The position numbers and the translations under genes are program-made. A stretch of DNA of 64,000 bases from Buttiauxella selenatireducens (lineage in GTDB: Bacteria > Pseudomonadota > Gammaproteobacteria > Enterobacterales > Enterobacteriaceae), in contig NZ_CP133838.1 in assembly GCF_031432975.1 (NCBI RefSeq), positions 868,001 to 932,000 on the forward strand, given 5' to 3'. Below, one piece after another: positions 1 through 64,000 of this stretch (positions are counted from its first letter, which is position 1; each line of letters opens with the position of its first letter). Below the pieces are notes generated by a model, which made no database searches, was not told the origin of the DNA, and saw only the letters and a program-made list of their open reading frames with translations.

Positions 1-1229
1 AGGCTGAACTGCTGGCGACGCAGTTACGCTGTTTTGGCTTTATTTGTTATGTCTTCACCAACACGGCTGATTTTACCAGGGCGGTCATCTCGCAGCCTCC
101 GTCGGTGGTGATTATGGACGTCAGTTTCCCCGAACACGCTTACGGCGGCCCGCTGGCGATGTCCGATCTGAAAAATAAAGTCGGGACGCCTTTCCCGGTG
201 CTCTATCTTTCCTGCCACAGCCATTTCCATGCCCGTATCAATGCGATCAAAGCCGGGTGCGATGGTTACTACGTGAAGCCCGCGGCCACCACCGATTTGG
301 TGCAAGAGCTGCATCGTTTAACGCAGCCTGCGCTGAAAAAGCCGTATCAGGTTTTGTTGATTGATGATGAACCGGAAGTCGCGCAGTACAACGCAGAAAT
401 GTTGCGGATGGCGGGCATGGAGGTCCACGTTCTGACGCGAGTGCCTCTTCTGCTGAATGTGCTCAATACGCATCCGATCGACATTGTGCTGATGGATTTC
501 CATATGCCGGAATTCAGCGGCGAAGAGCTGACAAAACTGATCCGCCAGATCCCGCAACACATCGGTTTACCCATCGCCTATCTGTCCAGCGAAACCAATA
601 AAAAGACCCAGTTTGGCGCAATGAGCACCGGGGCGGAAGATTTCATCATCAAGCAGGCTGATCCGCAGGAGCTGATTAACGCGGTCTCTATTCGCGCAGA
701 AAGAATGCGTACCCTGCGTGCGCGTATGTCGCAGGACAGTTTGACCGGGCTGTATAACCACTCGACCACCACCCATTATCTGGAAAGTGCGATTACCGAA
801 TCCAACTATAGCGGCGTGCCTTTCAGCCTGGTGATGGTCGATTTGGATCACTTCAAAAGCATCAATGATACTTACGGCCATGTGGCTGGCGACCAGGTGA
901 TCCTCGGGATTTCACAGCTATTTTCGCATCGCCTGCGCAGCACCGATATTGTCGGGCGTTACGGCGGGGAAGAGTTTGCGATAATTATGCCGAAGACGAC
1001 GAAAGAGCAGGCGGCGGCGGTTGTGGAACGGCTACGTCTGGGGTTTGAAAAAATCCACTTCTCGGTGAACCAGACCCGCTTTAGCAACACGTTCAGCGCC
1101 GGAATTGCGTCCTGGCTGCCGGGCGACGAAATCGAAACCATTCGCGAGCGTGCCGATCAGGCGTTGTATTGTGCCAAACAGCAAGGCCGCAATCGTTATT
1201 GCCTGGCTGACGATAAGGATGTCGCATGA
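1..1229 (+). CDS. REC-REC-GGDEF response regulator (5' truncated by window edge)
   Basis: The reading frame is open from the window edge (first full codon at base 3), so the true start lies upstream and this is the C-terminal roughly 409 residues. Seen: a first receiver domain with acceptor Asp in VVIMDVSF and Lys in YVKPAA, a second receiver starting VLLIDDEPE with acceptor Asp in VLMDFHMP and Lys in FIIKQA, then a GGDEF domain (DSLTGLYN, DLDHFKSINDTYGH, active loop GGEEF). An RSTD motif five residues before GGEEF fits the RxxD inhibitory c-di-GMP site. Inferred role: phosphorylation-controlled diguanylate cyclase. The 4-base overlap with the next CheW gene (ATGA) points to output from a chemosensory array, as with WspR, but the kinase gene is not in view. 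Confidence 0.88.
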   Translation, partial: AELLATQLRCFGFICYVFTNTADFTRAVISQPPSVVIMDVSFPEHAYGGPLAMSDLKNKVGTPFPVLYLSCHSHFHARINAIKAGCDGYYVKPAATTDLVQELHRLTQPALKKPYQVLLIDDEPEVAQYNAEMLRMAGMEVHVLTRVPLLLNVLNTHPIDIVLMDFHMPEFSGEELTKLIRQIPQHIGLPIAYLSSETNKKTQFGAMSTGAEDFIIKQADPQELINAVSIRAERMRTLRARMSQDSLTGLYNHSTTTHYLESAITESNYSGVPFSLVMVDLDHFKSINDTYGHVAGDQVILGISQLFSHRLRSTDIVGRYGGEEFAIIMPKTTKEQAAAVVERLRLGFEKIHFSVNQTRFSNTFSAGIASWLPGDEIETIRERADQALYCAKQQGRNRYCLADDKDVA

Positions 1230-1750
1230 GCGAGCCATTAGAGCAAATCCTCAGTCACTATCAGGACGAAAACCGCGAAATTGCCAATGTTGACGAGCCG
1301 CAATGCAGCCTGGTGTTATTCAAAGTCGCGGATAAAAATTTTGCGTTTTATGGCGCACAAATCAAAGAGATCCTCGCTGACCGTCCGGTGTCCTGGGTGC
1401 CTGGTTGCCCGCCAACGCTTGAAGGGGTGATCAATCATCGGGGGCGCGTTGAGTCAGTGATTAACATTAATCAACTGGTTGAAGCGCCTGCGTCGGATAG
1501 CGTGGGCAAGCGCTCGATCCTGATGGGGCGCGGGCAGAAAATGCAAAGCGGGATCCTGGTCGATAAGTTAGTGGATGTGCTGGATGTCGCTGAAAGCCTG
1601 ATTCATCCTGCCGGTGACCCTTTATCGGCCGCGATGCAGGAAGTTGTGGTAGGGATTGTTCCGATAGGGTCTGAGTATTACGCCCTGCTGGATTTGAATT
1701 TAATTTTTGAGCGTTATCTGGAAACCAGTGGTTATGGCCCACTCTCTTAA
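1226..1750 (+). CDS. CheW-type chemosensory adaptor
   Basis: 174-residue protein with one CheW domain (about residues 25-165). The conserved core is visible as PGCPPTLEGVINHRGRV followed by ESVININQL, the region that in CheW contacts receptor tips and the CheA P5 domain. A roughly 25-residue N-terminal extension precedes the domain. The ATG overlaps the stop of the GGDEF regulator by 4 bases, so the two are translationally coupled. Inferred role: links a chemoreceptor to a CheA-type kinase whose gene should lie upstream of the window. E. coli flagellar CheW sits elsewhere, next to cheA and tar, so this is a second system. Confidence 0.85.
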   Translation: MSEPLEQILSHYQDENREIANVDEPQCSLVLFKVADKNFAFYGAQIKEILADRPVSWVPGCPPTLEGVINHRGRVESVININQLVEAPASDSVGKRSILMGRGQKMQSGILVDKLVDVLDVAESLIHPAGDPLSAAMQEVVVGIVPIGSEYYALLDLNLIFERYLETSGYGPLS

Positions 1751-2090
1751 ACTTGCCGCAGTGCGCATCACGCTTGGGGCGCAGTACTTCTATATTCCTG
1801 CCGCCCAGGTACAGCGTTGTGCGCTGGTGGATGATGAAACCCCTGATATCCCACGTTTTAGCCAATGGCTAGGGTTGCCTGATGAACCCGAGCAGGGGTT
1901 GCATCTTCATTTATGGGTGCCTGCCAGCATGGTGGACGAGGGATGGCATTTCTGGGGTGAGCTGGAAAATGTGACGCTACAGGCGGGTGATATTTTCCCT
2001 CTGCCTGAACTGGTACAGCTTTGCAGCACGTTACCGGCGTTACGTGCATTAGTGAAAGATAAGAGTTTTAGCCCGTTGTTAAGCTGGTAG
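1734..2090 (+). CDS. Small divergent CheW-like protein
   Basis: 118 residues from the ATG at 1734, overlapping the upstream cheW-like gene by 17 bases in another frame. A TTG at 1707 would add nine residues and cannot be excluded. The start (LAAVRITLGAQYFYIPAAQVQRC) resembles the first strands of a CheW domain, but the central conserved PGCPPxxxGxxxxRG region is absent, so it would be a partial or degenerate CheW fold. It is the last gene of the run of overlapping genes, and no gene follows on this strand for about 170 bases. Function unknown; possibly an accessory adaptor of the same array. Confidence 0.6.
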   Translation: MAHSLKLAAVRITLGAQYFYIPAAQVQRCALVDDETPDIPRFSQWLGLPDEPEQGLHLHLWVPASMVDEGWHFWGELENVTLQAGDIFPLPELVQLCSTLPALRALVKDKSFSPLLSW

Positions 2091-2259
2091 ACGATTGCGT
2101 TCGAAGGGGGATGCCGCTCTTGCTTATCCCTCCGACGAGCGTCACGTGCCATATCTCAAATGTCATATCCGGTAGGGGAAGTTGTATTTAAAATATGTTA
2201 GAAACGAGCCTGAACACCGCTTTCGTCTATGCATAATTTTAAAAAGGTAATTCTGCTTT

Positions 2260-3276
2260 ATGTCCGACAATCTTATCGAGCGCATTTCCACGGCGTTAGA
2301 ATCTGAGTATACCCTCGAAGGTCTTGTCCGACAGCTGCTTGAAATGCTCGAACTGGTCACCAATATGGAGTCAACTTACCTGACTCGCATTGAACCGGAT
2401 GGCAGCTTCCAACATATCCTGTTTTCCCGTAACACCCGACAAATGCAGATCCCTGAAGGGCTTTCGGTGCCCTGGGGCGATACGCTTTGCAAACGTGCGC
2501 TGGATGAAGGAAGACGCTATACCAGTGATGTTGCCAATATTTGGGGCGATTCCCAGGCTGCGAAAGCGTTGGGGATCACGACGTATGTCAGTACGCCAGT
2601 GACGCTTGCTGATGGCTCCCTTTATGGCACGCTTTGCGCGGCCAGCTCAGAAACCCGAGTGTTGAACGAGCGCAGTGAACAAGTGCTGCACCTCTTTGCG
2701 CAGCTGATTGCTCAGCAGATTCAGAATGAGCGGCTGTTGCAGCAGTTACAGCAGGCAAATATCGCGCTGACAGCCGCCAGTTATACTGATGAGCTGACGG
2801 GATTACCCAATCGCCGGGCGGTGTTTGAGCAATTACCAAAACTCTTTTCCAGGGCCAGAAAGGAAGCGCGTTATGTGCTACTGGCCTTTGCCGATCTCGA
2901 TGATTTTAAAGAAATTAATGATATCCATGGTCATGAGGCTGGCGATGACTTCTTGTGTGAAATAGGCCAGCGTTTGCAAAAGGGCACTCGCCCTGACGAG
3001 GTCATTGGACGCGTCGGTGGCGATGAGTTTATCGTGGCGGGATTTGGGCCGTCAGATACTGACGAAGCACAACAAGCTGCGCAGGCCTTCAACATTCGCC
3101 TCGCGAACTTGCTGACCGGCGAGTTTCAGCTACATTCCATTGTGATTAATTATGCAGGCCCGAGTATCGGCGTCGTCGCGGTCAATCCGGCTGAGACAGA
3201 CCACGATACGGCTTTGCGTGAAGCCGATACGGCGATGTATCTCGAAAAGGCACATCGCCGGGGTCATGATTATTAA
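2260..3276 (+). CDS. GAF-GGDEF diguanylate cyclase, DgcP (YeaP)-like
   Basis: 338 residues. An N-terminal GAF domain (about 20-165; VRQLLEMLELVTNMESTYLT, then STPVTLADGSLYGTLCAASS) is followed by a GGDEF domain (about 172-335) with DELTGLPNRRA, DLDDFKEINDIHGHEAGDD and an intact GGDEF loop. The whole protein aligns with E. coli DgcP (YeaP) without large gaps. The segment before the loop reads TRPDEVIGR, so the usual RxxD inhibitory site is not intact and product inhibition may be weak. Expected to make c-di-GMP from two GTP in the cytoplasm. It is separated by 169 bases from the chemosensory genes, so it probably has its own promoter. E. coli dgcP lies elsewhere, so this is a moved gene or a paralogue. 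Confidence 0.88.
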   Translation: MSDNLIERISTALESEYTLEGLVRQLLEMLELVTNMESTYLTRIEPDGSFQHILFSRNTRQMQIPEGLSVPWGDTLCKRALDEGRRYTSDVANIWGDSQAAKALGITTYVSTPVTLADGSLYGTLCAASSETRVLNERSEQVLHLFAQLIAQQIQNERLLQQLQQANIALTAASYTDELTGLPNRRAVFEQLPKLFSRARKEARYVLLAFADLDDFKEINDIHGHEAGDDFLCEIGQRLQKGTRPDEVIGRVGGDEFIVAGFGPSDTDEAQQAAQAFNIRLANLLTGEFQLHSIVINYAGPSIGVVAVNPAETDHDTALREADTAMYLEKAHRRGHDY

Positions 3277-3287
3277 CCTCATTATCA

Positions 3288-3383
3288 ACCCAAAATAATT
3301 CGAGTGGCATCGCGGCGGCAAGAGAACAAGCCCCTGGGCGCGTGAGCGCAGCCAACAAAGAGGCCGCTTGAAGTATGACGGGT
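3288..3383. repeat. Short (internally deleted) ERIC element
   Basis: The left end reads ACCCAAAATAATTCGAGTGG and the right end CTTGAAGTATGACGGGT. These are imperfect terminal inverted repeats of the ERIC type. Between them are GGCGGCAAG, CCCCTGGGC and GAGCGCAGCCAAC, which are ERIC motifs, but the central ACTTACxxxxGTAAG segment is missing. At about 96 bases it fits the deletion variants known for ERIC (full length about 127). It ends 14 bases before the yqeF start codon, so it lies in the yqeF leader. Confidence 0.7.
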
Positions 3384-3397
3384 TTTGCGAGAATACA

Positions 3398-4579
3398 ATG
3401 AAAGATGTCGTCATCGTGGGAGCCGCGCGTACGCCCATAGGCTGCTTTCAGGGGGCGCTAGCCCCACGCAGTGCCTCGGAATTGGGCAGTGCGGTAGTGA
3501 AAGCGCTGCTCGAACGCAGTGGCGTTAGCGAGCAAGAAGTCGACGAAGTGATTCTCGGCCAGGTGCTGACCGCTGGAGCGGGCCAAAATCCCGCACGACA
3601 GACCGCGTTAAATAGCGGTTTACCGTGGTCAGTTTCGGCTATCACCATCAATGATGTGTGTGGTTCCGGTCTAAAAGCGTTGCACCTGGCGACCCAGGCT
3701 ATTCAATGCGGTGAAGCGGATGTCGTGATTGCCGGAGGCCAGGAGAATATGAGCCGGGCACCGCACGTGCTGGCCGACAGCCGCAATGGCGCAGGTTTGG
3801 GAAATAGCCAGCTTATCGACAGTCTGGTGCATGACGGGCTGTGGGATGCATTCAATGATTACCATATGGGCGTCACCGCAGAAAACCTCGCCCGTGAGTA
3901 CGGAATTAGCCGCGAAAGTCAGGATGCCTATGCGTTGGCGTCGCAGCACAAAGCGCGGGCGGCAATTGATGCCGGGCGTTTTAAAGATGAAATTGTGCCG
4001 GTGACGGTCGAGCTTAATGCCGGTCAATCGGTCATTGTCGATACCGACGAACAGCCGCAAACCGATGCCAGCGCGGAAGCCCTGGCGCAGTTGCGCCCAA
4101 CGTTTGATAGCCTGGGCAGCGTGACTGCCGGAAATGCCTCTTCGATTAATGATGGCGCAGCCGCCGTGTTAATGATGAGCGCCAGTAAAGCGGAAGAGTT
4201 GAATTTGCCGGTTTTGGCGCGCATCCGGGCATTTGCCAGCGTCGGTGTCGACCCTGCATACATGGGGATTGCACCCGTGACGGCAACACGGCGCTGCCTT
4301 GATCGTGCTGGCTGGACGCTCGATGAGTTGGATCTTATCGAAGCAAATGAAGCGTTTGCGGCACAAGCGCTTTCTGTTGGCAAAATGCTGGAATGGGATG
4401 AGCGTAAGGTCAATGTTAACGGTGGGGCGTTGGCGCTTGGGCATCCTATTGGCGCGTCAGGCTGCCGTATTCTGGTTTCGCTGGTTCATGAGATGATCAA
4501 ACGCGATGCCAAAAAGGGGCTGGCAACATTGTGTATTGGTGGTGGGCAGGGTGTGGCTTTGGCCATAGAGCGCGACTAA
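3398..4579 (+). CDS. yqeF: Acetyl-CoA C-acetyltransferase (thiolase) YqeF
   Basis: 393 residues, the same length as E. coli YqeF. The ATG at 3398 was chosen because MKDVVIVGAARTPIG is the family start; an upstream TTG at 3368 would lie inside the ERIC repeat. Thiolase landmarks: nucleophilic Cys88 in INDVCGSGLKAL, GGQENMS, NEAFAAQAL, the catalytic His in GHPIGASG and the C-terminal catalytic Cys in LCIGGGQG. It condenses or cleaves acetoacetyl-CoA. Its physiological role in E. coli is not well defined. It is followed by a strong terminator, so it is probably a single-gene unit. In E. coli yqeF also sits next to the kdu genes, so the context is conserved. Confidence 0.96.
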   Translation: MKDVVIVGAARTPIGCFQGALAPRSASELGSAVVKALLERSGVSEQEVDEVILGQVLTAGAGQNPARQTALNSGLPWSVSAITINDVCGSGLKALHLATQAIQCGEADVVIAGGQENMSRAPHVLADSRNGAGLGNSQLIDSLVHDGLWDAFNDYHMGVTAENLAREYGISRESQDAYALASQHKARAAIDAGRFKDEIVPVTVELNAGQSVIVDTDEQPQTDASAEALAQLRPTFDSLGSVTAGNASSINDGAAAVLMMSASKAEELNLPVLARIRAFASVGVDPAYMGIAPVTATRRCLDRAGWTLDELDLIEANEAFAAQALSVGKMLEWDERKVNVNGGALALGHPIGASGCRILVSLVHEMIKRDAKKGLATLCIGGGQGVALAIERD

Positions 4580-4634
4580 CCAAGTAACCTGCATCCTGAA
4601 GTAGCTTGTTTACATTAAATTTTCTTACCTAAAC

Positions 4635-4670
4635 AAAAAGCACCTTTATCGTAAAGGTGCTTTTTATTTT
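4635..4670 (+). terminator. Rho-independent terminator after yqeF
   Basis: Fourteen-base perfect stem (AAAAAGCACCTTTA, loop TCG, then the complement) running into a T-rich tract TTTTTATTTT. It begins 55 bases after the yqeF stop codon. The A-tract on the left arm means it could also terminate leftward transcription. Confidence 0.9.
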
Positions 4671-4886
4671 AAATACGTCACATTCTGCTGTGGTTTTATT
4701 TAATTAGATCACATTATTTCCACTTAATATCCTTCCTGACTCATTAATTTACCCTCTCATGTTTTGTGGTTATCTTTCTTTTTTTATAAGAAAACAGACA
4801 GTATTCCACGCGGTATTATTTCAATCCTAATAGCTTCACACTCATTTTCTGACTAAAGACAAATCAGGATTGTTCTTATGTAAATT

Positions 4887-4918
4887 AAATAAAACATTAT
4901 TGAAATAATGTTTTATTT
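4887..4918. promoter_or_regulatory. Long AT-rich palindrome, candidate double KdgR box upstream of kdgM
   Basis: A 15-base arm AAATAAAACATTATT, 2-base spacer, then its exact complement. Each half together with the centre gives a KdgR-like GAAA-N5-TTTT pattern (TTGAAATAATGTTTTA and its mirror). It lies about 200 bases before the kdgM start in an AT-rich stretch (4675-5080) that otherwise shows no gene. Likely a regulator-binding site; KdgR is the obvious candidate from context, but the sequence alone does not prove which protein binds. Confidence 0.55.
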
Positions 4919-5086
4919 ATGTTTTTGAACAATTGGTTGTGATGTTGATCGCTAAACAATAGGTTTTGATCTTTGTTTTGTTGATAGTCGTCACGAAGAT
5001 TACCAGGTGTGTATTTTGACATAAGTATTTACGATCTCGATCACTAAAATATTGTTTAATTATAAATAAAATTCAGTTTCATAAAA

Positions 5087-5104
5087 ATGAAACAATATTT
5101 CAAT
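5087..5104. promoter_or_regulatory. KdgR-type operator at kdgM
   Basis: ATGAAACAATATTTCAAT is a near-perfect palindrome with the GAAA/TTTC half-sites of the KdgR consensus. It ends 15 bases before the chosen kdgM start. Repressor binding here would block the transcription start or elongation of kdgM. The first ATG of the longer possible kdgM frame lies inside this operator, which argues against that start. Confidence 0.7.
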
Positions 5105-5119
5105 AAAGGGAATGCGATT

Positions 5120-5806
5120 ATGTTGAAGAAAGCTCTGGGCGTGGTTGTTCTCTGTGGTGTGAGTATTGCTGCGCAAGCCGTCACTGTTGATTTACGTCAC
5201 GAATATGTTGATGCTGGCTCGAATGGCGACCGTGTAGCGGTATCTCACCGTTTCGCTAACGGCCTTGGATTCGGTGTAGAAGCTAAATGGAAATCTGGCG
5301 GTACGGATAAAGACCAGCCATTTAGTGACATTGTTGGCAGCGGCCATGAAGAATCCATTAACTGGCGTTGGAAAGCGACAGAGAATATTGCTCTGACACC
5401 GGGTTTAAATATTGACAGTAACGACAGCAAAACCACTTGGAAGCCTTACTTACATGCGCAATATAGCTTCGATAATGGTTTTTATGTTGCGGCACGTTAT
5501 CGTTTTGAATACACCCGTTATCCGAATGACAATACTAAAAATGAAGACGATAAAGTGAATCGTGGCGATCTCTGGGCTGGTTTTGCTCTCGGTGACTGGC
5601 GTACCGAGTTGAACTATGTTTATGCGAAGAGTGAGCATCAAATTCGTTCTAATAACGACAAAGACTCAGATGAATATAACGTGAAGGTGGCTTATAAAAT
5701 CGATAAGAACTGGGCGCCGTATGCAGAATTAGGTAACGTTGCGGGGAGTAAATCTACTGATGAACGCCAGACGCGTTATCGTGTAGGTGTGGCGTACTCT
5801 TTCTAA
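5120..5806 (+). CDS. kdgM: Oligogalacturonate-specific outer-membrane porin, KdgM family
   Basis: 228 residues from the ATG at 5120. This start has AAAGGG upstream and gives a clean signal peptide (MLKKALGVVVLCGVSIAAQA, cleavage before VTVDLRHEY). An earlier in-frame ATG at 5087 lies within the operator palindrome. The mature part has KdgM features: YRHE-like first strand, SHRFANGLGFGVEAKW, alternating aromatic beta strands and a terminal Phe (RYRVGVAYSF). It forms a small beta-barrel that admits acidic oligosaccharides into the periplasm. It stands alone between a long regulatory region and its own terminator. Some family members (NanC) prefer sialic acid; the neighbouring pectin genes favour oligogalacturonides. 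Confidence 0.88.
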   Translation: MLKKALGVVVLCGVSIAAQAVTVDLRHEYVDAGSNGDRVAVSHRFANGLGFGVEAKWKSGGTDKDQPFSDIVGSGHEESINWRWKATENIALTPGLNIDSNDSKTTWKPYLHAQYSFDNGFYVAARYRFEYTRYPNDNTKNEDDKVNRGDLWAGFALGDWRTELNYVYAKSEHQIRSNNDKDSDEYNVKVAYKIDKNWAPYAELGNVAGSKSTDERQTRYRVGVAYSF

Positions 5807-5849
5807 TACTTTTAATCTCCCGTTTTGTATCTAATTAATATCTTTTCTG

Positions 5850-5879
5850 GCCTCTGCGTTGTTAGCAGGGGCTTTTTAT
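5850..5879 (+). terminator. Terminator after kdgM
   Basis: Stem GCCTCTGC / GCAGGGGC (one G-T pair) with a 7-base loop followed by TTTTTAT, 43 bases after the kdgM stop codon. Confidence 0.85.
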
Positions 5880-5907
5880 ATATGAATAAAAGCACTTCAA
5901 TTCACAT

Positions 5908-5932
5908 ATAAAAAAGCCCTCGATGAGAGGGC
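5908..5932 (-). terminator. Terminator after ogl
   Basis: Read on the minus strand: GCCCTC, loop TCATC, GAGGGC, then TTTTTTAT. It lies 24 bases beyond the ogl stop codon and faces the kdgM terminator, so the two convergent genes are insulated from each other. Confidence 0.88.
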
Positions 5933-5955
5933 AAAGGCCTTACAGGGCACATATA

Positions 5956-7134
5956 TTATTTGGCTGAGATTAATTCTGGGTTAGCGGGCATTTTCGCAAT
6001 ATACAGTGCAGGCTTACCGTCTTTATCAGAGCTGAAAAGAATCGCGCTATCATCCGGCGTAAATGAAGGATGTGGATGCGTGACCTGGCGGCTATTCGCA
6101 AATGTTGCCCAGGATGTATCGTGGCGTGCGACGCGGAACCAGGCTTTTTTCGCCACATCGAAGGCATACAAATACGGGTCGTTGTCGATGGTGTAACCGC
6201 CGGTGTCTTTCACATCCACTGGCGTACCGGAACCATCACCGACTAACAACGTGCCATCAAAGTTACTCATCAGATGGGAACACGCTGGCATCTGCATCAC
6301 TTCTGCGTTAACACCCGTTTCTGGGTTGTAGCTATAAATGGTACGACCTTGCTGACCTTTCAGATAAGAAACGTATATCAAAGATGAACCGTTTGGCACC
6401 CAGAACTCATGCGTGCAGCTTTCACCTTCCGCATGTTCTTTTACTTTACGCACGTTGCTGCCATCTTCGTTGACCATCCACATACGCGCATCAACCAGAT
6501 CGTGTGGGCCTTCATGGCAAAATGCGACGGTGTTGTCATCGAATGGGCGATAAATTGGATGGCCGAGCCAGTTTTTCTCCTGGTGGATCACGGCACTTTC
6601 GCCGGTTTGCAGATCAACTCGCAGCAGGCGGCAGTGGGGGCCTTTGTGGAAGAAGTCGTGGAAGATTTTCCAGTCGTTCAACGGAACCCAGTCGTCTTTA
6701 GAAATTTCGATGCCGACTAATTTGGTGCAATCGCTGTTAGCAACCCAGGTGCCGTAACCGACCCAATCCGCCGGTACGCGATAAACTTCTCGTTCAACCT
6801 GAGTCTCAAGATTGACTTCCAGTAACGTGCGCTCGTTTTTCACGTAATAGAGGGATTTGTCATCCGGGGAGAGGAAACCACCAAACGTATTGTCGCCGGT
6901 GCCTTCAGTTAATTGCACCGCTTCGCCTGCAGCGATATCCAGCAGATAGTAGTTCCAGTTGCCATCAAATTCCCCAGCAAACAGTAACTTACTACCATCA
7001 TTGGTAAAGCACTTTTGATAGAAGTAATTACGATGACACGTCACTTCTGGTGGCGTTAGGCGGGTAACTTCGACGCCTGTGTCTGGGTCCTGGCTTACTT
7101 CGTAAACCAGTTTAACCCGCATACCTTTGGCCAT
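5956..7134 (-). CDS. ogl: Oligogalacturonate lyase (PL22 family)
   Basis: 392 residues from the ATG at 7134, which has GGAGGAAG immediately upstream; an upstream ATG at 7146 would overlap that ribosome site. The protein is a seven-bladed-propeller lyase with WD/TolB-like repeats (for example GEFDGNWNYYLLDIAAGE) and no signal peptide, so it is cytoplasmic. The manganese-binding motif of the family is visible as QVTHPHPSF near residue 350, with a further His in CSHLMSNFDG. It cleaves short oligogalacturonides to 4-deoxy-5-keto uronates by beta-elimination. It is divergent from kduD across a region holding KdgR-like and CRP-like sites. E. coli K-12 lacks ogl. Confidence 0.93.
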   Translation of the reverse strand: MAKGMRVKLVYEVSQDPDTGVEVTRLTPPEVTCHRNYFYQKCFTNDGSKLLFAGEFDGNWNYYLLDIAAGEAVQLTEGTGDNTFGGFLSPDDKSLYYVKNERTLLEVNLETQVEREVYRVPADWVGYGTWVANSDCTKLVGIEISKDDWVPLNDWKIFHDFFHKGPHCRLLRVDLQTGESAVIHQEKNWLGHPIYRPFDDNTVAFCHEGPHDLVDARMWMVNEDGSNVRKVKEHAEGESCTHEFWVPNGSSLIYVSYLKGQQGRTIYSYNPETGVNAEVMQMPACSHLMSNFDGTLLVGDGSGTPVDVKDTGGYTIDNDPYLYAFDVAKKAWFRVARHDTSWATFANSRQVTHPHPSFTPDDSAILFSSDKDGKPALYIAKMPANPELISAK

Positions 7135-7190
7135 AACTTCCTCCATGTAATCTGTTGAAATTCATGTTTGAACAATTGGTATCAATTTAT

Positions 7191-7208
7191 CAAAACATTG
7201 TTTCAAAG
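7191..7208. promoter_or_regulatory. KdgR-type operator upstream of ogl
   Basis: CAAAACATTGTTTCAAAG; on the minus strand CTTTGAAACAATGTTTTG. It carries the GAAA and TTTT half-sites with 5-base spacing and lies 57 bases before the ogl start. Confidence 0.68.
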
Positions 7209-7210
7209 TG

Positions 7211-7226
7211 TGTGATTGCATTCACT
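7211..7226. promoter_or_regulatory. CRP-type site in the ogl-kduD intergenic region
   Basis: TGTGATTGCATTCACT matches the CRP pattern TGTGA-N6-TCACA at nine of ten conserved bases. It sits directly beside the ogl KdgR-type box, as expected for a catabolite-controlled sugar-acid gene. Confidence 0.65.
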
Positions 7227-7334
7227 AAACCGCAACTCATCTCACAATTCGTCAGGAATACAAAGAGGTCGGCAGGAGGGGAGCGGAGGCTAACCGTGAT
7301 CCCAATATCAAATTTGACAAGTATCCTCTAAAAG

Positions 7335-7351
7335 TTGAAACAACGTTTCAT
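7335..7351. promoter_or_regulatory. KdgR-type operator 1 upstream of kduD
   Basis: TTGAAACAACGTTTCAT contains the perfect palindrome TGAAAC-AAC-GTTTCA. It is 163 bases before the kduD start. The same core (TGAAACAACGTTTCA) occurs in front of kdgF at 14328-14342. Confidence 0.72.
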
Positions 7352-7357
7352 TTATAT

Positions 7358-7374
7358 TTGAAAAGCAGTTTCAA
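7358..7374. promoter_or_regulatory. KdgR-type operator 2 upstream of kduD
   Basis: TTGAAAAGCAGTTTCAA, a palindrome with TTGAAA/TTTCAA half-sites, begins 6 bases after the neighbouring box. The centres are 23 bases apart, about two helical turns, so two dimers could bind the same face. Confidence 0.6.
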
Positions 7375-7514
7375 CAAGATTACTATTAACCCATCAAAGA
7401 TTACGGAACAGGTTTTTTACCGTAAGTGATTTCTGAAACGCGCAGTTAGCGCGAATAAAATTTTCCCCAAAATGCTTGCGCTAACAGCAGGCCCGTATAA
7501 AAAAGGAAACCTAC

Positions 7515-8276
7515 ATGATTTTGGATTCGTTCTCCCTGGAAGGTAAAGTTGCTGTTGTTACTGGCTGTGATACAGGTCTGGGCCAGGGCATGGCTATCGG
7601 TCTTGCTGAAGCGGGTTGTGACATCGTTGGTATTAACATCGTTGAGCCGGCTGAAACTATCGAGCGTGTTACTGCTCTGGGTCGCCGCTTCCTGAGCCTG
7701 ACTGCTGACCTGCGTCAGATCGATGGTATTCCAGCGCTGCTGGAGCGTGCTGTTGCTGAATACGGCCAAATCGATATCCTGGTGAACAACGCCGGTTTGA
7801 TTCGTCGTGAAGATGCGATCAACTTCAGCGAAAAAGACTGGGACGATGTCATGAACCTGAACATCAAGAGCGTATTCTTCATGTCTCAGGCTGTTGCTCG
7901 CCAGTTCATTGCTCAAGGCAAAGGCGGCAAAATCATTAACATCGCTTCCATGCTTTCTTACCAGGGTGGCATCCGCGTTCCTTCTTACACCGCGTCTAAA
8001 AGCGCAGTGATGGGCGTGACCCGTCTGCTGGCGAACGAGTGGGCACAACACGGTATCAACGTGAATGCTATCGCTCCGGGCTATATGGCAACTAACAACA
8101 CCCAGCAATTGCGTGCTGATGAAGAGCGTAGCGCTGCCATTCTTGAGCGTATCCCAGCGGGCCGTTGGGGTCTGCCAGAAGATTTGAAAGGGCCAATCGT
8201 GTTCCTGGCATCCACTGCTTCTGATTACATCAACGGTTACACCGTTGCTGTTGATGGCGGCTGGTTAGCGCGTTAA
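7515..8276 (+). CDS. kduD: 2-dehydro-3-deoxy-D-gluconate 5-dehydrogenase
   Basis: 253 residues, the length of E. coli KduD and closely similar throughout. Short-chain dehydrogenase signature: nucleotide-binding TGCDTGLGQG, LVNNAGL, the catalytic Ser in NIASMLSY and YTASK. It interconverts 2,5-diketo-3-deoxygluconate and 2-keto-3-deoxygluconate with NAD(H), the step after KduI in pectin-derived uronate breakdown. AAAAGGAAA precedes the ATG. Unlike E. coli, kduI is not next to it; kduD is a single gene ending at a terminator. Confidence 0.96.
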   Translation: MILDSFSLEGKVAVVTGCDTGLGQGMAIGLAEAGCDIVGINIVEPAETIERVTALGRRFLSLTADLRQIDGIPALLERAVAEYGQIDILVNNAGLIRREDAINFSEKDWDDVMNLNIKSVFFMSQAVARQFIAQGKGGKIINIASMLSYQGGIRVPSYTASKSAVMGVTRLLANEWAQHGINVNAIAPGYMATNNTQQLRADEERSAAILERIPAGRWGLPEDLKGPIVFLASTASDYINGYTVAVDGGWLAR

Positions 8277-8304
8277 TTTTGTAGTCGCTTTATTGTTTGT
8301 GTTT

Positions 8305-8337
8305 AAAAGCCCTCGGTCTTCGGATCGGGGGCTTTTT
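8305..8337 (+). terminator. Terminator after kduD
   Basis: AAAAGCCCTCGG, loop, then CGGGGGCTTTTT, 28 bases beyond the kduD stop codon; imperfect GC-rich stem followed by T5. Confidence 0.88.
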
Positions 8338-8378
8338 GCATTTGATGTTTAGCAGGATGATATCGGTCAACACTGCTG

Positions 8379-8930
8379 TTTTCCGTTCACCCGCGCATTT
8401 GATTATCTCTGTAACCGTTGCTAACGGTGAACGTGCCAGGAGGGTTACGCCACCCTCCTGGCGACCTCGGCGCCCGGTTTTAAATTGCCGCTGCGCGGTA
8501 AACCCCAGCTTTTCCCCAACGTTCAGGGTCGTTCGCGATTCGTTCCAGACGATCGCTCACTGGCGTGGTTCCCGACCACGCCACCCTGACTTATGGGGAA
8601 CACTGGGGCAATTTATACCGGGAACAAGGTCAAAACCCGTTTGGCTTTTGACGTTGAATTTGGGTTTTGTCGTTGAATTTGAGTCCGGCTTAAATCGCAC
8701 CGTTTTTTGCCCTTCAGTCGGGGTTGAGCCGCCGGGAGCGGCGAAAGAGAGCGATCGTCGGGAACGAATCGCGAACGACCGCGAATGTTGGGTGAAAAAC
8801 GGTGTTTACCGCGCAGCGGCGATTTATTTGCCGGGAGTCGGGGTCCATAGGGGAGCGACGGCGGCTCCCCTATGACGTTCACCGGTTCGGTGGTTCCATA
8901 TAACGGAGTACTTCTGGTGAACGGAACCTT
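8379..8930. repeat. Large palindromic intergenic element, copy 1
   Basis: About 550 bases bounded by TTCCGTTCACC (8381-8391) and GGTGAACGGAA (8916-8926). The interior is a giant imperfect hairpin. The left arm 8482-8558 pairs with 8749-8829, including a 20-base stretch with one mismatch. Side hairpins occur at 8435-8462 (11 bp, loop TACGCC), 8561-8583 and 8846-8874 (11 bp). A second copy in inverted orientation lies at 29522-30085. The central 8583-8720 holds short tandem units around TTTTGACGTTGAATTTG. It fills the gap between the convergent kduD and togB terminators. Not ERIC, REP or BIME by sequence; I do not recognise the family. No transposase is present, so if mobile it is non-autonomous. 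Confidence 0.85.
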
Positions 8931-8963
8931 CGCTATTTCCAATATAAATCACGTTCTTCAGAA

Positions 8964-8988
8964 CTAAAAAAGCCCCGCAAGCGGGGCC
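8964..8988 (-). terminator. Terminator after togMNAB
   Basis: Minus-strand stem GCCCCGC, loop TT, GCGGGGC followed by TTTTTT; it begins 28 bases beyond the togB stop codon. Confidence 0.9.
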
Positions 8989-9015
8989 ATACATAACACC
9001 TGGAACCAGGATTAA

Positions 9016-10305
9016 TTAACGCATCGCGCGCTTCAGAATCCGGTTACCCTGGCGCTCAAACTCAGCGGCCGTTTCTTCTACCGTTTTCTGACCATAATCG
9101 ATGTACTGCAAAGAGGTTCCGAACAAGGACACAATTTGCGGATCGTCAAAGTACGGGGACGTTGGCAGTTTGTTTGGCAGAGATTGCGCCAGTTTCAGAC
9201 CTGCAACCGCCGGATCGTTATCTTTGATCACGCCGTCAGCAGTCAACTGGGTGACAGCGGCTTTGCTCAACGGAACACCACGCTCCAGACCCAGCGCTTC
9301 TACGCCCGCTTTCTCGTTCAGCAAGAAATTAATCAGCATCGCTGCTTCTTTCGGATGCTTTGTTGTTTTACTGATAGAGAACATTTGCGCAGGTTTGAAG
9401 AACAGACCGGCGTCAGTGGCACCTGGCAGCATTGGGTAAGAGCCCAGTTCCAGTTTCGCTGGTGGCTTAAGGTTGTCGGAATACTTCTTAATGGCGGAGT
9501 TCCACATGTAAGTCCCGGCCCACTCGCCCTCAATCCACGGCTTCATCTCATACATGTTGCTCTTACCAAATGAGGCATAGTATTTGGTGTCAGGCATCAC
9601 GTGGCTGTCGATGAGTTTCTTATACATTCCAAAGAACTCAACCCACTGTTCTTTGCTGTAACCGAACTGTTTTTTCGTCGTGTCGATTTCTGGAATATTG
9701 TATTTCTGCACCATATAAGAGCGCAGCAAAGACAGCGTATCCTGATGCTCTAACACCACCGGGAAGTACTGCTTGCCCAATTTGGATTCGAAGGTTTTAC
9801 CCGCCGCCATCAGCTCATCCCATGTTTTCGGGTAAGCGATGCCCGCTTTTTTCCAGGTTTCGTCATTGAAATAGAACACGCGCGCGGTGACGGAAATCGG
9901 AATACCGTTCAGCTTTCCATCGACGGTCGTCGACTGCAATTCTTTAGGATCAAACTGCGCTAAATTCAGCTCATCTTTCACGGTATTCAGATCGTAGAAG
10001 CCGGTGCCGGTTTTAGAGAAAATAGGCAGCCAGTTCCAGTTTGTCTGCATCACGTCCGGTTCTGTGCCGCCAGCAATCTGGGTGGTCAGACGGGACAAGT
10101 GGCCGTCCCAACCGGTGTATTCAGACTTCACCTTAATGTTTGGATGTTGTTTCTGGAACTCTTCAACTGCCTTCAACGTCACCTGATGGCGTCCATTACC
10201 GCCCCACCAGGACAGTCGTAAATCAACGTCATCTGCCGCAAACGCCGAGCCAGCAGCCATGCCGAGTGTGGAGGCAATCAGGGTACTTAACAGCACTTTT
10301 TTCAT
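9016..10305 (-). CDS. togB: Oligogalacturonide ABC transporter, periplasmic binding protein
   Basis: 429 residues from the ATG at 10305 (CAGGAG nine bases upstream; an ATG at 10311 is too close to that site). A signal peptide MKKVLLSTLIASTLGMAAGS ends at AFA before ADDVDLRLSWWGG. It is a family-1 solute-binding protein: GTEPDVMQTNW, WDELMAAGKTFE, EGEWAGTYMWNSA and a C-terminal helical region. It captures oligogalacturonides in the periplasm for TogMN. It is the last gene of togMNAB, as in Dickeya, and is followed by a terminator. Confidence 0.9.
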   Translation of the reverse strand: MKKVLLSTLIASTLGMAAGSAFAADDVDLRLSWWGGNGRHQVTLKAVEEFQKQHPNIKVKSEYTGWDGHLSRLTTQIAGGTEPDVMQTNWNWLPIFSKTGTGFYDLNTVKDELNLAQFDPKELQSTTVDGKLNGIPISVTARVFYFNDETWKKAGIAYPKTWDELMAAGKTFESKLGKQYFPVVLEHQDTLSLLRSYMVQKYNIPEIDTTKKQFGYSKEQWVEFFGMYKKLIDSHVMPDTKYYASFGKSNMYEMKPWIEGEWAGTYMWNSAIKKYSDNLKPPAKLELGSYPMLPGATDAGLFFKPAQMFSISKTTKHPKEAAMLINFLLNEKAGVEALGLERGVPLSKAAVTQLTADGVIKDNDPAVAGLKLAQSLPNKLPTSPYFDDPQIVSLFGTSLQYIDYGQKTVEETAAEFERQGNRILKRAMR

Positions 10306-10320
10306 TATCATAGACTCCTG

Positions 10321-11448
10321 TCAGAGAGAGATGTTCTGTTCTGTTATTGCGTCGAAAATATGACATTTTTCCATGTCAAATTTGAAATACACCTTGCGGT
10401 GAAGACCCTTTTCAATCATTGGCTTAGCTTCATCGGAAGGGATGCGGCAGGTCATTTCGAAATCAGCTACTTTCAGGTAGATGAAGAACTCATGGCCCAT
10501 GTTCTCCACACGTACCATTTCACCGCTGGAGTGGCTGTCAGCGAACGGTTCATCTGAGAGAGAAATAAATTCAGGACGGATGCCGAAGAAGATGTCCTGA
10601 TCTTTGTATTCAGCACAACGCTTCTGCTGGCGCTCATTCAGGGCAAGCGTGTCATGACCGACGCTGATTTGCAGACTGCCATCTTTCTCAATCAGCTTAC
10701 TCGGGCGAATGTTCATTTCTGGCGCGCCAATAAAGCCTGCCACGAACATATTTTTCGGGTAGTGATAGAGGTTATCTGGCGTATCCACCTGCATGATGTG
10801 ACCGAGTTTCATCACGCAGATGCGGTCACCCATGGTCATCGCTTCGGTCTGATCGTGGGTCACGTAAACGGTGGTGGCCGGTTTGCCGCTCTTTTTGAGT
10901 TGCTTATGCAGGTCAGAGATACGAATACGCATCGACGCACGCAGTTTGGCATCAAGGTTAGACAGCGGTTCGTCAAACAAGAACACGTCGGGTTTTTTCA
11001 CAATCGCACGGCCTACGGCCACACGTTGTGCCTGGCCGCCTGACAGCTGGCGCGGCAGGCGGTCCATCAGCTCATCGAGTTCAAGAATTTTTGCGGCGTC
11101 ATTAACTTGAGTTTCAATCTGATCTTTTGGCAATTTGCTCAGTTTCAGGCCGAACGCCAGGTTCTCACGCACCGTCATGTGCGGATACAGGGCGTAGTTC
11201 TGGAACACCATCGCAATTCCGCGAGATTTTGGCGCCAGGTTGTTGACGACACGGTCGCCGATGCGGACTTCACCGCCGCTGATGGTTTCGAGGCCCGCCA
11301 GCATACGCAGGGTGGTTGATTTCGCGCAGCCAGAGGGGCCGACGATAACCATGAACTCACCGTCTTCAATTTTCAGGTCGATACCATGAACCGCCTGGAA
11401 GCCGTTGGAGTACACTTTTTGCAATTTGTTGAAAATAACTTCAGCCAT
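10321..11448 (-). CDS. togA: Oligogalacturonide ABC transporter, ATP-binding subunit
   Basis: 375 residues, a MalK/UgpC-type ATPase. Q-loop VFQNYALYPHMTVREN, signature LSGGQAQRVAVGRA, Walker B VFLFDEPLSNLDAK and switch His in VYVTHDQTEAMTMG are all present. A C-terminal TOBE/regulatory region follows from about residue 240. The Walker A reads GPSGCAKST rather than GPSGCGKST: the glycine before the lysine is alanine (codon gcg). It powers TogMN from the cytoplasmic face. Thirteen bases separate it from togN and nine from togB, so these genes are one operon. Confidence 0.93.
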   Translation of the reverse strand: MAEVIFNKLQKVYSNGFQAVHGIDLKIEDGEFMVIVGPSGCAKSTTLRMLAGLETISGGEVRIGDRVVNNLAPKSRGIAMVFQNYALYPHMTVRENLAFGLKLSKLPKDQIETQVNDAAKILELDELMDRLPRQLSGGQAQRVAVGRAIVKKPDVFLFDEPLSNLDAKLRASMRIRISDLHKQLKKSGKPATTVYVTHDQTEAMTMGDRICVMKLGHIMQVDTPDNLYHYPKNMFVAGFIGAPEMNIRPSKLIEKDGSLQISVGHDTLALNERQQKRCAEYKDQDIFFGIRPEFISLSDEPFADSHSSGEMVRVENMGHEFFIYLKVADFEMTCRIPSDEAKPMIEKGLHRKVYFKFDMEKCHIFDAITEQNISL

Positions 11449-11461
11449 GATATTCCCTCAC

Positions 11462-12376
11462 TTAACCTTTAATTCCGCTGCTGGTCACGCCTTGAACGAA
11501 GTAGCGTTGAGCCAGGAAGAAGATGATGATCGATGGCAGAATGGAGATGCTCGCCATTGCCAGAATTTCGTTCCATGGAGCGCCTTCAGTCACGTCGATA
11601 GACATTTTGAGCGCCAGTGCAATGGGGTATTTGTCTACGCTGTACACATAAATCAGCGGCCCGATGAAGTCGTTCATTGACCACATGAACTGGAACAGGG
11701 CGACGGAGATAATGGCCGGTTTCAGAATCGGCACGACCACATACCACAGCACCTGGAAGGAGTTGCAGCCATCAATTTGCGCGGCTTCTTCCATATCGCG
11801 TGGAACACCACGCAGGAACTGGATCAACATGAAGACAAAGAATCCCTGGGTTGCGAACGCCATTGGCAGCCACAGCGGCAGATAGCTATTCAACATGCCC
11901 ATTTCACGGAACATCAGGTATTGCGGGATTAACAGCACGGTGCTGGGTAGCAGCATGGTCGTAATCAGCGTGGCGAACCAAAACTTCTTGAACGGGATTT
12001 CGAAACGGGCGAAGCCGTAAGCGACAATCGTTGAAGAGATAATGGTCAGCAGCACTTTTGGAATCACATACTGCATGGTGTTCCACATGTAGTGACCAAA
12101 GGTGTACTCAGTACCGGTTTTCCAGCCGTTGACGAAACCGTCGCTGGTTGGATTTGACGGCCACAGACCCAGAGTGGTGAAGATCTCGTGGTTCGGTTTA
12201 AATGCCGCAGAGAACATCCACACCAGCGGGTAGAGCATTAGCAGACCGACAAATATCAGCACCACATAGCGGATGGTACGGCTGATTTTTTCGCGACGTA
12301 ACGTACGTGCGACTTCTTGCTCGGCCAAATCTGTCTGGCTTGTAGACCCGAGCTGGTTATTTGAAATATCAGCCAT
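11462..12376 (-). CDS. togN: Oligogalacturonide ABC transporter, permease N
   Basis: 304 residues from the ATG at 12376, preceded by GGGAGG; an upstream frame extension would run deep into togM. It is a MalG-type inner-membrane permease with six predicted segments (first YVVLIFVGLLMLYPLVWMFS) and the EAA loop EEAAQIDGCNSFQVLW followed by VVPILKP, which docks onto the ATPase. The cytoplasmic N-terminus is about 40 residues. Its start overlaps the end of togM by 8 bases, suggesting translational coupling. Confidence 0.92.
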   Translation of the reverse strand: MADISNNQLGSTSQTDLAEQEVARTLRREKISRTIRYVVLIFVGLLMLYPLVWMFSAAFKPNHEIFTTLGLWPSNPTSDGFVNGWKTGTEYTFGHYMWNTMQYVIPKVLLTIISSTIVAYGFARFEIPFKKFWFATLITTMLLPSTVLLIPQYLMFREMGMLNSYLPLWLPMAFATQGFFVFMLIQFLRGVPRDMEEAAQIDGCNSFQVLWYVVVPILKPAIISVALFQFMWSMNDFIGPLIYVYSVDKYPIALALKMSIDVTEGAPWNEILAMASISILPSIIIFFLAQRYFVQGVTSSGIKG

Positions 12377-13259
12377 TTTTGCCTCCCTTATCTGCGGAGT
12401 AGAACACCCAGTATTTCGATGACTTAAAGGCGATGGAGGCAAAGACCGCCACGACCAGGAACAGAACCCACGCCAGCGCTGCGCCATAACCCATATCGAA
12501 GTATTTGAACGCCGTGTCGTAGATGTAGAGTGAGAACAAGTAGGTATAGTGAGTCGGGCCGCCGCCGGTAATGATGTATGGCGCGGTAAACTCCTGGAAC
12601 GCCTGCGTGGTCTGCATAATGAAGTTGAAGAAAATAACCGGTGTAATCAAAGGCACCGTCACTTTCATAAACATCTGCCATTTAGACGCACCGTCGATCA
12701 TTGCTGCTTCATATTGTGATTGCGGGACGTTTTGCAACGCGGCAAGGAAGATGACCATTGCAGAACCGAACTGCCAGACACGCAGCAGCGTAACGGACAT
12801 CAGCGCCAGAGAAGGCTCGCCCAGCCAGTTCACCGGGTCCAAACCAAACACGCCGATAAAGCTGTTGAGCAGTCCATCGATAGCAAACAGCGCACGCCAT
12901 AAAACCGCGATAGCCACCGAGCTACCCAGAATGGATGGGATGTAATACGCAGTACGGAAGAAACCGATGCCGCGCAGTTTAAAGTTCAGAACAAAGGCGA
13001 TACCCAGTGCGAAAGCGAGTTTTAACGGGATAGTTAAAAACACGTACGCAAACGTCACGCCCATGGATTTCCAGAAGAGTGAATCTTCGGTCAACATGTA
13101 GCGATAGTTTTCAATACCGGTGAACACCGGCGGGTTCATCAAATCGTACTCAGTAAAACTGAGGAAGAAAGATGAAACAAACGGGAAGGCAGTAAAGATA
13201 AGCAACCCGATTATGTAGGGCGATATCCATGCCAATCCCAGCATTTTGTTTTCATTCAT
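12369..13259 (-). CDS. togM: Oligogalacturonide ABC transporter, permease M
   Basis: 296 residues, a MalF-type permease without the large periplasmic insertion of MalF. Six predicted membrane segments start at LGLAWISPYIIGLLIFTAFP. The EAA motif is EAAMIDGASKWQMFMKVTVP. The start ATG at 13259 has GGTAGGT upstream. It is the first gene of togMNAB; the promoter lies in the 13260-13600 region with KdgR-type boxes. Together with TogN it forms the membrane channel. Confidence 0.92.
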   Translation of the reverse strand: MNENKMLGLAWISPYIIGLLIFTAFPFVSSFFLSFTEYDLMNPPVFTGIENYRYMLTEDSLFWKSMGVTFAYVFLTIPLKLAFALGIAFVLNFKLRGIGFFRTAYYIPSILGSSVAIAVLWRALFAIDGLLNSFIGVFGLDPVNWLGEPSLALMSVTLLRVWQFGSAMVIFLAALQNVPQSQYEAAMIDGASKWQMFMKVTVPLITPVIFFNFIMQTTQAFQEFTAPYIITGGGPTHYTYLFSLYIYDTAFKYFDMGYGAALAWVLFLVVAVFASIAFKSSKYWVFYSADKGGKNG

Positions 13260-13488
13260 ACATACCTACCTGGCGCTCAATGGTTTAAAAATTGTTTTTA
13301 CAAAATTGTTCTTGAAACTCATTGCCTCACCCGTAAATCCATACGGCTGGGTCGGAAAGCGGTGGACGTACATATCATATTCATTCCCTGATAATTGATT
13401 GATAAATAAGTATTAAATCACCAGCGCCTGTTTTTGATTTCTGTGGGGGATTTACAGATTTCATAAACATGCGAACCGTGGTTCCTGA

Positions 13489-13509
13489 TTTGTGAAACAT
13501 TGTTTTAAA
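13489..13509. promoter_or_regulatory. KdgR-type operator 1 upstream of togMNAB
   Basis: TTTGTGAAACATTGTTTTAAA carries GAAAC/GTTTT half-sites. It is about 230 bases before togM, so the operon would have a long leader or a closer unrecognised promoter. The rest of 13260-13980 is AT-rich and I see no gene in it. Confidence 0.65.
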
Positions 13510-13567
13510 TAATCTTATTACTATTTGTAAATGAGTCATTCGATTAATCATGGAAATGTGATCAAAG

Positions 13568-13584
13568 TCGAAACGCTGTTTCGA
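13568..13584. promoter_or_regulatory. KdgR-type operator 2 upstream of togMNAB
   Basis: TCGAAACGCTGTTTCGA is a near-perfect palindrome with GAAAC-GCT-GTTTC core, 58 bases beyond the preceding box. Confidence 0.65.
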
Positions 13585-13932
13585 TTGTTTGATGCATGTG
13601 GCGTTTTTCTCTTTGCGGCTAAAAATGACCTGAAATAAGTCAGGGTATAGGGACGAAGGAGTGATGAATAAATTTCTTATCGATTGGAGAGCGTTGCAGA
13701 AGAGGGTAACTATTTTATTGTTTAAATAATCATATAAATCATATGGTTATTATTTTATCAATAATGAGGGTTTCTTATTTGTTTCGTGTGTAAATATTAA
13801 CGGAGAGGGGGTTTTGTTTAATGTGAGCCTGAGCGTCTTATATTTATGCTGAAATGAAATAATGAATGGGGAGAAAGGGAATACGGAAGGAGTTTTCGGT
13901 ATTATTAGCAACCTAATATATTTATATTAGTG

Positions 13933-13974
13933 ATGAACTGCTCCCGGCTTTCGCGCCAGTTCAGAGCAGTTCAT
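13933..13974. terminator. Hairpin downstream of kdgF
   Basis: Perfect 11-base stem ATGAACTGCTC / GAGCAGTTCAT with a 20-base loop, starting 7 bases past the kdgF stop codon. No U-run follows on the minus strand, so it may protect the 3' end rather than act as a classical intrinsic terminator. Confidence 0.5.
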
Positions 13975-13981
13975 TCAGCAA

Positions 13982-14308
13982 TTATTTCTTCAGGAAGTCT
14001 TCACGTATTGGAGTGAAGGTATCCAGCAGCGTGCCTGCGGCAAGGCAAACGCAACCGTGCATCACGTGAGGTTCTTTATACAGGGTGTCGCCTGCGCTAA
14101 CGCGCTGGGTTTCTTCACCGATAGTGAATTCAAATTCGCCAGACAGCACATAAGTTAACTGCTCATGCGGGTGATTATGCATCGGGCCGATGGCACCTTT
14201 TTCAAAGTTTACCTGCACCGCCATCATTTTACCGTCGTGCGCGAGAATGCGGCGGCTCACGCCCGCACCTAAATCTTCCAATTGAGTATCTTTAATAAAA
14301 GTGAACAT
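13982..14308 (-). CDS. kdgF: Unsaturated galacturonate-opening cupin KdgF
   Basis: 108 residues from the ATG at 14308; the open frame extends 40 codons upstream but passes through a KdgR-type operator and lacks family similarity there. Single cupin domain with metal-ligand pattern HNHPHEQLTYVLSGEFEF and a later His in EPHVMHGC. KdgF converts 4,5-unsaturated galacturonate released by lyases to 5-keto-4-deoxyuronate. It is a single gene, divergent from ygeA, with the operator about 20 bases before its start. Confidence 0.9.
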   Translation of the reverse strand: MFTFIKDTQLEDLGAGVSRRILAHDGKMMAVQVNFEKGAIGPMHNHPHEQLTYVLSGEFEFTIGEETQRVSAGDTLYKEPHVMHGCVCLAAGTLLDTFTPIREDFLKK

Positions 14309-14327
14309 TTCTCGATCCCTTATCATG

Positions 14328-14342
14328 TGAAACAACGTTTCA
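14328..14342. promoter_or_regulatory. KdgR-type operator of kdgF
   Basis: TGAAACAACGTTTCA, an exact palindrome around a 3-base centre. It is identical to the core of the first kduD box and lies 20 bases before the kdgF start, a position suited to blocking transcription. Confidence 0.75.
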
Positions 14343-14473
14343 TTTAAATAATCGTATCCTGAAAAATTCCTTTGCGATAGTTGGTGCCGGCGTTTTGTAG
14401 TGCCGATCACGCTTTCGCATTGCGGCATCTCTCTGATATAACCAATGAAATAAATATGAACAGGTGACGCGTG

Positions 14474-15169
14474 ATGAAAACTATTGGTCTGCTGGGCGGG
14501 ATGAGTTGGGAATCGACCATCCCCTATTATCGTTTGATAAATGAAGGGGTTAAGCAGCGCTTAGGTGGGTTGCACTCGGCCAAAATCGTGCTGCACAGCG
14601 TGGATTTCCATGAAATCGAAGCGTGCCAGGCCAAGGGCGAATGGGATTTAGCAGGCGATATGCTGGCACAAGCGGCGCTCGGCCTGCAAAAAGCCGGAGC
14701 CGAGGGCATCGTACTTTGTACCAACACCATGCACAAAGTGGCACACCACATTGAGTCACGTTGCACGCTGCCGTTCTTGCATATCGCCGATGCAACAGGG
14801 CGCGCCATCACCGCGCAAAATGTACAGCGTGTTGCGCTGCTGGGTACGCGTTACACCATGGAACAGGATTTCTACCGGGGTCGCCTGCATGCTGAGTTTG
14901 GTATTGAATCGTTGATCCCAAATGAAGAACAGCGTTTGCGTATTAATCAGATAATCTTTGAAGAACTGTGCCTGGGAAAAATCACTGCCGAGTCTAAGCA
15001 CTTTTATCAGCAGGTGATTGAGGAATTGCAGGGGCAGGGCGCGCAGGGTGTGATTTTTGGCTGCACTGAAATCGGTTTGCTGCTCACTCAGCAAGATTGC
15101 ACACTACCGGTATTCGATACTGCGGCTATTCACGCGGCTGATGCAGTCAATTTCATGTTGGAAGAATAG
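14474..15169 (+). CDS. ygeA: Broad-specificity amino-acid racemase YgeA
   Basis: 231 residues; E. coli YgeA has 230. The ATG at 14474 with CAGGTG eight bases upstream is preferred over the adjacent GTG. Asp/Glu racemase family with two catalytic cysteines, one in VLCTNTMHK (about residue 83) and one in FGCTEIG (about 197). It is PLP-independent and interconverts several L/D amino acids, in E. coli mainly homoserine and methionine types. It keeps its E. coli neighbourhood near lysR/lysA. A hairpin with T-run follows 150 bases downstream. Confidence 0.93.
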
Positions 15170-15317
15170 TCTTTTTTATTTTAAAGTTCAGAGGGTTAAT
15201 GGATAAAGCAGAGTATCCTTAGCGCTCGCCGGGTCACCTTCTGCGTTTTGTGTGTTATAAATTTGTTAAGCAGCGCACGTTTTTTCATACAAGCTGCACC
15301 TCTGACATCCCCGTAAT

Positions 15318-15352
15318 CTGGCGGTTGAGCTTCGCTCTCCCGCCTTTTGTTA
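15318..15352 (+). terminator. Terminator or attenuator between ygeA and the MFS gene
   Basis: Stem GGCGG...CCGCC with inner GAGC/GCTC and TTC loop, followed by TTTTGTTATTT. It is 46 bases before the MFS start, closer to that gene than to ygeA, so it could act on the MFS leader. Confidence 0.6.
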
Positions 15353-15397
15353 TTTCTATACCCGTCATACCTGGGGTATTCAACCTGGAGTTATTCC

Positions 15398-16564
15398 ATG
15401 CCTGTTTCCTTACTCGCGCTGGCGATGAGTGCGTTTGCCATCGGCACGACGGAGTTCGTTATTATGGGCCTGCTGCCCGATGTCGCGGGGGATCTGGCGA
15501 TTTCTATTCCCTCGGCGGGCTGGCTGATTAGCGGCTACGCGCTCGGGGTGGCAATCGGCGCACCGATCATGGCATTACTGACGGCACGATTGCCGCGCAA
15601 ACTTTCGCTGATTCTGCTGATGGTGATTTTTATTGTCGGTAACATTCTGTGTGCGCTGGCGCTGAATTACTCGTTCCTGATGCTGGCTCGCATTATTACG
15701 GCATTGTGCCACGGCGCCTTCTTCGGCATTGGCGCGGTGGTGGCTGCCAGTCTGGTCGCGCCAAATCGCAAAGCTTCGGCGGTAGCGTTGATGTTCACCG
15801 GCCTGACATTAGCGAATGTGTTGGGCGTGCCGATTGGCACCTGGTTCGGGCAGTTGTTCGGGTGGCGATCGACGTTCTGGGGCGTGGCGATTATCGGCGT
15901 TGTGGCTTTTGTGGCGCTGATTGTCAGTTTACCCGCGCAAAAGGAGGAAACGCCTACCGACCTGAAACGCGAAATCAGCGCGCTGGCGAATGGCAAACTG
16001 TGGCTTTCTCTTTCTATGACGGTGTTTTTTGCCGCCGCGATGTTTGCCCTGTTTAGTTATATTGCGCCAATGCTGCTACAGGTCACGGGAGTGACGCATC
16101 AGGGCGTGAGCTGGACTTTGTTCCTGATTGGCGCGGGTTTAACCGTCGGGAATATCCTTGGTGGGCGACTGGCTGACTGGCGCGTTTCCTTCAGCCTGAT
16201 CCTGAGCTTTAGCCTGATTGCTCTCTTCTCGTTGCTGTTCCACTGGACCAGCCATGGCATGTGGCTTGCGGAGATCACGCTGTTTCTCTGGGCGATGGCG
16301 GCGTTTGCTACCGTTCCCGCGCTGCAAATCAACGTCGTGCTTCACGGCAAAGATGCGCCCAACTTAGTCTCCACGCTCAACATTGCCGCTTTTAATGTGG
16401 GCAATGCGTTAGGCGCGTGGGTGGGGGGCTCCGTCATTGCCCACGGTTTCGACCTCACCGCCGTACCGGTTGCAGCGGCTGGGCTTGCGGCTATCGGGCT
16501 GATCATTTGCCTGATTAACTTCAGCAATGGCACCGGGCATCAACAACCTGCAACCGAGCAGTAA
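15398..16564 (+). CDS. DHA1-family MFS transporter (AraJ/YdhP-like)
   Basis: 388 residues from the ATG at 15398 (CTGGAG seven bases upstream). Twelve predicted membrane segments. MFS landmarks include GTTEFVIMGLLPDVA in helix 1, RLPRK in the 2-3 loop, ARIITALCHGAFFGIG in helix 4 and ALMFTGLTLANVLGVPIG in helix 5, the antiporter motif of drug/sugar exporters. Probably a proton-driven exporter; substrate unknown. In E. coli araE occupies the position between ygeA and the kdu genes, so this is a different accessory gene. It converges with lysR, with one base between stop codons. Confidence 0.85.
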   Translation: MPVSLLALAMSAFAIGTTEFVIMGLLPDVAGDLAISIPSAGWLISGYALGVAIGAPIMALLTARLPRKLSLILLMVIFIVGNILCALALNYSFLMLARIITALCHGAFFGIGAVVAASLVAPNRKASAVALMFTGLTLANVLGVPIGTWFGQLFGWRSTFWGVAIIGVVAFVALIVSLPAQKEETPTDLKREISALANGKLWLSLSMTVFFAAAMFALFSYIAPMLLQVTGVTHQGVSWTLFLIGAGLTVGNILGGRLADWRVSFSLILSFSLIALFSLLFHWTSHGMWLAEITLFLWAMAAFATVPALQINVVLHGKDAPNLVSTLNIAAFNVGNALGAWVGGSVIAHGFDLTAVPVAAAGLAAIGLIICLINFSNGTGHQQPATEQ

Positions 16565-16565
16565 C

Positions 16566-17489
16566 TCAGGCGTCAAGCAGCGTACTCAGCGGCTCGAGGT
16601 AGATTTGCATACTGTTTTGGAGATGTTCGCTAAAAGCGCTAACTAACGCGGAAGCAGGTCGGTGCTGCGGCCTGATCAGGCTCACGGTAAACGGCACCGC
16701 CACGCTAAAGCGCCGCGCGACAACGCCACTCGAAGCATAATCCAGTGCGGTCAAAGGATTGACCACGGATACACCGACACCCGCCCTCACCATCGCACAC
16801 ACGGACGCCGCGCTGTGCGTTTCCATCACCATCCGTCGTTTAACGTCGTGCTCCTGAAACAGCGAATCCAGTAACTGACGATAGCTGTCAGTGCGCGACA
16901 GGCTGATATAGTTTTCCCCTGCAAAATCTTGTGGCGTAAGCACTTTTTTATCCGCAAGGCGGTGCCCGGCTGGCAGTACGCAGACTTCGTTGAGTGTGAG
17001 CAAGGTTTGGCGTTCCGTTCCGGCGGGCGTGACCGTATTTTCGGTCAACCCGAGATCATGACGCTGTGCGGACAACCACTCCTCTAACAACGGGGATTCT
17101 TGCGGCACAATATTCAGGCTTAACTCCGGGTATCGCGCCAGAAACGGTTGGACTAAAACGGGCAAGAAAGATTGCGAAAACACGGGCAGACAGGCAATCG
17201 ACAGTTCACCCTGGCGGAACTCACGCAGGCTTTCAGCGGCACTCAAAATTCTATCCAGCCCGTACCAGGATCGCTGCACCTCTTCAAATAGCCGTAAACC
17301 CTGAACTGTGGGATGTAACCGCCCACGGCTGCGCTCGAACAATTGCAGACCAATCAGCTTCTCAAACCTTGCCAGTTCACGGCTGACGGTAGGCTGCGAG
17401 GTATGCAGCAGCCCTGCGGCCTCGGTGAGATTCCCGGCGGTCATGACGGCGTGAAAAATTTCGATATGGCGTAAGGTAATTGAGGGCAT
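16566..17489 (-). CDS. lysR: LysR, activator of lysA
   Basis: 307 residues from the ATG at 17489 (GGAGAT upstream). N-terminal winged helix with LRHIEIFHAVMTAGNLTEAA and the recognition helix TSQPTVSRELARFEK, then a periplasmic-binding-like effector domain with QGELSIACLPVFSQSFLP. Very close to E. coli LysR throughout. In E. coli it activates lysA when diaminopimelate is present and lysine is low. The divergent arrangement with lysA over a 112-base gap is conserved. Confidence 0.95.
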   Translation of the reverse strand: MPSITLRHIEIFHAVMTAGNLTEAAGLLHTSQPTVSRELARFEKLIGLQLFERSRGRLHPTVQGLRLFEEVQRSWYGLDRILSAAESLREFRQGELSIACLPVFSQSFLPVLVQPFLARYPELSLNIVPQESPLLEEWLSAQRHDLGLTENTVTPAGTERQTLLTLNEVCVLPAGHRLADKKVLTPQDFAGENYISLSRTDSYRQLLDSLFQEHDVKRRMVMETHSAASVCAMVRAGVGVSVVNPLTALDYASSGVVARRFSVAVPFTVSLIRPQHRPASALVSAFSEHLQNSMQIYLEPLSTLLDA

Positions 17490-17601
17490 GATTATCTCCT
17501 TTATCCATATCATATATGAATAGACTTGCGAGAAATCGATATTTTTTCTTCATCTCACTCTATGGCGTAATGAAGAAAATGAATGATTACCGGAGCTCGT
17601 C

Positions 17602-18861
17602 ATGCCACGCCCACTCAATAACACCAACACTGCTTTGAACGCGCAAAATTTACTGACACTGCCTGCGGAATTTGGCTGCCCGGTCTGGGTTTACGACGCG
17701 GATATTATTCGCCAGCAGATTGCGCAGTTGCGCCAGTTTGATGTCATTCGTTTTGCCCAAAAGGCATGTTCGAATATTCATATTTTGCGCTTGATGCGCG
17801 AGCAGGGTGTGAAGGTTGATTCGGTATCGCAGGGCGAAATTGAACGTGCGTTGGCGGCAGGATATCAGCCGCTGGAAAACCACGATGACATCGTGTTCAC
17901 CGCCGATATGATTGACCAGGCGACACTTGAGCTGGTGGCTGCGCAGCAAATTCCGGTCAACGCCGGTTCCGTGGATATGTTGCAGCAGTTGGGCGAAGTA
18001 TCGCCGGGGCATCGTGTGTGGCTGCGCGTCAATCCAGGCTTTGGTCATGGGCATAGCCAGAAAACCAATACCGGCGGCGAGAATAGCAAGCACGGGATCT
18101 GGCATGCGGATTTACCGCAGGCGCTGGAAGTTATCCAACGCTACAAACTGCATTTAGTCGGCATTCATATGCACATTGGTTCTGGCGTTGATTACGGCCA
18201 TCTGGAAAGTGTTTGTGGCGCGATGGTGCAACAGGTGATTGATTTCGGGCAGGATTTGGAGGCGATTTCAGCGGGCGGTGGTTTGTCGATTCCTTATCGC
18301 GAAGGCGAAGAAACAATCGATACCGATCACTATTACGGCCTGTGGAACGCTGCACGTGAAAAAATTGCTCACCGCCTGGGTCATCCGGTAAAACTCGAAA
18401 TTGAACCAGGCCGTTTCCTGGTAGCGGAGTCGGGCGTGCTGGTGGCTCAGGTTCGTTCCGTTAAAAACATGGGGTCGCGCCACTTTGTGCTGATTGACGC
18501 CGGTTTTAACGATTTGATGCGTCCTTCAATGTATGGCAGCTACCACCATATTTCTGCTTTGGCGGGCGACGGGCGTCATCTGGAGGCGCAGCAATGGGTC
18601 GAAACCGTCGTTGCCGGGCCATTGTGTGAATCGGGTGATGTGTTTACCCAGCAAGAAGGCGGCAAAGTGGAAACACGCAAGTTACCGCCAGTGCAGGTCG
18701 GCGACTATCTGGTGCTGCATGATACCGGCGCGTATGGCGCGTCCATGTCGTCCAACTACAACAGCCGCCCACTGCTCCCGGAAGTTCTGTTTGATAATGG
18801 CCAGGCGCGGCTGATTCGCCGCCGCCAGACTATTCAGGAACTGCTGGCACTGGAGCTGTGA
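17602..18861 (+). CDS. lysA: Diaminopimelate decarboxylase
   Basis: 419 residues (E. coli 420). Fold-III PLP enzyme: the PLP lysine is in RFAQKACSN (about residue 54), glycine-rich phosphate loop AGGGLSIPY, and CESGD with the catalytic cysteine near residue 338, then HDTGAYG. It decarboxylates meso-diaminopimelate to L-lysine, the last step of lysine synthesis. A GGAG lies about ten bases before the ATG. The stop codon coincides with the edge of an ERIC repeat. Confidence 0.96.
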   Translation: MPRPLNNTNTALNAQNLLTLPAEFGCPVWVYDADIIRQQIAQLRQFDVIRFAQKACSNIHILRLMREQGVKVDSVSQGEIERALAAGYQPLENHDDIVFTADMIDQATLELVAAQQIPVNAGSVDMLQQLGEVSPGHRVWLRVNPGFGHGHSQKTNTGGENSKHGIWHADLPQALEVIQRYKLHLVGIHMHIGSGVDYGHLESVCGAMVQQVIDFGQDLEAISAGGGLSIPYREGEETIDTDHYYGLWNAAREKIAHRLGHPVKLEIEPGRFLVAESGVLVAQVRSVKNMGSRHFVLIDAGFNDLMRPSMYGSYHHISALAGDGRHLEAQQWVETVVAGPLCESGDVFTQQEGGKVETRKLPPVQVGDYLVLHDTGAYGASMSSNYNSRPLLPEVLFDNGQARLIRRRQTIQELLALEL

Positions 18862-18981
18862 CCCTTCATCTTTCATGCTGCAGGTGCGTTGGCTGCTTTC
18901 GTTCGCCCAAATCACTTACATGAGTAAGCTCATTGGGACTCTCTTATTTGCCGCCTTCCTGCATCATGAAATCTATTGGGT
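18861..18981. repeat. ERIC element between lysA and the LacI-type gene
   Basis: About 121 bases with terminal inverted repeats ACCCTTCATCTTTCATGCTG / GCATCATGAAATCTATTGGG. The centre CACTTACATGAGTAAGCTC and the flanking GCGTTGGCTG and GCCGCCTTCCTGCA are ERIC hallmarks. It begins at the lysA stop codon and runs into the convergent repressor gene, whose last codons and stop it provides. Confidence 0.88.
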
Positions 18982-19995
18982 CATGGATACATAATACGGC
19001 CCAGGGGCTACTGACTCACGTAACACCAGCTTGCCAACAAACGGTGGAATCGCTTCGAGCGATTCACCGTTTGCCAGTTTTACCGCCTGATCAATGGCTG
19101 TGGTGATCATGCTATCGATAGGCAAATAAACGCTGGATAATGCGGGCTCCAACCACTGCGCGCTCGGCGCATCATCAAAACCAAACAACGAAATATCCTG
19201 AGGTATGCGTACGCCTGCCTGATGCAGCGCTTTTGACGCTCCAAGCGCCATATCGTCGTTACAGGCAAACAGCGCGCTGAATGGCACGCGGCTTTCGAGC
19301 AATTCCTGGCACAGCTTGTGACCGAGTGTCATCGTGGAATCGCCGTATTTGACGCGCTCTTCGTTATAGGCAATACCATGTTTTTGCAGTGCTTTCCGAT
19401 AACCCATCAATCGAGCCTGGCCGGTCGGCGTGGAAATCGGCACCGTAATGCAGGCAATCTCACGATGCCCTTGCTGAATTAAATAGTCGGTCGCTTTAAA
19501 TGCGGCATCCTGTTGCTCAAAGAAAACGCAACGATCCCGGGCCTGGCTGATATCCCGGTTAATCACGACCAGCGGCACATTGATGCTGTTCATGAGTGAC
19601 AGCAACGTCCGTTCATTCATAAAACGGGTGTACAGCACGATGGCATCGCAGTGACGATCAACCAACATTTGAACGGCTTCGAGCTCTTTTTGCGGCGTAT
19701 CGTGCCCGTCGGTGACAATCAGCTGCTTTCCCCACGCTTCAGTCTGACGCGAGGCTTGCTGTAGCAAACGGCCAAAGTAAAACCCATCAAAAGTCGACAC
19801 CACCAGACCCACGCTATTGCTGCTGCGATTCGCAAGCGATCGCGCCAGAAAATTAGGCCGATAACCTAACTCTTCCATGGCGTTAAAGACCTGCTCGCGG
19901 GTGCTCTCTTTAACTTGTCCAATTCCATTGAGCACGCGAGATACCGTTGCTTTGGAAACGCCTGCGCGAAGCGCGACATCCAGCATTGTGACCAT
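18973..19995 (-). CDS. LacI-family repressor, AscG-like
   Basis: 340 residues from the ATG at 19995, with AGGAAT upstream. Helix-turn-helix MLDVALRAGVSKATVSRVLN and hinge ARSLANRSSNSVGLVVS, then a periplasmic-binding-type sugar domain (SALFACNDDMALGASKAL, ISLFGFDDAP). Best recognisable relative is E. coli AscG, repressor of the arbutin/salicin/cellobiose operon. It is divergent from the PTS-GH1 genes, whose promoter region carries two identical TTTGGTATACCAAA palindromes, the likely operators. The C-terminus is modified: the last codons and the stop lie within an ERIC repeat. Confidence 0.85.
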   Translation of the reverse strand: MVTMLDVALRAGVSKATVSRVLNGIGQVKESTREQVFNAMEELGYRPNFLARSLANRSSNSVGLVVSTFDGFYFGRLLQQASRQTEAWGKQLIVTDGHDTPQKELEAVQMLVDRHCDAIVLYTRFMNERTLLSLMNSINVPLVVINRDISQARDRCVFFEQQDAAFKATDYLIQQGHREIACITVPISTPTGQARLMGYRKALQKHGIAYNEERVKYGDSTMTLGHKLCQELLESRVPFSALFACNDDMALGASKALHQAGVRIPQDISLFGFDDAPSAQWLEPALSSVYLPIDSMITTAIDQAVKLANGESLEAIPPFVGKLVLRESVAPGPYYVSMTQ

Positions 19996-20145
19996 CAATT
20001 CATTCCTGATTAAGACGCTTGCGGCGTGGTCGCATAATTTCGCTAGTTTACCATGCTGCGATGGTGAAACATCGGGCTTGCGGCTTCGTTATGCCATTTG
20101 TCGTACCGGATCACGCTTTTAAATGATTCACGCCGTTTATCTTTA

Positions 20146-20159
20146 TTTGGTATACCAAA
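20146..20159. promoter_or_regulatory. Candidate LacI-family operator 1
   Basis: TTTGGTATACCAAA, a perfect 14-base palindrome in the intergenic region between the repressor gene and the EIIC gene. An identical site occurs 96 bases downstream. Related imperfect palindromes occur at 20176-20191 and around 20301. Confidence 0.75.
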
Positions 20160-20241
20160 ATGACGGAATTGGTTGGTATTGGAATTCCAATATAGCAACT
20201 TGGGACTTTTATCACGGAAATGTTAAGGAGTTGGTTCTATT

Positions 20242-20255
20242 TTTGGTATACCAAA
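20242..20255. promoter_or_regulatory. Candidate LacI-family operator 2
   Basis: The second perfect TTTGGTATACCAAA, 57 bases before the EIIC start. The 96-base centre-to-centre distance to operator 1 is about nine helical turns, which would permit a repression loop. Confidence 0.75.
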
Positions 20256-20311
20256 TCGTTAGTTATCCATCGCCCTAAATAATAAAAAACGACATAACTG
20301 AGGTATACCCT

Positions 20312-21649
20312 ATGGCATTGCAGGAAAAGTTAATTGACTCGCTGGGGAGTTTTGCTACTAAATTCAACAGCTACCGTTACATCATGGCGATCAAAGCCTC
20401 GTTCATCACCCTGATGCCAGTGATTATTGTCGGGGCATTTTCGGTACTGATTTCAAACATGGTGTTGGATCCTAAAAATGGCCTCGCCAGCTTTTCTGCA
20501 TTGTCATTTCTCGCGCAACTCAAACCGATTACCGCGGCGATTAACTACGCCACACTTAACTTCCTGAACATTGGGGCCGTCTTTCTGATTGGCATAGAAC
20601 TGGGGCGAATTAACGGCATTAAAAGCCTGTTCCCCGGTTTACTGGCGGTCATTTGTTTTATTTGCGTCACCCCAACAACCATTGAAATGATGGTCGATGG
20701 GCAAATGCATATGGTGAAAGACATTCTGGCCCGTCAGTTTTCTGACACGCGCAGTCTGTTCCTCGGCATGTTTATTGCTATTTTGTCGGTTGAAGTTTAC
20801 TGCTGGCTGGAAAAACGCGAAGGGTTGAAGATAAAGATGCCCGACACCGTTCCACCGAATGTTTCGGCTTCATTCTCAGCGCTAATCCCTTCCATTATTA
20901 CCGTCACGGCAATTGCTACTTTTGGCTTTATCTTCCATCAAACCACCGGAATGTATCTGTATGACGCGGTGTATCAGGTGGTGCAGCAACCGCTGGAAAA
21001 AGTGGTGCAAAGCCTGCCGGGTATCCTGTTGCTGATGTTTGTCGCACAGCTTTTCTGGGTCATCGGTATTCACGGTAACCAGATGATTAAACCTATCCGC
21101 GAACCGCTGTTGCTCGGGGCGATAACCGTCAACATGAGTGCGTTTGAGCAGGGCAAAGAGATCCCCAACATCATCACCATGCCTTTCTGGGATGTGTACA
21201 TGAGTATTGGCGGCTCGGGTTTAACCATCGGGCTGTTGATTGCAGTCATGATCGCGACTAAACGCAAAGAAATGAAAGAGATAGCAAAACTCTCTTTTGG
21301 GCCGGGGATCTTCAACATTAACGAACCGGTGATTTTTGGTATGCCGATTATGCTAAATCCAATTTTGGCTATTCCTTTCATCATCACACCGCTGGTCACC
21401 GGGACTATTGGATATTTCGCAACGGTCATGGGTTTTGCGGGGAAAGCGGTCGTCATGGTGCCGTGGACGACACCGCCATTGATTAACGCCTGGCTCTCCA
21501 CTGCGGGTTCTATGGGCGCAGTAGTGACGCAATTGGGCTGTATTCTGGTTTCCGTTCTGATTTACCTACCGTTTGTGAAAATCGCCTCACGCCGTGCTGA
21601 ACAGGCGCAGTTGCAGGCTGAACAGCAACAAATTGCCAATAACGCGTGA
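20312..21649 (+). CDS. PTS EIIC, cellobiose/chitobiose (Lac) family
   Basis: 445 residues, a membrane sugar channel of the lactose/cellobiose PTS family. About ten membrane segments; conserved elements GIHGNQM (EIIC substrate-site loop) and FNINEPVIFGMPIMLNP. It translocates and, with EIIB, phosphorylates beta-glucosides. No EIIA or EIIB gene lies nearby, so those must be borrowed from another locus such as a chb-type operon. It is the first gene of a two-gene operon; the GH1 start is 7 bases after its stop. Confidence 0.92.
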   Translation: MALQEKLIDSLGSFATKFNSYRYIMAIKASFITLMPVIIVGAFSVLISNMVLDPKNGLASFSALSFLAQLKPITAAINYATLNFLNIGAVFLIGIELGRINGIKSLFPGLLAVICFICVTPTTIEMMVDGQMHMVKDILARQFSDTRSLFLGMFIAILSVEVYCWLEKREGLKIKMPDTVPPNVSASFSALIPSIITVTAIATFGFIFHQTTGMYLYDAVYQVVQQPLEKVVQSLPGILLLMFVAQLFWVIGIHGNQMIKPIREPLLLGAITVNMSAFEQGKEIPNIITMPFWDVYMSIGGSGLTIGLLIAVMIATKRKEMKEIAKLSFGPGIFNINEPVIFGMPIMLNPILAIPFIITPLVTGTIGYFATVMGFAGKAVVMVPWTTPPLINAWLSTAGSMGAVVTQLGCILVSVLIYLPFVKIASRRAEQAQLQAEQQQIANNA

Positions 21650-21656
21650 GGAAGGC

Positions 21657-23084
21657 ATGAGCAACGTAAAAGTCACCATTCCAAAAGATTTTATTCTCGG
21701 TGCTGCGGCTTCGGCCTGGCAAACCGAAGGCTGGAGCGGCAAAAAAGAAGGGCAGGATTCCTGGCTTGATGCCTGGTACAAAAACGACCGGCACGTCTGG
21801 CACAACGGTTATGGCCCGGCAGTCGCGACGGATTTCATTAATCGATACCGCGAAGACGTGTGGCTGATGAAACAGGCGGGGCTGACGCACTATCGTACCT
21901 CGATAAACTGGTCACGTTTTTTCACCGATTACGAAAATGGCATCATCGATGAAGATTACGCGCAGTATTACGATAATCTTTTCGACGAAATGCTGAGTAC
22001 CGGTATTGAGCCGATGATCTGCCTTGAACACTACGAATTGCCTGCCACGCTATTCGAAAACCACGGCGGTTGGGCATCGAAAAAAGTCGTTGAGTTATAT
22101 GTGCTGTATGCGGAAAAAGTCTTTGCCCGTTACGCCCACAAGGTGAATCGCTGGTTTACCTTCAACGAACCGATTGTGGTGCAAACGCGCGTTTACCTGG
22201 ATGCGCTGCGCTGGCCGTATGAGCAAAACACCCATAAATGGATGCAGTGGAATCACCATAAAAACCTCGCTACGGCGAAAGTCGTGAAACTGTTCCGCGA
22301 GAAAGGTTATCGCGGGACTGTCGGCTGCATTCTCAACCCGGAAGTCACCTATGCGCGATCCAGTGCGGCACACGATCGGCAGGCCGCGCAGATTTACGAT
22401 CTGTTCTACAACCGCGTTTTTTTAGATCCTTTAGTGCACGGTGAATACCCGCAACAACTGATTGAACTGCTGGAAAAACATCATGTGCAGTGGGATTACA
22501 CGGAAGAAGAACTGGCGATCATTCGTGAAAACACGGTCGATGAATTGGGTATCAATCTGTATTACCCGCACCGAGTTAAAGCGCCGTCGCGTGCGTGGAA
22601 TCCAGAAACGCCTTTCCATCCCGCTTATTACTACGAACCGTTTGAATTACCGGGGCGGCGCATGAATACGTCACGGGGCTGGGAAATTTATCCGCGCATT
22701 ATTTACGACATGGCGATGCGGATTAAAACCGAGTATCGCAATATCCCATGGTTTGTCGCGGAAAGCGGTATGGGGACAGAAAATGAAGCGCAATTCCGCA
22801 ATTCCGACGGCGTCATTGAAGACAACTATCGCATTGCGTTTATCAGCGAACATCTGTACCAAACGCTGCGTGCGCGCGAAGACGGGGCAAACTGCCAGGG
22901 TTACATGCTGTGGGCGTTTACAGACAACGTTTCACCCATGAATGCGTTCAAAAACCGCTATGGTTTAATTGAAATCAATCTGCAAAATAACCGCGAGCGT
23001 CGTGCGAAAAAATCGGCCCATTGGTATCGTGCGCTGAGTGAGTCTCGCGTCTTACAGCTCGATATTGATGATGAATGGAAATAA
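21657..23084 (+). CDS. GH1 phospho-beta-glycosidase
   Basis: 475 residues from the ATG at 21657, with GAGGAAGG immediately upstream; a TTG-type upstream extension would overlap EIIC. GH1 fold: substrate region LGAAASAWQTEGW, acid/base Glu in TFNEPIV and nucleophile Glu in WFVAESGMG (ESG in place of the usual ENG). It should hydrolyse the 6-phospho-beta-glucoside delivered by the EIIC. Whether the natural substrate is phospho-cellobiose, an aryl-glucoside or a phospho-galactoside cannot be told. No terminator is obvious in the 56 bases before the next gene. Confidence 0.92.
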   Translation: MSNVKVTIPKDFILGAAASAWQTEGWSGKKEGQDSWLDAWYKNDRHVWHNGYGPAVATDFINRYREDVWLMKQAGLTHYRTSINWSRFFTDYENGIIDEDYAQYYDNLFDEMLSTGIEPMICLEHYELPATLFENHGGWASKKVVELYVLYAEKVFARYAHKVNRWFTFNEPIVVQTRVYLDALRWPYEQNTHKWMQWNHHKNLATAKVVKLFREKGYRGTVGCILNPEVTYARSSAAHDRQAAQIYDLFYNRVFLDPLVHGEYPQQLIELLEKHHVQWDYTEEELAIIRENTVDELGINLYYPHRVKAPSRAWNPETPFHPAYYYEPFELPGRRMNTSRGWEIYPRIIYDMAMRIKTEYRNIPWFVAESGMGTENEAQFRNSDGVIEDNYRIAFISEHLYQTLRAREDGANCQGYMLWAFTDNVSPMNAFKNRYGLIEINLQNNRERRAKKSAHWYRALSESRVLQLDIDDEWK

Positions 23085-23140
23085 TCTTTTCAGATGGATA
23101 GTTTGATAAGCTAACGGATATTAATCAGCGGCAGAACACT

Positions 23141-23947
23141 ATGCCGCTGAGAATCAACAATGCGGGTGATATTGTGGACAAGGTAGTGCTTTCGCCAGAA
23201 AAAAAACAATACCAGGAAATTGGTGAGGATCTGCGCGCACAAATTATGCAGGGTTTGTATCCGGTTGGCTCGCGTTTGCCGCCCGAACGTAATATTGCTG
23301 AGACTTACGGCGTCAGTCGCACCATTGTTCGTGAAGCTTTGCTGATGCTTGAGTTACAAGGCACGGTGGATATTCGCCAGGGCTCGGGAGTGTATGTCAC
23401 TCGTGTTCCGGCAGAAAACGAAGCGGAAGAAGAGGCTTTTTTCAGTAGCGATATTGGCCCGTTTGAAATGCTACAAGCGCGCCAACTCCTGGAAAGTAAC
23501 ATTGCGGCATTTGCCGCAAAAATGGCGACCAAAGCCGACATCGATAACCTTAAACGTATCCTTGAGCAGGAACAGCGAGCCATTGCGATAAACGACCTTA
23601 GCCAGGATAACTGCAAGATGTTTCATTTGGTTTTGGCAGGCGCTTCGCAAAACCAGATGTTGCTGGCGACGGTGGAGAGTATCTGGCGTCATCTTGATAG
23701 CAGCCCGATGTGGCAGAAATTACGCTCAAATATTGATACCCGCAGTTATCGCCTGAAATGGCTTGGCGACCTGCAAACGATATTGGCAGCTCTGCGCCGT
23801 CGTGATGTGATGGGGTCGTGGCAGGCGATGTGGCAACACCTGGAAAATGTCAAAAACAGCCTGCTGGAGCAGTCCGACTCTGATGCGCCAGATTTTGACG
23901 GCTATCTTTTCGAGTCGGTCCCTATTTTCCAGGGAAAGTTAATGTGA
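23141..23947 (+). CDS. GntR regulator, FadR subfamily (UxuR/ExuR-like)
   Basis: 268 residues. N-terminal winged helix with YQEIGEDLRAQIMQGLYPVG, LPPERNIAETYGVSRTIVRE and LELQGTVDIRQGSGVYV, typical of the UxuR/ExuR hexuronate regulators, then an all-helical FCD ligand domain (about residues 100-250). Its effector is probably a sugar acid, but the adjoining genes (GH1 enzyme, acetyltransferase) do not settle the target. The ATG at 23141 has only a weak ribosome site; a GTG at 23174 is possible. It overlaps the next gene by 4 bases. Confidence 0.85.
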   Translation: MPLRINNAGDIVDKVVLSPEKKQYQEIGEDLRAQIMQGLYPVGSRLPPERNIAETYGVSRTIVREALLMLELQGTVDIRQGSGVYVTRVPAENEAEEEAFFSSDIGPFEMLQARQLLESNIAAFAAKMATKADIDNLKRILEQEQRAIAINDLSQDNCKMFHLVLAGASQNQMLLATVESIWRHLDSSPMWQKLRSNIDTRSYRLKWLGDLQTILAALRRRDVMGSWQAMWQHLENVKNSLLEQSDSDAPDFDGYLFESVPIFQGKLM

Positions 23948-24393
23948 AAATCCTGCCGCTTTACGCCGTACCTCAGCATGCACAGCAAGTTATTGACTGG
24001 CAGTGGCAGGCGTTCGGCACTGAAGACAGCCGTGACTTTTTCGCTTCGATTGTCGCAACAAGCCAGCGAGAAGGGGAAATGCCGCTGACTTTTGTTGCTG
24101 TAGAGGGTGAGAAATTGGTCGGGACGGTGGGATTGTGGCGCTGTGATTTGATCAGTAGGCAGGATCTTTATCCGTGGCTCGCTGCGTTATACATCGATGA
24201 AAACCAGCGTGGGCGGGGACTCGGAGAAAAACTTCAGGAACACGTTATCCATTACGCCCGTACACTCGGCTACCCACAACTTTATCTCTATTCTGCCTGC
24301 AAAGAGTACTACGAGCGTTTTGGCTGGCAGTACATCGGAGACGGGTTGGATTACCCGAATAAGCCCGTTCACATTTATCGTTTTAGTCTTTAA
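23944..24393 (+). CDS. GNAT-family N-acetyltransferase
   Basis: 149 residues starting with GTG in a GTGA overlap with the GntR stop, indicating translational coupling. Acetyl-CoA motif A is DENQRGRGLGEKLQEH and motif B ACKEYYERFGWQYIG. Substrate unknown. The coupling suggests co-expression with the GntR regulator. It converges on galR, with only 3 bases between the two stop codons. Confidence 0.85.
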   Translation: MKILPLYAVPQHAQQVIDWQWQAFGTEDSRDFFASIVATSQREGEMPLTFVAVEGEKLVGTVGLWRCDLISRQDLYPWLAALYIDENQRGRGLGEKLQEHVIHYARTLGYPQLYLYSACKEYYERFGWQYIGDGLDYPNKPVHIYRFSL

Positions 24394-24396
24394 ACA

Positions 24397-25404
24397 TCAC
24401 TCATCAGAATGTGAAATCACCGAATGTCGGCGCACAAGTGTTGGGCTAAACATATTGGTTATTTCTGGCAATTCGCGTTTTTCAGCCAGTGCCAGCGCTA
24501 ATTCTGCGGCTTGTGCGGCCATGGTGATTATTGGATAACGAACAGTGGTCAGACGTGGGCGGACATAACGTGAAATCAATACATCATCGAAGCCAATCAA
24601 TGAAATCTCTTTCGGAACATCAATACCGTTATCGTTGAGCACACCCATTGCCCCGGCGGCCATGGAGTCGTTATAACACGCCACTGCGCTGAAATGCCTG
24701 CCGCGCCCGAGCAACTCCGTCATTGCTTGCTCACCACCGCTTTCGTCGGGCTCGCCGTAAGTCACTAACCGATCGTTGACCGGTAAACCGTGTTCAGTCA
24801 GCGCGTCGTAATAACCTTGCAAACGGTCTTCGGCATCTGAAATCTGGTGGTTGGAACAAAGATAGCCAATTTTGGTATGGCCTTGCTGAATTAAATGACG
24901 CGTCGCAAGCCATGCGCCATAGCGGTCATCCAGAGCCACACATCGCTGTTCGAAGCCGGGAAGAATGCGGTTGATAACAACCATACCTGGCATCTGTTTC
25001 ATTAATGAAATCAATTCGCTATCAGGGATTTTTTTTGCATGCACCACCAGGGCTGCACAACGATGGCGAATCAGCTGCTCTATAGCCTGGCGTTCTTTTT
25101 GTTCGTTGTGATAACCGTTACCAATCAGTAAAAAGTTGCCAGTACGATAGGCCACTTGCTCGACGGCTTTGACCATCGCGCCAAAGAAGGGGTCGGACAC
25201 GTCTCCCACAATCAGGCCAATTGTTTCAGTGGTTTGCTGGGCAAGTGCTCTCGCATTAGCGTTGGGATGGTAGTTAAGTTCTTCCATCGCGCTGGTCACT
25301 GCCTGACGCGACGCATCGCTGGCTTTCGGTGAATCATTAATGACACGAGATACCGTGGCGACAGAAACGCCTGCCAGTTTTGCTACATCCTTTATTGTCG
25401 CCAT
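24397..25404 (-). CDS. galR: Galactose regulon repressor GalR
   Basis: 335 residues, about eight fewer than E. coli GalR at the C-terminus (ends RRHSVISHSDE), with very high similarity before that. HTH IKDVAKLAGVSVATVSRVIN; ligand domain GLIVGDVSDPFFGAMVKAVE, ACYNDSMAAGAMG and IGFDDVLISRY. It binds galactose and represses gal and mgl genes, with DNA looping in E. coli. A good GalR-type operator lies 18 bases before its own start, suggesting autoregulation. It keeps its E. coli position next to the omr sRNAs and aas. Confidence 0.96.
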   Translation of the reverse strand: MATIKDVAKLAGVSVATVSRVINDSPKASDASRQAVTSAMEELNYHPNANARALAQQTTETIGLIVGDVSDPFFGAMVKAVEQVAYRTGNFLLIGNGYHNEQKERQAIEQLIRHRCAALVVHAKKIPDSELISLMKQMPGMVVINRILPGFEQRCVALDDRYGAWLATRHLIQQGHTKIGYLCSNHQISDAEDRLQGYYDALTEHGLPVNDRLVTYGEPDESGGEQAMTELLGRGRHFSAVACYNDSMAAGAMGVLNDNGIDVPKEISLIGFDDVLISRYVRPRLTTVRYPIITMAAQAAELALALAEKRELPEITNMFSPTLVRRHSVISHSDE

Positions 25405-25421
25405 CGAAAGTGTTCCTGAGT

Positions 25422-25437
25422 GGGTAAGCGTTTACAC
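25422..25437. promoter_or_regulatory. GalR-type operator at galR
   Basis: GGGTAAGCGTTTACAC matches the GalR/GalS consensus GTGKAANCGNTTNCAC at all but one defined position. It is 18 bases before the galR start codon, consistent with autorepression. Confidence 0.72.
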
Positions 25438-25525
25438 AATTTTAAGTGTTACGGAAAAGGCGCGCTACTTCAAGGGCGCAACTGTAGTTCGCGTCGCAAA
25501 CTAAAGCAAAATGCAGCCATTTTTA

Positions 25526-25540
25526 GTGTAATCGTTACAC
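25526..25540. promoter_or_regulatory. Second GalR-like palindrome
   Basis: GTGTAATCGTTACAC, perfect half-sites but one base shorter at the centre than the GalR consensus, 89 bases farther upstream. It may be a weaker GalR site or belong to another LacI-family protein. Confidence 0.45.
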
Positions 25541-25690
25541 TTTTGCGACCCTGAAATTCAAGCGCAGCGGCATTAAAAGGCATGCTCTGGATTTTTAAAG
25601 ATTTCAGGCCAAATCTTTGCTTACAGTTTGCATCGCGCTGTTGCTATTTCGCCATGGCGAAAACTCACAAGCCACTGCTACATTTGAAGT

Positions 25691-25773
25691 CCCAGAGGTA
25701 TTGATAGGTGATGTCAGCATCTAATGCTGATCACATGAATTACACCAACCTGCGCGGATGCGCAGGTTTTTTT
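25691..25773 (+). ncRNA. omrB: Small RNA OmrB
   Basis: Begins CCCAGAGGTATTGATAGGTG, the conserved 5' seed of OmrA/OmrB. It contains the OmrB-specific ACATGAATTACACCA segment and ends with the terminator CCTGCGC-GGAT-GCGCAGG followed by nine T. The internal hairpin (GTCAGCATCTAATGCTGAT) differs from E. coli but keeps pairing. OmrB is an Hfq-dependent sRNA, induced by OmpR in E. coli, that represses outer-membrane genes, ompR and csgD. Same place (between galR and aas) and strand as aas, as in E. coli. Confidence 0.93.
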
Positions 25774-25894
25774 TTGCCCAAAATTCACCAGCCTGTAACA
25801 GGAAAAGATGTTTTAAACACCTGGTTGCACTTTCCGCTAATTCCCTTGCTTTTTCTCACTGGTGAGCCTGCTAAGAGTACGCCACAATTCAAAT

Positions 25895-25982
25895 CCCAGA
25901 GGTATTGATTGGTGAGAATTCTAGGTACGTTGTTAAGTACAATTCTTTTGCACCAACCTGCGCAGATGCGCAGGTTTTTTTT
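25895..25982 (+). ncRNA. omrA: Small RNA OmrA
   Basis: Begins CCCAGAGGTATTGATTGGTG and shares the seed with OmrB. The middle is OmrA-like, with a hairpin built on GGTACG...AAGTAC and TTTTGCACCAACC. It ends with the same CCTGCGC-AGAT-GCGCAGG terminator and an eight-T run. The two sRNA genes are 121 bases apart, a conserved tandem duplication with diverged centres. Targets overlap with those of OmrB. Confidence 0.93.
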
Positions 25983-26097
25983 GCCTTTTTTTCAGACTTT
26001 ACATTCACTCACACTATCGCTCCTTTAATGTTACTCATGTAATCTGCAGGCATTACACTTAACTGTCTGCGGCTTATTCACGACAAAGGGAGTTGCT

Positions 26098-28257
26098 ATG
26101 CTATTTGGTTTTTTCCGGACGCTATTTCGTATTTTGTTCAGAGTACGACTTTATGGCGATCAACACGTTCTTTCCCAATCGCGCACTCTGATCGTCCCCA
26201 ATCACGTTTCGTTTATTGACGGGATTTTATTAGCGCTATTTTTACCGGTGCGCCCGGTTTTCGCCGTCTATTCTTCCATTAGCCAGCAGTGGTACATCCG
26301 TTGGCTGAAATCACTGATTGATTTTGTGCCGCTTGACCCAACTAAACCGATGTCGATTAAACATCTGGTGCGTCTGGTTGAGCAGGGCCGTCCGGTGGTT
26401 ATTTTCCCGGAAGGACGTATCTCGGTGACCGGTTCTTTGATGAAAATCTATGAAGGGGCCGGGTTTGTCGCTGCTAAATCGAATGCGACGGTCATTCCGA
26501 TTCGTATTGATGGCGCTGAACTGACGTTCTTTAGCCGCCTGAAAGGGTTAGTCAAACGCCGCTTATTTCCACGTATCAGCCTGCATATCCTGCCACCGAC
26601 TTCGCTTCCCATGCCGGACGCGCCACGTGCGCGTGAACGTCGCAAAATGGCCGGAGAAATGCTGCATCAAATAATGATGGAAGCGCGTATGGCAGTGCGC
26701 CCAAGAGAGACGTTATACGAAGCGTTACTCGCCGCGCAATATCGTTATGGTGAGCGCAAAAACTGCATCGAAGACATTAATTTCAAACCCGACACATACC
26801 GCAGCTTGCTGACCAAAACGCTGTTTGTCGGGCGTATTTTGAATAAATACACCGCTCCTGGTGAAACGATTGGCCTGATGTTGCCGAATGCGGCAATCAG
26901 CGCGGCGGTGATTTTTGGTGCTTCTTCGCGCGGACGCATTCCGGCGATGATGAACTACACCTCAGGTGTGAAAGGGCTGACCAGCGCGATTACGGCCGCG
27001 CAACTCAAAACCATTTTCACCTCCCGTCAGTTTCTCGACAAAGGCAAGTTATGGCATTTGCCAGAGCAACTTTCGCAGGTGCGCTGGGTGTTTCTGGAAG
27101 ATTTAAAAGCCGATGTTACGCTCGCCGATAAAATTTGGATTTTCAGCCATTTATTTATGCCGCGCCTGGCACAGGTTAAACAGCAACCCGAAGATGCGGC
27201 GATGGTGTTATTTACATCCGGCTCGGAAGGAAATCCCAAAGGTGTGGTGCACAGCCACAAAAGCTTACTGGCGAACGTTGAGCAAATTCGTACTATCGCG
27301 GATTTCACCGCCAACGATCGCTTTATGTCGGCACTGCCGCTGTTCCACTCGTTTGGTCTGACAGTCGGCTTATTTACCCCGCTACTCACGGGGGCAGAAG
27401 TATTCCTCTATCCAAGCCCTCTGCATTACCGCATTGTGCCGGAACTGGTTTATGACCGTAACTGCACCGTATTGTTTGGCACCTCGACCTTCCTTGGCAA
27501 CTATGCACGTTTCGCCAATCCTTATGACTTTTTCCGTCTGCGTTACGTGGTTGCGGGAGCCGAAAAACTTCAGGAAAGCACTAAGCAGCTTTGGCAGGAT
27601 AAATTTGGCCTGCGTATTCTTGAAGGTTATGGTGTTACGGAATGCGCGCCAGTCGTTTCAATTAATGTCCCTATGGCGGCAAAAGTAGGCACGGTGGGGC
27701 GTATTTTGCCAGCGATGGATGCCCGTCTGATGGCGGTACCCGGTATTGAAAACGGCGGGCGGTTGCAACTGAAAGGGCCGAACATCATGAAAGGCTATCT
27801 GCGAGTCGAAAACCCTGGCGTGCTGGAAGCGCCGAGTGCTGAAAATGCGCAGGGCGAAGTGGAAGCGGGTTGGTATGACACGGGCGATATTGTCAGATTC
27901 GATGAGCAGGGTTTTTGTGTGATTCAGGGGCGCGCTAAACGCTTCGCCAAAATTGCGGGTGAAATGGTTTCGCTGGAAATGGTCGAGCAACTGGCGCTGG
28001 GTGTTTCACCAGAGAAAATGCATGCAACCGTTATCAAAACGGATGCGGCGAAAGGTGAAGCGTTGGTGATGTACACCACGGATAACGAACTCAATCGAGA
28101 AAAACTGCTGCAATACGCTCGCGCCCATGGTGTGCCTGAGTTGGCTGTACCACGAGATATCCGCTTCCTGAAACAGTTACCTGTGTTGGGCAGTGGTAAA
28201 CCTGATTTTGTCAGCCTGAAAGCAATGGTAGACCAACCGGAGACAAAGCATGCGTGA
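26098..28257 (+). CDS. aas: Bifunctional 2-acyl-GPE acyltransferase / acyl-ACP synthetase
   Basis: 719 residues, the length of E. coli Aas. The N-terminal acyltransferase domain has the catalytic NHVSFIDG (HX4D) and FPEGRIS. From about residue 230 follows an AMP-forming ligase with [27 protein letters not shown] and [13 protein letters not shown]. It activates fatty acid on ACP and re-acylates lysophosphatidylethanolamine brought in by LplT at the inner membrane. It overlaps lplT by 8 bases, so the repair pathway is co-translated. Confidence 0.96.
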
Positions 28258-29446
28258 TAGCGCCGTGAACGATACCTCCATTTGGTCCAGAGGCATGATG
28301 GCAGTCACTTGCGCGCAATTTTTATCGGCGTTTGGTGATAACGCTTTGCTGTTTGCAACCCTGGCGGTATTGAAGCAGCAGTTTTATCCCGACTGGAGCC
28401 AACCCATTTTGCAGATGGTATTTGTTGGCGCTTACATTTTATTTGCCCCGTTTGTCGGCCAGGTGGCTGATAGTTTTGCTAAAGGGCGAGTGATGATGTT
28501 TGCCAACAGCCTCAAGCTGGCAGGTGCTGTGGTTATCTGCTTTGGCTTTAATCCGTTTGTCGGTTATACGCTGGTGGGGATTGGTGCTGCGGCTTATTCT
28601 CCAGCGAAATACGGAATCCTTGGTGAGTTAACGACCGGCGATCGTCTGGTTAAGGCAAATGGCCTGATGGAATCATCGACCATTGCTGCCATTCTGCTGG
28701 GTTCTATGGCGGGCGGTGTGCTGGCTGATTGGCATATTGTTGCGGCACTTGGCGTATGTGTGCTGGTGTATGCTGGGGCGGTCGTGGCGAATATTTTTAT
28801 TCCGAAGCTTGCGCCAGCCCGTCCTGGACAGTCCTGGCGCTTTACCCCGATGACCCGCAGTTTCTTCAATGCTTGCCGTACACTTTGGCAAAATGGTGAA
28901 ACTCGCTTCTCGTTAGTCGGCACCAGTTTGTTCTGGGGCGCGGGCGTGACGTTGCGTTTCTTACTGGTTTTATGGGTGCCGGTGGCGCTGGGAATCACCG
29001 ATAACGCGACGCCAACGTATCTGAATGCCATGGTTGCAGTGGGCATTGTGGTTGGTGCAGGGGCTGCGGCAAAACTGGTGACACTGAAAACGGTGGCGCG
29101 GTGTATGCCGGCGGGGATTTTGATCGGCGTTGGCGTTTTGTTCTTTGCCATGCAAAACGCGTTGCTGCCGTCTTACATGCTGCTCGTGCTGATCGGTATT
29201 TTGGGCGGGTTCTTCGTTGTTCCGCTTAACGCACTTCTTCAGGAGCGAGGCAAACATTCGGTTGGCGCGGGAAATGCCATTGCGGTGCAGAATCTCGGTG
29301 AAAATACCGCGATGTTGCTGATGTTGGGGCTTTACTCACTGGCGGTAAAAACCGGTGCGCCGATTGTCGGTATTGGCATTGGCTTTGGGGCGGTGTTTGC
29401 GCTGGCAATTGGTGGGTTGTGGGTTTGGCAGATTCGTCAGAAATAG
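28250..29446 (+). CDS. lplT: Lysophospholipid transporter LplT
   Basis: 398 residues (E. coli 397), MFS fold with about twelve membrane segments. Characteristic [35 protein letters not shown] and [20 protein letters not shown]. It flips lysophosphatidylethanolamine across the inner membrane to the Aas enzyme. Its start lies within the aas end. After it comes about 75 bases with no clear terminator and then copy 2 of the palindromic element. Confidence 0.95.
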
Positions 29447-29521
29447 GGGGCATCGCCATCTGGCTGTCTCTTAGTCATCTTTTTGAGGTTAGGTGGAGAG
29501 GGGCACTTTGTCAGTGTCGAA

Positions 29522-30085
29522 AAGGTTCCGTTCACCCGAAGTCTTCCGTTATATGCAGTTACCGAACCGGTGAACGACTTAGGGTGGCCACCGTCGCCAC
29601 CCTAAGAACCCGGACTCCCGGCAAATAAATCGCCGCTGCGCGGTAAACACCGTTTTTCACCCAACATTCGCGGTCGTTCGCGATTCGCTCCCGGCGATCG
29701 CTCTCTTTCGCCGCTCCCGGCGGCTCAACCCCGACTGAAGGGTAAAAAAACGGCGCGATTTAAGCCGGACCCAAAGTCAACGTCAAAACCTAAGGTCAAA
29801 ACCTAAGGTCAAAAGCCGAAGCGGTTTTGACTTTGTTCCCGGTATAAATTGCCCCAGTGTTCCCCATAAGTCAGGGGGGCGTGGTCGGGAACCACGCCAG
29901 TGAGCGATCGCCGGGAGCGAGTCGCGAACGACCCTGAACGTTGGGGATAAGCTGGGGTTTACCGCGAAGCGGCAATTTAAAACCGGGCGCCGAGGTCGCC
30001 AGGAGGATGGCGTAATCCTCCTGGCACGTTCACCGTTTACAACTGTTACAGAGATAACCAAACGCACGGGTGAACGGAAAAACAG
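29522..30085. repeat. Large palindromic intergenic element, copy 2
   Basis: About 564 bases, inverted relative to copy 1 at 8379-8930. Ends AAGGTTCCGTTCACC (29522-29536) and GGTGAACGGAAA (30069-30080). It has the same hairpin layout: 11-bp stems at 29578-29606 (loop CACCGTC) and 29998-30025 (loop GGCGTA) and the long central arms. The stem at 29578 reads CTTAGGGTGGC where copy 1 has CATAGGGGAGC; all three changes are compensated on the other side. Its internal tandem unit TTTTGACCTTAGG (minus strand) differs from copy 1. It lies between the convergent genes lplT and tas. Confidence 0.85.
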
Positions 30086-30120
30086 TGGAGTGACAGATCC
30101 CAGCGTGGTGGATTACCACA

Positions 30121-31161
30121 TTATGGCGCCGGATAAGTATAAACCCGATTCACCGCTTCCAACTCCTCAATTACCTCTTCACTCAAGTCCAGATGCAGGC
30201 TCTCAAGGTTGGTTTTCAATTGCTCAAGCGTGGTGGCACCTAACAGCGTGCTGGCGACAAACGGTTGGCGACGGACAAACGCCAGTGCCATTTGAGCCGG
30301 GTCGAGATTGTGTCGCTTCGCAACATCGACATAAGCGGCAACCGCTAGCTGCGTTTGCTCACCGCTGTAACGGGTGAAACGGCTGAACAGGGTATTGCGC
30401 GCACCAGCAGGTTTGGCTCCGTTGAGGTATTTACCGGTCAGAGTACCGAATCCCAGGCAAGAATAGGCCAACAACTCCACGCCTTCGCGCTGAGTAATCT
30501 CTGCCAGACCCACTTCAAAGCTACGGTTTACCAGACTGTACGGGTTCTGGATGGTGACGATACGCGGTAAATCATGCTTCTCTGCCAATTGCAGATAACG
30601 CATCACACCCCACGGAGTCTCGTTGGAAACACCGATGTAACGGATTTTCCCGGCGCGCTGAAACTCAGTGAGCGCTTCAAGTGTTTCAAGCAGCGTGACC
30701 GGCACGGCATTATCGGTCCACGTATAACCCAGTTTGCCAAAACAGTTTGTGGCGCGTTGCGGCCAGTGAACTTGATAGAGATCGATATAGTCGGTTTGCA
30801 GACGCTTCAAACTGGCATCCAGCGCATCGCGAATATTTCTGCGATCCAGTATCTGATTTGGTCGAATGCCTGCGTCGTTATTGCGGCTCGGACCGCTGAC
30901 TTTGGTGGCAATAATCAGCTTCTCGCGATTAGCGCGCTGTTTTAGCCAGTTGCCGACATAGGTTTCGGTGAGTCCTTGTGTCTCCGGGCGTGGCGGGACC
31001 GGATACATTTCAGCGACATCAATGAGGTTAACCCCCTGATGGACTGCGTAATCAAGCTGTGCATGTGCGTCGGCTTCGCTGTTTTGCTCACCAAACGTCA
31101 TGGTTCCCAGCCCTAGCGTACTTATTTCAAGAGAGCTGTGGGGGATACGGTGATAGTGCAT
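30121..31161 (-). CDS. tas: Aldo/keto reductase Tas
   Basis: 346 residues, same length as E. coli Tas and highly similar. AKR fold: NLIDVAEMYPVPPRPETQGL with the active-site Asp and Tyr, the Lys in LIIATKVSG, and the cofactor loop near the C-terminus (FVASTLLGATT). NADP-dependent oxidoreductase of unknown natural substrate; in E. coli it was found because it suppresses tyrosine auxotrophy in starving cells. Single gene, convergent with lplT across the repeat. Confidence 0.95.
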   Translation of the reverse strand: MHYHRIPHSSLEISTLGLGTMTFGEQNSEADAHAQLDYAVHQGVNLIDVAEMYPVPPRPETQGLTETYVGNWLKQRANREKLIIATKVSGPSRNNDAGIRPNQILDRRNIRDALDASLKRLQTDYIDLYQVHWPQRATNCFGKLGYTWTDNAVPVTLLETLEALTEFQRAGKIRYIGVSNETPWGVMRYLQLAEKHDLPRIVTIQNPYSLVNRSFEVGLAEITQREGVELLAYSCLGFGTLTGKYLNGAKPAGARNTLFSRFTRYSGEQTQLAVAAYVDVAKRHNLDPAQMALAFVRRQPFVASTLLGATTLEQLKTNLESLHLDLSEEVIEELEAVNRVYTYPAP

Positions 31162-31305
31162 AGCCGCTTTCCTTATTATTCAGTCTGACGGTCAGGCATG
31201 CGCCCAACAAAAAATGGACTATAAACATGGCAGAGGGGAAGCAAAAGCGGAAGAGGGGAAGTGAAGAAAAGTGTTACAGGCCAGCCAGGTGCTGACCTTT
31301 ATATT

Positions 31306-31524
31306 TTAACGTTCAATGATTTGTGAAACATCGTCGCGATTGATCTGCATCTCGTTGCCTTGCTGATCACGGTAGCTGACTAAGCCGGTGTCGTCATCGA
31401 CTTTGGGTTTACCGTCAGTCAGGATCATACGACCATCTTTGGTTGCCATCACGTAATCGCTACTACAACCGGAAACCGCAAATGCCAGACCGACAGCGGA
31501 AATAAGAACAGCCCATTTTTTCAT
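31306..31524 (-). CDS. ygdR: Small lipoprotein YgdR (DUF903)
   Basis: 72 residues. Lipoprotein signal [20 protein letters not shown] with lipobox VSGC, then a compact beta domain [20 protein letters not shown] ... [16 protein letters not shown]. Same length as E. coli YgdR. It is a paralogue of YgdI at 59833 in this window. Function unknown; envelope-attached. A small palindrome (CTAGTAATAACTAG) lies about 40 bases upstream. Confidence 0.93.
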
Positions 31525-31607
31525 CGTTATTCGCCTCGTGTGGTATGGAGTGACATATACAGTCTAGTAATAACTAGATTTGATGATGATGATAAGCAGC
31601 AAATTCT

Positions 31608-31643
31608 TAAAAAAAACAGAGGGGAAGCGAGGATGCTTCCCCT
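31608..31643 (-). terminator. Terminator after ygdQ
   Basis: Minus strand: GGGGAAGC, loop ATCCTC, GCTTCCCC, then TCTG and an eight-T run; directly after the ygdQ stop codon. Confidence 0.85.
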
Positions 31644-31650
31644 GCGTGGG

Positions 31651-32364
31651 TTACAGCGGGTTCTTTTTGTTACGGATCAGGTTCAGTGTTTCTACGGCGA
31701 TTGAGAAGAACATCGCAAAGTAGATGTAACCTTTCGGCACGTGAATATCGAAACCTTCAAGAATCAAGGTAAAGCCGACCAGTAACAGGAATGACAACGC
31801 TAACATTTTCACCGACGGGTGACGCTCAACAAAATCACCAATCGATTTTGCCGCGAACATCATCACCAGCACGGCAATAACCACGGCTGCCATCATGATG
31901 AAAAGATGGTCGGACAGGCCGACAGCGGTAATCACCGAATCGAGGCTGAAAATAATATCCAGCAGCATGATTTGCACAATCGCGCCAAAGAAAGAGTGAA
32001 CGTTGGTTTTTATGCTCTCTTCTTCCCCTTCGATGGATTCGTGGATCTCTTTGCTGGCCTTCCAGATTAAGAACAGACCGCCCAATGACAAAATGAGGTC
32101 TCGCGCAGAGAAATCATGGCCCATGATGCTAAACAGTGGGTGAATCAAATGCGTCATCCAGGCGATAGACGCCAGCAGCACCAGACGCATAATCATCGCG
32201 GCACCCAGACCCAGACGGCGTGCTTTGGCCTGTTGAGCTTTTGGCAGTTTCGCCACGACTAACGAGAGAAAAATGATATTGTCGATACCCAGAACGATTT
32301 CCAGAATCGTCAGAGTGCCCAGCGCCATCCACGCATTAGGATCGGTAATCCATGCAAACAACAT
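31651..32364 (-). CDS. ygdQ: TerC-family inner-membrane protein YgdQ
   Basis: 237 residues with about seven membrane segments. TerC-family acidic motifs are visible: LEIVLGIDNIIFLSLV near the N-terminus and DIIFSLDSVITAVGL in the middle, which in relatives take part in metal-ion handling. A charged cytoplasmic loop (HESIEGEEESIKTN) separates the halves. Exact substrate not known; manganese export is established for other TerC members such as Alx and MeeF-type proteins. Same gene order as E. coli, between mutH and ygdR. Confidence 0.93.
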   Translation of the reverse strand: MLFAWITDPNAWMALGTLTILEIVLGIDNIIFLSLVVAKLPKAQQAKARRLGLGAAMIMRLVLLASIAWMTHLIHPLFSIMGHDFSARDLILSLGGLFLIWKASKEIHESIEGEEESIKTNVHSFFGAIVQIMLLDIIFSLDSVITAVGLSDHLFIMMAAVVIAVLVMMFAAKSIGDFVERHPSVKMLALSFLLLVGFTLILEGFDIHVPKGYIYFAMFFSIAVETLNLIRNKKNPL

Positions 32365-32439
32365 TAAAAAATCCTGCCTGAAATTTATAAAACGCCAATT
32401 ATAAACGCCAGCCCTGATCTGGGTGCAAGTTAAATGAAT

Positions 32440-33126
32440 CTACAACGAGAAATGATTAGCCAGCAGAGCAGCCGTAAAATTCTTTTTCAGATAGAAACCG
32501 CGCGGCAACGTCAGAATTGGCGCGCCATCGGCACCAATCGCATCGGTTAATGCTTTGCTGTTGGCGGCTTTTGGACGCAACTGCAACACTTCCCCATGAC
32601 GAGCAGTGATACGTTCGACCTGCCCAAGCACAATTAAATCCATCAATTCTTCCCAGTCCAAACGCAACTGCCGTTCTTCTTCTGCGGAAGGTGCCCACAG
32701 TAATGGTGAGCCAATATGCCTTTCAGCCAACGGAATTTGCCGCTCTCCTTCAACAGGGATCCACAGCACGCGTTTTAACTTGTGGCGCACATGGCTGGTT
32801 TCCCAAACCACACCCGTATTGCCAGTGAGCGGGGCGACACAAACAAAGGTGGTTTCCAGTGGACGTCCCATTCTATCAACAGGGATTGTTTTTAACTCGA
32901 TACCAAGCGCTGCGAAATCTTGCTCTGGTTTGCTTCCGGCACTGGCTCCTAACCACAATTCGAGTAAAACACCGATCCAACCTTTGTCGCGTTTAAGATC
33001 TTTGGGGATGGGTAAACTGGCAAGCGCCGCCAATTCGCCCAGCGTATAGCCTGCCAGTTTCTGGGCTTGAGCAAGTAAAATCTGTTCATTTTCTGGAGGG
33101 GTAAGTAAAGGACGAAGTGCTTCCAT
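32440..33126 (-). CDS. mutH: DNA mismatch repair endonuclease MutH
   Basis: 228 residues (E. coli 229). The catalytic Asp-Glu-Lys triad lies in [37 protein letters not shown] and the DNA-contact region [16 protein letters not shown] are conserved. It nicks the unmethylated strand at hemimethylated GATC after MutS-MutL activation. The ATG at 33126 is 687 bases from the divergent rppH, with the DARS2 region between them. Confidence 0.96.
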
Positions 33127-33299
33127 TGTGCCTGACTGCTAAGTGGTTAAAAAATGAACGTGGTTTACCCACAACATGGAAATAGTTTAGCGTGTCGGGG
33201 ATAAGAATGGCAATGCACTGATTTTGAATCATTTTTATCGCTAAAAATGAACAATTTTGAATTGTGCAAAAACCTTTTCCCATTCTGGTCACTGGCAAT

Positions 33300-33660
33300 G
33301 AACAGGATCTTACACCGGGTTATCCACAGAAAAATGGGATAACTGGTAAAAAAGCTCACTACTGGTTCGATTTACAGCCTTGACGGGGGGGTAAAACCCA
33401 TTTTTTCACCAGTTTGTGACTAACTTGTTGGCACAATCTGTGGATAAAAACGTCATTGGTCGATCTTTCATCAGTGAAAGATCCTGGTATGTGATGATCA
33501 TCACACTACTGAGTCGTGAACTAATTTTTAACTCACTATTGCTTTGAAAGTATTGTGTATTTTTTTTATGAGCCGCGAGGTGATTTTGAAGTTATCCTAA
33601 GTTGTCCCGAGAGTATTAGGTAGTTCTTCACAGTTATATCCACAGAAAAAGTGAATAAAC
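33300..33660. promoter_or_regulatory. DARS2 region (DnaA-reactivating sequence) between mutH and rppH
   Basis: The 687-base gap between mutH and rppH is where DARS2 lies in E. coli. Seen here: a perfect DnaA box TTATCCACA on the plus strand at 33320-33328, another on the minus strand at 33439-33447, and one-mismatch boxes at 33415-33423 (minus, TTAGTCACA) and 33636-33644 (plus, ATATCCACA). The region is AT-rich, with palindromes such as GATCTTTCA-TCAG-TGAAAGATC at 33462-33483. Known role: the site converts ADP-DnaA to ATP-DnaA with IHF and Fis. I could not place the IHF and Fis sites, and the extents are approximate. No gene is visible in 33127-33813. Confidence 0.72.
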
Positions 33661-33813
33661 TCACCGCTCAAAACGGCCTAATGTTTATAACTCGGTCATA
33701 TTTTGTGAGTTATTCAATTGTTATTCCTTTCTGGCAACCGTTACACAGTGGTTTACCGTCTAGCGCTTGTATGAAACAATCGCCCTAATCTAAGTTTGTT
33801 TTGAGGTAGTCCG

Positions 33814-34344
33814 GTGATCGATGATGATGGCTACCGCCCGAATGTTGGTATCGTAATCTGTAATCGGCAGGGTCAAGTGATGTGGGCCAGGCGTTTTGGT
33901 CAACATTCCTGGCAGTTTCCGCAAGGTGGCATCAATCCTGGCGAATCCCCGGAACAGGCAATGTACCGGGAGCTTTTCGAGGAAGTGGGTTTACAGCGAA
34001 AAGATGTCCGAATACTCGCCTCGACCCGAAACTGGTTACGTTACAAGTTACCTAAACGTTTGGTGCGTTGGGACACAAAGCCGGTTTGTATCGGCCAGAA
34101 ACAAAAATGGTTTCTCTTGCAGTTGATCAGTAGCGATAACGATATCAATATGCAAACCAGCAGTACCCCAGAGTTTGATGGCTGGCGCTGGGTTAGCTAT
34201 TGGTATCCGGTTCGTCAGGTTGTCTCCTTTAAACGCGATGTCTATCGTCGGGTGATGAAAGAGTTTGCAAGCGTCGTAATGCCGCTGCAGGAAGTTACGC
34301 CACCACGTAATAACGCGCCTGCTTGGCGACGTAAAAGAGGTTAA
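33814..34344 (+). CDS. rppH: RNA pyrophosphohydrolase
   Basis: 176 residues, identical in length to E. coli RppH, and like it starting with GTG. Nudix box visible as [12 protein letters not shown] followed by YRELFEEVG with the metal-binding glutamates; [17 protein letters not shown] at the N-terminus. It removes pyrophosphate from the 5' end of transcripts, which triggers RNase E decay. It is 11 bases from ptsP, so the two form an operon. Confidence 0.97.
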
Positions 34345-34355
34345 GTCACGCAAAA

Positions 34356-36602
34356 ATGCTCACCCGTTTGCGAGAAATAGTCGAGAAGGTTGCCAGTGCT
34401 CCGCGCCTCAATGAGGCGCTGGATATTTTGGTTACAGATATCTGCCTTGCGATGGACACCGAGGTATGCTCGGTTTATCTCGCAGATCATGACCGGCGTT
34501 GCTTTTACCTGATGGCGACGCGCGGCCTTAAAAAGCCGCGTGGTCGCACAATCACACTCGCATTTGATGAAGGCATTGTCGGGTTGGTCGGCCGTCTTGC
34601 AGAACCGATAAACCTTGCTGATGCGCAAAAACATCCCAGCTTTAAATATGTCCCCGCAGTAAAAGAAGAACGTTTTCGAGCCTTTCTTGGCGTACCCATC
34701 ATCCAGCGACGTCAATTGCTGGGGGTGCTGGTGGTACAACAACGTGAGCACCGGCAATATGATGAAAGCGAGGAGTCCTTTCTCGTTACGCTCGCCACAC
34801 AAATGGCAGCCATCCTCTCTCAATCACAATTAGCCGCCTTATTTGGCCAATATCGCCAGACGCGTATCCGGGCATTGCCTGCATCGCCAGGCGTTGCGAT
34901 TGCTGAAGGCTGGATGGACTCAACGCTCCCGTTAATGGAGCAAGTGTCTGAAGCGTCGACGCTGGATACCACGCTTGAGCGCGAGCGTCTTACTGCAGCA
35001 CTTGAAGAAGCGTCTAACGAATTTCGACGTTACAGCAAACGTTTTGCGGCGGGGGCCCAGAAAGAAACTGCGGCTATCTTTGACCTCTATTCGCACCTGT
35101 TAACTGATGCCCGTCTTCGTCGAGAATTATTCGAAGAAGTTGATAAAGGCTCGGTTGCAGAATGGGCGGTTAAAAAAGTTATCGAAAAGTTTGCGGAGCA
35201 ATTCGCAAGCCTGACTGACGGCTACTTAAAAGAACGCGCAGGCGATCTTCGTACCCTCGGTCAACGTCTGTTATTCCATCTCGATGATACCGTCCAGAGC
35301 CCAAACACCTGGCCTGAACGCTTTGTGTTGGTGGCTGATGAGCTATCCGCGACGACCCTTGCTGAGTTACCGCAAAACCGCCTGGTTGGCGTAGTCGTGC
35401 GCGATGGTGCGGCGAACTCGCACGCGGCGATCATGGTGCGTGCGTTGGGCATCCCGACGGTCATGGGGGCGGATATCCAGCCTTCGGTGCTGCACCGCCG
35501 AACTTTAGTTGTGGATGGTTACCGCGGTGAATTGCTGGTTGACCCAGAAACGGTGCTGTTGCAGGAATACCAGCGGCTCATTACCGAAGAGAACGAACTT
35601 AGCCGATTGGTTGAGGACGACGTTGATAGCCCCGCGGCGCTTAAAAGTGGTGAGCGTGTGCAGGTGATGCTGAATGCTGGTCTGAGTCCAGAGCATGAAC
35701 AACTGCTTGGCAGCCGCATTGATGGCATTGGTTTATATCGCACCGAAATCCCATTCATGCTGCAAAGTGGTTTCCCGTCGGAAGAAGAGCAGGTCGCCCA
35801 GTATCAGGGCATGTTGCAGATGTTTAACGACAAACCCGTTACGCTGCGAACACTGGATGTTGGCGCGGATAAACAACTGCCCTACATGCCAATCAGCGAG
35901 GAAAACCCGTGTCTTGGCTGGCGAGGGATCCGTATCACGCTTGACCAACCTGAGATCTTCCTGGTGCAGGTGCGCGCCATGCTGCGTGCCAATGCTGCTA
36001 CTGGCAACCTGAGCATTCTGCTGCCGATGATAACCAGCATCGACGAGATTGACGAAGCTCGTAGACTGATAGACCGCGCCGGGCGTGAAGTAGAAGAAGT
36101 GCTCGGCTACGAGTTACCCAAACTCCGTATTGGCATCATGGTTGAAGTCCCGTCGATGGTGTTCATGCTTGGGCATCTTGCCAGCCGTGTTGATTTCATC
36201 TCTGTTGGTACTAACGACCTAACGCAGTATTTACTGGCTGTCGATCGTAACAACACTCGCGTAGCTAGCCTCTATGACAGCCTGCACCCGGCGATGCTGC
36301 GTGCATTGAATCATATTGCTAAAGAAGCTGAACGTAACGGCATCGATTTGTGCCTTTGCGGTGAAATGGCAGGCGACCCGATGTGTGTTGCTCTGCTGGT
36401 TGGCATGGGCTATCGCCATTTGTCGATGAATGGCCGTTCAGTGGCGCGTGTTAAATATTTGCTGCGACACATTAGTCTGGAAGAGGTGCAATTACTGGCA
36501 CAGCGCAGCCTTGAGGCTCAGCTTGCGACAGAAGTGCGCCATCAAGTCGCATCCTTCATGGAGCGTCGTGGCATGGGTGGTTTGATTCGCGGCGGGCGCT
36601 AA
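34356..36602 (+). CDS. ptsP: Phosphoenolpyruvate-protein phosphotransferase PtsP (EI-Ntr)
   Basis: 748 residues as in E. coli. N-terminal GAF domain (about 1-165; EVCSVYLADHDRRCFYLMAT), then the EI modules: phosphohistidine domain with active His in GAANSHAAIMVRALGIP and the PEP-binding barrel with LYRTEIPFM, GWRGIRITL and a catalytic Cys near CLCGEMAGDP. It starts the nitrogen PTS (to NPr and EIIA-Ntr), which controls potassium transport and stress responses. The ATG lies 11 bases after the rppH stop, with a poor ribosome site consistent with coupling. Confidence 0.96.
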   Translation: MLTRLREIVEKVASAPRLNEALDILVTDICLAMDTEVCSVYLADHDRRCFYLMATRGLKKPRGRTITLAFDEGIVGLVGRLAEPINLADAQKHPSFKYVPAVKEERFRAFLGVPIIQRRQLLGVLVVQQREHRQYDESEESFLVTLATQMAAILSQSQLAALFGQYRQTRIRALPASPGVAIAEGWMDSTLPLMEQVSEASTLDTTLERERLTAALEEASNEFRRYSKRFAAGAQKETAAIFDLYSHLLTDARLRRELFEEVDKGSVAEWAVKKVIEKFAEQFASLTDGYLKERAGDLRTLGQRLLFHLDDTVQSPNTWPERFVLVADELSATTLAELPQNRLVGVVVRDGAANSHAAIMVRALGIPTVMGADIQPSVLHRRTLVVDGYRGELLVDPETVLLQEYQRLITEENELSRLVEDDVDSPAALKSGERVQVMLNAGLSPEHEQLLGSRIDGIGLYRTEIPFMLQSGFPSEEEQVAQYQGMLQMFNDKPVTLRTLDVGADKQLPYMPISEENPCLGWRGIRITLDQPEIFLVQVRAMLRANAATGNLSILLPMITSIDEIDEARRLIDRAGREVEEVLGYELPKLRIGIMVEVPSMVFMLGHLASRVDFISVGTNDLTQYLLAVDRNNTRVASLYDSLHPAMLRALNHIAKEAERNGIDLCLCGEMAGDPMCVALLVGMGYRHLSMNGRSVARVKYLLRHISLEEVQLLAQRSLEAQLATEVRHQVASFMERRGMGGLIRGGR

Positions 36603-36704
36603 GGCGCTCGTTGTTCCCTCCCCGGTTCCCGTAGATTACACATCTTTTACAACTACATCGGCTAAACCCAGCTAGCGTTTGTGCTATCATCCGCTGCTTT
36701 CGGA

Positions 36705-36724
36705 GCGCATCTGCACAGATGCGT
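36705..36724. other. Small inverted repeat in the lgt leader
   Basis: GCGCATCTG-CA-CAGATGCGT within the 175-base gap between ptsP and lgt. No T-run follows, so it is not a classical terminator; it may structure the lgt leader RNA. No function can be assigned. Confidence 0.4.
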
Positions 36725-36777
36725 ATTTGCAACCCATCGTCAACTTTCGGTGGGGTAACAATGGTTTGTGGTGACAG

Positions 36778-37653
36778 ATGAATAGTGGCTATCTGCATTT
36801 CCCTGAATTTGACCCGGTGATTTTTTCCATTGGGCCAGTCTCTTTGCACTGGTACGGAGTGATGTACCTGGTCGGCTTCGTGTTTGCCATGTGGCTTGCG
36901 GGTCGTCGTGCCAAGAAACCAGGCAGCGGTTGGACGAAAGACGAAGTCGAAAACCTGCTGTATGCTGGCTTTCTGGGGGTATTCCTTGGTGGGCGCATTG
37001 GTTTTGTCCTCTTCTACAATCTGCCTGTTTTCCTTGCCGACCCTCTGTACCTGTTCAAAGTCTGGGACGGCGGGATGTCCTTCCATGGCGGGCTGATCGG
37101 TGTTATCTGTGTGATGATCTGGTTTGCGCGTCGCACACATCGCTCCTTCTTCCAGGTATCGGATTTCATTGCGCCACTGATTCCATTTGGCCTGGGTGCC
37201 GGTCGCCTTGGTAATTTTATCAATGGCGAATTGTGGGGGCGTGTTGATCCAAACTTCCATTGGGCAATGCTGTTCCCGGGCTCGCGCAGTGAAGATATCG
37301 GCCTGTTGGCGACGCACCCTGAATGGCAGTCGTTGTTTAACACCTACGGTGTCTTGCCGCGCCATCCTTCTCAGCTTTACGAAATGGTTCTGGAAGGGAT
37401 CGTACTGTTCATTATCCTGAACCTGTATATTCGTAAGCCACGTCCGATGGGGGCTGTTTCCGGTCTGTTCCTGATTGGCTACGGTGCTTTCCGTATCATT
37501 GTCGAATTCTTCCGCCAGCCAGATGCTCAGTTTACCGGTGCGTGGGTGCAGTACATCAGCATGGGGCAAATCCTCTCGATTCCGATGATTGTCGCGGGTG
37601 TGATTTTGATGGTTTGGGCGTATCGCCGTCGTCCGCAGCAACAGCTTTCGTGA
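36778..37653 (+). CDS. lgt: Phosphatidylglycerol-prolipoprotein diacylglyceryl transferase
   Basis: 291 residues as in E. coli. Seven membrane segments; the Lgt signature [16 protein letters not shown] is at about 140-155, and [11 protein letters not shown] and [11 protein letters not shown] hold other essential residues. It attaches diacylglycerol to the lipobox cysteine of prolipoproteins, the first step of lipoprotein maturation; YgdR, YgdI and MltA in this window are expected substrates. Six bases separate it from thyA, as in other enterobacteria. Confidence 0.97.
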
Positions 37654-37659
37654 GGAAAC

Positions 37660-38454
37660 ATGCAACAATATCTTGATTTGATGAAACATGTGCTGGAAAA
37701 CGGCACACCAAAAGATGACCGCACGGGTACGGGTACGCTGTCGATTTTCGGTCATCAAATGCGCTTTAATTTGCAAGATGGTTTCCCACTGGTTACCACT
37801 AAACGCTGCCATTTACGCTCCATCATTCATGAACTGCTGTGGTTCCTGAAAGGGGATACCAACGTCGCATATCTGCACGAAAACAACGTCTCAATTTGGG
37901 ACGAATGGGCAGATGAAAATGGCGATCTTGGCCCCGTTTATGGCAAACAGTGGCGCTCCTGGGCAACCCCTGATGGCCGCTACATTGACCAGTTAACCAC
38001 TGTGATTAACCAGTTAAAAAACGACCCAGATTCGCGCCGCATCATTGTTTCGGCGTGGAATGTGGGTGAGCTGGATAAAATGGCATTGGCTCCATGCCAT
38101 GCGTTTTTCCAGTTCTACGTGGCTGACGGCAAGCTTTCTTGCCAGCTTTACCAGCGTTCATGCGATATCTTCCTTGGCCTGCCATTTAATATCGCCAGCT
38201 ACGCATTACTGGTACATATGATGGCGCAGCAATGCGATTTGGAAGTGGGTGATTTTGTCTGGACGGGTGGCGATACCCATTTGTACAGCAACCACCTCGA
38301 GCAAACGCGTTTGCAGTTAACGCGTGAACCCCGCGCTCTGCCAAAACTGGTAATCAAACGCAAACCTGAGTCCCTGTTTGACTATCGTTTCGACGATTTC
38401 GAAATTGAAGGCTACGATCCTCATCCTGCGATCAAAGCCCCTGTCGCTATCTAA
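37660..38454 (+). CDS. thyA: Thymidylate synthase
   Basis: 264 residues, aligning without gaps to E. coli ThyA. The nucleophile is Cys146 in [12 protein letters not shown]; phosphate-binding [11 protein letters not shown] and [20 protein letters not shown] are intact. It methylates dUMP to dTMP using methylene-tetrahydrofolate. GAGGAAAC precedes the ATG. Co-transcribed with lgt; a strong terminator follows. Confidence 0.98.
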
Positions 38455-38471
38455 CGGGTGACAGCCTGCCA

Positions 38472-38503
38472 TAACCGGTGCCACTTGTGCGCCGGTTTTT
38501 TTT
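38472..38503 (+). terminator. Terminator after thyA
   Basis: AACCGGTGC / GCGCCGGTT stem with short loop followed by eight T; begins 18 bases after the thyA stop codon. Confidence 0.9.
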
Positions 38504-38638
38504 GCCCCAATTATGGTATTGCGAGCCTCCTTCCAGCACTTCTGAAACGTACAGCAACAGCAAAAATTTCCTTCGAGACATCCTCAGAATCCAGTCATCT
38601 TCAGTAGCGAAGAATTGAGTGGCTGGCACACTGCTGCC

Positions 38639-39112
38639 ATGAAAACAAAACAGTCTGGATTTAGCTTAATAGAAATGATGGTGGTGATGGTTATTGTCGC
38701 AACGCTTAGCACAGGCGGGGTGTACGGCTGGCAACAATGGCAGCAACAGCAGCGAATGTGGATAACTACCCAGCATATTCGTCATTTGCTCGAACAGCTG
38801 CGCAGCGATGCCAACTGGAATAATCGCGACCATTTACTTACGGTGAATCGCCCAGGGAAAAGCTGGTGCCTATCCAGCAAGTTAATTGAAGCTACCCAAT
38901 GTTTATCCGAAGGGCGCTGGAGGTTGATTCAACCTTTTACAGATGTCGATATTAGCGAGGTAACGGTGGGTCTTGGATTTTATGGCCTGAGAAATACCGC
39001 CTGGCCAGGTCACATCACGTTGCAAAGCGCGGCAGGAAAATGGCATGTGGTGCTGTCGGCTCAAGGACGCATTCGAGTTTGTGAGGTTGTCGGGAGTAAC
39101 AAATGCAGCTAA
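38639..39112 (+). CDS. ppdA: Prepilin peptidase-dependent protein A (pseudopilin)
   Basis: 157 residues from the ATG at 38639; a possible upstream start at 38615 would add eight residues ahead of the type IV prepilin leader. Leader MKTKQSGF with cleavage before F-SLIEMMVVMVIVATLS, the Glu at mature position 5 being present. GLRNTAWPGHI near the C-terminus matches E. coli PpdA. It belongs to the GspH/FimT type of minor pilins. First gene of a cluster in which each gene overlaps the next. Confidence 0.9.
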   Translation: MKTKQSGFSLIEMMVVMVIVATLSTGGVYGWQQWQQQQRMWITTQHIRHLLEQLRSDANWNNRDHLLTVNRPGKSWCLSSKLIEATQCLSEGRWRLIQPFTDVDISEVTVGLGFYGLRNTAWPGHITLQSAAGKWHVVLSAQGRIRVCEVVGSNKCS

Positions 39113-39663
39113 ATCAGCAGGGGTTTACTTTACTTGAAACGCTCATCGCGATGGCATTAAGTAGCATTGTCCTGCTGGGTGCTGGCCGATTATTTCCGGT
39201 TCTTCAACGCGCTGTATTACAGCAGTACCAGAAAGAAACCGTGCAAGAGTCGCTATGGCAATTAGCATTTAGCTTGGGAAAGCAGCTGCAGCGGGCAGGC
39301 TATTGCCACGGAAACTGCTCAGGGCAGGGACTGGTATTGAGCAAAAGAGGGGAATGCGTGTTGTCGCAATGGGATAGCAATAGCAACGGACGCTGGGAAC
39401 CTGGCAGCCATGCGGAAGCCGAGCAGACAGGCTTTCGACTGAACGGTACCGACCTGGAAACGCTACGTGGGGCGACCCATTGCGAAGGCGGTGGCTGGGA
39501 TAAATTATCCGATCCTGCGACGCTGGTCATACAGCGATTTACAGTCACCCGTTTGGCTCGGCATGCCATGTCACCCTTGTTGGTTATCGAACTTGCAGGG
39601 GCCTCGAAAAGTGGTCAAAACCCAGTGTCACTTCGCCACACGGTAGTGGGATATAACCTGTGA
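39103..39663 (+). CDS. ppdB: Prepilin peptidase-dependent protein B (pseudopilin)
   Basis: 186 residues. Leader MQLNQQG followed by F-TLLETLIAMALSSIVLLGAG, a classic N-methylated pilin helix with Glu5. Several cysteines (YCHGNCSGQG, GECVLSQWD) may form disulfides in the exported domain. Similar in length to E. coli PpdB (187). It overlaps ppdA by 10 bases and ygdB by 4. Confidence 0.9.
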   Translation: MQLNQQGFTLLETLIAMALSSIVLLGAGRLFPVLQRAVLQQYQKETVQESLWQLAFSLGKQLQRAGYCHGNCSGQGLVLSKRGECVLSQWDSNSNGRWEPGSHAEAEQTGFRLNGTDLETLRGATHCEGGGWDKLSDPATLVIQRFTVTRLARHAMSPLLVIELAGASKSGQNPVSLRHTVVGYNL

Positions 39664-40094
39664 GCAGGCAATTAGAGCGTGGGAATATCACCCTTGGATT
39701 TGTACTACTGCTATTTGCTCTGGGGATCTTAATGCTCGGCGGATTACAGCAGCAGTTAAGCCACCAAAGGTTTCTGGTCGCCAGTGAAGTCGATTTCCTT
39801 AAACAATATGCCAGTGCAGTTTCAGCTCAAGCTTGGGGAGGCCAGTTATCGTGGCAATCTCAGCAATCCTGGCAGTGCCAGCAGCACACTGGAAAAGGCT
39901 GGAAAAGTTGTGTGCGAGGGGGGGAGAAAAATGAAGCTGTTATGGCGGCATTCGGTATGGTACCAGGACAAAAAATGCCGCTGATTCTTTGGGAATGGGG
40001 AACACTGGTTAACTCACAATGGTCATCAACACCACATGGCTGGCTGGATTTCTGCCCTTTTTCTGAGGCGGCACGATGCCAACTCCCCCAATAA
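39660..40094 (+). CDS. ygdB: YgdB, pseudopilin-cluster membrane protein
   Basis: 144 residues starting with GTG inside the ppdB stop (GTGA). A single N-terminal hydrophobic helix (LGFVLLLFALGILMLGGLQQ) is followed by an exported domain with WQCQQHTGKGWKSC. It lacks a clean prepilin cleavage site, like other PilX/GspK-like minor components. Position and size fit E. coli YgdB. Probably part of the same pilus or DNA-uptake initiation complex. Confidence 0.85.
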   Translation: MSRQLERGNITLGFVLLLFALGILMLGGLQQQLSHQRFLVASEVDFLKQYASAVSAQAWGGQLSWQSQQSWQCQQHTGKGWKSCVRGGEKNEAVMAAFGMVPGQKMPLILWEWGTLVNSQWSSTPHGWLDFCPFSEAARCQLPQ

Positions 40095-40417
40095 AATCAT
40101 TGCAGCGTGGATTTAGCTTGGTTGAAGTGCTTTGTGCCATGGCCTTGTTTTCGGTAGTGATGTTGGCTTTACTTGGCTATCACCGGGTTTTACAGCAAGG
40201 TTTTCAGTCTCAGTGGCAATTCCGGCAACTTTGGCGGCTGGCGCTGGAAATGAGTGAGCCAGAATCCCCCTTACCGGCTGATGAATGGAAAGTCAGTCGG
40301 CAGCAGACATCGGCAGCTGGATGTGTCAGCATCGATGTTACGATTAAGAGCCCGGAAGGGCGAACTGGGCAGCTGTCACGGTTACATTGCCTGCAGAAAG
40401 AGAAAAGTCAGGAGTAG
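40076..40417 (+). CDS. ppdC: Prepilin peptidase-dependent protein C (pseudopilin)
   Basis: 113 residues. Prepilin leader MPTPPIKSLQRG followed by F-SLVEVLCAMALFSVVMLALLG with Glu5. It overlaps ygdB by 19 bases and ends 7 bases before recC, so the pseudopilin genes and recC probably share transcripts. The minor-pilin set PpdA, PpdB, YgdB and PpdC resembles pilus-priming complexes. Confidence 0.88.
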   Translation: MPTPPIKSLQRGFSLVEVLCAMALFSVVMLALLGYHRVLQQGFQSQWQFRQLWRLALEMSEPESPLPADEWKVSRQQTSAAGCVSIDVTIKSPEGRTGQLSRLHCLQKEKSQE

Positions 40418-40424
40418 CGATTCT

Positions 40425-43400
40425 ATGTTGCGTGTTTACCATTCCAACCAGCTGGATGTGCTGGAAGCAATTATGGAATTTATTGTTGAACAGCAACCAT
40501 TGCCGGACCCGTTCGAACCCGAAGTGATATTGGTACAAAGTACCGGTATGGCGCAATGGCTACAAATGACGCTGGCGCAAAAATTCGGTATCGCGGCCAA
40601 CATCAGCTTCCCCCTTCCGGCGAGCTTTATATGGGATATGTTTGTTCGCGTGTTACCGAATATCCCTGAGCAAAGTGCGTTCAATAAACAAAGCATGAGC
40701 TGGAAGTTAATGACGCTCATCCCGACCATGTTCGAAAAGCCTGAGTTTGCACTGCTAAAGCAATATCTTGAAGACGATGAAAATGGCCGAAAACTTTCTC
40801 AACTAGCCTCAAGAATTGCTGACCTTTATGACCAATATTTAGTCTATCGTCCAGACTGGCTAAGTCAGTGGGAAAAGGGAGAGCTTGTCGACAATGTGGG
40901 CGACGCTCAATTGTGGCAGGCTCCGCTATGGGCGGCACTGGTTCGCCATACGCAAGAACTTGGTCAGCCAGAATGGCACCGCGCCAATCTCTATCAGCGT
41001 TTCATTAAAGCCCTTGAATCTACCTCTGAATGCCCGCCTGGTTTACCGCCCCGCGTCTTTATATGTGGGATTTCCGCGTTACCACCGGTTTACCTTCAGG
41101 CGCTGCAAGCTCTGGGTAAACACATTGATGTGCATTTACTGTTTACGAACCCTTGCCGTTACTACTGGGGCGATATTAAAGATCCGTCTTATCTTGCTCG
41201 GCTAATCAGTCGCCGCCGACGCAAACATACTCAGGAAGACATTACGCTTCCGCTATTTAAAGACAGCAACACCGCTTCTTCTCTATTCAACGACGACGGT
41301 GAGCAAGATATTGGCAACCCTTTATTGGCTTCGTGGGGGAAATTAGGGCGTGATTACACGTACTTGTTGGCCGAACTGCAGCAATTCGAAGAAATTGATG
41401 TTTTCGTTGATATCGAGCCCAATAATTTACTGCGCAATTTGCAGTACGATTTGCTTGAGTTACAAAACAATGCGGTCACGGGGCTTACCCTGGAAGAGTT
41501 TGAGCACAGCCATAATAAACGCGTCCTTTCACCGGAAGATTATTCTGTCACCTTCCATGAGTGTCATAGCCCTCAACGCGAAGTAGAAGTACTGCATGAT
41601 CAATTGTTGGCTATGTTGGATGCTGACCCAACGCTTACACCGCGTGACATCATCGTGATGGTGGCAGATATCGACAGTTACAGCCCGTTTATCCAGGCTG
41701 TATTCGGCAATGCTGTAGGTGAACGACGGTTGCCGTTTGCGATTTCTGACCGGCGAGCAAGACAAGCTCACCCAGCGTTACAAGCATTTATCTCCTTACT
41801 TTCACTACCTGATAGCCGTTTTGCCGCGCAGGATGTCCTTGCTTTACTTGAAGTTCCTGCACTGGCTGCGCGTTTCTCAATTAATGAAGAAGGGCTGCGC
41901 TACCTACGCCAGTGGGTGAATGAATCAGGGATCCGCTGGGGGATTGACGACGACAACGTACGTGAATGGGATCTTCCGGCTACCGGGCAGCACACCTGGC
42001 GCTTTGGTTTAACTCGCATGTTATTGGGCTATGCAATGGATAGCCAGGCAGGAGAGTGGCAGTCGATCCTTCCTTATGATGAATCGAGCGGCTTAATTGC
42101 TGAACTCGTAGGGCAACTTGCCGAGCTGTTAATGCAGTTGAACAATTGGCGACGCGAGCTCTCGGTGGCGCGCCCATTGGCGGAATGGACGACTGTTTGC
42201 CGTGAAATGTTAGCGAGCTTCTTCCTTCCAGATACGGAAACCGAAGGCGCGTTGGCCCTGATTGAACAACAGTGGCAGGACATCATCAAATATGGCCTTG
42301 AGTCGCGTTATCAGGAGAACATCTCCTTAATTTTATTGCGTGAGGAGCTGGCACAGCGGTTAGATCAAGAGCGCATCAGCCAGCGTTTCCTGGCAGGGCC
42401 GATCAACTTCTGCACCCTGATGCCGATGCGTTCAATTCCGTTCAAAGTGGTTTGTTTGCTTGGCATGAATGATGGCGTTTACCCACGCGCATTGGCACCG
42501 CTTGGGTTTGATCTAATGAGTCAGAAACCTCAGCGAGGTGATCGTAGTCGTCGCGATGACGATCGATACTTGTTCCTTGAAGCGCTTAACTCAGCGCAAA
42601 TGCGCTTCTATATCAGTTATATCGGGCGTTCTATTCAGGACAACAGCCAGCGCTATCCTTCTGTATTGGTTGACGAACTCCTGGACTACATCGCACAAAG
42701 CCATTGCTTGCCACAGGACTCAGAACAAACCTGTGATGTTAGCAGCGAGCGTGTGAAAAAATATTTGGTCCAGCAGCATTACCGCACCCCGTTTGAGTCG
42801 GGGAATTTTATCCCCGGCGTAACGGCACAAAGCTATGCCAGGGAATGGTTGCCCGCCGCAAGCGAGCAAGGCAATCCACAGGTTCCCTTTATTCAACCCT
42901 TGCAGGAAGCTGCTTATGACGTCATCACGTTGGAGCAATTGCAACGTTTCTGGCGGCATCCTGTTCGCGCCTTTTTCCAAATGCGTTTGGGCATCAATTT
43001 CCGACTTGAAGAAACCGAACTCCCGGATGCGGAACCTTTCACACTAGATAGCCTCGAACGTTTCCAGATGAATCAGGAATTGCTGAATACCCTGGTTCAG
43101 GAAGGTGACACGCAGCAGCTATTCCGCCGTTATCGGGCGGCGGGGATCTTGCCGTACGGCGCTTTTGGGGAAATTTTATGGGAAAGCCAGCTCACAGAGA
43201 TGGAAGAGCTGGCGAAAAAAGTGAGAGCCGAGCGACAGAATGGCAATAGCCTGGAAGTGTCGTTGCAAATAGATGGAACAAGTCTGGAAGGATGGCTGTC
43301 GGATGTACAGGAAGATGGCCTGCTGCGCTGGCGGCCTTCCATTCTCAATCCTGCACATGGTTTGCAATTGTGGATTGAACATGTGGTTTGGTGTGCGATG

Positions 43401-43799
43401 GGGGGAAGAGGCGAGAGCCGTCTGTACGGGCGGGATTCGACCGAATGGAAATTTCCTTCCCTCGATCTCGAGCAGGCAAAAAACTATCTCCAGCAACTTA
43501 TTGATGGTTATCGCAAAGGATTAGTACAACCCCTTCTCCTCCTCCCAATAAGTGGTGGGGCGTGGATAAAAGCCTGTTACGAACCGGCGAATGATGCCAT
43601 TTTATGGGATGAGCAAACGCAGCAGAAAGCCAAAAGCAAGTTATTGGCGGCCTGGGAGGGGAATCAGAGAGTAGAAGGCGAAGGGGCTGATATGTGGCTA
43701 CAACGCCTGTATCGAACGCTGGATCCGGATTACTACGATGCCATCATCACCGAGGCTGAGCGTTACTTGCTGCCTTTGTTTCGTTTCAACAAAGCTTAA
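40425..43799 (+). CDS. recC: Exodeoxyribonuclease V (RecBCD) gamma subunit
   Basis: 1124 residues (E. coli 1122). The start MLRVYHSNQLDVLEAIMEF at 40425, with GGAG upstream, matches the family; the frame is open far upstream but overlaps ppdC. Inactivated helicase and nuclease-like folds; conserved blocks include VQSTGMAQWLQMTL, HSPQREVEVLHDQLLAML, FIQAVFG and MPMRSIPFKVVCLLGMNDGVYPR. In the complex it splits the duplex and recognises Chi. The C-terminus ends LLPLFRFNKA as in E. coli. Confidence 0.97.
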   Translation: MLRVYHSNQLDVLEAIMEFIVEQQPLPDPFEPEVILVQSTGMAQWLQMTLAQKFGIAANISFPLPASFIWDMFVRVLPNIPEQSAFNKQSMSWKLMTLIPTMFEKPEFALLKQYLEDDENGRKLSQLASRIADLYDQYLVYRPDWLSQWEKGELVDNVGDAQLWQAPLWAALVRHTQELGQPEWHRANLYQRFIKALESTSECPPGLPPRVFICGISALPPVYLQALQALGKHIDVHLLFTNPCRYYWGDIKDPSYLARLISRRRRKHTQEDITLPLFKDSNTASSLFNDDGEQDIGNPLLASWGKLGRDYTYLLAELQQFEEIDVFVDIEPNNLLRNLQYDLLELQNNAVTGLTLEEFEHSHNKRVLSPEDYSVTFHECHSPQREVEVLHDQLLAMLDADPTLTPRDIIVMVADIDSYSPFIQAVFGNAVGERRLPFAISDRRARQAHPALQAFISLLSLPDSRFAAQDVLALLEVPALAARFSINEEGLRYLRQWVNESGIRWGIDDDNVREWDLPATGQHTWRFGLTRMLLGYAMDSQAGEWQSILPYDESSGLIAELVGQLAELLMQLNNWRRELSVARPLAEWTTVCREMLASFFLPDTETEGALALIEQQWQDIIKYGLESRYQENISLILLREELAQRLDQERISQRFLAGPINFCTLMPMRSIPFKVVCLLGMNDGVYPRALAPLGFDLMSQKPQRGDRSRRDDDRYLFLEALNSAQMRFYISYIGRSIQDNSQRYPSVLVDELLDYIAQSHCLPQDSEQTCDVSSERVKKYLVQQHYRTPFESGNFIPGVTAQSYAREWLPAASEQGNPQVPFIQPLQEAAYDVITLEQLQRFWRHPVRAFFQMRLGINFRLEETELPDAEPFTLDSLERFQMNQELLNTLVQEGDTQQLFRRYRAAGILPYGAFGEILWESQLTEMEELAKKVRAERQNGNSLEVSLQIDGTSLEGWLSDVQEDGLLRWRPSILNPAHGLQLWIEHVVWCAMGGRGESRLYGRDSTEWKFPSLDLEQAKNYLQQLIDGYRKGLVQPLLLLPISGGAWIKACYEPANDAILWDEQTQQKAKSKLLAAWEGNQRVEGEGADMWLQRLYRTLDPDYYDAIITEAERYLLPLFRFNKA

Positions 43800-43924
43800 A
43801 AAGCTGTATAAAAATTGCACAATCCGGCAGGTTCATCTATTATGCGCAACTTGCTCAGGATTGGCGAAAAAAGCATCAACTAAAAATAACATGTTTGTTT
43901 GAAAGTTGTTAATGATGAGTGAGT

Positions 43925-43982
43925 TATACCCTTAGTACTTCAAATTACAGCGACTTCTGCAACTTGAAGTCCTAAGGGTATA
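43925..43982. repeat. Inverted repeat between recC and ptrA (ERIC-end remnant)
   Basis: TATACCCTTAGTACTTCAA at 43925-43943 and TTGAAGTCCTAAGGGTATA at 43964-43982 pair with one mismatch around a 20-base loop that pairs further in part. The outer sequence resembles ERIC ends (TATACCC...TTCAA...GCAG), but there is no ERIC core, so it looks like an element reduced to its ends. It lies 28 bases before the ptrA start. Confidence 0.65.
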
Positions 43983-44010
43983 GGAAGTTTCGTGATTATG
44001 AGGTTCGTTA

Positions 44011-46896
44011 ATGCCTAAATGTAGCACCTGGTTAAAACCGCTTTTCTTGTTAGTCGCTCTTTGGGCACCATTAAGTCAGGCAGACACGGGTTGGCAACCT
44101 ATCCAGGAAACTATCCGTAAAAGTGAGAAAGACAATCGTCAATATCAGGCCGTACGTCTTGATAATGGTATGACGGTCCTGCTGGTCTCTGATCCGCAAG
44201 CCGTTAAGTCATTGTCTGCATTAGTGGTTCCGGTTGGATCCTTAGAAGATCCTGACGACCATCTTGGCCTGGCTCACTACCTTGAACATATGACGCTGAT
44301 GGGTTCTAAAAAATATCCTGAACCGGATAGCCTGTCGGAGTTTCTCAAAAAGCATGGTGGCAGCCATAACGCCAGCACCGCAACTTACCGTACCGCGTTC
44401 TACCTTGAGGTGGAAAACGATGCACTGGAAGGAGCGGTCGACCGTTTGTCTGATGCTATCGCTGAGCCAAATCTCGCACCTGAATATGCCGAACGTGAAC
44501 GCAATGCGGTGAATGCTGAACTGACCTTAGCCCGTGCCCGTGACGGTATGCGTATGGCGCAAGTCAGTGCAGAAACGATCAACCCAGCTCACCCTGGCTC
44601 ACGTTTTTCGGGCGGTAATCTGGAAACACTGCGCGATAAACCGGGCAGCAAGTTGTTGGATGCGCTGGTGGCTTTCCGCGATAAATATTATTCCGCGAAC
44701 CTGATGAAAGCGGTTATTTACAGCAATAAGCCATTGCCTGAATTGGCAAAGATTGCGGTGGATACCTATGGGCGTGTGCCGAATAAAAATATCGAAAGGC
44801 CGACCATTGACGTGCCCGTTGTGACTGACGCACAAAAAGGCATAGTGATTCACTACGTGCCAGCCTTGCCGCGCAAAGTGGTGCGAGTTGAATTCCGAAT
44901 CGATAATAATAGCGATAAATTCCGCAGCAAAACGGATGAATTAATTGGCTATTTGATTGGCAACCGTAGTAACGATACCCTTTCTGACTGGTTACAAAAG
45001 CAAGGCCTCGCGGACAGCATTCGTGCTGATTCCGATCCAATAGTTAATGGCAATAGCGGCGTGTTCGCCATTTCAGTGTCATTGACTGATAAAGGCCTTG
45101 CCCAGCGTGATGAAGTCGTGGCGGCTATTTTCAGCTATTTGAATAAATTACGTGAAACTGGTGTCGATAAAAGCTACTTCGATGAGCTCGCCCATGTGCT
45201 GGATCTCGACTTCCGTTACCCGTCAATTACCCGCAATATGGATTACGTTGAATGGTTAGCCGACACCATGCTGCGTGTGCCGGTTGAACATACACTGGAT
45301 TTCGTGAATATTGCCGATCAATATGACCCGGCAGCTATCAAAGCACGGCTGGATATGATGACGCCGCAGAATGCCCGCGTCTGGTATATCAGCCCGAAAG
45401 AGCCTCATAACAAAACGGCTTATTTTGTTGAAGCGCCCTATCAGGTCGATAAAATTACGCCACAAGTGTTCAACGACTGGCAGCAAAAATCAGCGGCAAT
45501 TAAGCTGGAACTGCCTAAGCTGAACCCCTACATCCCTGATGACTTTACGTTGGTCAAACCTGAAAAAACCTATGCTCATCCAGAGTTGTTGGTAAAAGAG
45601 CCTGGTTTACGCGTGCTGTATATGCCAAGCCGCTATTTTGCCAGCGAACCTAAGGCAGATGTGACGATGGTGCTGCGCAATCCGCAGGCGATGGACAGCG
45701 CGAAAAACCAGGTATTATTTGCTCTGAATGACTATCTGGCAGGTATTGCGCTGGATCAGTTAAGCAATCAGGCTTCTGTCGGAGGGATTGGTTTCTCAAC
45801 CAATGCTAATAGCGGTTTGATGGTGAATGCCAATGGTTATACCCAACGTTTGCCGCAATTATTTGAAGCGCTGTTGAAGGGCTACTTCTCCTATACCCCG
45901 ACCCAGGAACAACTGGATCAGGCGAAGTCATGGTATGCCCAAATGATGGATTCGGCAGACAAAGGCAAAGCTTACGATCAGGCGATTATGCCAGTGCAAA
46001 TGGTGTCGCAGGTGCCTTATTTCCAACGCGAAGTGCGCCGTTCGCTGTTGCCAGGGCTGACATTACAAGATGTGCTTGATTACCGTGATGCGTTAAAAAC
46101 CCATGCTAAACCTGAATTTTTGGTGCTGGGTAACATGTCTCCTCAGCAGGCAAAGGATCTGGCGCATAACGTACAAAGCCAACTTGCCACCGAAGGAAAC
46201 GAATGGTGCCGTAATAAGGATGTGCTGGTAGATAAACAACATTTAGCCATGTTCGAAAAAGCGGGCAGCAGTACGGATTCCGCTCTGGCAGCGGTTTATG
46301 TGCCTAAAGGTTTTGATGAAACCGTAAGTACCGCTTACAGCTCAATGTTAGGGCAAATTATTCAGCCGTGGTTCTACAACCAGTTACGTACGCAAGAGCA
46401 GTTGGGTTATGCGGTATTTGCCTTCCCGATGTCGATTGGGCGTCAGTGGGGGATTGGTTTCTTGCTGCAAAGCAACGACAAACAACCGGCCTATTTGTAC
46501 CAACGCTTTAAAGCGTTTTACCCAACCGCTGAGCAAAAGCTGCGTAGCATGAGTGCAGAGGATTTTGCACAAATGCAGCAGGGGATGATCAGTGAAATTA
46601 TGCAGGCGCCGCAAACCTTGTCGCAGGAAGCTTCTCAATTGAGCAAAGATTTCGATCGCGGAAACCTGGACTTTGATTCGCGTGATAAAGTTGTCGCTGA
46701 AATTAAAAAGCTGACGCCACAAAAACTGGCTGATTTCTTCCATCAGGCTGTGATTGAACCGCAAGGAATGGCTGTTCTCTCGCAAATTTCTGGCAACAAC
46801 AATGGCAAGGCGGAATACGCTGCGCCAGATGGGTGGAAAACCTGGAAGGGAGTCAGCGGCCTGCAACAATCATTGCCGCTCGTCGACCCTAAATAG
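44011..46896 (+). CDS. ptrA: Protease III (pitrilysin)
   Basis: 961 residues (E. coli 962). Signal peptide MPKCSTWLKPLFLLVALWAP followed by LSQA, so periplasmic. M16 inverted zinc motif H89-YL-E92-H93 (AHYLEHMTLMG) with a downstream Glu in ERNAVNAEL. Two pairs of M16 domains make the clamshell. It degrades peptides below about 7 kDa. ATG with GAGG upstream. Its place between recC and recB is conserved among enterobacteria. Confidence 0.97.
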   Translation: MPKCSTWLKPLFLLVALWAPLSQADTGWQPIQETIRKSEKDNRQYQAVRLDNGMTVLLVSDPQAVKSLSALVVPVGSLEDPDDHLGLAHYLEHMTLMGSKKYPEPDSLSEFLKKHGGSHNASTATYRTAFYLEVENDALEGAVDRLSDAIAEPNLAPEYAERERNAVNAELTLARARDGMRMAQVSAETINPAHPGSRFSGGNLETLRDKPGSKLLDALVAFRDKYYSANLMKAVIYSNKPLPELAKIAVDTYGRVPNKNIERPTIDVPVVTDAQKGIVIHYVPALPRKVVRVEFRIDNNSDKFRSKTDELIGYLIGNRSNDTLSDWLQKQGLADSIRADSDPIVNGNSGVFAISVSLTDKGLAQRDEVVAAIFSYLNKLRETGVDKSYFDELAHVLDLDFRYPSITRNMDYVEWLADTMLRVPVEHTLDFVNIADQYDPAAIKARLDMMTPQNARVWYISPKEPHNKTAYFVEAPYQVDKITPQVFNDWQQKSAAIKLELPKLNPYIPDDFTLVKPEKTYAHPELLVKEPGLRVLYMPSRYFASEPKADVTMVLRNPQAMDSAKNQVLFALNDYLAGIALDQLSNQASVGGIGFSTNANSGLMVNANGYTQRLPQLFEALLKGYFSYTPTQEQLDQAKSWYAQMMDSADKGKAYDQAIMPVQMVSQVPYFQREVRRSLLPGLTLQDVLDYRDALKTHAKPEFLVLGNMSPQQAKDLAHNVQSQLATEGNEWCRNKDVLVDKQHLAMFEKAGSSTDSALAAVYVPKGFDETVSTAYSSMLGQIIQPWFYNQLRTQEQLGYAVFAFPMSIGRQWGIGFLLQSNDKQPAYLYQRFKAFYPTAEQKLRSMSAEDFAQMQQGMISEIMQAPQTLSQEASQLSKDFDRGNLDFDSRDKVVAEIKKLTPQKLADFFHQAVIEPQGMAVLSQISGNNNGKAEYAAPDGWKTWKGVSGLQQSLPLVDPK

Positions 46897-46927
46897 TTTG
46901 AGATACTGCCGGGCCGCAAAGGAATTA

Positions 46928-46959
46928 ACCCATTGGCTGATTTGATTCAGTCAATGGGT
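46928..46959. terminator. Hairpin between ptrA and recB
   Basis: ACCCATTGGCTGA / TCAGTCAATGGGT, 12 of 13 pairs, 6-base loop. No strong T-run follows, so read-through into recB is likely; it may be a processing or weak termination site. Confidence 0.45.
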
Positions 46960-47008
46960 GATAATGTGCAGCTAATACACCCGCAACTTGAAAGATGAAG
47001 GGTAAATA

Positions 47009-50000
47009 ATGACCGGAACCACGCAACCTCTTGATCCCCTAAGTTTACCTTTGACAGGGGAGAGGTTGATTGAAGCCTCTGCCGGTACCGGAAAGACATT
47101 CACCATCGCAGCACTTTATTTACGCTTGCTGCTTGGCCTGGGTGGTGAAAATGCCCATCCTCGCCCACTCTCCGTTGAAGAATTATTGGTCGTAACGTTT
47201 ACTCAGGCGGCGACCGAAGAACTCCGTGGTCGCATTCGTGCCAACATTCATGAATTGCGCATCGCCTGCGTTCGCAACCGAACTGATAATCCCCTGTTCC
47301 AAAACTTGTTGGCAGAGATCCCCGATCTTCACCAGGCGGCCCGAATTTTGCGTCTTGCTGAACAGCAAATGGATGATGCGGCCATTTTTACCATTCATGG
47401 CTTTTGCCAAAGGATGCTCAGCCTTAACGCGTTTGAATCGGGCATGTTGTTCGAGCAACAGCTTATAGAAGATGAATCGCTGTTACGTCGCCATGCTTGT
47501 GCTGACTTCTGGCGTCGCCATTGCTACCCACTGCCGAAGCCGATAGCGCAAGTTATGGCCGAGAAATGGGCTGGGCCTGAGGAGTTGCTCAAGGATATAA
47601 ACAGCTGGCTTCAGGGTGAGCAGCCGGTCCTGAAGCAGCCGCCTGCGGATGATGAAACCCTGCTCGCTCGGCATCAAAAGATCATTACCGCGATTGAGGA
47701 TGTGAAAACTCAGTGGCGTGACTGCGCGGACGACATTGCTCAAATTCTCAGTGAAGCAAAAATTGATCGCCGTAGTTACAGCAGTAAAAATTTGCCTAAC
47801 TGGCTGAATATTGTCGGAACCTGGGCGCAAACAGAAACCACAACCTACAAATTGCCTGAGCAGTTGGAACGCTTTTCTCAATCAATGCTGGATGAGAAAA
47901 CCAAAGAAGGCCAACCGCCGCAGCATCCTGTTTTCAGGGCAATTAATTCGCTGTTGGGTGAGCCGCTGACGCTGCGTGATTTGGTCATCGCCCGCGCAAT
48001 GTCTGAAATCCGTTACACCGTGCAGCAGGAAAAACGTCGTCGTGGCGAGTTAGGATTTGACGACATGTTGACTCGCCTGGATGAAGCGCTGCACAAACCA
48101 GGTGGCGACGCGCTGGCCGCGGCCATCAGGGCACGTTTCCCGGCAGCAATGATTGATGAATTCCAGGATACCGACCCGCAGCAATATCGTATTTTCAGAC
48201 GCTTATATATCAATCAGCCTGATACGGCATTGTTGCTTATCGGTGACCCCAAGCAGGCGATTTACGCATTCCGTGGCGCGGACATTTTTACCTATATGAA
48301 AGCGCGTCATGAGGTAAGCGCCCACTACACGCTGGATACCAACTGGCGCTCATCTCCAGGGATGATTAGCAGCGTCAATACCTTGTTCCAGCAATTGGAT
48401 AATCCCTTCTTATTCCAGCAAATTCCTTTCTTAGCGGTGAAAGCTGCGGCGAAAAACAGCGGCCTGCGTTTTACGTTTAAAGGAAAAAATCAGGCGGCGA
48501 TGACATTCTGGGCCCAATCGGGTGATGGCTGCGGAGTGAGTGATTACCAACAAACCATGGCCATGCAGTGCGCGCAGCAGATTCGGGACTGGTTGAGTGC
48601 CGGGCAGCACGGCGAAGCTTTGTTGTGGAAAGGCGAAGAATCGCGCCCAGTACAGTCGTCTGACATCACCATTCTGGTACGCAGCCGTGGCGAGGCGTCC
48701 ATTGTGCGTGAAGCACTGTCGAGTCTGAATATTCCGTCCGTGTATCTTTCAAACCGCGACTCGGTGTTCGCAACGCCAGAAGCGCGAGAAATATTGTGGA
48801 TTTTGCAGGCTGTTTTGGCGCCGGAAATAGAAACCGCGCTGCGCAGTGCCGTCGCGACCAGCATGTTGGGTCTTGATGCCCGCATGATTGAAGCGCTTAA
48901 CGAAGATGAAAATGCCTGGGATCAACTGGTCGAGGAGTTTTCAGAATATCGCCACATCTGGCTGCGCCGGGGCGTGATGCCGATGTTGCGTGCGCTAATT
49001 GCTCGTCGCCAGATAGCCGAAAACTTGTTGGCAACGCCAGGTGGTGAGCGCCGTCTGACCGATATTTTGCACATCAGCGAATTGCTGCAAGAAGAAGCCT
49101 CACAGACTGACAGTGAACATGCGTTGGTTCGTTGGTTGGCGCAGCAGGTTGCCGAACCTGACAGCAATTCATTCAGCCAACAATTGCGTCTCGAAAGCGA
49201 CAGGCATTTGGTGCAGGTTGTCACTATTCACAAATCAAAAGGGCTGGAGTATCCGCTGGTTTGGCTACCGTTCATCGCTAACTATCGTGCGCAAAACAGT
49301 GGCTTATATCACGACCGCTCGACATTCTCGCCGTTGCTGGATTTGAGCGACGATGCAGAGAGCCTGAGTCTCGCTGAAGAAGAACGTTTGGCGGAGGATT
49401 TGCGTCTGTTGTATGTCGCGCTGACGCGTTCCATTTGGCATTGCAGTATTGGTGTGGCGCCGTTGTTTAAAGGCAACCGCGCCAAAAAAGGGGCCAGCGA
49501 CCTGCATCTCGGGGCATTGGGTTATCTTGTGCAAAAGGGCGAAGCGAAAGATGCGGCGGGATTACAGTCTTGCTTAACGCAACTGGCGAGTGAGTCGGTG
49601 AGTATCCAGGAAGCCCAATCTGATGATTACACGCCCTGGCAGCCGGTGAGTGCCGAACTCCCGCAGTTGAGTGCCCGCACGATGGAACGGCAGGTGACTG
49701 ATAACTGGCGTGTTACCAGTTATTCAGGTTTGCAACAGCATGGCAGCAGTCTTGCACAGGATTTATTGCCGCGGCTGGATGTGGATGCCGCAGGAGTGGC
49801 ACCGGTACAAAGTGAGCCATTACTCACTCCGCACACCTTCCCACGCGGGGCAGGTCCTGGCACTTTCCTCCATAGCTTATTCGAAGGTATTGATTTTACG
49901 CAGCCGCTTGACGATGCGTGGATTCTGAAGCAACTCAGTGAGCAGGGATTTAGCGAGGAGTGGCAGCCGAGATTAAAGGAATGGTTGCACACTATTTTAC

Positions 50001-50569
50001 AGGCACCGTTAAATGAAACGGGCGTCTCCCTCAGCCAGTTAACGCCTCAGAACAAACAGGTCGAGCTGGAGTTTTATCTGCCGATTGCGAGTGATTTACA
50101 CGCCGCGCAGTTGGACAAACTGGTTCGGGAATATGATCCGTTATCAGCAGGTTGCTCACCGTTAAACTTCAGACAAGTACGCGGCATGCTGAAAGGCTTT
50201 ATTGACCTGGTGTTCCGCTGGCAAGGGCGGTATTACCTGCTGGATTACAAATCGAACTGGTTAGGAGAAGACAGCAGCGCCTACACTCAGGAAGCCATGG
50301 CCCAGGCGATGCAGGCACATCGTTATGATCTGCAATATCAACTGTATACGTTGGCGCTGCACCGTTATTTGCGCCACCGCATTGCTGATTATGACTACCA
50401 AACTCATTTCGGGGGCGTCATCTACCTCTTCTTGCGCGGCGTTGAAAGTAACGGTTCGTCACAAGGAATATTTACCACCCGTCCTGACGAACAATTAATA
50501 GCGAAAATGGACACACTCTTTGCATTGAAAACGGGTGTTGCGGAACAAACGGACGAGGTTGCGCCATGA
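47009..50569 (+). CDS. recB: Exodeoxyribonuclease V (RecBCD) beta subunit
   Basis: 1186 residues (E. coli 1180). UvrD-type helicase: Walker A with Lys29 in [14 protein letters not shown], motif [14 protein letters not shown], motif [19 protein letters not shown], motif [17 protein letters not shown] and motif [11 protein letters not shown]. The C-terminal nuclease carries FLHSLFEG (metal His), GFIDLVFRW and LLDYKSNW (catalytic Asp and Lys). It drives 3'-5' unwinding, degrades DNA and loads RecA. It overlaps recD by 4 bases. Confidence 0.98.
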
Positions 50570-52401
50570 AAATGTCTGAGTTGTTACAGCAAGCGGTTGA
50601 GCAGAAATCGCTGCGTGCTCTGGATGCCCAGTTCGCCATGATGATTGCCGGTGATGAGCAACCTGCCGTTATGCTCGCGGCCGCGTTAGTCAGCCATGAT
50701 GCCGGAGAAGGCCATGTGTGCCTTCCTCTTTCACGTTTAACACCCGAATTCTGTTTTACCGGGCGGCAACCTGACCTGGCCGAACAACTGTTTGCCGGGG
50801 CCGCCGTCAAGTCCGGCTGGCGTGAAGTGTTGCTGGCATCAGATGCGGTGAGTGAGCATGAAGGTGCTACGCCATTAAAGCTGATTGGCGACCGGTTGTA
50901 TCTCAACCGGATGTGGCAAAACGAACAGTTAGTTGCGCGGTTTTTTGGAGAGGAGAACCGCGCGATACCTCTCGATGAAGAGCAGGTCATTCGCGTTCTG
51001 AGCCAGCTTTTTGAACCGATGGCTGATATCGACTGGCAAAAAGTTGCAGCAGCCGTAGCGCTGACGCGACGTATTTCTGTGATTTCTGGCGGGCCGGGAA
51101 CAGGTAAAACGACCACCGTGGCGAAGTTACTCGCAGCCCTGGTTCAGCTCACCACTACAGCACCCTTGCGCATCCAATTGGCGGCGCCGACAGGTAAAGC
51201 CGCCGCGCGATTAACGGAATCACTGGGTTCAGCGTTACGCCGTTTACCGCTGGATGACACGCAGAAAGCTGCATTGCCGAACGACGCTTGTACGTTGCAC
51301 CGTTTATTGGGCGCACAACCCAATAGCCAGCGCCTGCGTTATCACGCCGGTAATCCGTTGCATCTGGATGTGCTGGTGGTAGATGAAGCCTCGATGGTCG
51401 ACTTGCCGATGATGGCGAAGTTAATTAACGCGTTGCCACCGCACGCGAGGGTCATTTTCCTCGGCGATCGCGATCAACTTGCATCTGTGGAAGCAGGGGC
51501 GGTACTTGGGGATATCTGCCATTACGTTACGCATGGGTATCCACGCGAAAGAGCGGCGGAGTTGAGTCGACTGACGGGCCATTCACTGCCTGCGGGGGAG
51601 GGAAGTCAGGCGGGGGGGCTGCGCGATGGGCTATGTTTGCTGCAAAAAAGCTACCGTTTTGATAGCAAGTCCGGCATCGGGCAATTGGCATTTGCTGTCA
51701 ACGCCAGCGATGTGAAGCAGGCCAGAATGGTCTTTGCCAAAGGCTTTGGCGATATTTCGAAACAGCCGCTGCGTGAGACTGAAGATTATGCGTTGATGAT
51801 TGCTGATGCGGTGGAAGGTTATCGGCCCTACCTGGAGTTAGTTCGCAATCATGGCGAACCCGCCGCTATTCTTGATGCCTTCGGACGCTATCAGTTGTTA
51901 TGCGCATTGCGGGATGGCCCGTTTGGCGTCAGCGGCCTGAATAATCGCATCGAGCAGGCGCTGGTTCAAAAACGATGGATTGAGCGGCCAAACCCGACGG
52001 TTTCGCGCTGGTATAACGGCAGACCCATTATGATTTCCCGTAACGACAGTTCATTGGGGTTGTTCAACGGGGATATCGGTATTGCGTTGGATAGAGGTGA
52101 GGGGCTGCGCGTCTGGTTCCCGATGCCAGATGGCACCATCAAATCAGTGCAACCAAGCCGTTTGCCGGGGCATGACACAGCGTACGCCATGACGGTACAT
52201 AAATCGCAGGGGTCGGAATTCGAGCACGCCGCCCTGGTTCTGCCAAATCAATACACCGCTGTGGTGACGCGTGAGCTGGTCTATACCGCTATCACCCGTG
52301 CGCGCAGCAGATTGTCTTTGTATGCCGATGATCGGGTGTTGGAAAAAGCGATTGTGACGAAGACGGAACGACGCAGCGGATTGATGGAAAGTTTTAGCTA
52401 G
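50566..52401 (+). CDS. recD: Exodeoxyribonuclease V (RecBCD) alpha subunit
   Basis: 611 residues (E. coli 608). SF1B helicase: Walker [20 protein letters not shown] with Lys181, [38 protein letters not shown] and C-terminal [15 protein letters not shown] and TAITRAR. It moves 5'-3' on the strand opposite to RecB. An ATGA overlap with recB couples translation and so stoichiometry. A hairpin overlaps its stop codon. Confidence 0.97.
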
Positions 52402-52418
52402 CCCTTAGCAGGGCTAGC
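52397..52418. terminator. Hairpin shared by convergent recD and argA
   Basis: GCTAGCCC-TTAGCA-GGGCTAGC, a perfect 8-bp stem overlapping the recD stop codon and lying 8 bases from the argA stop. T-runs are short on both sides, so its efficiency is uncertain. Confidence 0.55.
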
Positions 52419-52425
52419 GAGTTTG

Positions 52426-53757
52426 TCAGGCTAAATCTGCCATCAGCACTTTTGAGCGGCGCTGATAGTTGTACATTTCTTTTTTGCTTTCGGGCAGCAA
52501 CTCGACATCAACTGGCATAAAGCCACGCTCCTGGAACCAGTGAATGCTACGGGTTGTCAGGACAAATAGCTTGTTCAGCCCCATCTGCCGGGCTTGTGTG
52601 GCAATGCGTTGTAGCAATACTTCGCCCCGTGATGAGCTGCGATAGTCAGGATGAACTGCAACACAGGCCATTTCACCAATCCCTTCTTCCTGGAACGGAT
52701 ACAACGCCGCACAAGCGATGGTCAGATTGTCGCGCTGGATAATGGTGAATTTGTCGATCTCCATTTCCAGTTGTTCACGTGAGCGACGCACCAGAATCCC
52801 TTGCTGCTCCAGTGGGCGAATGAGTTCCAAAATGCCGCCGATATCGTTAATGGTGGCGCGACGAATTTGCTCCGCACTCTCCATTACGATTTGCGTACCG
52901 ATACCATCACGGGAGAACAGCTCCTGCAATAGCGCACCGTCTTCTTGATAGCTGATCAAATGGCTGCGACGCACGCCGCTACGGCAGGCTTTGACTGCGC
53001 CTCGCAGAAAACGCACGGTGCCAGAATGGTAATCACCCGCTTCTTCCAGATCTTCAATGCGTTTTTGCGCATCGTTAGGAAAGAGTTCAGAAACGATATT
53101 GCCGGTATCGTCGATCACGCCCTGGGAAGAGCAGAACCCAATCATTTTTTCGGCTTTCAGTTTTACGGCCAATTGCGTGGCAATTTCTTCGGAGGTGAGA
53201 TTAAAACTTTCACCTGTAACGGAAACCGCAACTGGGCCCATCAATACAATCGCCCCGTTATCAAGCTGGCGATGAATGGCTTCTTCGTCGATACGACGAA
53301 CACGACCACTGTGGCAATAATCCACACCATCATCTACGCCTAACGGCTGCGCGATAATAAAGTTACCGCTGACGACGTTGATATGCGCCCCTTGCAACGG
53401 CGTGTTGCCAAGGCTCATGGACAAACGCGCTGTGATATCCAGCTGCAATAAACCGGCGGCTTGTTTAACCAGCTCAAGGGTTTTTGCATCAGTAACACGC
53501 GTATGTTTGTGATAGACAGGTTCATGATTATGCGAAGCCAGATTGGCATCAATTTGCGGGCGCGCACCATACACCACCACCAGACGAATCCCCAGGCTGT
53601 GCAACAGCCCAATATCATTGACGATACTGGAGAAGTTCTCGTGTTCAATGGCTTCGCCGCCAAGCATAATGACAAACGTTTTTCCCCGATGGGCATTTAT
53701 ATAGGGAACAGAATGGCGAAATCCCTGTACCAGTTCGGTTCTACGTTCCTTCACCAC
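52426..53757 (-). CDS. argA: N-acetylglutamate synthase
   Basis: 443 residues as in E. coli. An N-terminal amino-acid-kinase-like domain (about 1-280; [29 protein letters not shown]) that binds arginine for feedback control is followed by a GNAT domain (about 295-443; [19 protein letters not shown] with the acetyl-CoA loop). It makes N-acetylglutamate, the first step of arginine synthesis. ARG-box-like sequences lie just upstream. Confidence 0.97.
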
Positions 53758-53770
53758 GGCAAGCCCTCAC

Positions 53771-53807
53771 TGCATGATTATTCGTAATTTCTGTATTTTT
53801 ATTCTTT
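53771..53807. promoter_or_regulatory. Tandem ARG boxes (ArgR) upstream of argA
   Basis: TGCATGATTATTCGTAAT and CTGTATTTTTATTCTTTT each resemble the 18-base ARG box (TGNATWWWWATNCA core, one half better than the other). They lie in tandem with about one to three bases between, as ArgR hexamers require, 14-50 bases before the argA start. Confidence 0.6.
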
Positions 53808-53992
53808 TATTGCTCTCGGTGCAAGCAGCAATTACCGCAAAGCAGAAATTTCTGTGCCGCTGTCGCCAGGTACTTGATTGCGAATGTTTACCCTTTTATG
53901 AGTGACAGCCTAAGCCCGATTCGCTAAAGTTTTCGGCTCAAAAAAATAAAATTGGTTATTCGGTTCACGGAAACACACCGCTCAGGAGAGCT

Positions 53993-55249
53993 ATGTCAGA
54001 TTCCCGTTCGTTAATTAGTCGCCGCCGCTTGCTAAAGGGCGCGGGCGCTTTGTGGCTACTGAGTGTTAGCCAGGTTGGCTTTGCGGCCTCAAGCCTGGTC
54101 ATTGCGGTTCGTGTCTGGCCCGCATCGTCTTACACGCGAGTCACACTGGAATCGAACAGGGAGCTTAAATACCGACAATTTGCGTTAAGCAATCCTGATC
54201 GGGTGGTTGTCGACATAGAAGGTGTGAATTTAAATTCAGTATTGAAGGGCATCGGTGCCCAGATTCGTGGTGACGATCCTTTCATTAAGTCCGCGCGTGT
54301 GGGTCAGTTTGATCCTCAAACCGTGCGCATGGTTTTCGAACTTAAGCAAAACGTAACACCGCACTTGTTTGCACTGGCTCCGGTGGCTGAATTCAAAGAA
54401 CGCCTGGTGATGGATCTCTATCCGGCCAATATGAACAGCGAGCAAGATCCGCTGCTGGCGTTGTTGGAAGATTACAACAACGGTAAGTTGGATAAAGATT
54501 CACTGCCATCACCGGAACAAGGGCCGAAGCCTGGCAAGGCGGGTCGCGACCGACCGATCATTATCATGCTGGATCCAGGTCACGGCGGTGAAGATCCCGG
54601 TGCGATTGGGCCGAACAAGACGCGTGAAAAAGATATCGTGTTGCAAATCGCTCGTCGCCTGAAAGCGCTGATTGATAAAGAAGCGAATATGAAAGCCTAT
54701 ATGACGCGCAACGAGGATGTGTTTATCCCGTTAAAAGTCAGGGTGGCAAAGGCGCAGAAGCAACGTGCTGATTTGTTTGTTTCTATTCATGCGGATGCAT
54801 TTACCTCTGGCGCAGCGCGAGGCTCTTCAGTGTTTGCGCTCTCAACCAAAGGGGCAACCAGTACCGCGGCAAAATTCCTCGCTCAAACACAGAACGCCGC
54901 CGACTTAATCGGTGGGGTGAGCAAGAGTGGCGACCGATATCTCGACCATACAATGTTCGACATGGTCCAGTCATTGACCATCAACGATAGCCTTAAATTC
55001 GGCAAAGAAGTGCTGACCCGATTGGGGCGCGTCAATAAACTGCATAAAAATAGCGTCGATCAGGCGGGGTTTGCAGTGCTTAAAGCGCCAGATATTCCCT
55101 CCATTTTGGTGGAAACGGCATTTCTCAGTAACGTTGAAGAAGAGCGAAAGCTGCGTACAGCCACCTTCCAGCAGGAAGTTGCAGAGTCGATTTTGGCGGG
55201 GATCAGAGCATACTTCGCAGATAGCTCGCGCCTGGCACGACGCGGATAA
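53993..55249 (+). CDS. amiC: N-acetylmuramoyl-L-alanine amidase AmiC
   Basis: 418 residues. Twin-arginine signal: [20 protein letters not shown] and cleavage near GFA-AS, so exported folded by Tat. AMIN domain (about 35-160) targets the septum; zinc amidase domain (about 185-410) with [15 protein letters not shown] (zinc His), SIHADAF and LVETAFLSN (catalytic Glu). It splits septal peptidoglycan during division under NlpD control. CAGGAGAG is upstream of the ATG. It is divergent from argA. Confidence 0.97.
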
Positions 55250-55371
55250 TCCCCTTCATACTTCGAGCTGCAGCCGTGTTGGCTGCGTTCGTTCACCCCA
55301 GTCACTTACTCAAGTAAGCTCCTGGGCTCACGTCCTTGCCGCCTTGCTGCAACTCAAATTATTTAGGGTAT
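55250..55371. repeat. ERIC element after amiC
   Basis: About 122 bases, near full length. Ends CCCTTCATACTTCGAGCTG and CAACTCAAATTATTTAGGG. The core CCCCAGTCACTTACTCAAG then TAAGCTCCTGGGCTCACG is the ERIC consensus. It starts right after the amiC stop codon. Confidence 0.9.
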
Positions 55372-55400
55372 TGCGGAGTGTTTCTATGAATTTTAGATAT

Positions 55401-55427
55401 AAAAAAACACCCGTTAAGGTGTTTAAT
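55401..55427 (-). terminator. Terminator of the initiator-tRNA operon
   Basis: Minus strand: AAACACC, loop TTAAC, GGGTGTTT followed by T-run; three bases beyond the 3' end of the last tRNA. Confidence 0.85.
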
Positions 55428-55429
55428 GT

Positions 55430-55506
<77 letters not shown>

Positions 55507-55568
55507 TCCGTAAACTTCTTTAGTACCCAAATGATTTTCATCATTGCGCGAATGATCAGCGACTTAGT

Positions 55569-55645
<77 letters not shown>

Positions 55646-55707
55646 TCCGTATAACTATTTACTACTAATGATTTTCATCACCGGGCTACTATCAGCGACT
55701 TTTTAAT

Positions 55708-55784
<77 letters not shown>

Positions 55785-55797
55785 TCCGTGGAAGCGC

Positions 55798-55825
55798 ACT
55801 ATACTCTGCTCGGCTTTTGATGCAA
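55798..55825 (-). promoter_or_regulatory. Promoter of the initiator-tRNA operon
   Basis: Minus strand: -35 TTGCAT (55825-55820), 16-base spacer, -10 TATAGT (55803-55798), then a GC-rich discriminator GCGCTTCC, as expected for a stringently controlled stable-RNA promoter. Confidence 0.82.
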
Positions 55826-55992
55826 CCTTTTTTTTAATAAATGCTCGATTTGTCTCATGTAACTGATAATAATTTAATTTAAGTATAAATAGTGAGCACA
55901 TCCCGCATCTATGGGCCACGACACGTTTAATTCTTGTGGCACGTTTGCTATCTTCCCGTCGGGAATAGCGGCATAAACCTGGCGAGGAAGTG

Positions 55993-57093
55993 ATGATAGG
56001 ACGTTGGACTAAGTACATTGTAACAGGAGTGATGGTTGCCATTCTGGCTGGCTGTTCCTCGAAACCGACAGATAAAGGTCAGCAATATAAGGACGGGAAA
56101 TTCACCCAGCCTTTCTCCCTCGTCAACCGACCTGATGCGGTAGGGGCCCCGATCAACGGCGGCGACTTTGCTGAGCAAGTTAACCAAATTCGTTCCGCAT
56201 CTCCTCGCCTCTATAATAGCAAGAGTGATGTTTACGGTGCCGTTCAACAGTGGCTACAGGCCGGTGGCGATACCAGTAAGCTGAGCCAGTACGGCATTGA
56301 CGCCTGGCAGATGGAAGGCGCAGACAACTACGGTAACGTGCAATTCACAGGCTACTACACGCCGGTGGTGCAGGCGCGTTACACCCGTCAGGGTGAATTC
56401 CAGTATCCGATTTACCGCATGCCGCCAAAACGCGGGCGTTTACCTTCCCGTGCCGAGATCTACAATGGCGCACTGAGCGACAGCTACATTATTGCTTACA
56501 GCAACTCCTTAATGGATAACTTCATTATGGATGTGCAGGGCAGCGGCTATATCGATTTTGGTGATGGTCAGCCATTAACCTTCTTTGGTTACGCGGGCAA
56601 GAACGGCCATGCTTATCGCAGTATCGGCAAAGTGCTTATCGATCGCGGTGAAGTAAAGAAAGAAGATATGTCGATGCAGGCTATTCGCCATTGGGGTGAA
56701 ACTCACAGCCAGGCTGAAGTGCAGGAGCTGCTTGAGCAGAACCCATCCTTCGTATTCTTTAAGCCTGCGAGCTTCGCACCGGTGAAAGGGGCGAGCGCCG
56801 TGCCGTTAATTGGCCGTGCGTCTGTGGCTTCTGACCGCTCCATTATTCCTGCTGGCACCACGATTCTGGCTGAAGTCCCGTTACTCGATAACAATGGGAA
56901 ATTCAGTGGGCAGTATGAATTGCGCGTCATGGTGGCGTTGGATGTTGGCGGTGCGATTAAAGGCCAGCACTTCGACATTTACCAGGGAATTGGGGCTGAT
57001 GCCGGCCACCGTGCGGGTTGGTACAACCACTATGGCCGTGTTTGGGTACTGAAAAACGCCCCTGGCACGACTAACAGCGTATTTACCGGTTAA
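55993..57093 (+). CDS. mltA: Membrane-bound lytic murein transglycosylase A
   Basis: 366 residues (E. coli 365). Lipoprotein signal MIGRWTKYIVTGVMVAILAGC with lipobox. MltA domain: FTGYYTPVVQARYTRQGEF, HAYRSIGKVLIDRGE and the catalytic Asp region MVALDVGGAIKGQHFDIYQG. It cleaves glycan strands forming 1,6-anhydro ends at the outer membrane. A GTG directly before the ATG is an unlikely alternative. GAGG lies five bases upstream. Confidence 0.96.
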   Translation: MIGRWTKYIVTGVMVAILAGCSSKPTDKGQQYKDGKFTQPFSLVNRPDAVGAPINGGDFAEQVNQIRSASPRLYNSKSDVYGAVQQWLQAGGDTSKLSQYGIDAWQMEGADNYGNVQFTGYYTPVVQARYTRQGEFQYPIYRMPPKRGRLPSRAEIYNGALSDSYIIAYSNSLMDNFIMDVQGSGYIDFGDGQPLTFFGYAGKNGHAYRSIGKVLIDRGEVKKEDMSMQAIRHWGETHSQAEVQELLEQNPSFVFFKPASFAPVKGASAVPLIGRASVASDRSIIPAGTTILAEVPLLDNNGKFSGQYELRVMVALDVGGAIKGQHFDIYQGIGADAGHRAGWYNHYGRVWVLKNAPGTTNSVFTG

Positions 57094-57104
57094 TATTTCC
57101 CCCC

Positions 57105-57132
57105 GACGGGCTGTATAATCAGCCCGTCAACT
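57105..57132 (+). terminator. Hairpin after mltA
   Basis: GACGGGCTG / CAGCCCGTC, 9-bp perfect stem, 6-base loop, followed by a weak T stretch (AACTTTA). Confidence 0.6.
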
Positions 57133-57190
57133 TTATCCGCAACTGTTTATTTATCACAACACCCGCAAAGATTTTTCCGAGGAAAACGTA

Positions 57191-58000
57191 ATGTCTGTTG
57201 TTTTGTCCGATGCCTGGCTGCAACGCTTTGGCGGCACTGCTCGTTTGTATGGTCGTGATGCTCTGCAACTGTTTGCTGATGCGCATGTATGCGTGATTGG
57301 CATTGGTGGTGTGGGCTCATGGGCTGCAGAAGCGCTGGCACGTACCGGAATCGGCGCGATTACGCTTATCGATATGGATGATGTTTGCGTGACCAACACT
57401 AACCGTCAGATCCATGCGTTGCGCGATAACGTTGGACTGGCCAAGACTGAAGTGATGGCGGCCCGCATTCGTGAAATCAATCCGGAATGCCGCGTCACGG
57501 TAGTTGATGATTTTATTACTGCGGAAAATACGGCGCAGCTGCTTAATCAAGGTTTTAGTTACGTTATTGATGCCATTGATAGTGTCCGTCCTAAAGCGGC
57601 ACTTATCGCATATTGTCGACGCAACAAGATCCCACTGGTCACAACCGGTGGCGCGGGTGGTCAAATCGATCCTACGCAGATTCAAGTGGTTGATCTGGCG
57701 AAAACGATTCAGGATCCACTGGCAGCTAAGCTTCGCGAAAGACTAAAAAGTGATTTTGGCGTGGTGAAGAACAGTAAAGGTAAGCTCGGCGTGGACTGCG
57801 TGTTTTCCACCGAAGCGTTGGTTTATCCGCAGGCTGATGGCTCTGTGTGCGCGATGAAAAGTACCGCTGATGGCCCGAAACGTATGGATTGTGCATCCGG
57901 TTTTGGTGCGGCAACTATGGTCACCGCCAGCTTTGGTTTTGTGGCGGTGTCCCATGTATTAAAGAAAATGATGGCGAAAGCGGCGCGTACTCAGGCCTGA
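57191..58000 (+). CDS. tcdA: tRNA ct6A-forming cyclase TcdA (CsdL)
   Basis: 269 residues (E. coli 268). E1/ThiF-like fold: nucleotide-binding [31 protein letters not shown] and [22 protein letters not shown] further on. It adenylates and dehydrates t6A to the cyclic ct6A at position 37 of ANN-reading tRNAs, with sulfur-transfer partners CsdA-CsdE. GAGGAAAACGTA upstream. It converges with csdE, the ends overlapping by 10 bases. Confidence 0.96.
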
Positions 58001-58431
58001 ACTGCCGCACGAACGGCTTGTGCTAATGCCGCAAGCCCGCTGCTGCGCGACGCACTTAATTGATTGCGCAGCCCTAAATCATCAAACAGGGCGAGCGGAT
58101 CTTCATTCAGCAACTGTTCCGCCGTTTTCCCTTCTATTGCGGTAAGTAACACCGCCAGCAAACCGCGGACAATGCGTCCTTCACTATCACCGTAGAAATG
58201 CAGCGTCCCATTTGCTTGCAGGCTGTGACCCAGCCAGACGCGGTTTTCACAACCTGCAATTTCGATGTTATCGCGTTTTAGATCCGCAGGAAGTGCCGGA
58301 AGTTGCTTCCCGAGTAGGATCAACTGACGGTATTTATCTTCCCACTGCTGCAACGGAGCAAAAGTGCTGCGCAAGCTGTCGGCGGTGATAGCAGTCCCGA
58401 ATGGGTGACCGGCTAAAAATCCACTTGTCAT
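57991..58431 (-). CDS. csdE: Sulfur acceptor protein CsdE
   Basis: 146 residues, SufE-like fold. The acceptor Cys is in [11 protein letters not shown] (about residue 61), on the loop that takes persulfide from CsdA. C-terminal [21 protein letters not shown] matches E. coli CsdE. Its ATG follows the csdA stop codon with no base between, so it is translationally coupled to csdA. Confidence 0.95.
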
Positions 58432-59637
58432 TTAATCCACCAGAATTTCCAGTGCGTTGTCGATAGCTTTGACCAGCGCATCAACATCACTCTGCGTATT
58501 GTACGGGGCAAAAGAAGCCCGCAATGTGCCGGCGACGCCAAGTGCTGCAAGCAAAGGTTGCGCACAATGTTGACCCGCGCGCAGCGAAATGCCTGATTCA
58601 GCCAACAGCGTGACCATGTCGTTGTGGTGAACACCTTCAAAATCAAACGCCAACAGGCTCGAGTCCTGGCAGCGGAAACTGCGAAAACCAGGACGTTTTG
58701 CCAGCTCTGCTTCTGCGAGTGTCGCCAGCCCACGGCTGTAGGTTTCAGCCTCAGTCAAATCAACCGACTCCAGCCACTCAAGTGCCGCGCTCAGGCCAAT
58801 GACGCCTGCAACGTTTGGCGTACCGGCTTCAAAGCGATACGGTACGGGTTGAGTTTTAAATCCTTCGAATGAGACATGCGTAATCATTTTGCCGCCGCCT
58901 AGCCAGGGCGACATCTCTTCCAGCAGCTCACTTTTACCGTAGAGCGCCCCGATTCCGGTTGGGCCATACAATTTGTGGGCTGAGAAAGCGTAAAAATCGA
59001 TATCCAGCGCCTGTACGTCCGGCGGGCAATGCACAACACCTTGTGCGCCGTCGACCATAACGACCGCGCCAACTTCGTGGGCAAGCGTAATGGCTTTGGC
59101 GAGATCCGGGCAGCCGCCTGTGACATTAGACATTTGGCCCAACGCCAGGATTTTGGTCCGCGGGTTAAGTAACGCAGGCAGCTTGCTGAGATCGGCAAGG
59201 AGATTTTTGCCCAGCGGCAATTTGATAATTTTCGCACCGGTCTGCTCGGCGACCATTAGCCACGGCACGAAATTCGCGTGGTGTTCTGCTTCGCTAACAA
59301 TAATTTCATCATCGGGTTGCAGGCGCGGGCGTGCGTAACACTGAGCGACCAGATTTATGGCTTCGGTTGTGCCACGCGTCCAGACAATATCTTTTCCAGA
59401 AGGGGCATTGAGCAGAGCTGCCACACTATCGCGAGCCGCTTCATAACGCTCGGTAAGGCGCTGCGCCTCGGCAAACTGACTGCGATGAACATTACCTGCG
59501 CTCAGGCTATAAAATTGCTGAGTCGCTTCAATAACGGCGCGTGGTTTAAGTGTGGTTGCGGCACTGTCGAGATAGACACCAGCATCAGCCAACGCCGGAA
59601 ACAGGCTGCGAAAACTGGCGGGATTAAATGTTTTCAT
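58432..59637 (-). CDS. csdA: Cysteine desulfurase CsdA
   Basis: 401 residues from the ATG at 59637 (GAGGAAAA upstream), the E. coli length; upstream in-frame starts are not supported. Class V aminotransferase: LDSAATTLKP, PLP Lys in AFSAHKLYGPTG, SNVTGG, and persulfide Cys in RAGQHCAQPL (about 358). It removes sulfur from cysteine and hands it to CsdE. Operon csdA-csdE. Confidence 0.96.
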   Translation of the reverse strand: MKTFNPASFRSLFPALADAGVYLDSAATTLKPRAVIEATQQFYSLSAGNVHRSQFAEAQRLTERYEAARDSVAALLNAPSGKDIVWTRGTTEAINLVAQCYARPRLQPDDEIIVSEAEHHANFVPWLMVAEQTGAKIIKLPLGKNLLADLSKLPALLNPRTKILALGQMSNVTGGCPDLAKAITLAHEVGAVVMVDGAQGVVHCPPDVQALDIDFYAFSAHKLYGPTGIGALYGKSELLEEMSPWLGGGKMITHVSFEGFKTQPVPYRFEAGTPNVAGVIGLSAALEWLESVDLTEAETYSRGLATLAEAELAKRPGFRSFRCQDSSLLAFDFEGVHHNDMVTLLAESGISLRAGQHCAQPLLAALGVAGTLRASFAPYNTQSDVDALVKAIDNALEILVD

Positions 59638-59832
59638 GATTTTCCTCATATCACTATGCAGCGATCGTGGCGCATTTGTCTTAATCGCACAAGGGATCAA
59701 TAACCTTCGGAATATTCTGCTTCGCCAGGCAAACCTGGTGAAAGAGGGTTATGCTGATTACTGTTAGGTGAATGTTTAACTTTGGTTATTTTTAAGAGTA
59801 ATTCAGCATTAATCGCTACTAAGGAGAAGAAT

Positions 59833-60060
59833 ATGAATAAGGCAGCCGCAGCAGTATCAGCAGGTCTAATGGTTTTTGCTCTTTCAGCCTGTTCAAGCCC
59901 GAACTACGTGATGCACACCAATGACGGACGTAGCATTGTCGCCGATGGCAAGCCTCAAACCGATGATGAAACAGGGATGATTCAGTACAAAGATGCTAAT
60001 GGGAATAAACAGCAGATTAACCGTACTGATGTAAAAGAGATGGTTGAGTTGGATCAGTAA
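59833..60060 (+). CDS. ygdI: Small lipoprotein YgdI (DUF903)
   Basis: 75 residues from the ATG at 59833 with AAGGAG upstream; a longer frame from 59782 would bury the lipoprotein signal. Signal MNKAAAAVSAGLMVFALSAC with lipobox LSAC; domain YVMHTNDGRSIVADGKPQTD ... YKDANGNKQQINRTDV. Paralogue of YgdR. Envelope lipoprotein of unknown role. Its 3' end faces the gcvB terminator 9 bases away. Confidence 0.94.
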   Translation: MNKAAAAVSAGLMVFALSACSSPNYVMHTNDGRSIVADGKPQTDDETGMIQYKDANGNKQQINRTDVKEMVELDQ

Positions 60061-60069
60061 ATTTCAGGC

Positions 60070-60275
60070 AAAAAAAAGCACCGCAATTTGCGGTGCTACA
60101 TTAATCACTATGGACAGACAGGGTAAATGTACAGGAAGTGAAAAAGGGGTAGCTTAGCTACCGGGGTCTGGAATGCCAGACCAATTGCAAACACAACAAC
60201 ACAACATCACAACCGTAAGCCAAAAGCCCTCCGAAACACGCATTTCAGATAACTTTTCGTTCCGGCTCAGGAAGT
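60070..60275 (-). ncRNA. gcvB: Small RNA GcvB
   Basis: About 206 bases, 5' end ACTTCCTGAGCCGGAACGAA as in E. coli. The G/U-rich R1 seed (TTGTGATGTTGTGTTGTTGT, within 60186-60212) is unchanged; R2 (ACATTTACCCTGTCTGTCC, near 60110-60130) is also kept. It ends GCACCGC-AAATT-GCGGTGC plus eight T. Stem loops between the seeds differ from E. coli but remain paired (GGTAGC-TAA-GCTACC, GGTCTGGC-ATTC-CAGACC). Hfq-dependent repressor of amino-acid and peptide transporters, activated by GcvA. Confidence 0.96.
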
Positions 60276-60281
60276 GACGCC

Positions 60282-60310
60282 ACTATAGGTATTTGCTGGT
60301 GCATCCTCAA
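60282..60310 (-). promoter_or_regulatory. Promoter of gcvB
   Basis: Minus strand: -35 TTGAGG (60310-60305), 17-base spacer, -10 TATAGT (60287-60282), transcript start 7 bases further at 60275. The 60311-60400 stretch up to gcvA, with CTAAT motifs, is where GcvA would bind. Confidence 0.82.
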
Positions 60311-60403
60311 CGGACAATTTATAATGGCTCAGATAAAAAAAACTAATAGGTTAACTAAGTTAATCTGTTTGTTAACGGACTCTAACATTTAAGCCAATCA
60401 ACT

Positions 60404-61321
60404 ATGTCCAAGCGTTTACCACCATTAAATGCCTTACGTGTATTTGACGCTGCAGCTCGTCACCTGAGTTTTACTAAAGCAGCCGAAGAATTATTCGTGA
60501 CTCAGGCCGCCGTCAGCCACCAGATTAAGTCTCTGGAGGATTTTCTTGGCCTAAAATTGTTCCGCCGCCGCAACCGCTCGCTGCTGCTGACGGAAGAAGG
60601 TCAGAGTTACTATCTGGACATCAAAGAGATATTTTCGCAGTTAACCGAGGCAACCCGTAAGCTGCAGGCGCGTAGCGCCAAAGGGGCTTTAACGGTCAGT
60701 TTGTTGCCTAGTTTTGCCATTCATTGGTTAGTACCGCGGTTAACAAGCTTTAATACAGCTTATCCGGGAATCGACGTTCGTATACAGGCCGTTGACCGCC
60801 AGGAAGATAAACTTTCGGATGATGTCGACGTCGCGATTTTTTACGGGCGCGGCAACTGGCCGGGTCTGCGTGTGGAAAAATTGTACGCGGAATATCTGTT
60901 ACCAGTCTGTTCACCGATGCTGTTAACCGGCGATAAGCCCATCAAAACCCCAGAAGATTTAGCGCATCATACTTTGCTGCACGATGCGTCTCGTCGTGAC
61001 TGGCAGACATATACACGCCAATTGGGTGTAAGCCATATCAATGTGCAGCAAGGCCCGATCTTCAGCCACAGTGCAATGGTGCTTCAAGCCGCCATTCACG
61101 GGCAAGGCATTGCTTTAGCAAACAATGTTATGGCGCAATCAGAGATTGAAGCGGGTCGTTTGGTTTGTCCGTTCAATGATGTTCTGGTGAGCAAAAATGC
61201 CTTTTATCTTGTTTGTCATGACAGCCAGGCAGAACTGGGTAAAATAGCGGCCTTCAGGCAGTGGATTTTGGCGAAAACAGCGAGCGAACAAGAAAAATTC
61301 CGTTTTCGCTACGATCAGTAA
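60404..61321 (+). CDS. gcvA: Glycine-cleavage activator GcvA
   Basis: 305 residues as in E. coli. LysR-type: N-terminal PPLNALRVFDAAARHLSFTK, recognition helix EELFVTQAAVSHQIKSLE, and effector domain with FYGRGNWPGLRVEKLY. It regulates gcvTHP and the divergent sRNA gcvB in response to glycine and purines. Shares the regulatory region with gcvB. A 49-base gap leads to ygdD, with no clear terminator. Confidence 0.97.
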   Translation: MSKRLPPLNALRVFDAAARHLSFTKAAEELFVTQAAVSHQIKSLEDFLGLKLFRRRNRSLLLTEEGQSYYLDIKEIFSQLTEATRKLQARSAKGALTVSLLPSFAIHWLVPRLTSFNTAYPGIDVRIQAVDRQEDKLSDDVDVAIFYGRGNWPGLRVEKLYAEYLLPVCSPMLLTGDKPIKTPEDLAHHTLLHDASRRDWQTYTRQLGVSHINVQQGPIFSHSAMVLQAAIHGQGIALANNVMAQSEIEAGRLVCPFNDVLVSKNAFYLVCHDSQAELGKIAAFRQWILAKTASEQEKFRFRYDQ

Positions 61322-61370
61322 GCAAACCAGCGCGTAGGCATGCCGCTACGCCTAACTTTAGGGTTACACC

Positions 61371-61766
61371 ATGACCAGCCGATTCATGCTGATTTTTACC
61401 GCGATTAGCGGTTTTATCTTTGTCGCCCTTGGCGCCTTTGGGGCACACGTTTTAAGTAAAACGCTTGGTGTTGTTGAGATGGGGTGGATTCAAACCGGTC
61501 TTGAATACCAGGCATTTCATACGTTAGCGATTTTTGGTCTGGCCGTTGCGATGCAGCGCCGGATCAGCATTTGGTTTTACTGGAGCAGCGTATTTATGGC
61601 GCTCGGTACTGTTCTATTCAGCGGCAGTCTTTACTGCCTGGCGCTGTCTCACTTACGCCTGTGGGCGTTTGTTACTCCTGTCGGCGGAATGAGTTTTCTT
61701 GCCGGTTGGATTTTGATGTTGATTGGTGCAATGCGCCTGAAACGTAGGGGCGCAAGCCATGAATAA
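61371..61766 (+). CDS. ygdD: Inner-membrane protein YgdD (DUF423)
   Basis: 131 residues as in E. coli. Four predicted membrane segments: [53 protein letters not shown] and a final one with [19 protein letters not shown]. Function unknown. It overlaps rlmM by 8 bases, so co-translated with it. Confidence 0.95.
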
Positions 61767-62859
61767 AGTTATTTTGTACTGCCGACAAGGTTTTGAGAAA
61801 GAGTGTGCGGCAGAGATTACCGATAAAGCCGGCCAGCATGGCGTTTACGGTTTTGCACGGGTTAAAGAAAACAGCGGTTACGTCATTTACGAATGTTATC
61901 AGCAAGATGATGCTGACAAACTGGCGCGTGAATTGCCGTTCAAAGATCTGATCTTTGCTCGTCAAATGATCGTTGCGGGTGAACTGCTCAAAGATCTTCC
62001 GCCAGAAGATCGTATTACGCCGATCACCGGAATGCTGACTGGCGTGGTAGAGAAAGGCGGCGATCTGCGTGTCGAAGTCGCTGATACCAATGAAAGTAAA
62101 GAGTTGATGAAGTTCTGCCGTAAGTTGACCGTGCCTCTGCGCGCCAGCCTGCGTGAAGCCGGTATCCTGACCAACTACGAAACAACAAAACGCCCAGTGG
62201 TGCATGTGTTCTTTATTGCACCGGGATGTTGTTACACCGGTTATTCCTATACCACTAATAACTCGCCTTTCTATATGGGCATTCAGCGTCTGAAATTACC
62301 TTCTGACGCGCCAAGCCGTTCAACGTTGAAACTCGAAGAAGCCTTCCACATTTTTATTCCTGCTGATGAGTGGGATGAACGTTTGGCGAACGGGATGTAC
62401 GCGATTGATTTAGGGGCTTGCCCTGGCGGTTGGACCTATCAGTTAGTGAAACGCAATATGTGGGTTTCTTCTGTCGATAACGGCCCAATGGCGCAAAGCT
62501 TGATGGATACCGGGCAGGTTACCTGGCTGCAGGAAGATGGTTTTAAATATAAGCCAACACGAAACAATATTTCCTGGATGGTTTGTGACATGGTTGAGAA
62601 ACCTGCGAAAGTCGCGAGTCTGATGGCAACCTGGCTGGTTAACGGCTGGTGCCGCGAAACCATTTTCAACCTGAAGCTGCCTATGAAGAAACGATACGAA
62701 GAGGTGTCGCAGAACCTGGCGCTGATACGTGAAAGGCTGGAAGAGAATGGTATCAGTGCGGAGATTCAGGCGCGTCAGCTGTATCACGACCGTGAAGAAG
62801 TGACGGTACACGTGCGCCGCATGTGGGCTGCTGTAGGCGGCCGTCGCGACGAACGTTAA
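61759..62859 (+). CDS. rlmM: 23S rRNA 2'-O-methyltransferase RlmM (C2498)
   Basis: 366 residues as in E. coli. An N-terminal THUMP domain (about 1-180, RNA binding) is followed by a Rossmann methyltransferase: SAM-binding [28 protein letters not shown] and [11 protein letters not shown], with the K-D-K-E type catalytic set of 2'-O-methylases. It methylates the ribose of C2498 in 23S rRNA before ribosome assembly. Confidence 0.97.
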
Positions 62860-62867
62860 TCTTGTTC

Positions 62868-62966
62868 GAGGGTGGGGAATCCACCCTCACCCCGACCCTC
62901 TCCCTGAGGGAGAGGGAGAAAAGCTGAATTATTCCCTCTCCTGGGGGAGAGGGCTAGGGTGAGGGC
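62868..62966. repeat. Compound inverted-repeat cluster between rlmM and xni
   Basis: A first hairpin GAGGGTGG-GGAAT-CCACCCTC at 62868-62888 is followed by CCCTCACCCCGACCCTCTCC and its mirror GGGAGAGGGCTAGGGTGAGG at 62884-62965, with an inner CCCTCTCCC/GGGAGAGGG stem. This CCCTCACCC...GGGTGAGGG type of intergenic repeat is common between convergent genes in enterics. It separates the convergent rlmM and xni, ending 2 bases before the xni stop. Confidence 0.75.
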
Positions 62967-62968
62967 GT

Positions 62969-63724
62969 TCAACCCGGCAATCTAAGTTGCTGCAAATTCC
63001 CATCAAGCTGTAAATCCGTCTGCAGTTGAGCCACCTGGCGGCTGATAAAAGCACTTTCCCGATGCTGCTCTAACTTCTTGCGCCACTTCTCTGGTACTTC
63101 ATCCAACCGTTCGTACAGTGCTTCAAGCGTTGAAAACTGATTGATCAATTGTGTGGCACTTTTTGGGCCGATACCCGGAACGCCGGAGATCTTGCTGCTG
63201 CTGATCCCTGCAAGCCCCCAGAAATCAGCAAGTTGCTCCGGCAACACGCCATATTCCTGGGCGATAAATGGCGCATCGAGCCAACGTTTTTGAAAATAGT
63301 CACGGATTTGAATTGTCGGGGCGAGTAACTGGCAAAACCCTTTATCGGTCGAGACAATAGTGGCGCGATGCCCACTTGCTGCTATTTTTACAGCGAGTGT
63401 TGCCGCCAGATCATCTGCTTCATTTCCCTGAGAATGCCAGCAAGCCACGCCTCTTTTGGCGAAGGCCGCTCGCAATATTGGCATTTCTTGATGTAAGGAC
63501 TCTGGCATTGGCGCACGGCCAGCTTTATAGTCTGGCAAGACCTGATGTCGCCATCCTTCGCGCCGGTCTTCGTCATCAAACACGGCGACAGCGTGCGTCG
63601 GCTGGCTGTGTGTGATTAGCGCATCAAGGGCATGTAGGCAGGTATCAACACAAGGTGAGCCCTGGACTGCATGAATACGGCGTATTAAGTTCAGGGCATC
63701 AACGATAAGTAAATGAATCATCAT
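62969..63724 (-). CDS. xni: Flap endonuclease Xni
   Basis: 251 residues from the ATG at 63724, the E. coli length; a further upstream frame exists but is not supported. Pol I 5'-nuclease fold: [51 protein letters not shown] and [15 protein letters not shown] (helix-hairpin-helix). It cleaves flap DNA. In E. coli the gene lies beyond sdaC-sdaB; here it directly follows rlmM, so the intervening genes have moved or been lost. Confidence 0.95.
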
Positions 63725-63869
63725 GGGTATTTCGCTTTCGATATTCGCTTTGCACACACTAACATTTCTGTGTGTTGACCGCGAACCCGAGAAGATGAAT
63801 CAGGAAAGCCGCTCGCAAAAAAGTCGTGCTTATTGATTACTATGTATATTTCAAGTCAGAGACAACAAC

Positions 63870-64000
63870 ATGAGTCATAGTTCACACCTCGCACAACGCA
63901 TTCAGGCCCTACAACCTTCAGCAATCAGAGAATTGTTAAAGCACAGTAAAATGCCAGGCGTTATTTCCCTCGCCGGCGGCATTCCTTCCAGTGAGTTATT
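63870..64000 (+). CDS. PLP-dependent aminotransferase, class I/II (3' truncated)
   Basis: Open frame from ATG 63870 to the window end (43 codons): MSHSSHLAQRIQALQPSAIR followed by ELLKHSKMPGVISLAGGIPSSEL. The SLAGGIPSSEL segment is the N-terminal motif of LysN/2-aminoadipate-type and ARO8-like fold-I aminotransferases. The catalytic lysine lies beyond the window. Ribosome site weak (CAGAGA). It is divergent from xni. Substrate cannot be assigned. Confidence 0.75.
   Translation, partial: MSHSSHLAQRIQALQPSAIRELLKHSKMPGVISLAGGIPSSEL

Follow-up and report, generated by a model that had tools for sequence, protein, structure and literature searches.

The window, that is, the whole stretch of 64,000 nucleotides of Buttiauxella selenatireducens DNA that was analysed (contig NZ_CP133838.1, positions 868,001 to 932,000), contains two palindromic cores in opposite orientation, both bounded by the terminal motifs TTCCGTTCACC and GGTGAACGGAA (8381-8391 and 8916-8926 in copy 1, 29526-29536 and 30069-30079 in copy 2; window coordinates). 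The left neighbour of copy 1 is a dehydrogenase gene on the + strand. Two inverted palindromic copies had been proposed from the letters of the window alone (hereafter, the sequence-only reading), and both are real, as shown in Table 1. The folding energy is far below that of shuffled sequences (z -19.5 for copy 1 and -18.3 for copy 2; 0 of 100 shuffles as good in each case). The element occurs, in full or in part, at 10 places of the host genome, and the similarity among copies extends past the core into transposon-type ends, so that the element is larger than the core.

Table 1. Features of the two element copies in the window. Positions are window coordinates.
Feature	Position	Strand	Basis
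Copy 1 palindromic core, TTCCGTTCACC...GGTGAACGGAA, composed of an inverted pair of units	8381..8926	+	
Copy 1 left side hairpin (helix 6); block difference in conspecific genome G060	8434..8463	+	
Copy 1 long arms, 120 nt each, 78% complementary, spacing 106 nt	8481..8826	.	
Copy 1 right side hairpin (helix 17), CATAGGGGAGC...GCTCCCCTATG	8846..8874	+	
Copy 1 remnant inside the outside-type end, end itself gone	8352..8380	+	similarity to kept flanks of other copies
Copy 1 remnant inside the inside-type end, end itself gone	8927..8956	+	similarity to kept flanks of other copies
Copy 2 palindromic core (opposite orientation to copy 1)	29526..30079	-	
Copy 2 inside-type IS50-like end, CTGTCTCTTAGTCATCT	29464..29480	-	
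Copy 2 side hairpin, CTTAGGGTGGC...GCCACCCTAAG	29578..29606	-	
Copy 2 long arms, 120 nt each, 76% complementary, spacing 114 nt; deleted in conspecific genome	29626..29979	.	
Copy 2 other side hairpin, GCCAGGAGGAT...ATCCTCCTGGC	29998..30025	-	
Copy 2 truncated remnant inside the outside-type end, end itself absent	30080..30106	-	

In better-kept copies of congeneric species, including Buttiauxella agrestis, the outer end reads CTGTCTCTTATACACA... and an inside-type end lies opposite. This outer end is that of IS50/Tn5-like insertion sequences; loci of five further genomes in the family (L088/L098, L090/L101, L093, L094 and L095) have the identical 16 bases next to transposase domains of the IS50 type. 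The element had been called unrecognised, which holds for the core, whereas the outer ends belong to the known IS50/Tn5 type. Both ends, with up to four mismatches tolerated at each, were present at 14 loci in Buttiauxella, as expected of an IS50-type family of miniature inverted-repeat transposable elements (MITEs). Neither window copy is such an intact element, since copy 1 has neither end and copy 2 has only the inside-type one. A perfect, unshifted 9-bp duplication flanks four of the 14 two-ended loci, and six when a shift of one or two bases is allowed; in the others eight of nine bases agree (three more loci), seven (one locus) or five (four loci). The sequence CCCTCTC or GAGAGGG lies within 20 bp of 11 of the 14 insertions, compared with 91 of 5000 random windows. 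Moreover, the site of copy 2 is empty in nine of 12 congeners, and the insertion at this locus in B. agrestis is a separate, independent one.

The core between the ends measures 54 to 610 bp, the whole element up to 726 bp. Core lengths differ among copies by numbers that are not multiples of three, and a coding element was therefore rejected. The core usually consists of two inverted units of about 250 bp, each with three hairpins, and this unit is widespread in Enterobacteriaceae. In other genera, distant relatives lie between IS4-type ends: using the ends of the IS4 of MG1655, 11 of the 32 double-unit rows of a pattern scan proved to have an IS4-type end (TAATGCC..TCAGTTAAG) on one or both sides, at most 200 bp away. 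By blastn, the IS4-flanked cores have only 0 to 210 of the 546 positions in common with copy 1 of the window. No IS4-type ends were seen at the Buttiauxella copies displayed. Additionally, the core gave no match among plasmid and phage records, and a 95-base end query none among E. coli and plasmid records.

Six compensated double changes had been reported between the window copies. The minimum-energy fold of copy 1 has 24 pairs that are altered in copy 2. The same six are among them, all still Watson-Crick; the remaining 18 comprise 11 pairs broken on one side, four turned into G-U and three changed on both sides and broken. In an alignment of 16 copies, 122 cells were changed on both sides; shuffling gave 53.5 +/- 6.7, and sliding the partners no more than 40. 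These changes are unevenly placed: of the 33 pairs changed on both sides, 20 fall within three short-loop hairpins, whereas the long arm stem has six such pairs among its 67 and many broken ones. The proposal of a maintained structure is therefore borne out only in part, as the covariation goes beyond the controls and lies mostly in short-loop hairpins, and the long arm stems mostly break where they change.

The side hairpins were compared among units; of 291 units, 32 in which no hairpin reached the threshold were dropped, as were matches near contig ends or with fewer than 450 bases downstream. Side hairpins are 95-99% Watson-Crick despite 0.05-0.15 substitutions per site, and among 155 distinct hairpins with 1769 pairs, six pairs are G-U; the 16-copy alignment has none in 350 cells. 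Comparisons of nearest hairpins gave 51 double and 43 single changes. Between orthologues, the left side hairpin of copy 1 differs as a block from its counterpart in the conspecific genome G060, whose allele contains a T-C mismatch; of the 12 pairs altered in this orthologous comparison, one is a compensated double change. The near absence of G-U, the concentration in short-loop hairpins and the block change between orthologues favour a process in which hairpins copy from themselves and copies exchange sequence with one another; homogenisation, which the sequence-only reading had named as the main alternative to a maintained structure, is thus preferred here. The covariation is genuine, and is best read as DNA-level templated correction and exchange between copies.

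Similar hairpins would also be expected if selection kept them, for example because a protein recognises folded DNA (a cruciform or a single strand) during transposition or lagging-strand replication. Under that reading the stems need pairing only. The high pairing at the above divergence is consistent with it, as are loops at least as conserved as one or more of the arms in five of six geometry classes, and a constant length (the shared end motif is reached after 248-250 bases in 46 of 51 single units). However, side hairpins remain perfect or nearly so in window copies whose ends are gone, and selection for mobility alone therefore cannot explain them; the T-C mismatch of the G060 allele also speaks against it, and the same perfect pairing is predicted by hairpin-templated copying. 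We regard such selection as unlikely, while giving it a real share of the probability. The bolder proposal that the unit is a folded-DNA module in its own right, found across Enterobacteriaceae, used in both IS50- and IS4-type mini-transposons and kept paired irrespective of sequence since the fold is used, seems doubtful to us. Slightly less doubtful, although still improbable, is that the hairpin unit is an independent mobile element of greater age, taken up by mini-transposons of several kinds. Two B. agrestis loci (L042 and L045) bear the core without IS50 ends, single units occur in varied surroundings in many genera, and the unit between asmA and yegH is absent from E. coli strain P4 and present in other strains; yet the unit on its own showed neither a duplication nor a transposase nor any rule of insertion, end loss or recombination would look alike, and the gap in P4 could be a deletion.

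Maintenance as RNA, with the element putatively transcribed, appears very unlikely, and selection at that level is poorly supported. Covariation above both controls, the very stable RNA folds of both copies and the excess of G-U-type over A-C-type mismatches when single units are read on the minus strand (64:21, 47:32 and 11:8) would fit it; against it stand the scarcity of G-U in the side hairpins, the freely breaking long stems and the lack of such an excess in double units (47:43 on the plus strand, 35:47 on the minus strand). Two control counts did not discriminate: six control RNAs contained no mismatches, and the G-U share of default folds was 0.056-0.080 for the elements, 0.092 for the six control RNAs and 0.062 for their antisense. 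Terminator-like sites were at chance level (none inside copy 1, one weak in copy 2). Rfam 15 gave six matches across the window, all of them outside the two elements, and two weak ones between 8300 and 9000 (E up to 1, below gathering score and outside the core); a known structured RNA was accordingly rejected.

Among known systems, IS50/Tn5 shares with the element the identical outer-end bases and the duplication length; the opposite end of the element, CTGTCTCTTAGTCACATCT, is similar to CTGTCTCTTGATCACATCT, the inside end at L097. IS50/Tn5 differs in that the element has no transposase gene, is similar in the terminal bases only and is inserted mostly at one hairpin repeat. IS4, the insG element of E. 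coli, is linked by the ends near double units of other genera, whereas the window element has ends of the IS50 type. Like the bacterial MITEs described in the available sections of PMC10969869 and PMC2229807, the element is short, multi-copy and gene-less, with terminal inverted repeats, target duplications and strong folding; it is however large for a MITE, and very unequal cores lie between the same ends. Those sections name no IS50-type MITE, and the accessible part of the open-access literature held no description that we recognised as this element. REP/BIME, ERIC, BoxC and YPAL are likewise intergenic palindromes, listed at about 30-170 bp in the sections available of PMC2267715 and PMC2229807, whereas the element exceeds them in length and carries transposon ends with 9-bp duplications. 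ERIC, with a consensus of 127 bp (PMC2229807, same sections), differs in length; REP/BIME, given in an excerpt of PMC3733652 as a high-copy palindromic unit of 20-40 bp, was ruled out because the units here are about 250 bp.

Taken as a whole, the account that we consider moderately probable is that the window palindromes are decayed copies of a gene-less Tn5-type mini-transposon whose hairpin changes arose by copying at the DNA level. Its transposon part, a non-autonomous IS50/Tn5-type MITE of Buttiauxella, is very probably correct; for its other part, stem double changes through hairpin templating and exchange between copies, we would put the chances at about even. An intact element is bounded by an outside end of the IS50 type and, beyond the core, by an end of the inside type. 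A transposase of the IS50 family, supplied in trans, would excise it and insert it with a 9-bp duplication, mostly into intergenic hairpins CCCTCTCC...GGAGAGGG. The window copies would be old and no longer mobile. Within the hairpins one arm may template the other, and hairpin blocks may be swapped between copies, both at the DNA level. Counted against this account are the lack of two ends in either window copy, the poor duplications (five of nine) at four of the 14 loci, the minus-strand excess of G-U-type mismatches in single units, which selection on RNA might produce as well, and the result of the transposase search: among 343 genomes in the family 14 had the IS50-type domain (PF14706), and the 12 Buttiauxella genomes had none. 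Since one genome per species was searched, other Buttiauxella strains may carry the transposase.

The ends of the element almost match, and at one place match exactly, the laboratory Tn5 mosaic end; for this reason, Tn5 transposase may mobilise these elements, and adapter-trimming software may clip them. The many related hairpins offer a test bed in which copying and selection can be compared as sources of compensatory changes. Covariation in bacterial repeats should not, on its own, be taken as evidence for a functional RNA.

The two palindromes noticed in the window by the sequence-only reading are genuine and lie in opposite orientation, as confirmed by their folds and end matches (see the table). 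The proposed extent of about 555 bp corresponds to the core of a larger element, since the flanks align beyond TTCCG/CGGAA. Better-kept copies terminate on one side in CTGTCTCTTATACACAACTC... and on the opposite side, read inwards, in CTGTCTCTTAGTCACATCTTTG. With at most one mismatch, the 16-base end pattern was found at 40 places in 10 of the 12 congeners, 21 of them in Buttiauxella agrestis, and was absent from the reversed control; a few of these places lack an adjoining core. In the 14 loci with both ends, which were parsed for length and duplication, the elements measure 170 to 726 bp overall, of which the inner TTCCGTTCAC...GTGAACGGAA part takes up 54 to 610 bp. Perfect unshifted 9-bp duplications (CCCAAAGGG, CCCTAAGGG, CTCAGGGAG and CTCAGTCCG) can be observed in 4 of the 14; when a shift of 1-2 bases was permitted, six were perfect, three matched at 8 of 9 positions, one at 7 and four at 5. 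In the window genome ten full or partial places were retrieved, of which seven are nearly complete in length, and a search gave matches in all 11 Buttiauxella genomes (window genome included) and in 14 of 60 relatives overall. Copy 2 is truncated at the end opposite to its inside-type end, and copy 1 has neither end.

Coordinates of the features in the window
Feature	Position	Remarks
Copy 1, core	8381-8926	exact ends
Copy 2, core	29526-30079	exact ends; opposite orientation to copy 1
Copy 2, inside-type end	29464-29480	kept
OmrA/OmrB-like RNAs	25691-25982	Rfam; ordinary
Three tRNA genes	55433-55784	Rfam; ordinary
GcvB	60070-60275	Rfam; ordinary
CCCTCTCC/GGAGAGGG hairpin repeat	62896-62916
CCCTCTCC/GGAGAGGG hairpin repeat	62934-62953	38 bp from the other

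The unlike ends follow the plan of IS50, with its outside end and inside end, as also found at transposase loci in other genomes of the family. The Tn5-type transposase DNA-binding domain was matched in 14 of 343 genomes of the family (13 above the curated cut-off) and in none of the 12 Buttiauxella genomes. In loci of five of the matching genomes the gene-adjoining end is the identical 16 bases, without mismatches, and in some transposase loci (L088, L097, L098 and L102) the far end is CTGTCTCTTGATCA... One B. agrestis place (L073 and L298, about 895,970 of contig 1 of G009) exactly matches the 19 bases of the laboratory Tn5 mosaic end used in sequencing adapters, and such a natural sequence could be clipped by adapter-trimming programs. 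In L073, one core arm is split by a stretch of several small hairpins absent from other copies.

The insertions mostly lie near a short hairpin repeat: CCCTCTC or GAGAGGG is located within 20 bp of 11 of the 14, compared with 91 among 5000 random 40-bp windows from the same loci, and the joined flanks form perfect 8-10 bp stems in four loci (L064, L078, L081 and L082). The hairpin CCCTCTCC-N3-9-GGAGAGGG occurs 247 times in the window genome, 143 times in B. agrestis and 11 times in the congener G010, and never in the reversed control. In the window genome these repeats often stand in short arrays. The copy 2 locus, whose neighbours are an MFS transporter and an aldo/keto reductase (presumably lplT and tas, by gene order), has a short hairpin and no element in 9 of 12 congeners, the element in the window genome and its conspecific G060, and another element with its own duplication in B. 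agrestis. In the G060 orthologue (L252), both palindrome arms are deleted and the outer parts remain. Copy 1 is present in 2 of 12 genomes, and G060 carries it; at its locus, the congener G004 has a same-family element of different arrangement (L242, downstream of a kduD-like gene), and 9 of the 12 genomes show no element within the 330 displayed bases. By a raw count, with the neighbour of copy 1 read on the + strand, 12 of 16 elements lie between convergent open frames.

The core consists of two inverted units, each composed of a terminal repeat pair (TTCCGTTCACC ... GGTGAACG), a side hairpin and a long arm. This unit of about 250 bp is widespread beyond Buttiauxella: a pattern scan detected at least 119 stretches, and the 80 titled matches listed include Enterobacter, Citrobacter, Leclercia, Phytobacter, Silvania, Siccibacter, Cedecea, Lelliottia, Escherichia and others. 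Among single units sharing the end motif, 46 of 51 measure 248-250 bases. In E. coli, the window query weakly matched 41 of 5426 genomes; in K-12 an internally deleted unit persists between asmA and yegH, a gap that has no unit in strain P4. Some E. coli strains carry in this gap (L117) genes for an HTH protein and a RelE/ParE-type toxin instead. Pattern matches that had a second end at a distance of 480-650 bp gave 32 double-unit rows, in which one element figures twice, once per orientation. With up to three mismatches allowed, an IS50-type end stood no more than 200 bp from at least one side in 7 rows and an IS4-type end (IS4 ends taken from MG1655) in 11, and 14 rows had neither; among 2000 random 200-bp windows the corresponding counts were 1 and 13. 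The IS4-type ends flank distant cores of similar plan: these rows share by blastn only 0-210 of the 546 positions of copy 1 (none in 6 of 11), so the relationship is a remote one, in plan and ends, rather than that of close copies.

The six double changes between the window copies on which a maintained structure had been proposed are all correct. On the copy 1 structure, 18 more pairs are altered without keeping Watson-Crick pairing, and with the copy 2 structure as reference the kept double changes are 6 of 23 changed pairs. In an alignment of 16 double copies from two genomes, referred to the copy 1 structure, 122 cells are changed on both sides, versus 53.5 ± 6.7 after shuffling and at most 40 with slid partners. 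Pairs with both-sided change number 33 versus 26.7 ± 2.8, a value reached by 12 of 500 shuffles; further pair types point in the opposite direction (83, against 93.1 in shuffles). Of the 33, 20 lie in helices 6 and 17 (both side hairpins) and helix 10 (a short arm hairpin), none of whose pairs varies on one side only; in the long stem, helix 8, 6 of 67 pairs show both-sided change. By genome, the side hairpins have 0.05-0.15 substitutions per site, 95-99% Watson-Crick pairs and no G-U in 350 cells, and the long stem 0.04-0.08 and 83-88%. The two short arm hairpins are, in B. agrestis and in the register used, just 76% and 60% Watson-Crick, which counts against a simple rule.

Covariation above controls supports one part of the proposal; RNA as its cause is unlikely. 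Selection on RNA normally leaves G-U states, and their near absence from the side hairpins disfavours it relative to copying at the DNA level: the 291 distinct units from all loci yielded 155 different side hairpins (at the threshold used, 32 units lacked one), whose 1769 pairs comprise 1722 Watson-Crick, 6 G-U, 18 A-C and 23 other. Counting against copying, whole units read on the minus strand favour G-U- over A-C-type mismatches (64:21, 47:32 and 11:8), an excess that double units lack (47:43 on plus, 35:47 on minus). We place RNA selection well behind both DNA-level explanations. Pairs would likewise be retained during sequence drift if a DNA hairpin were under selection, and we rank this explanation behind copying within hairpins combined with exchange between copies, the preferred explanation, by which one arm would template the other at the DNA level and hairpin blocks would pass between copies. 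Equal-geometry hairpins differing at one stem pair differ on both sides in 51 and on one side in 43 non-independent comparisons, a ratio that would fit double changes often arising in one step. Between orthologous copies 1 from two genomes of one species, seven substitutions fall within about 35 bases of the left side hairpin and its margin; they include a mismatch and yield the allele of another copy in the same genome (L035). Over the whole orthologous copy, one double change is kept among 12 changed pairs.

No description of the element was found in the open-access papers searched. Mini-transposons are already known as a kind; new here are IS50-type ends round a variable hairpin core and a hairpin repeat as target. 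The simplest reading is a mini-transposon that would have been mobilised in trans by a transposase since lost from Buttiauxella, or carried by unsampled strains.
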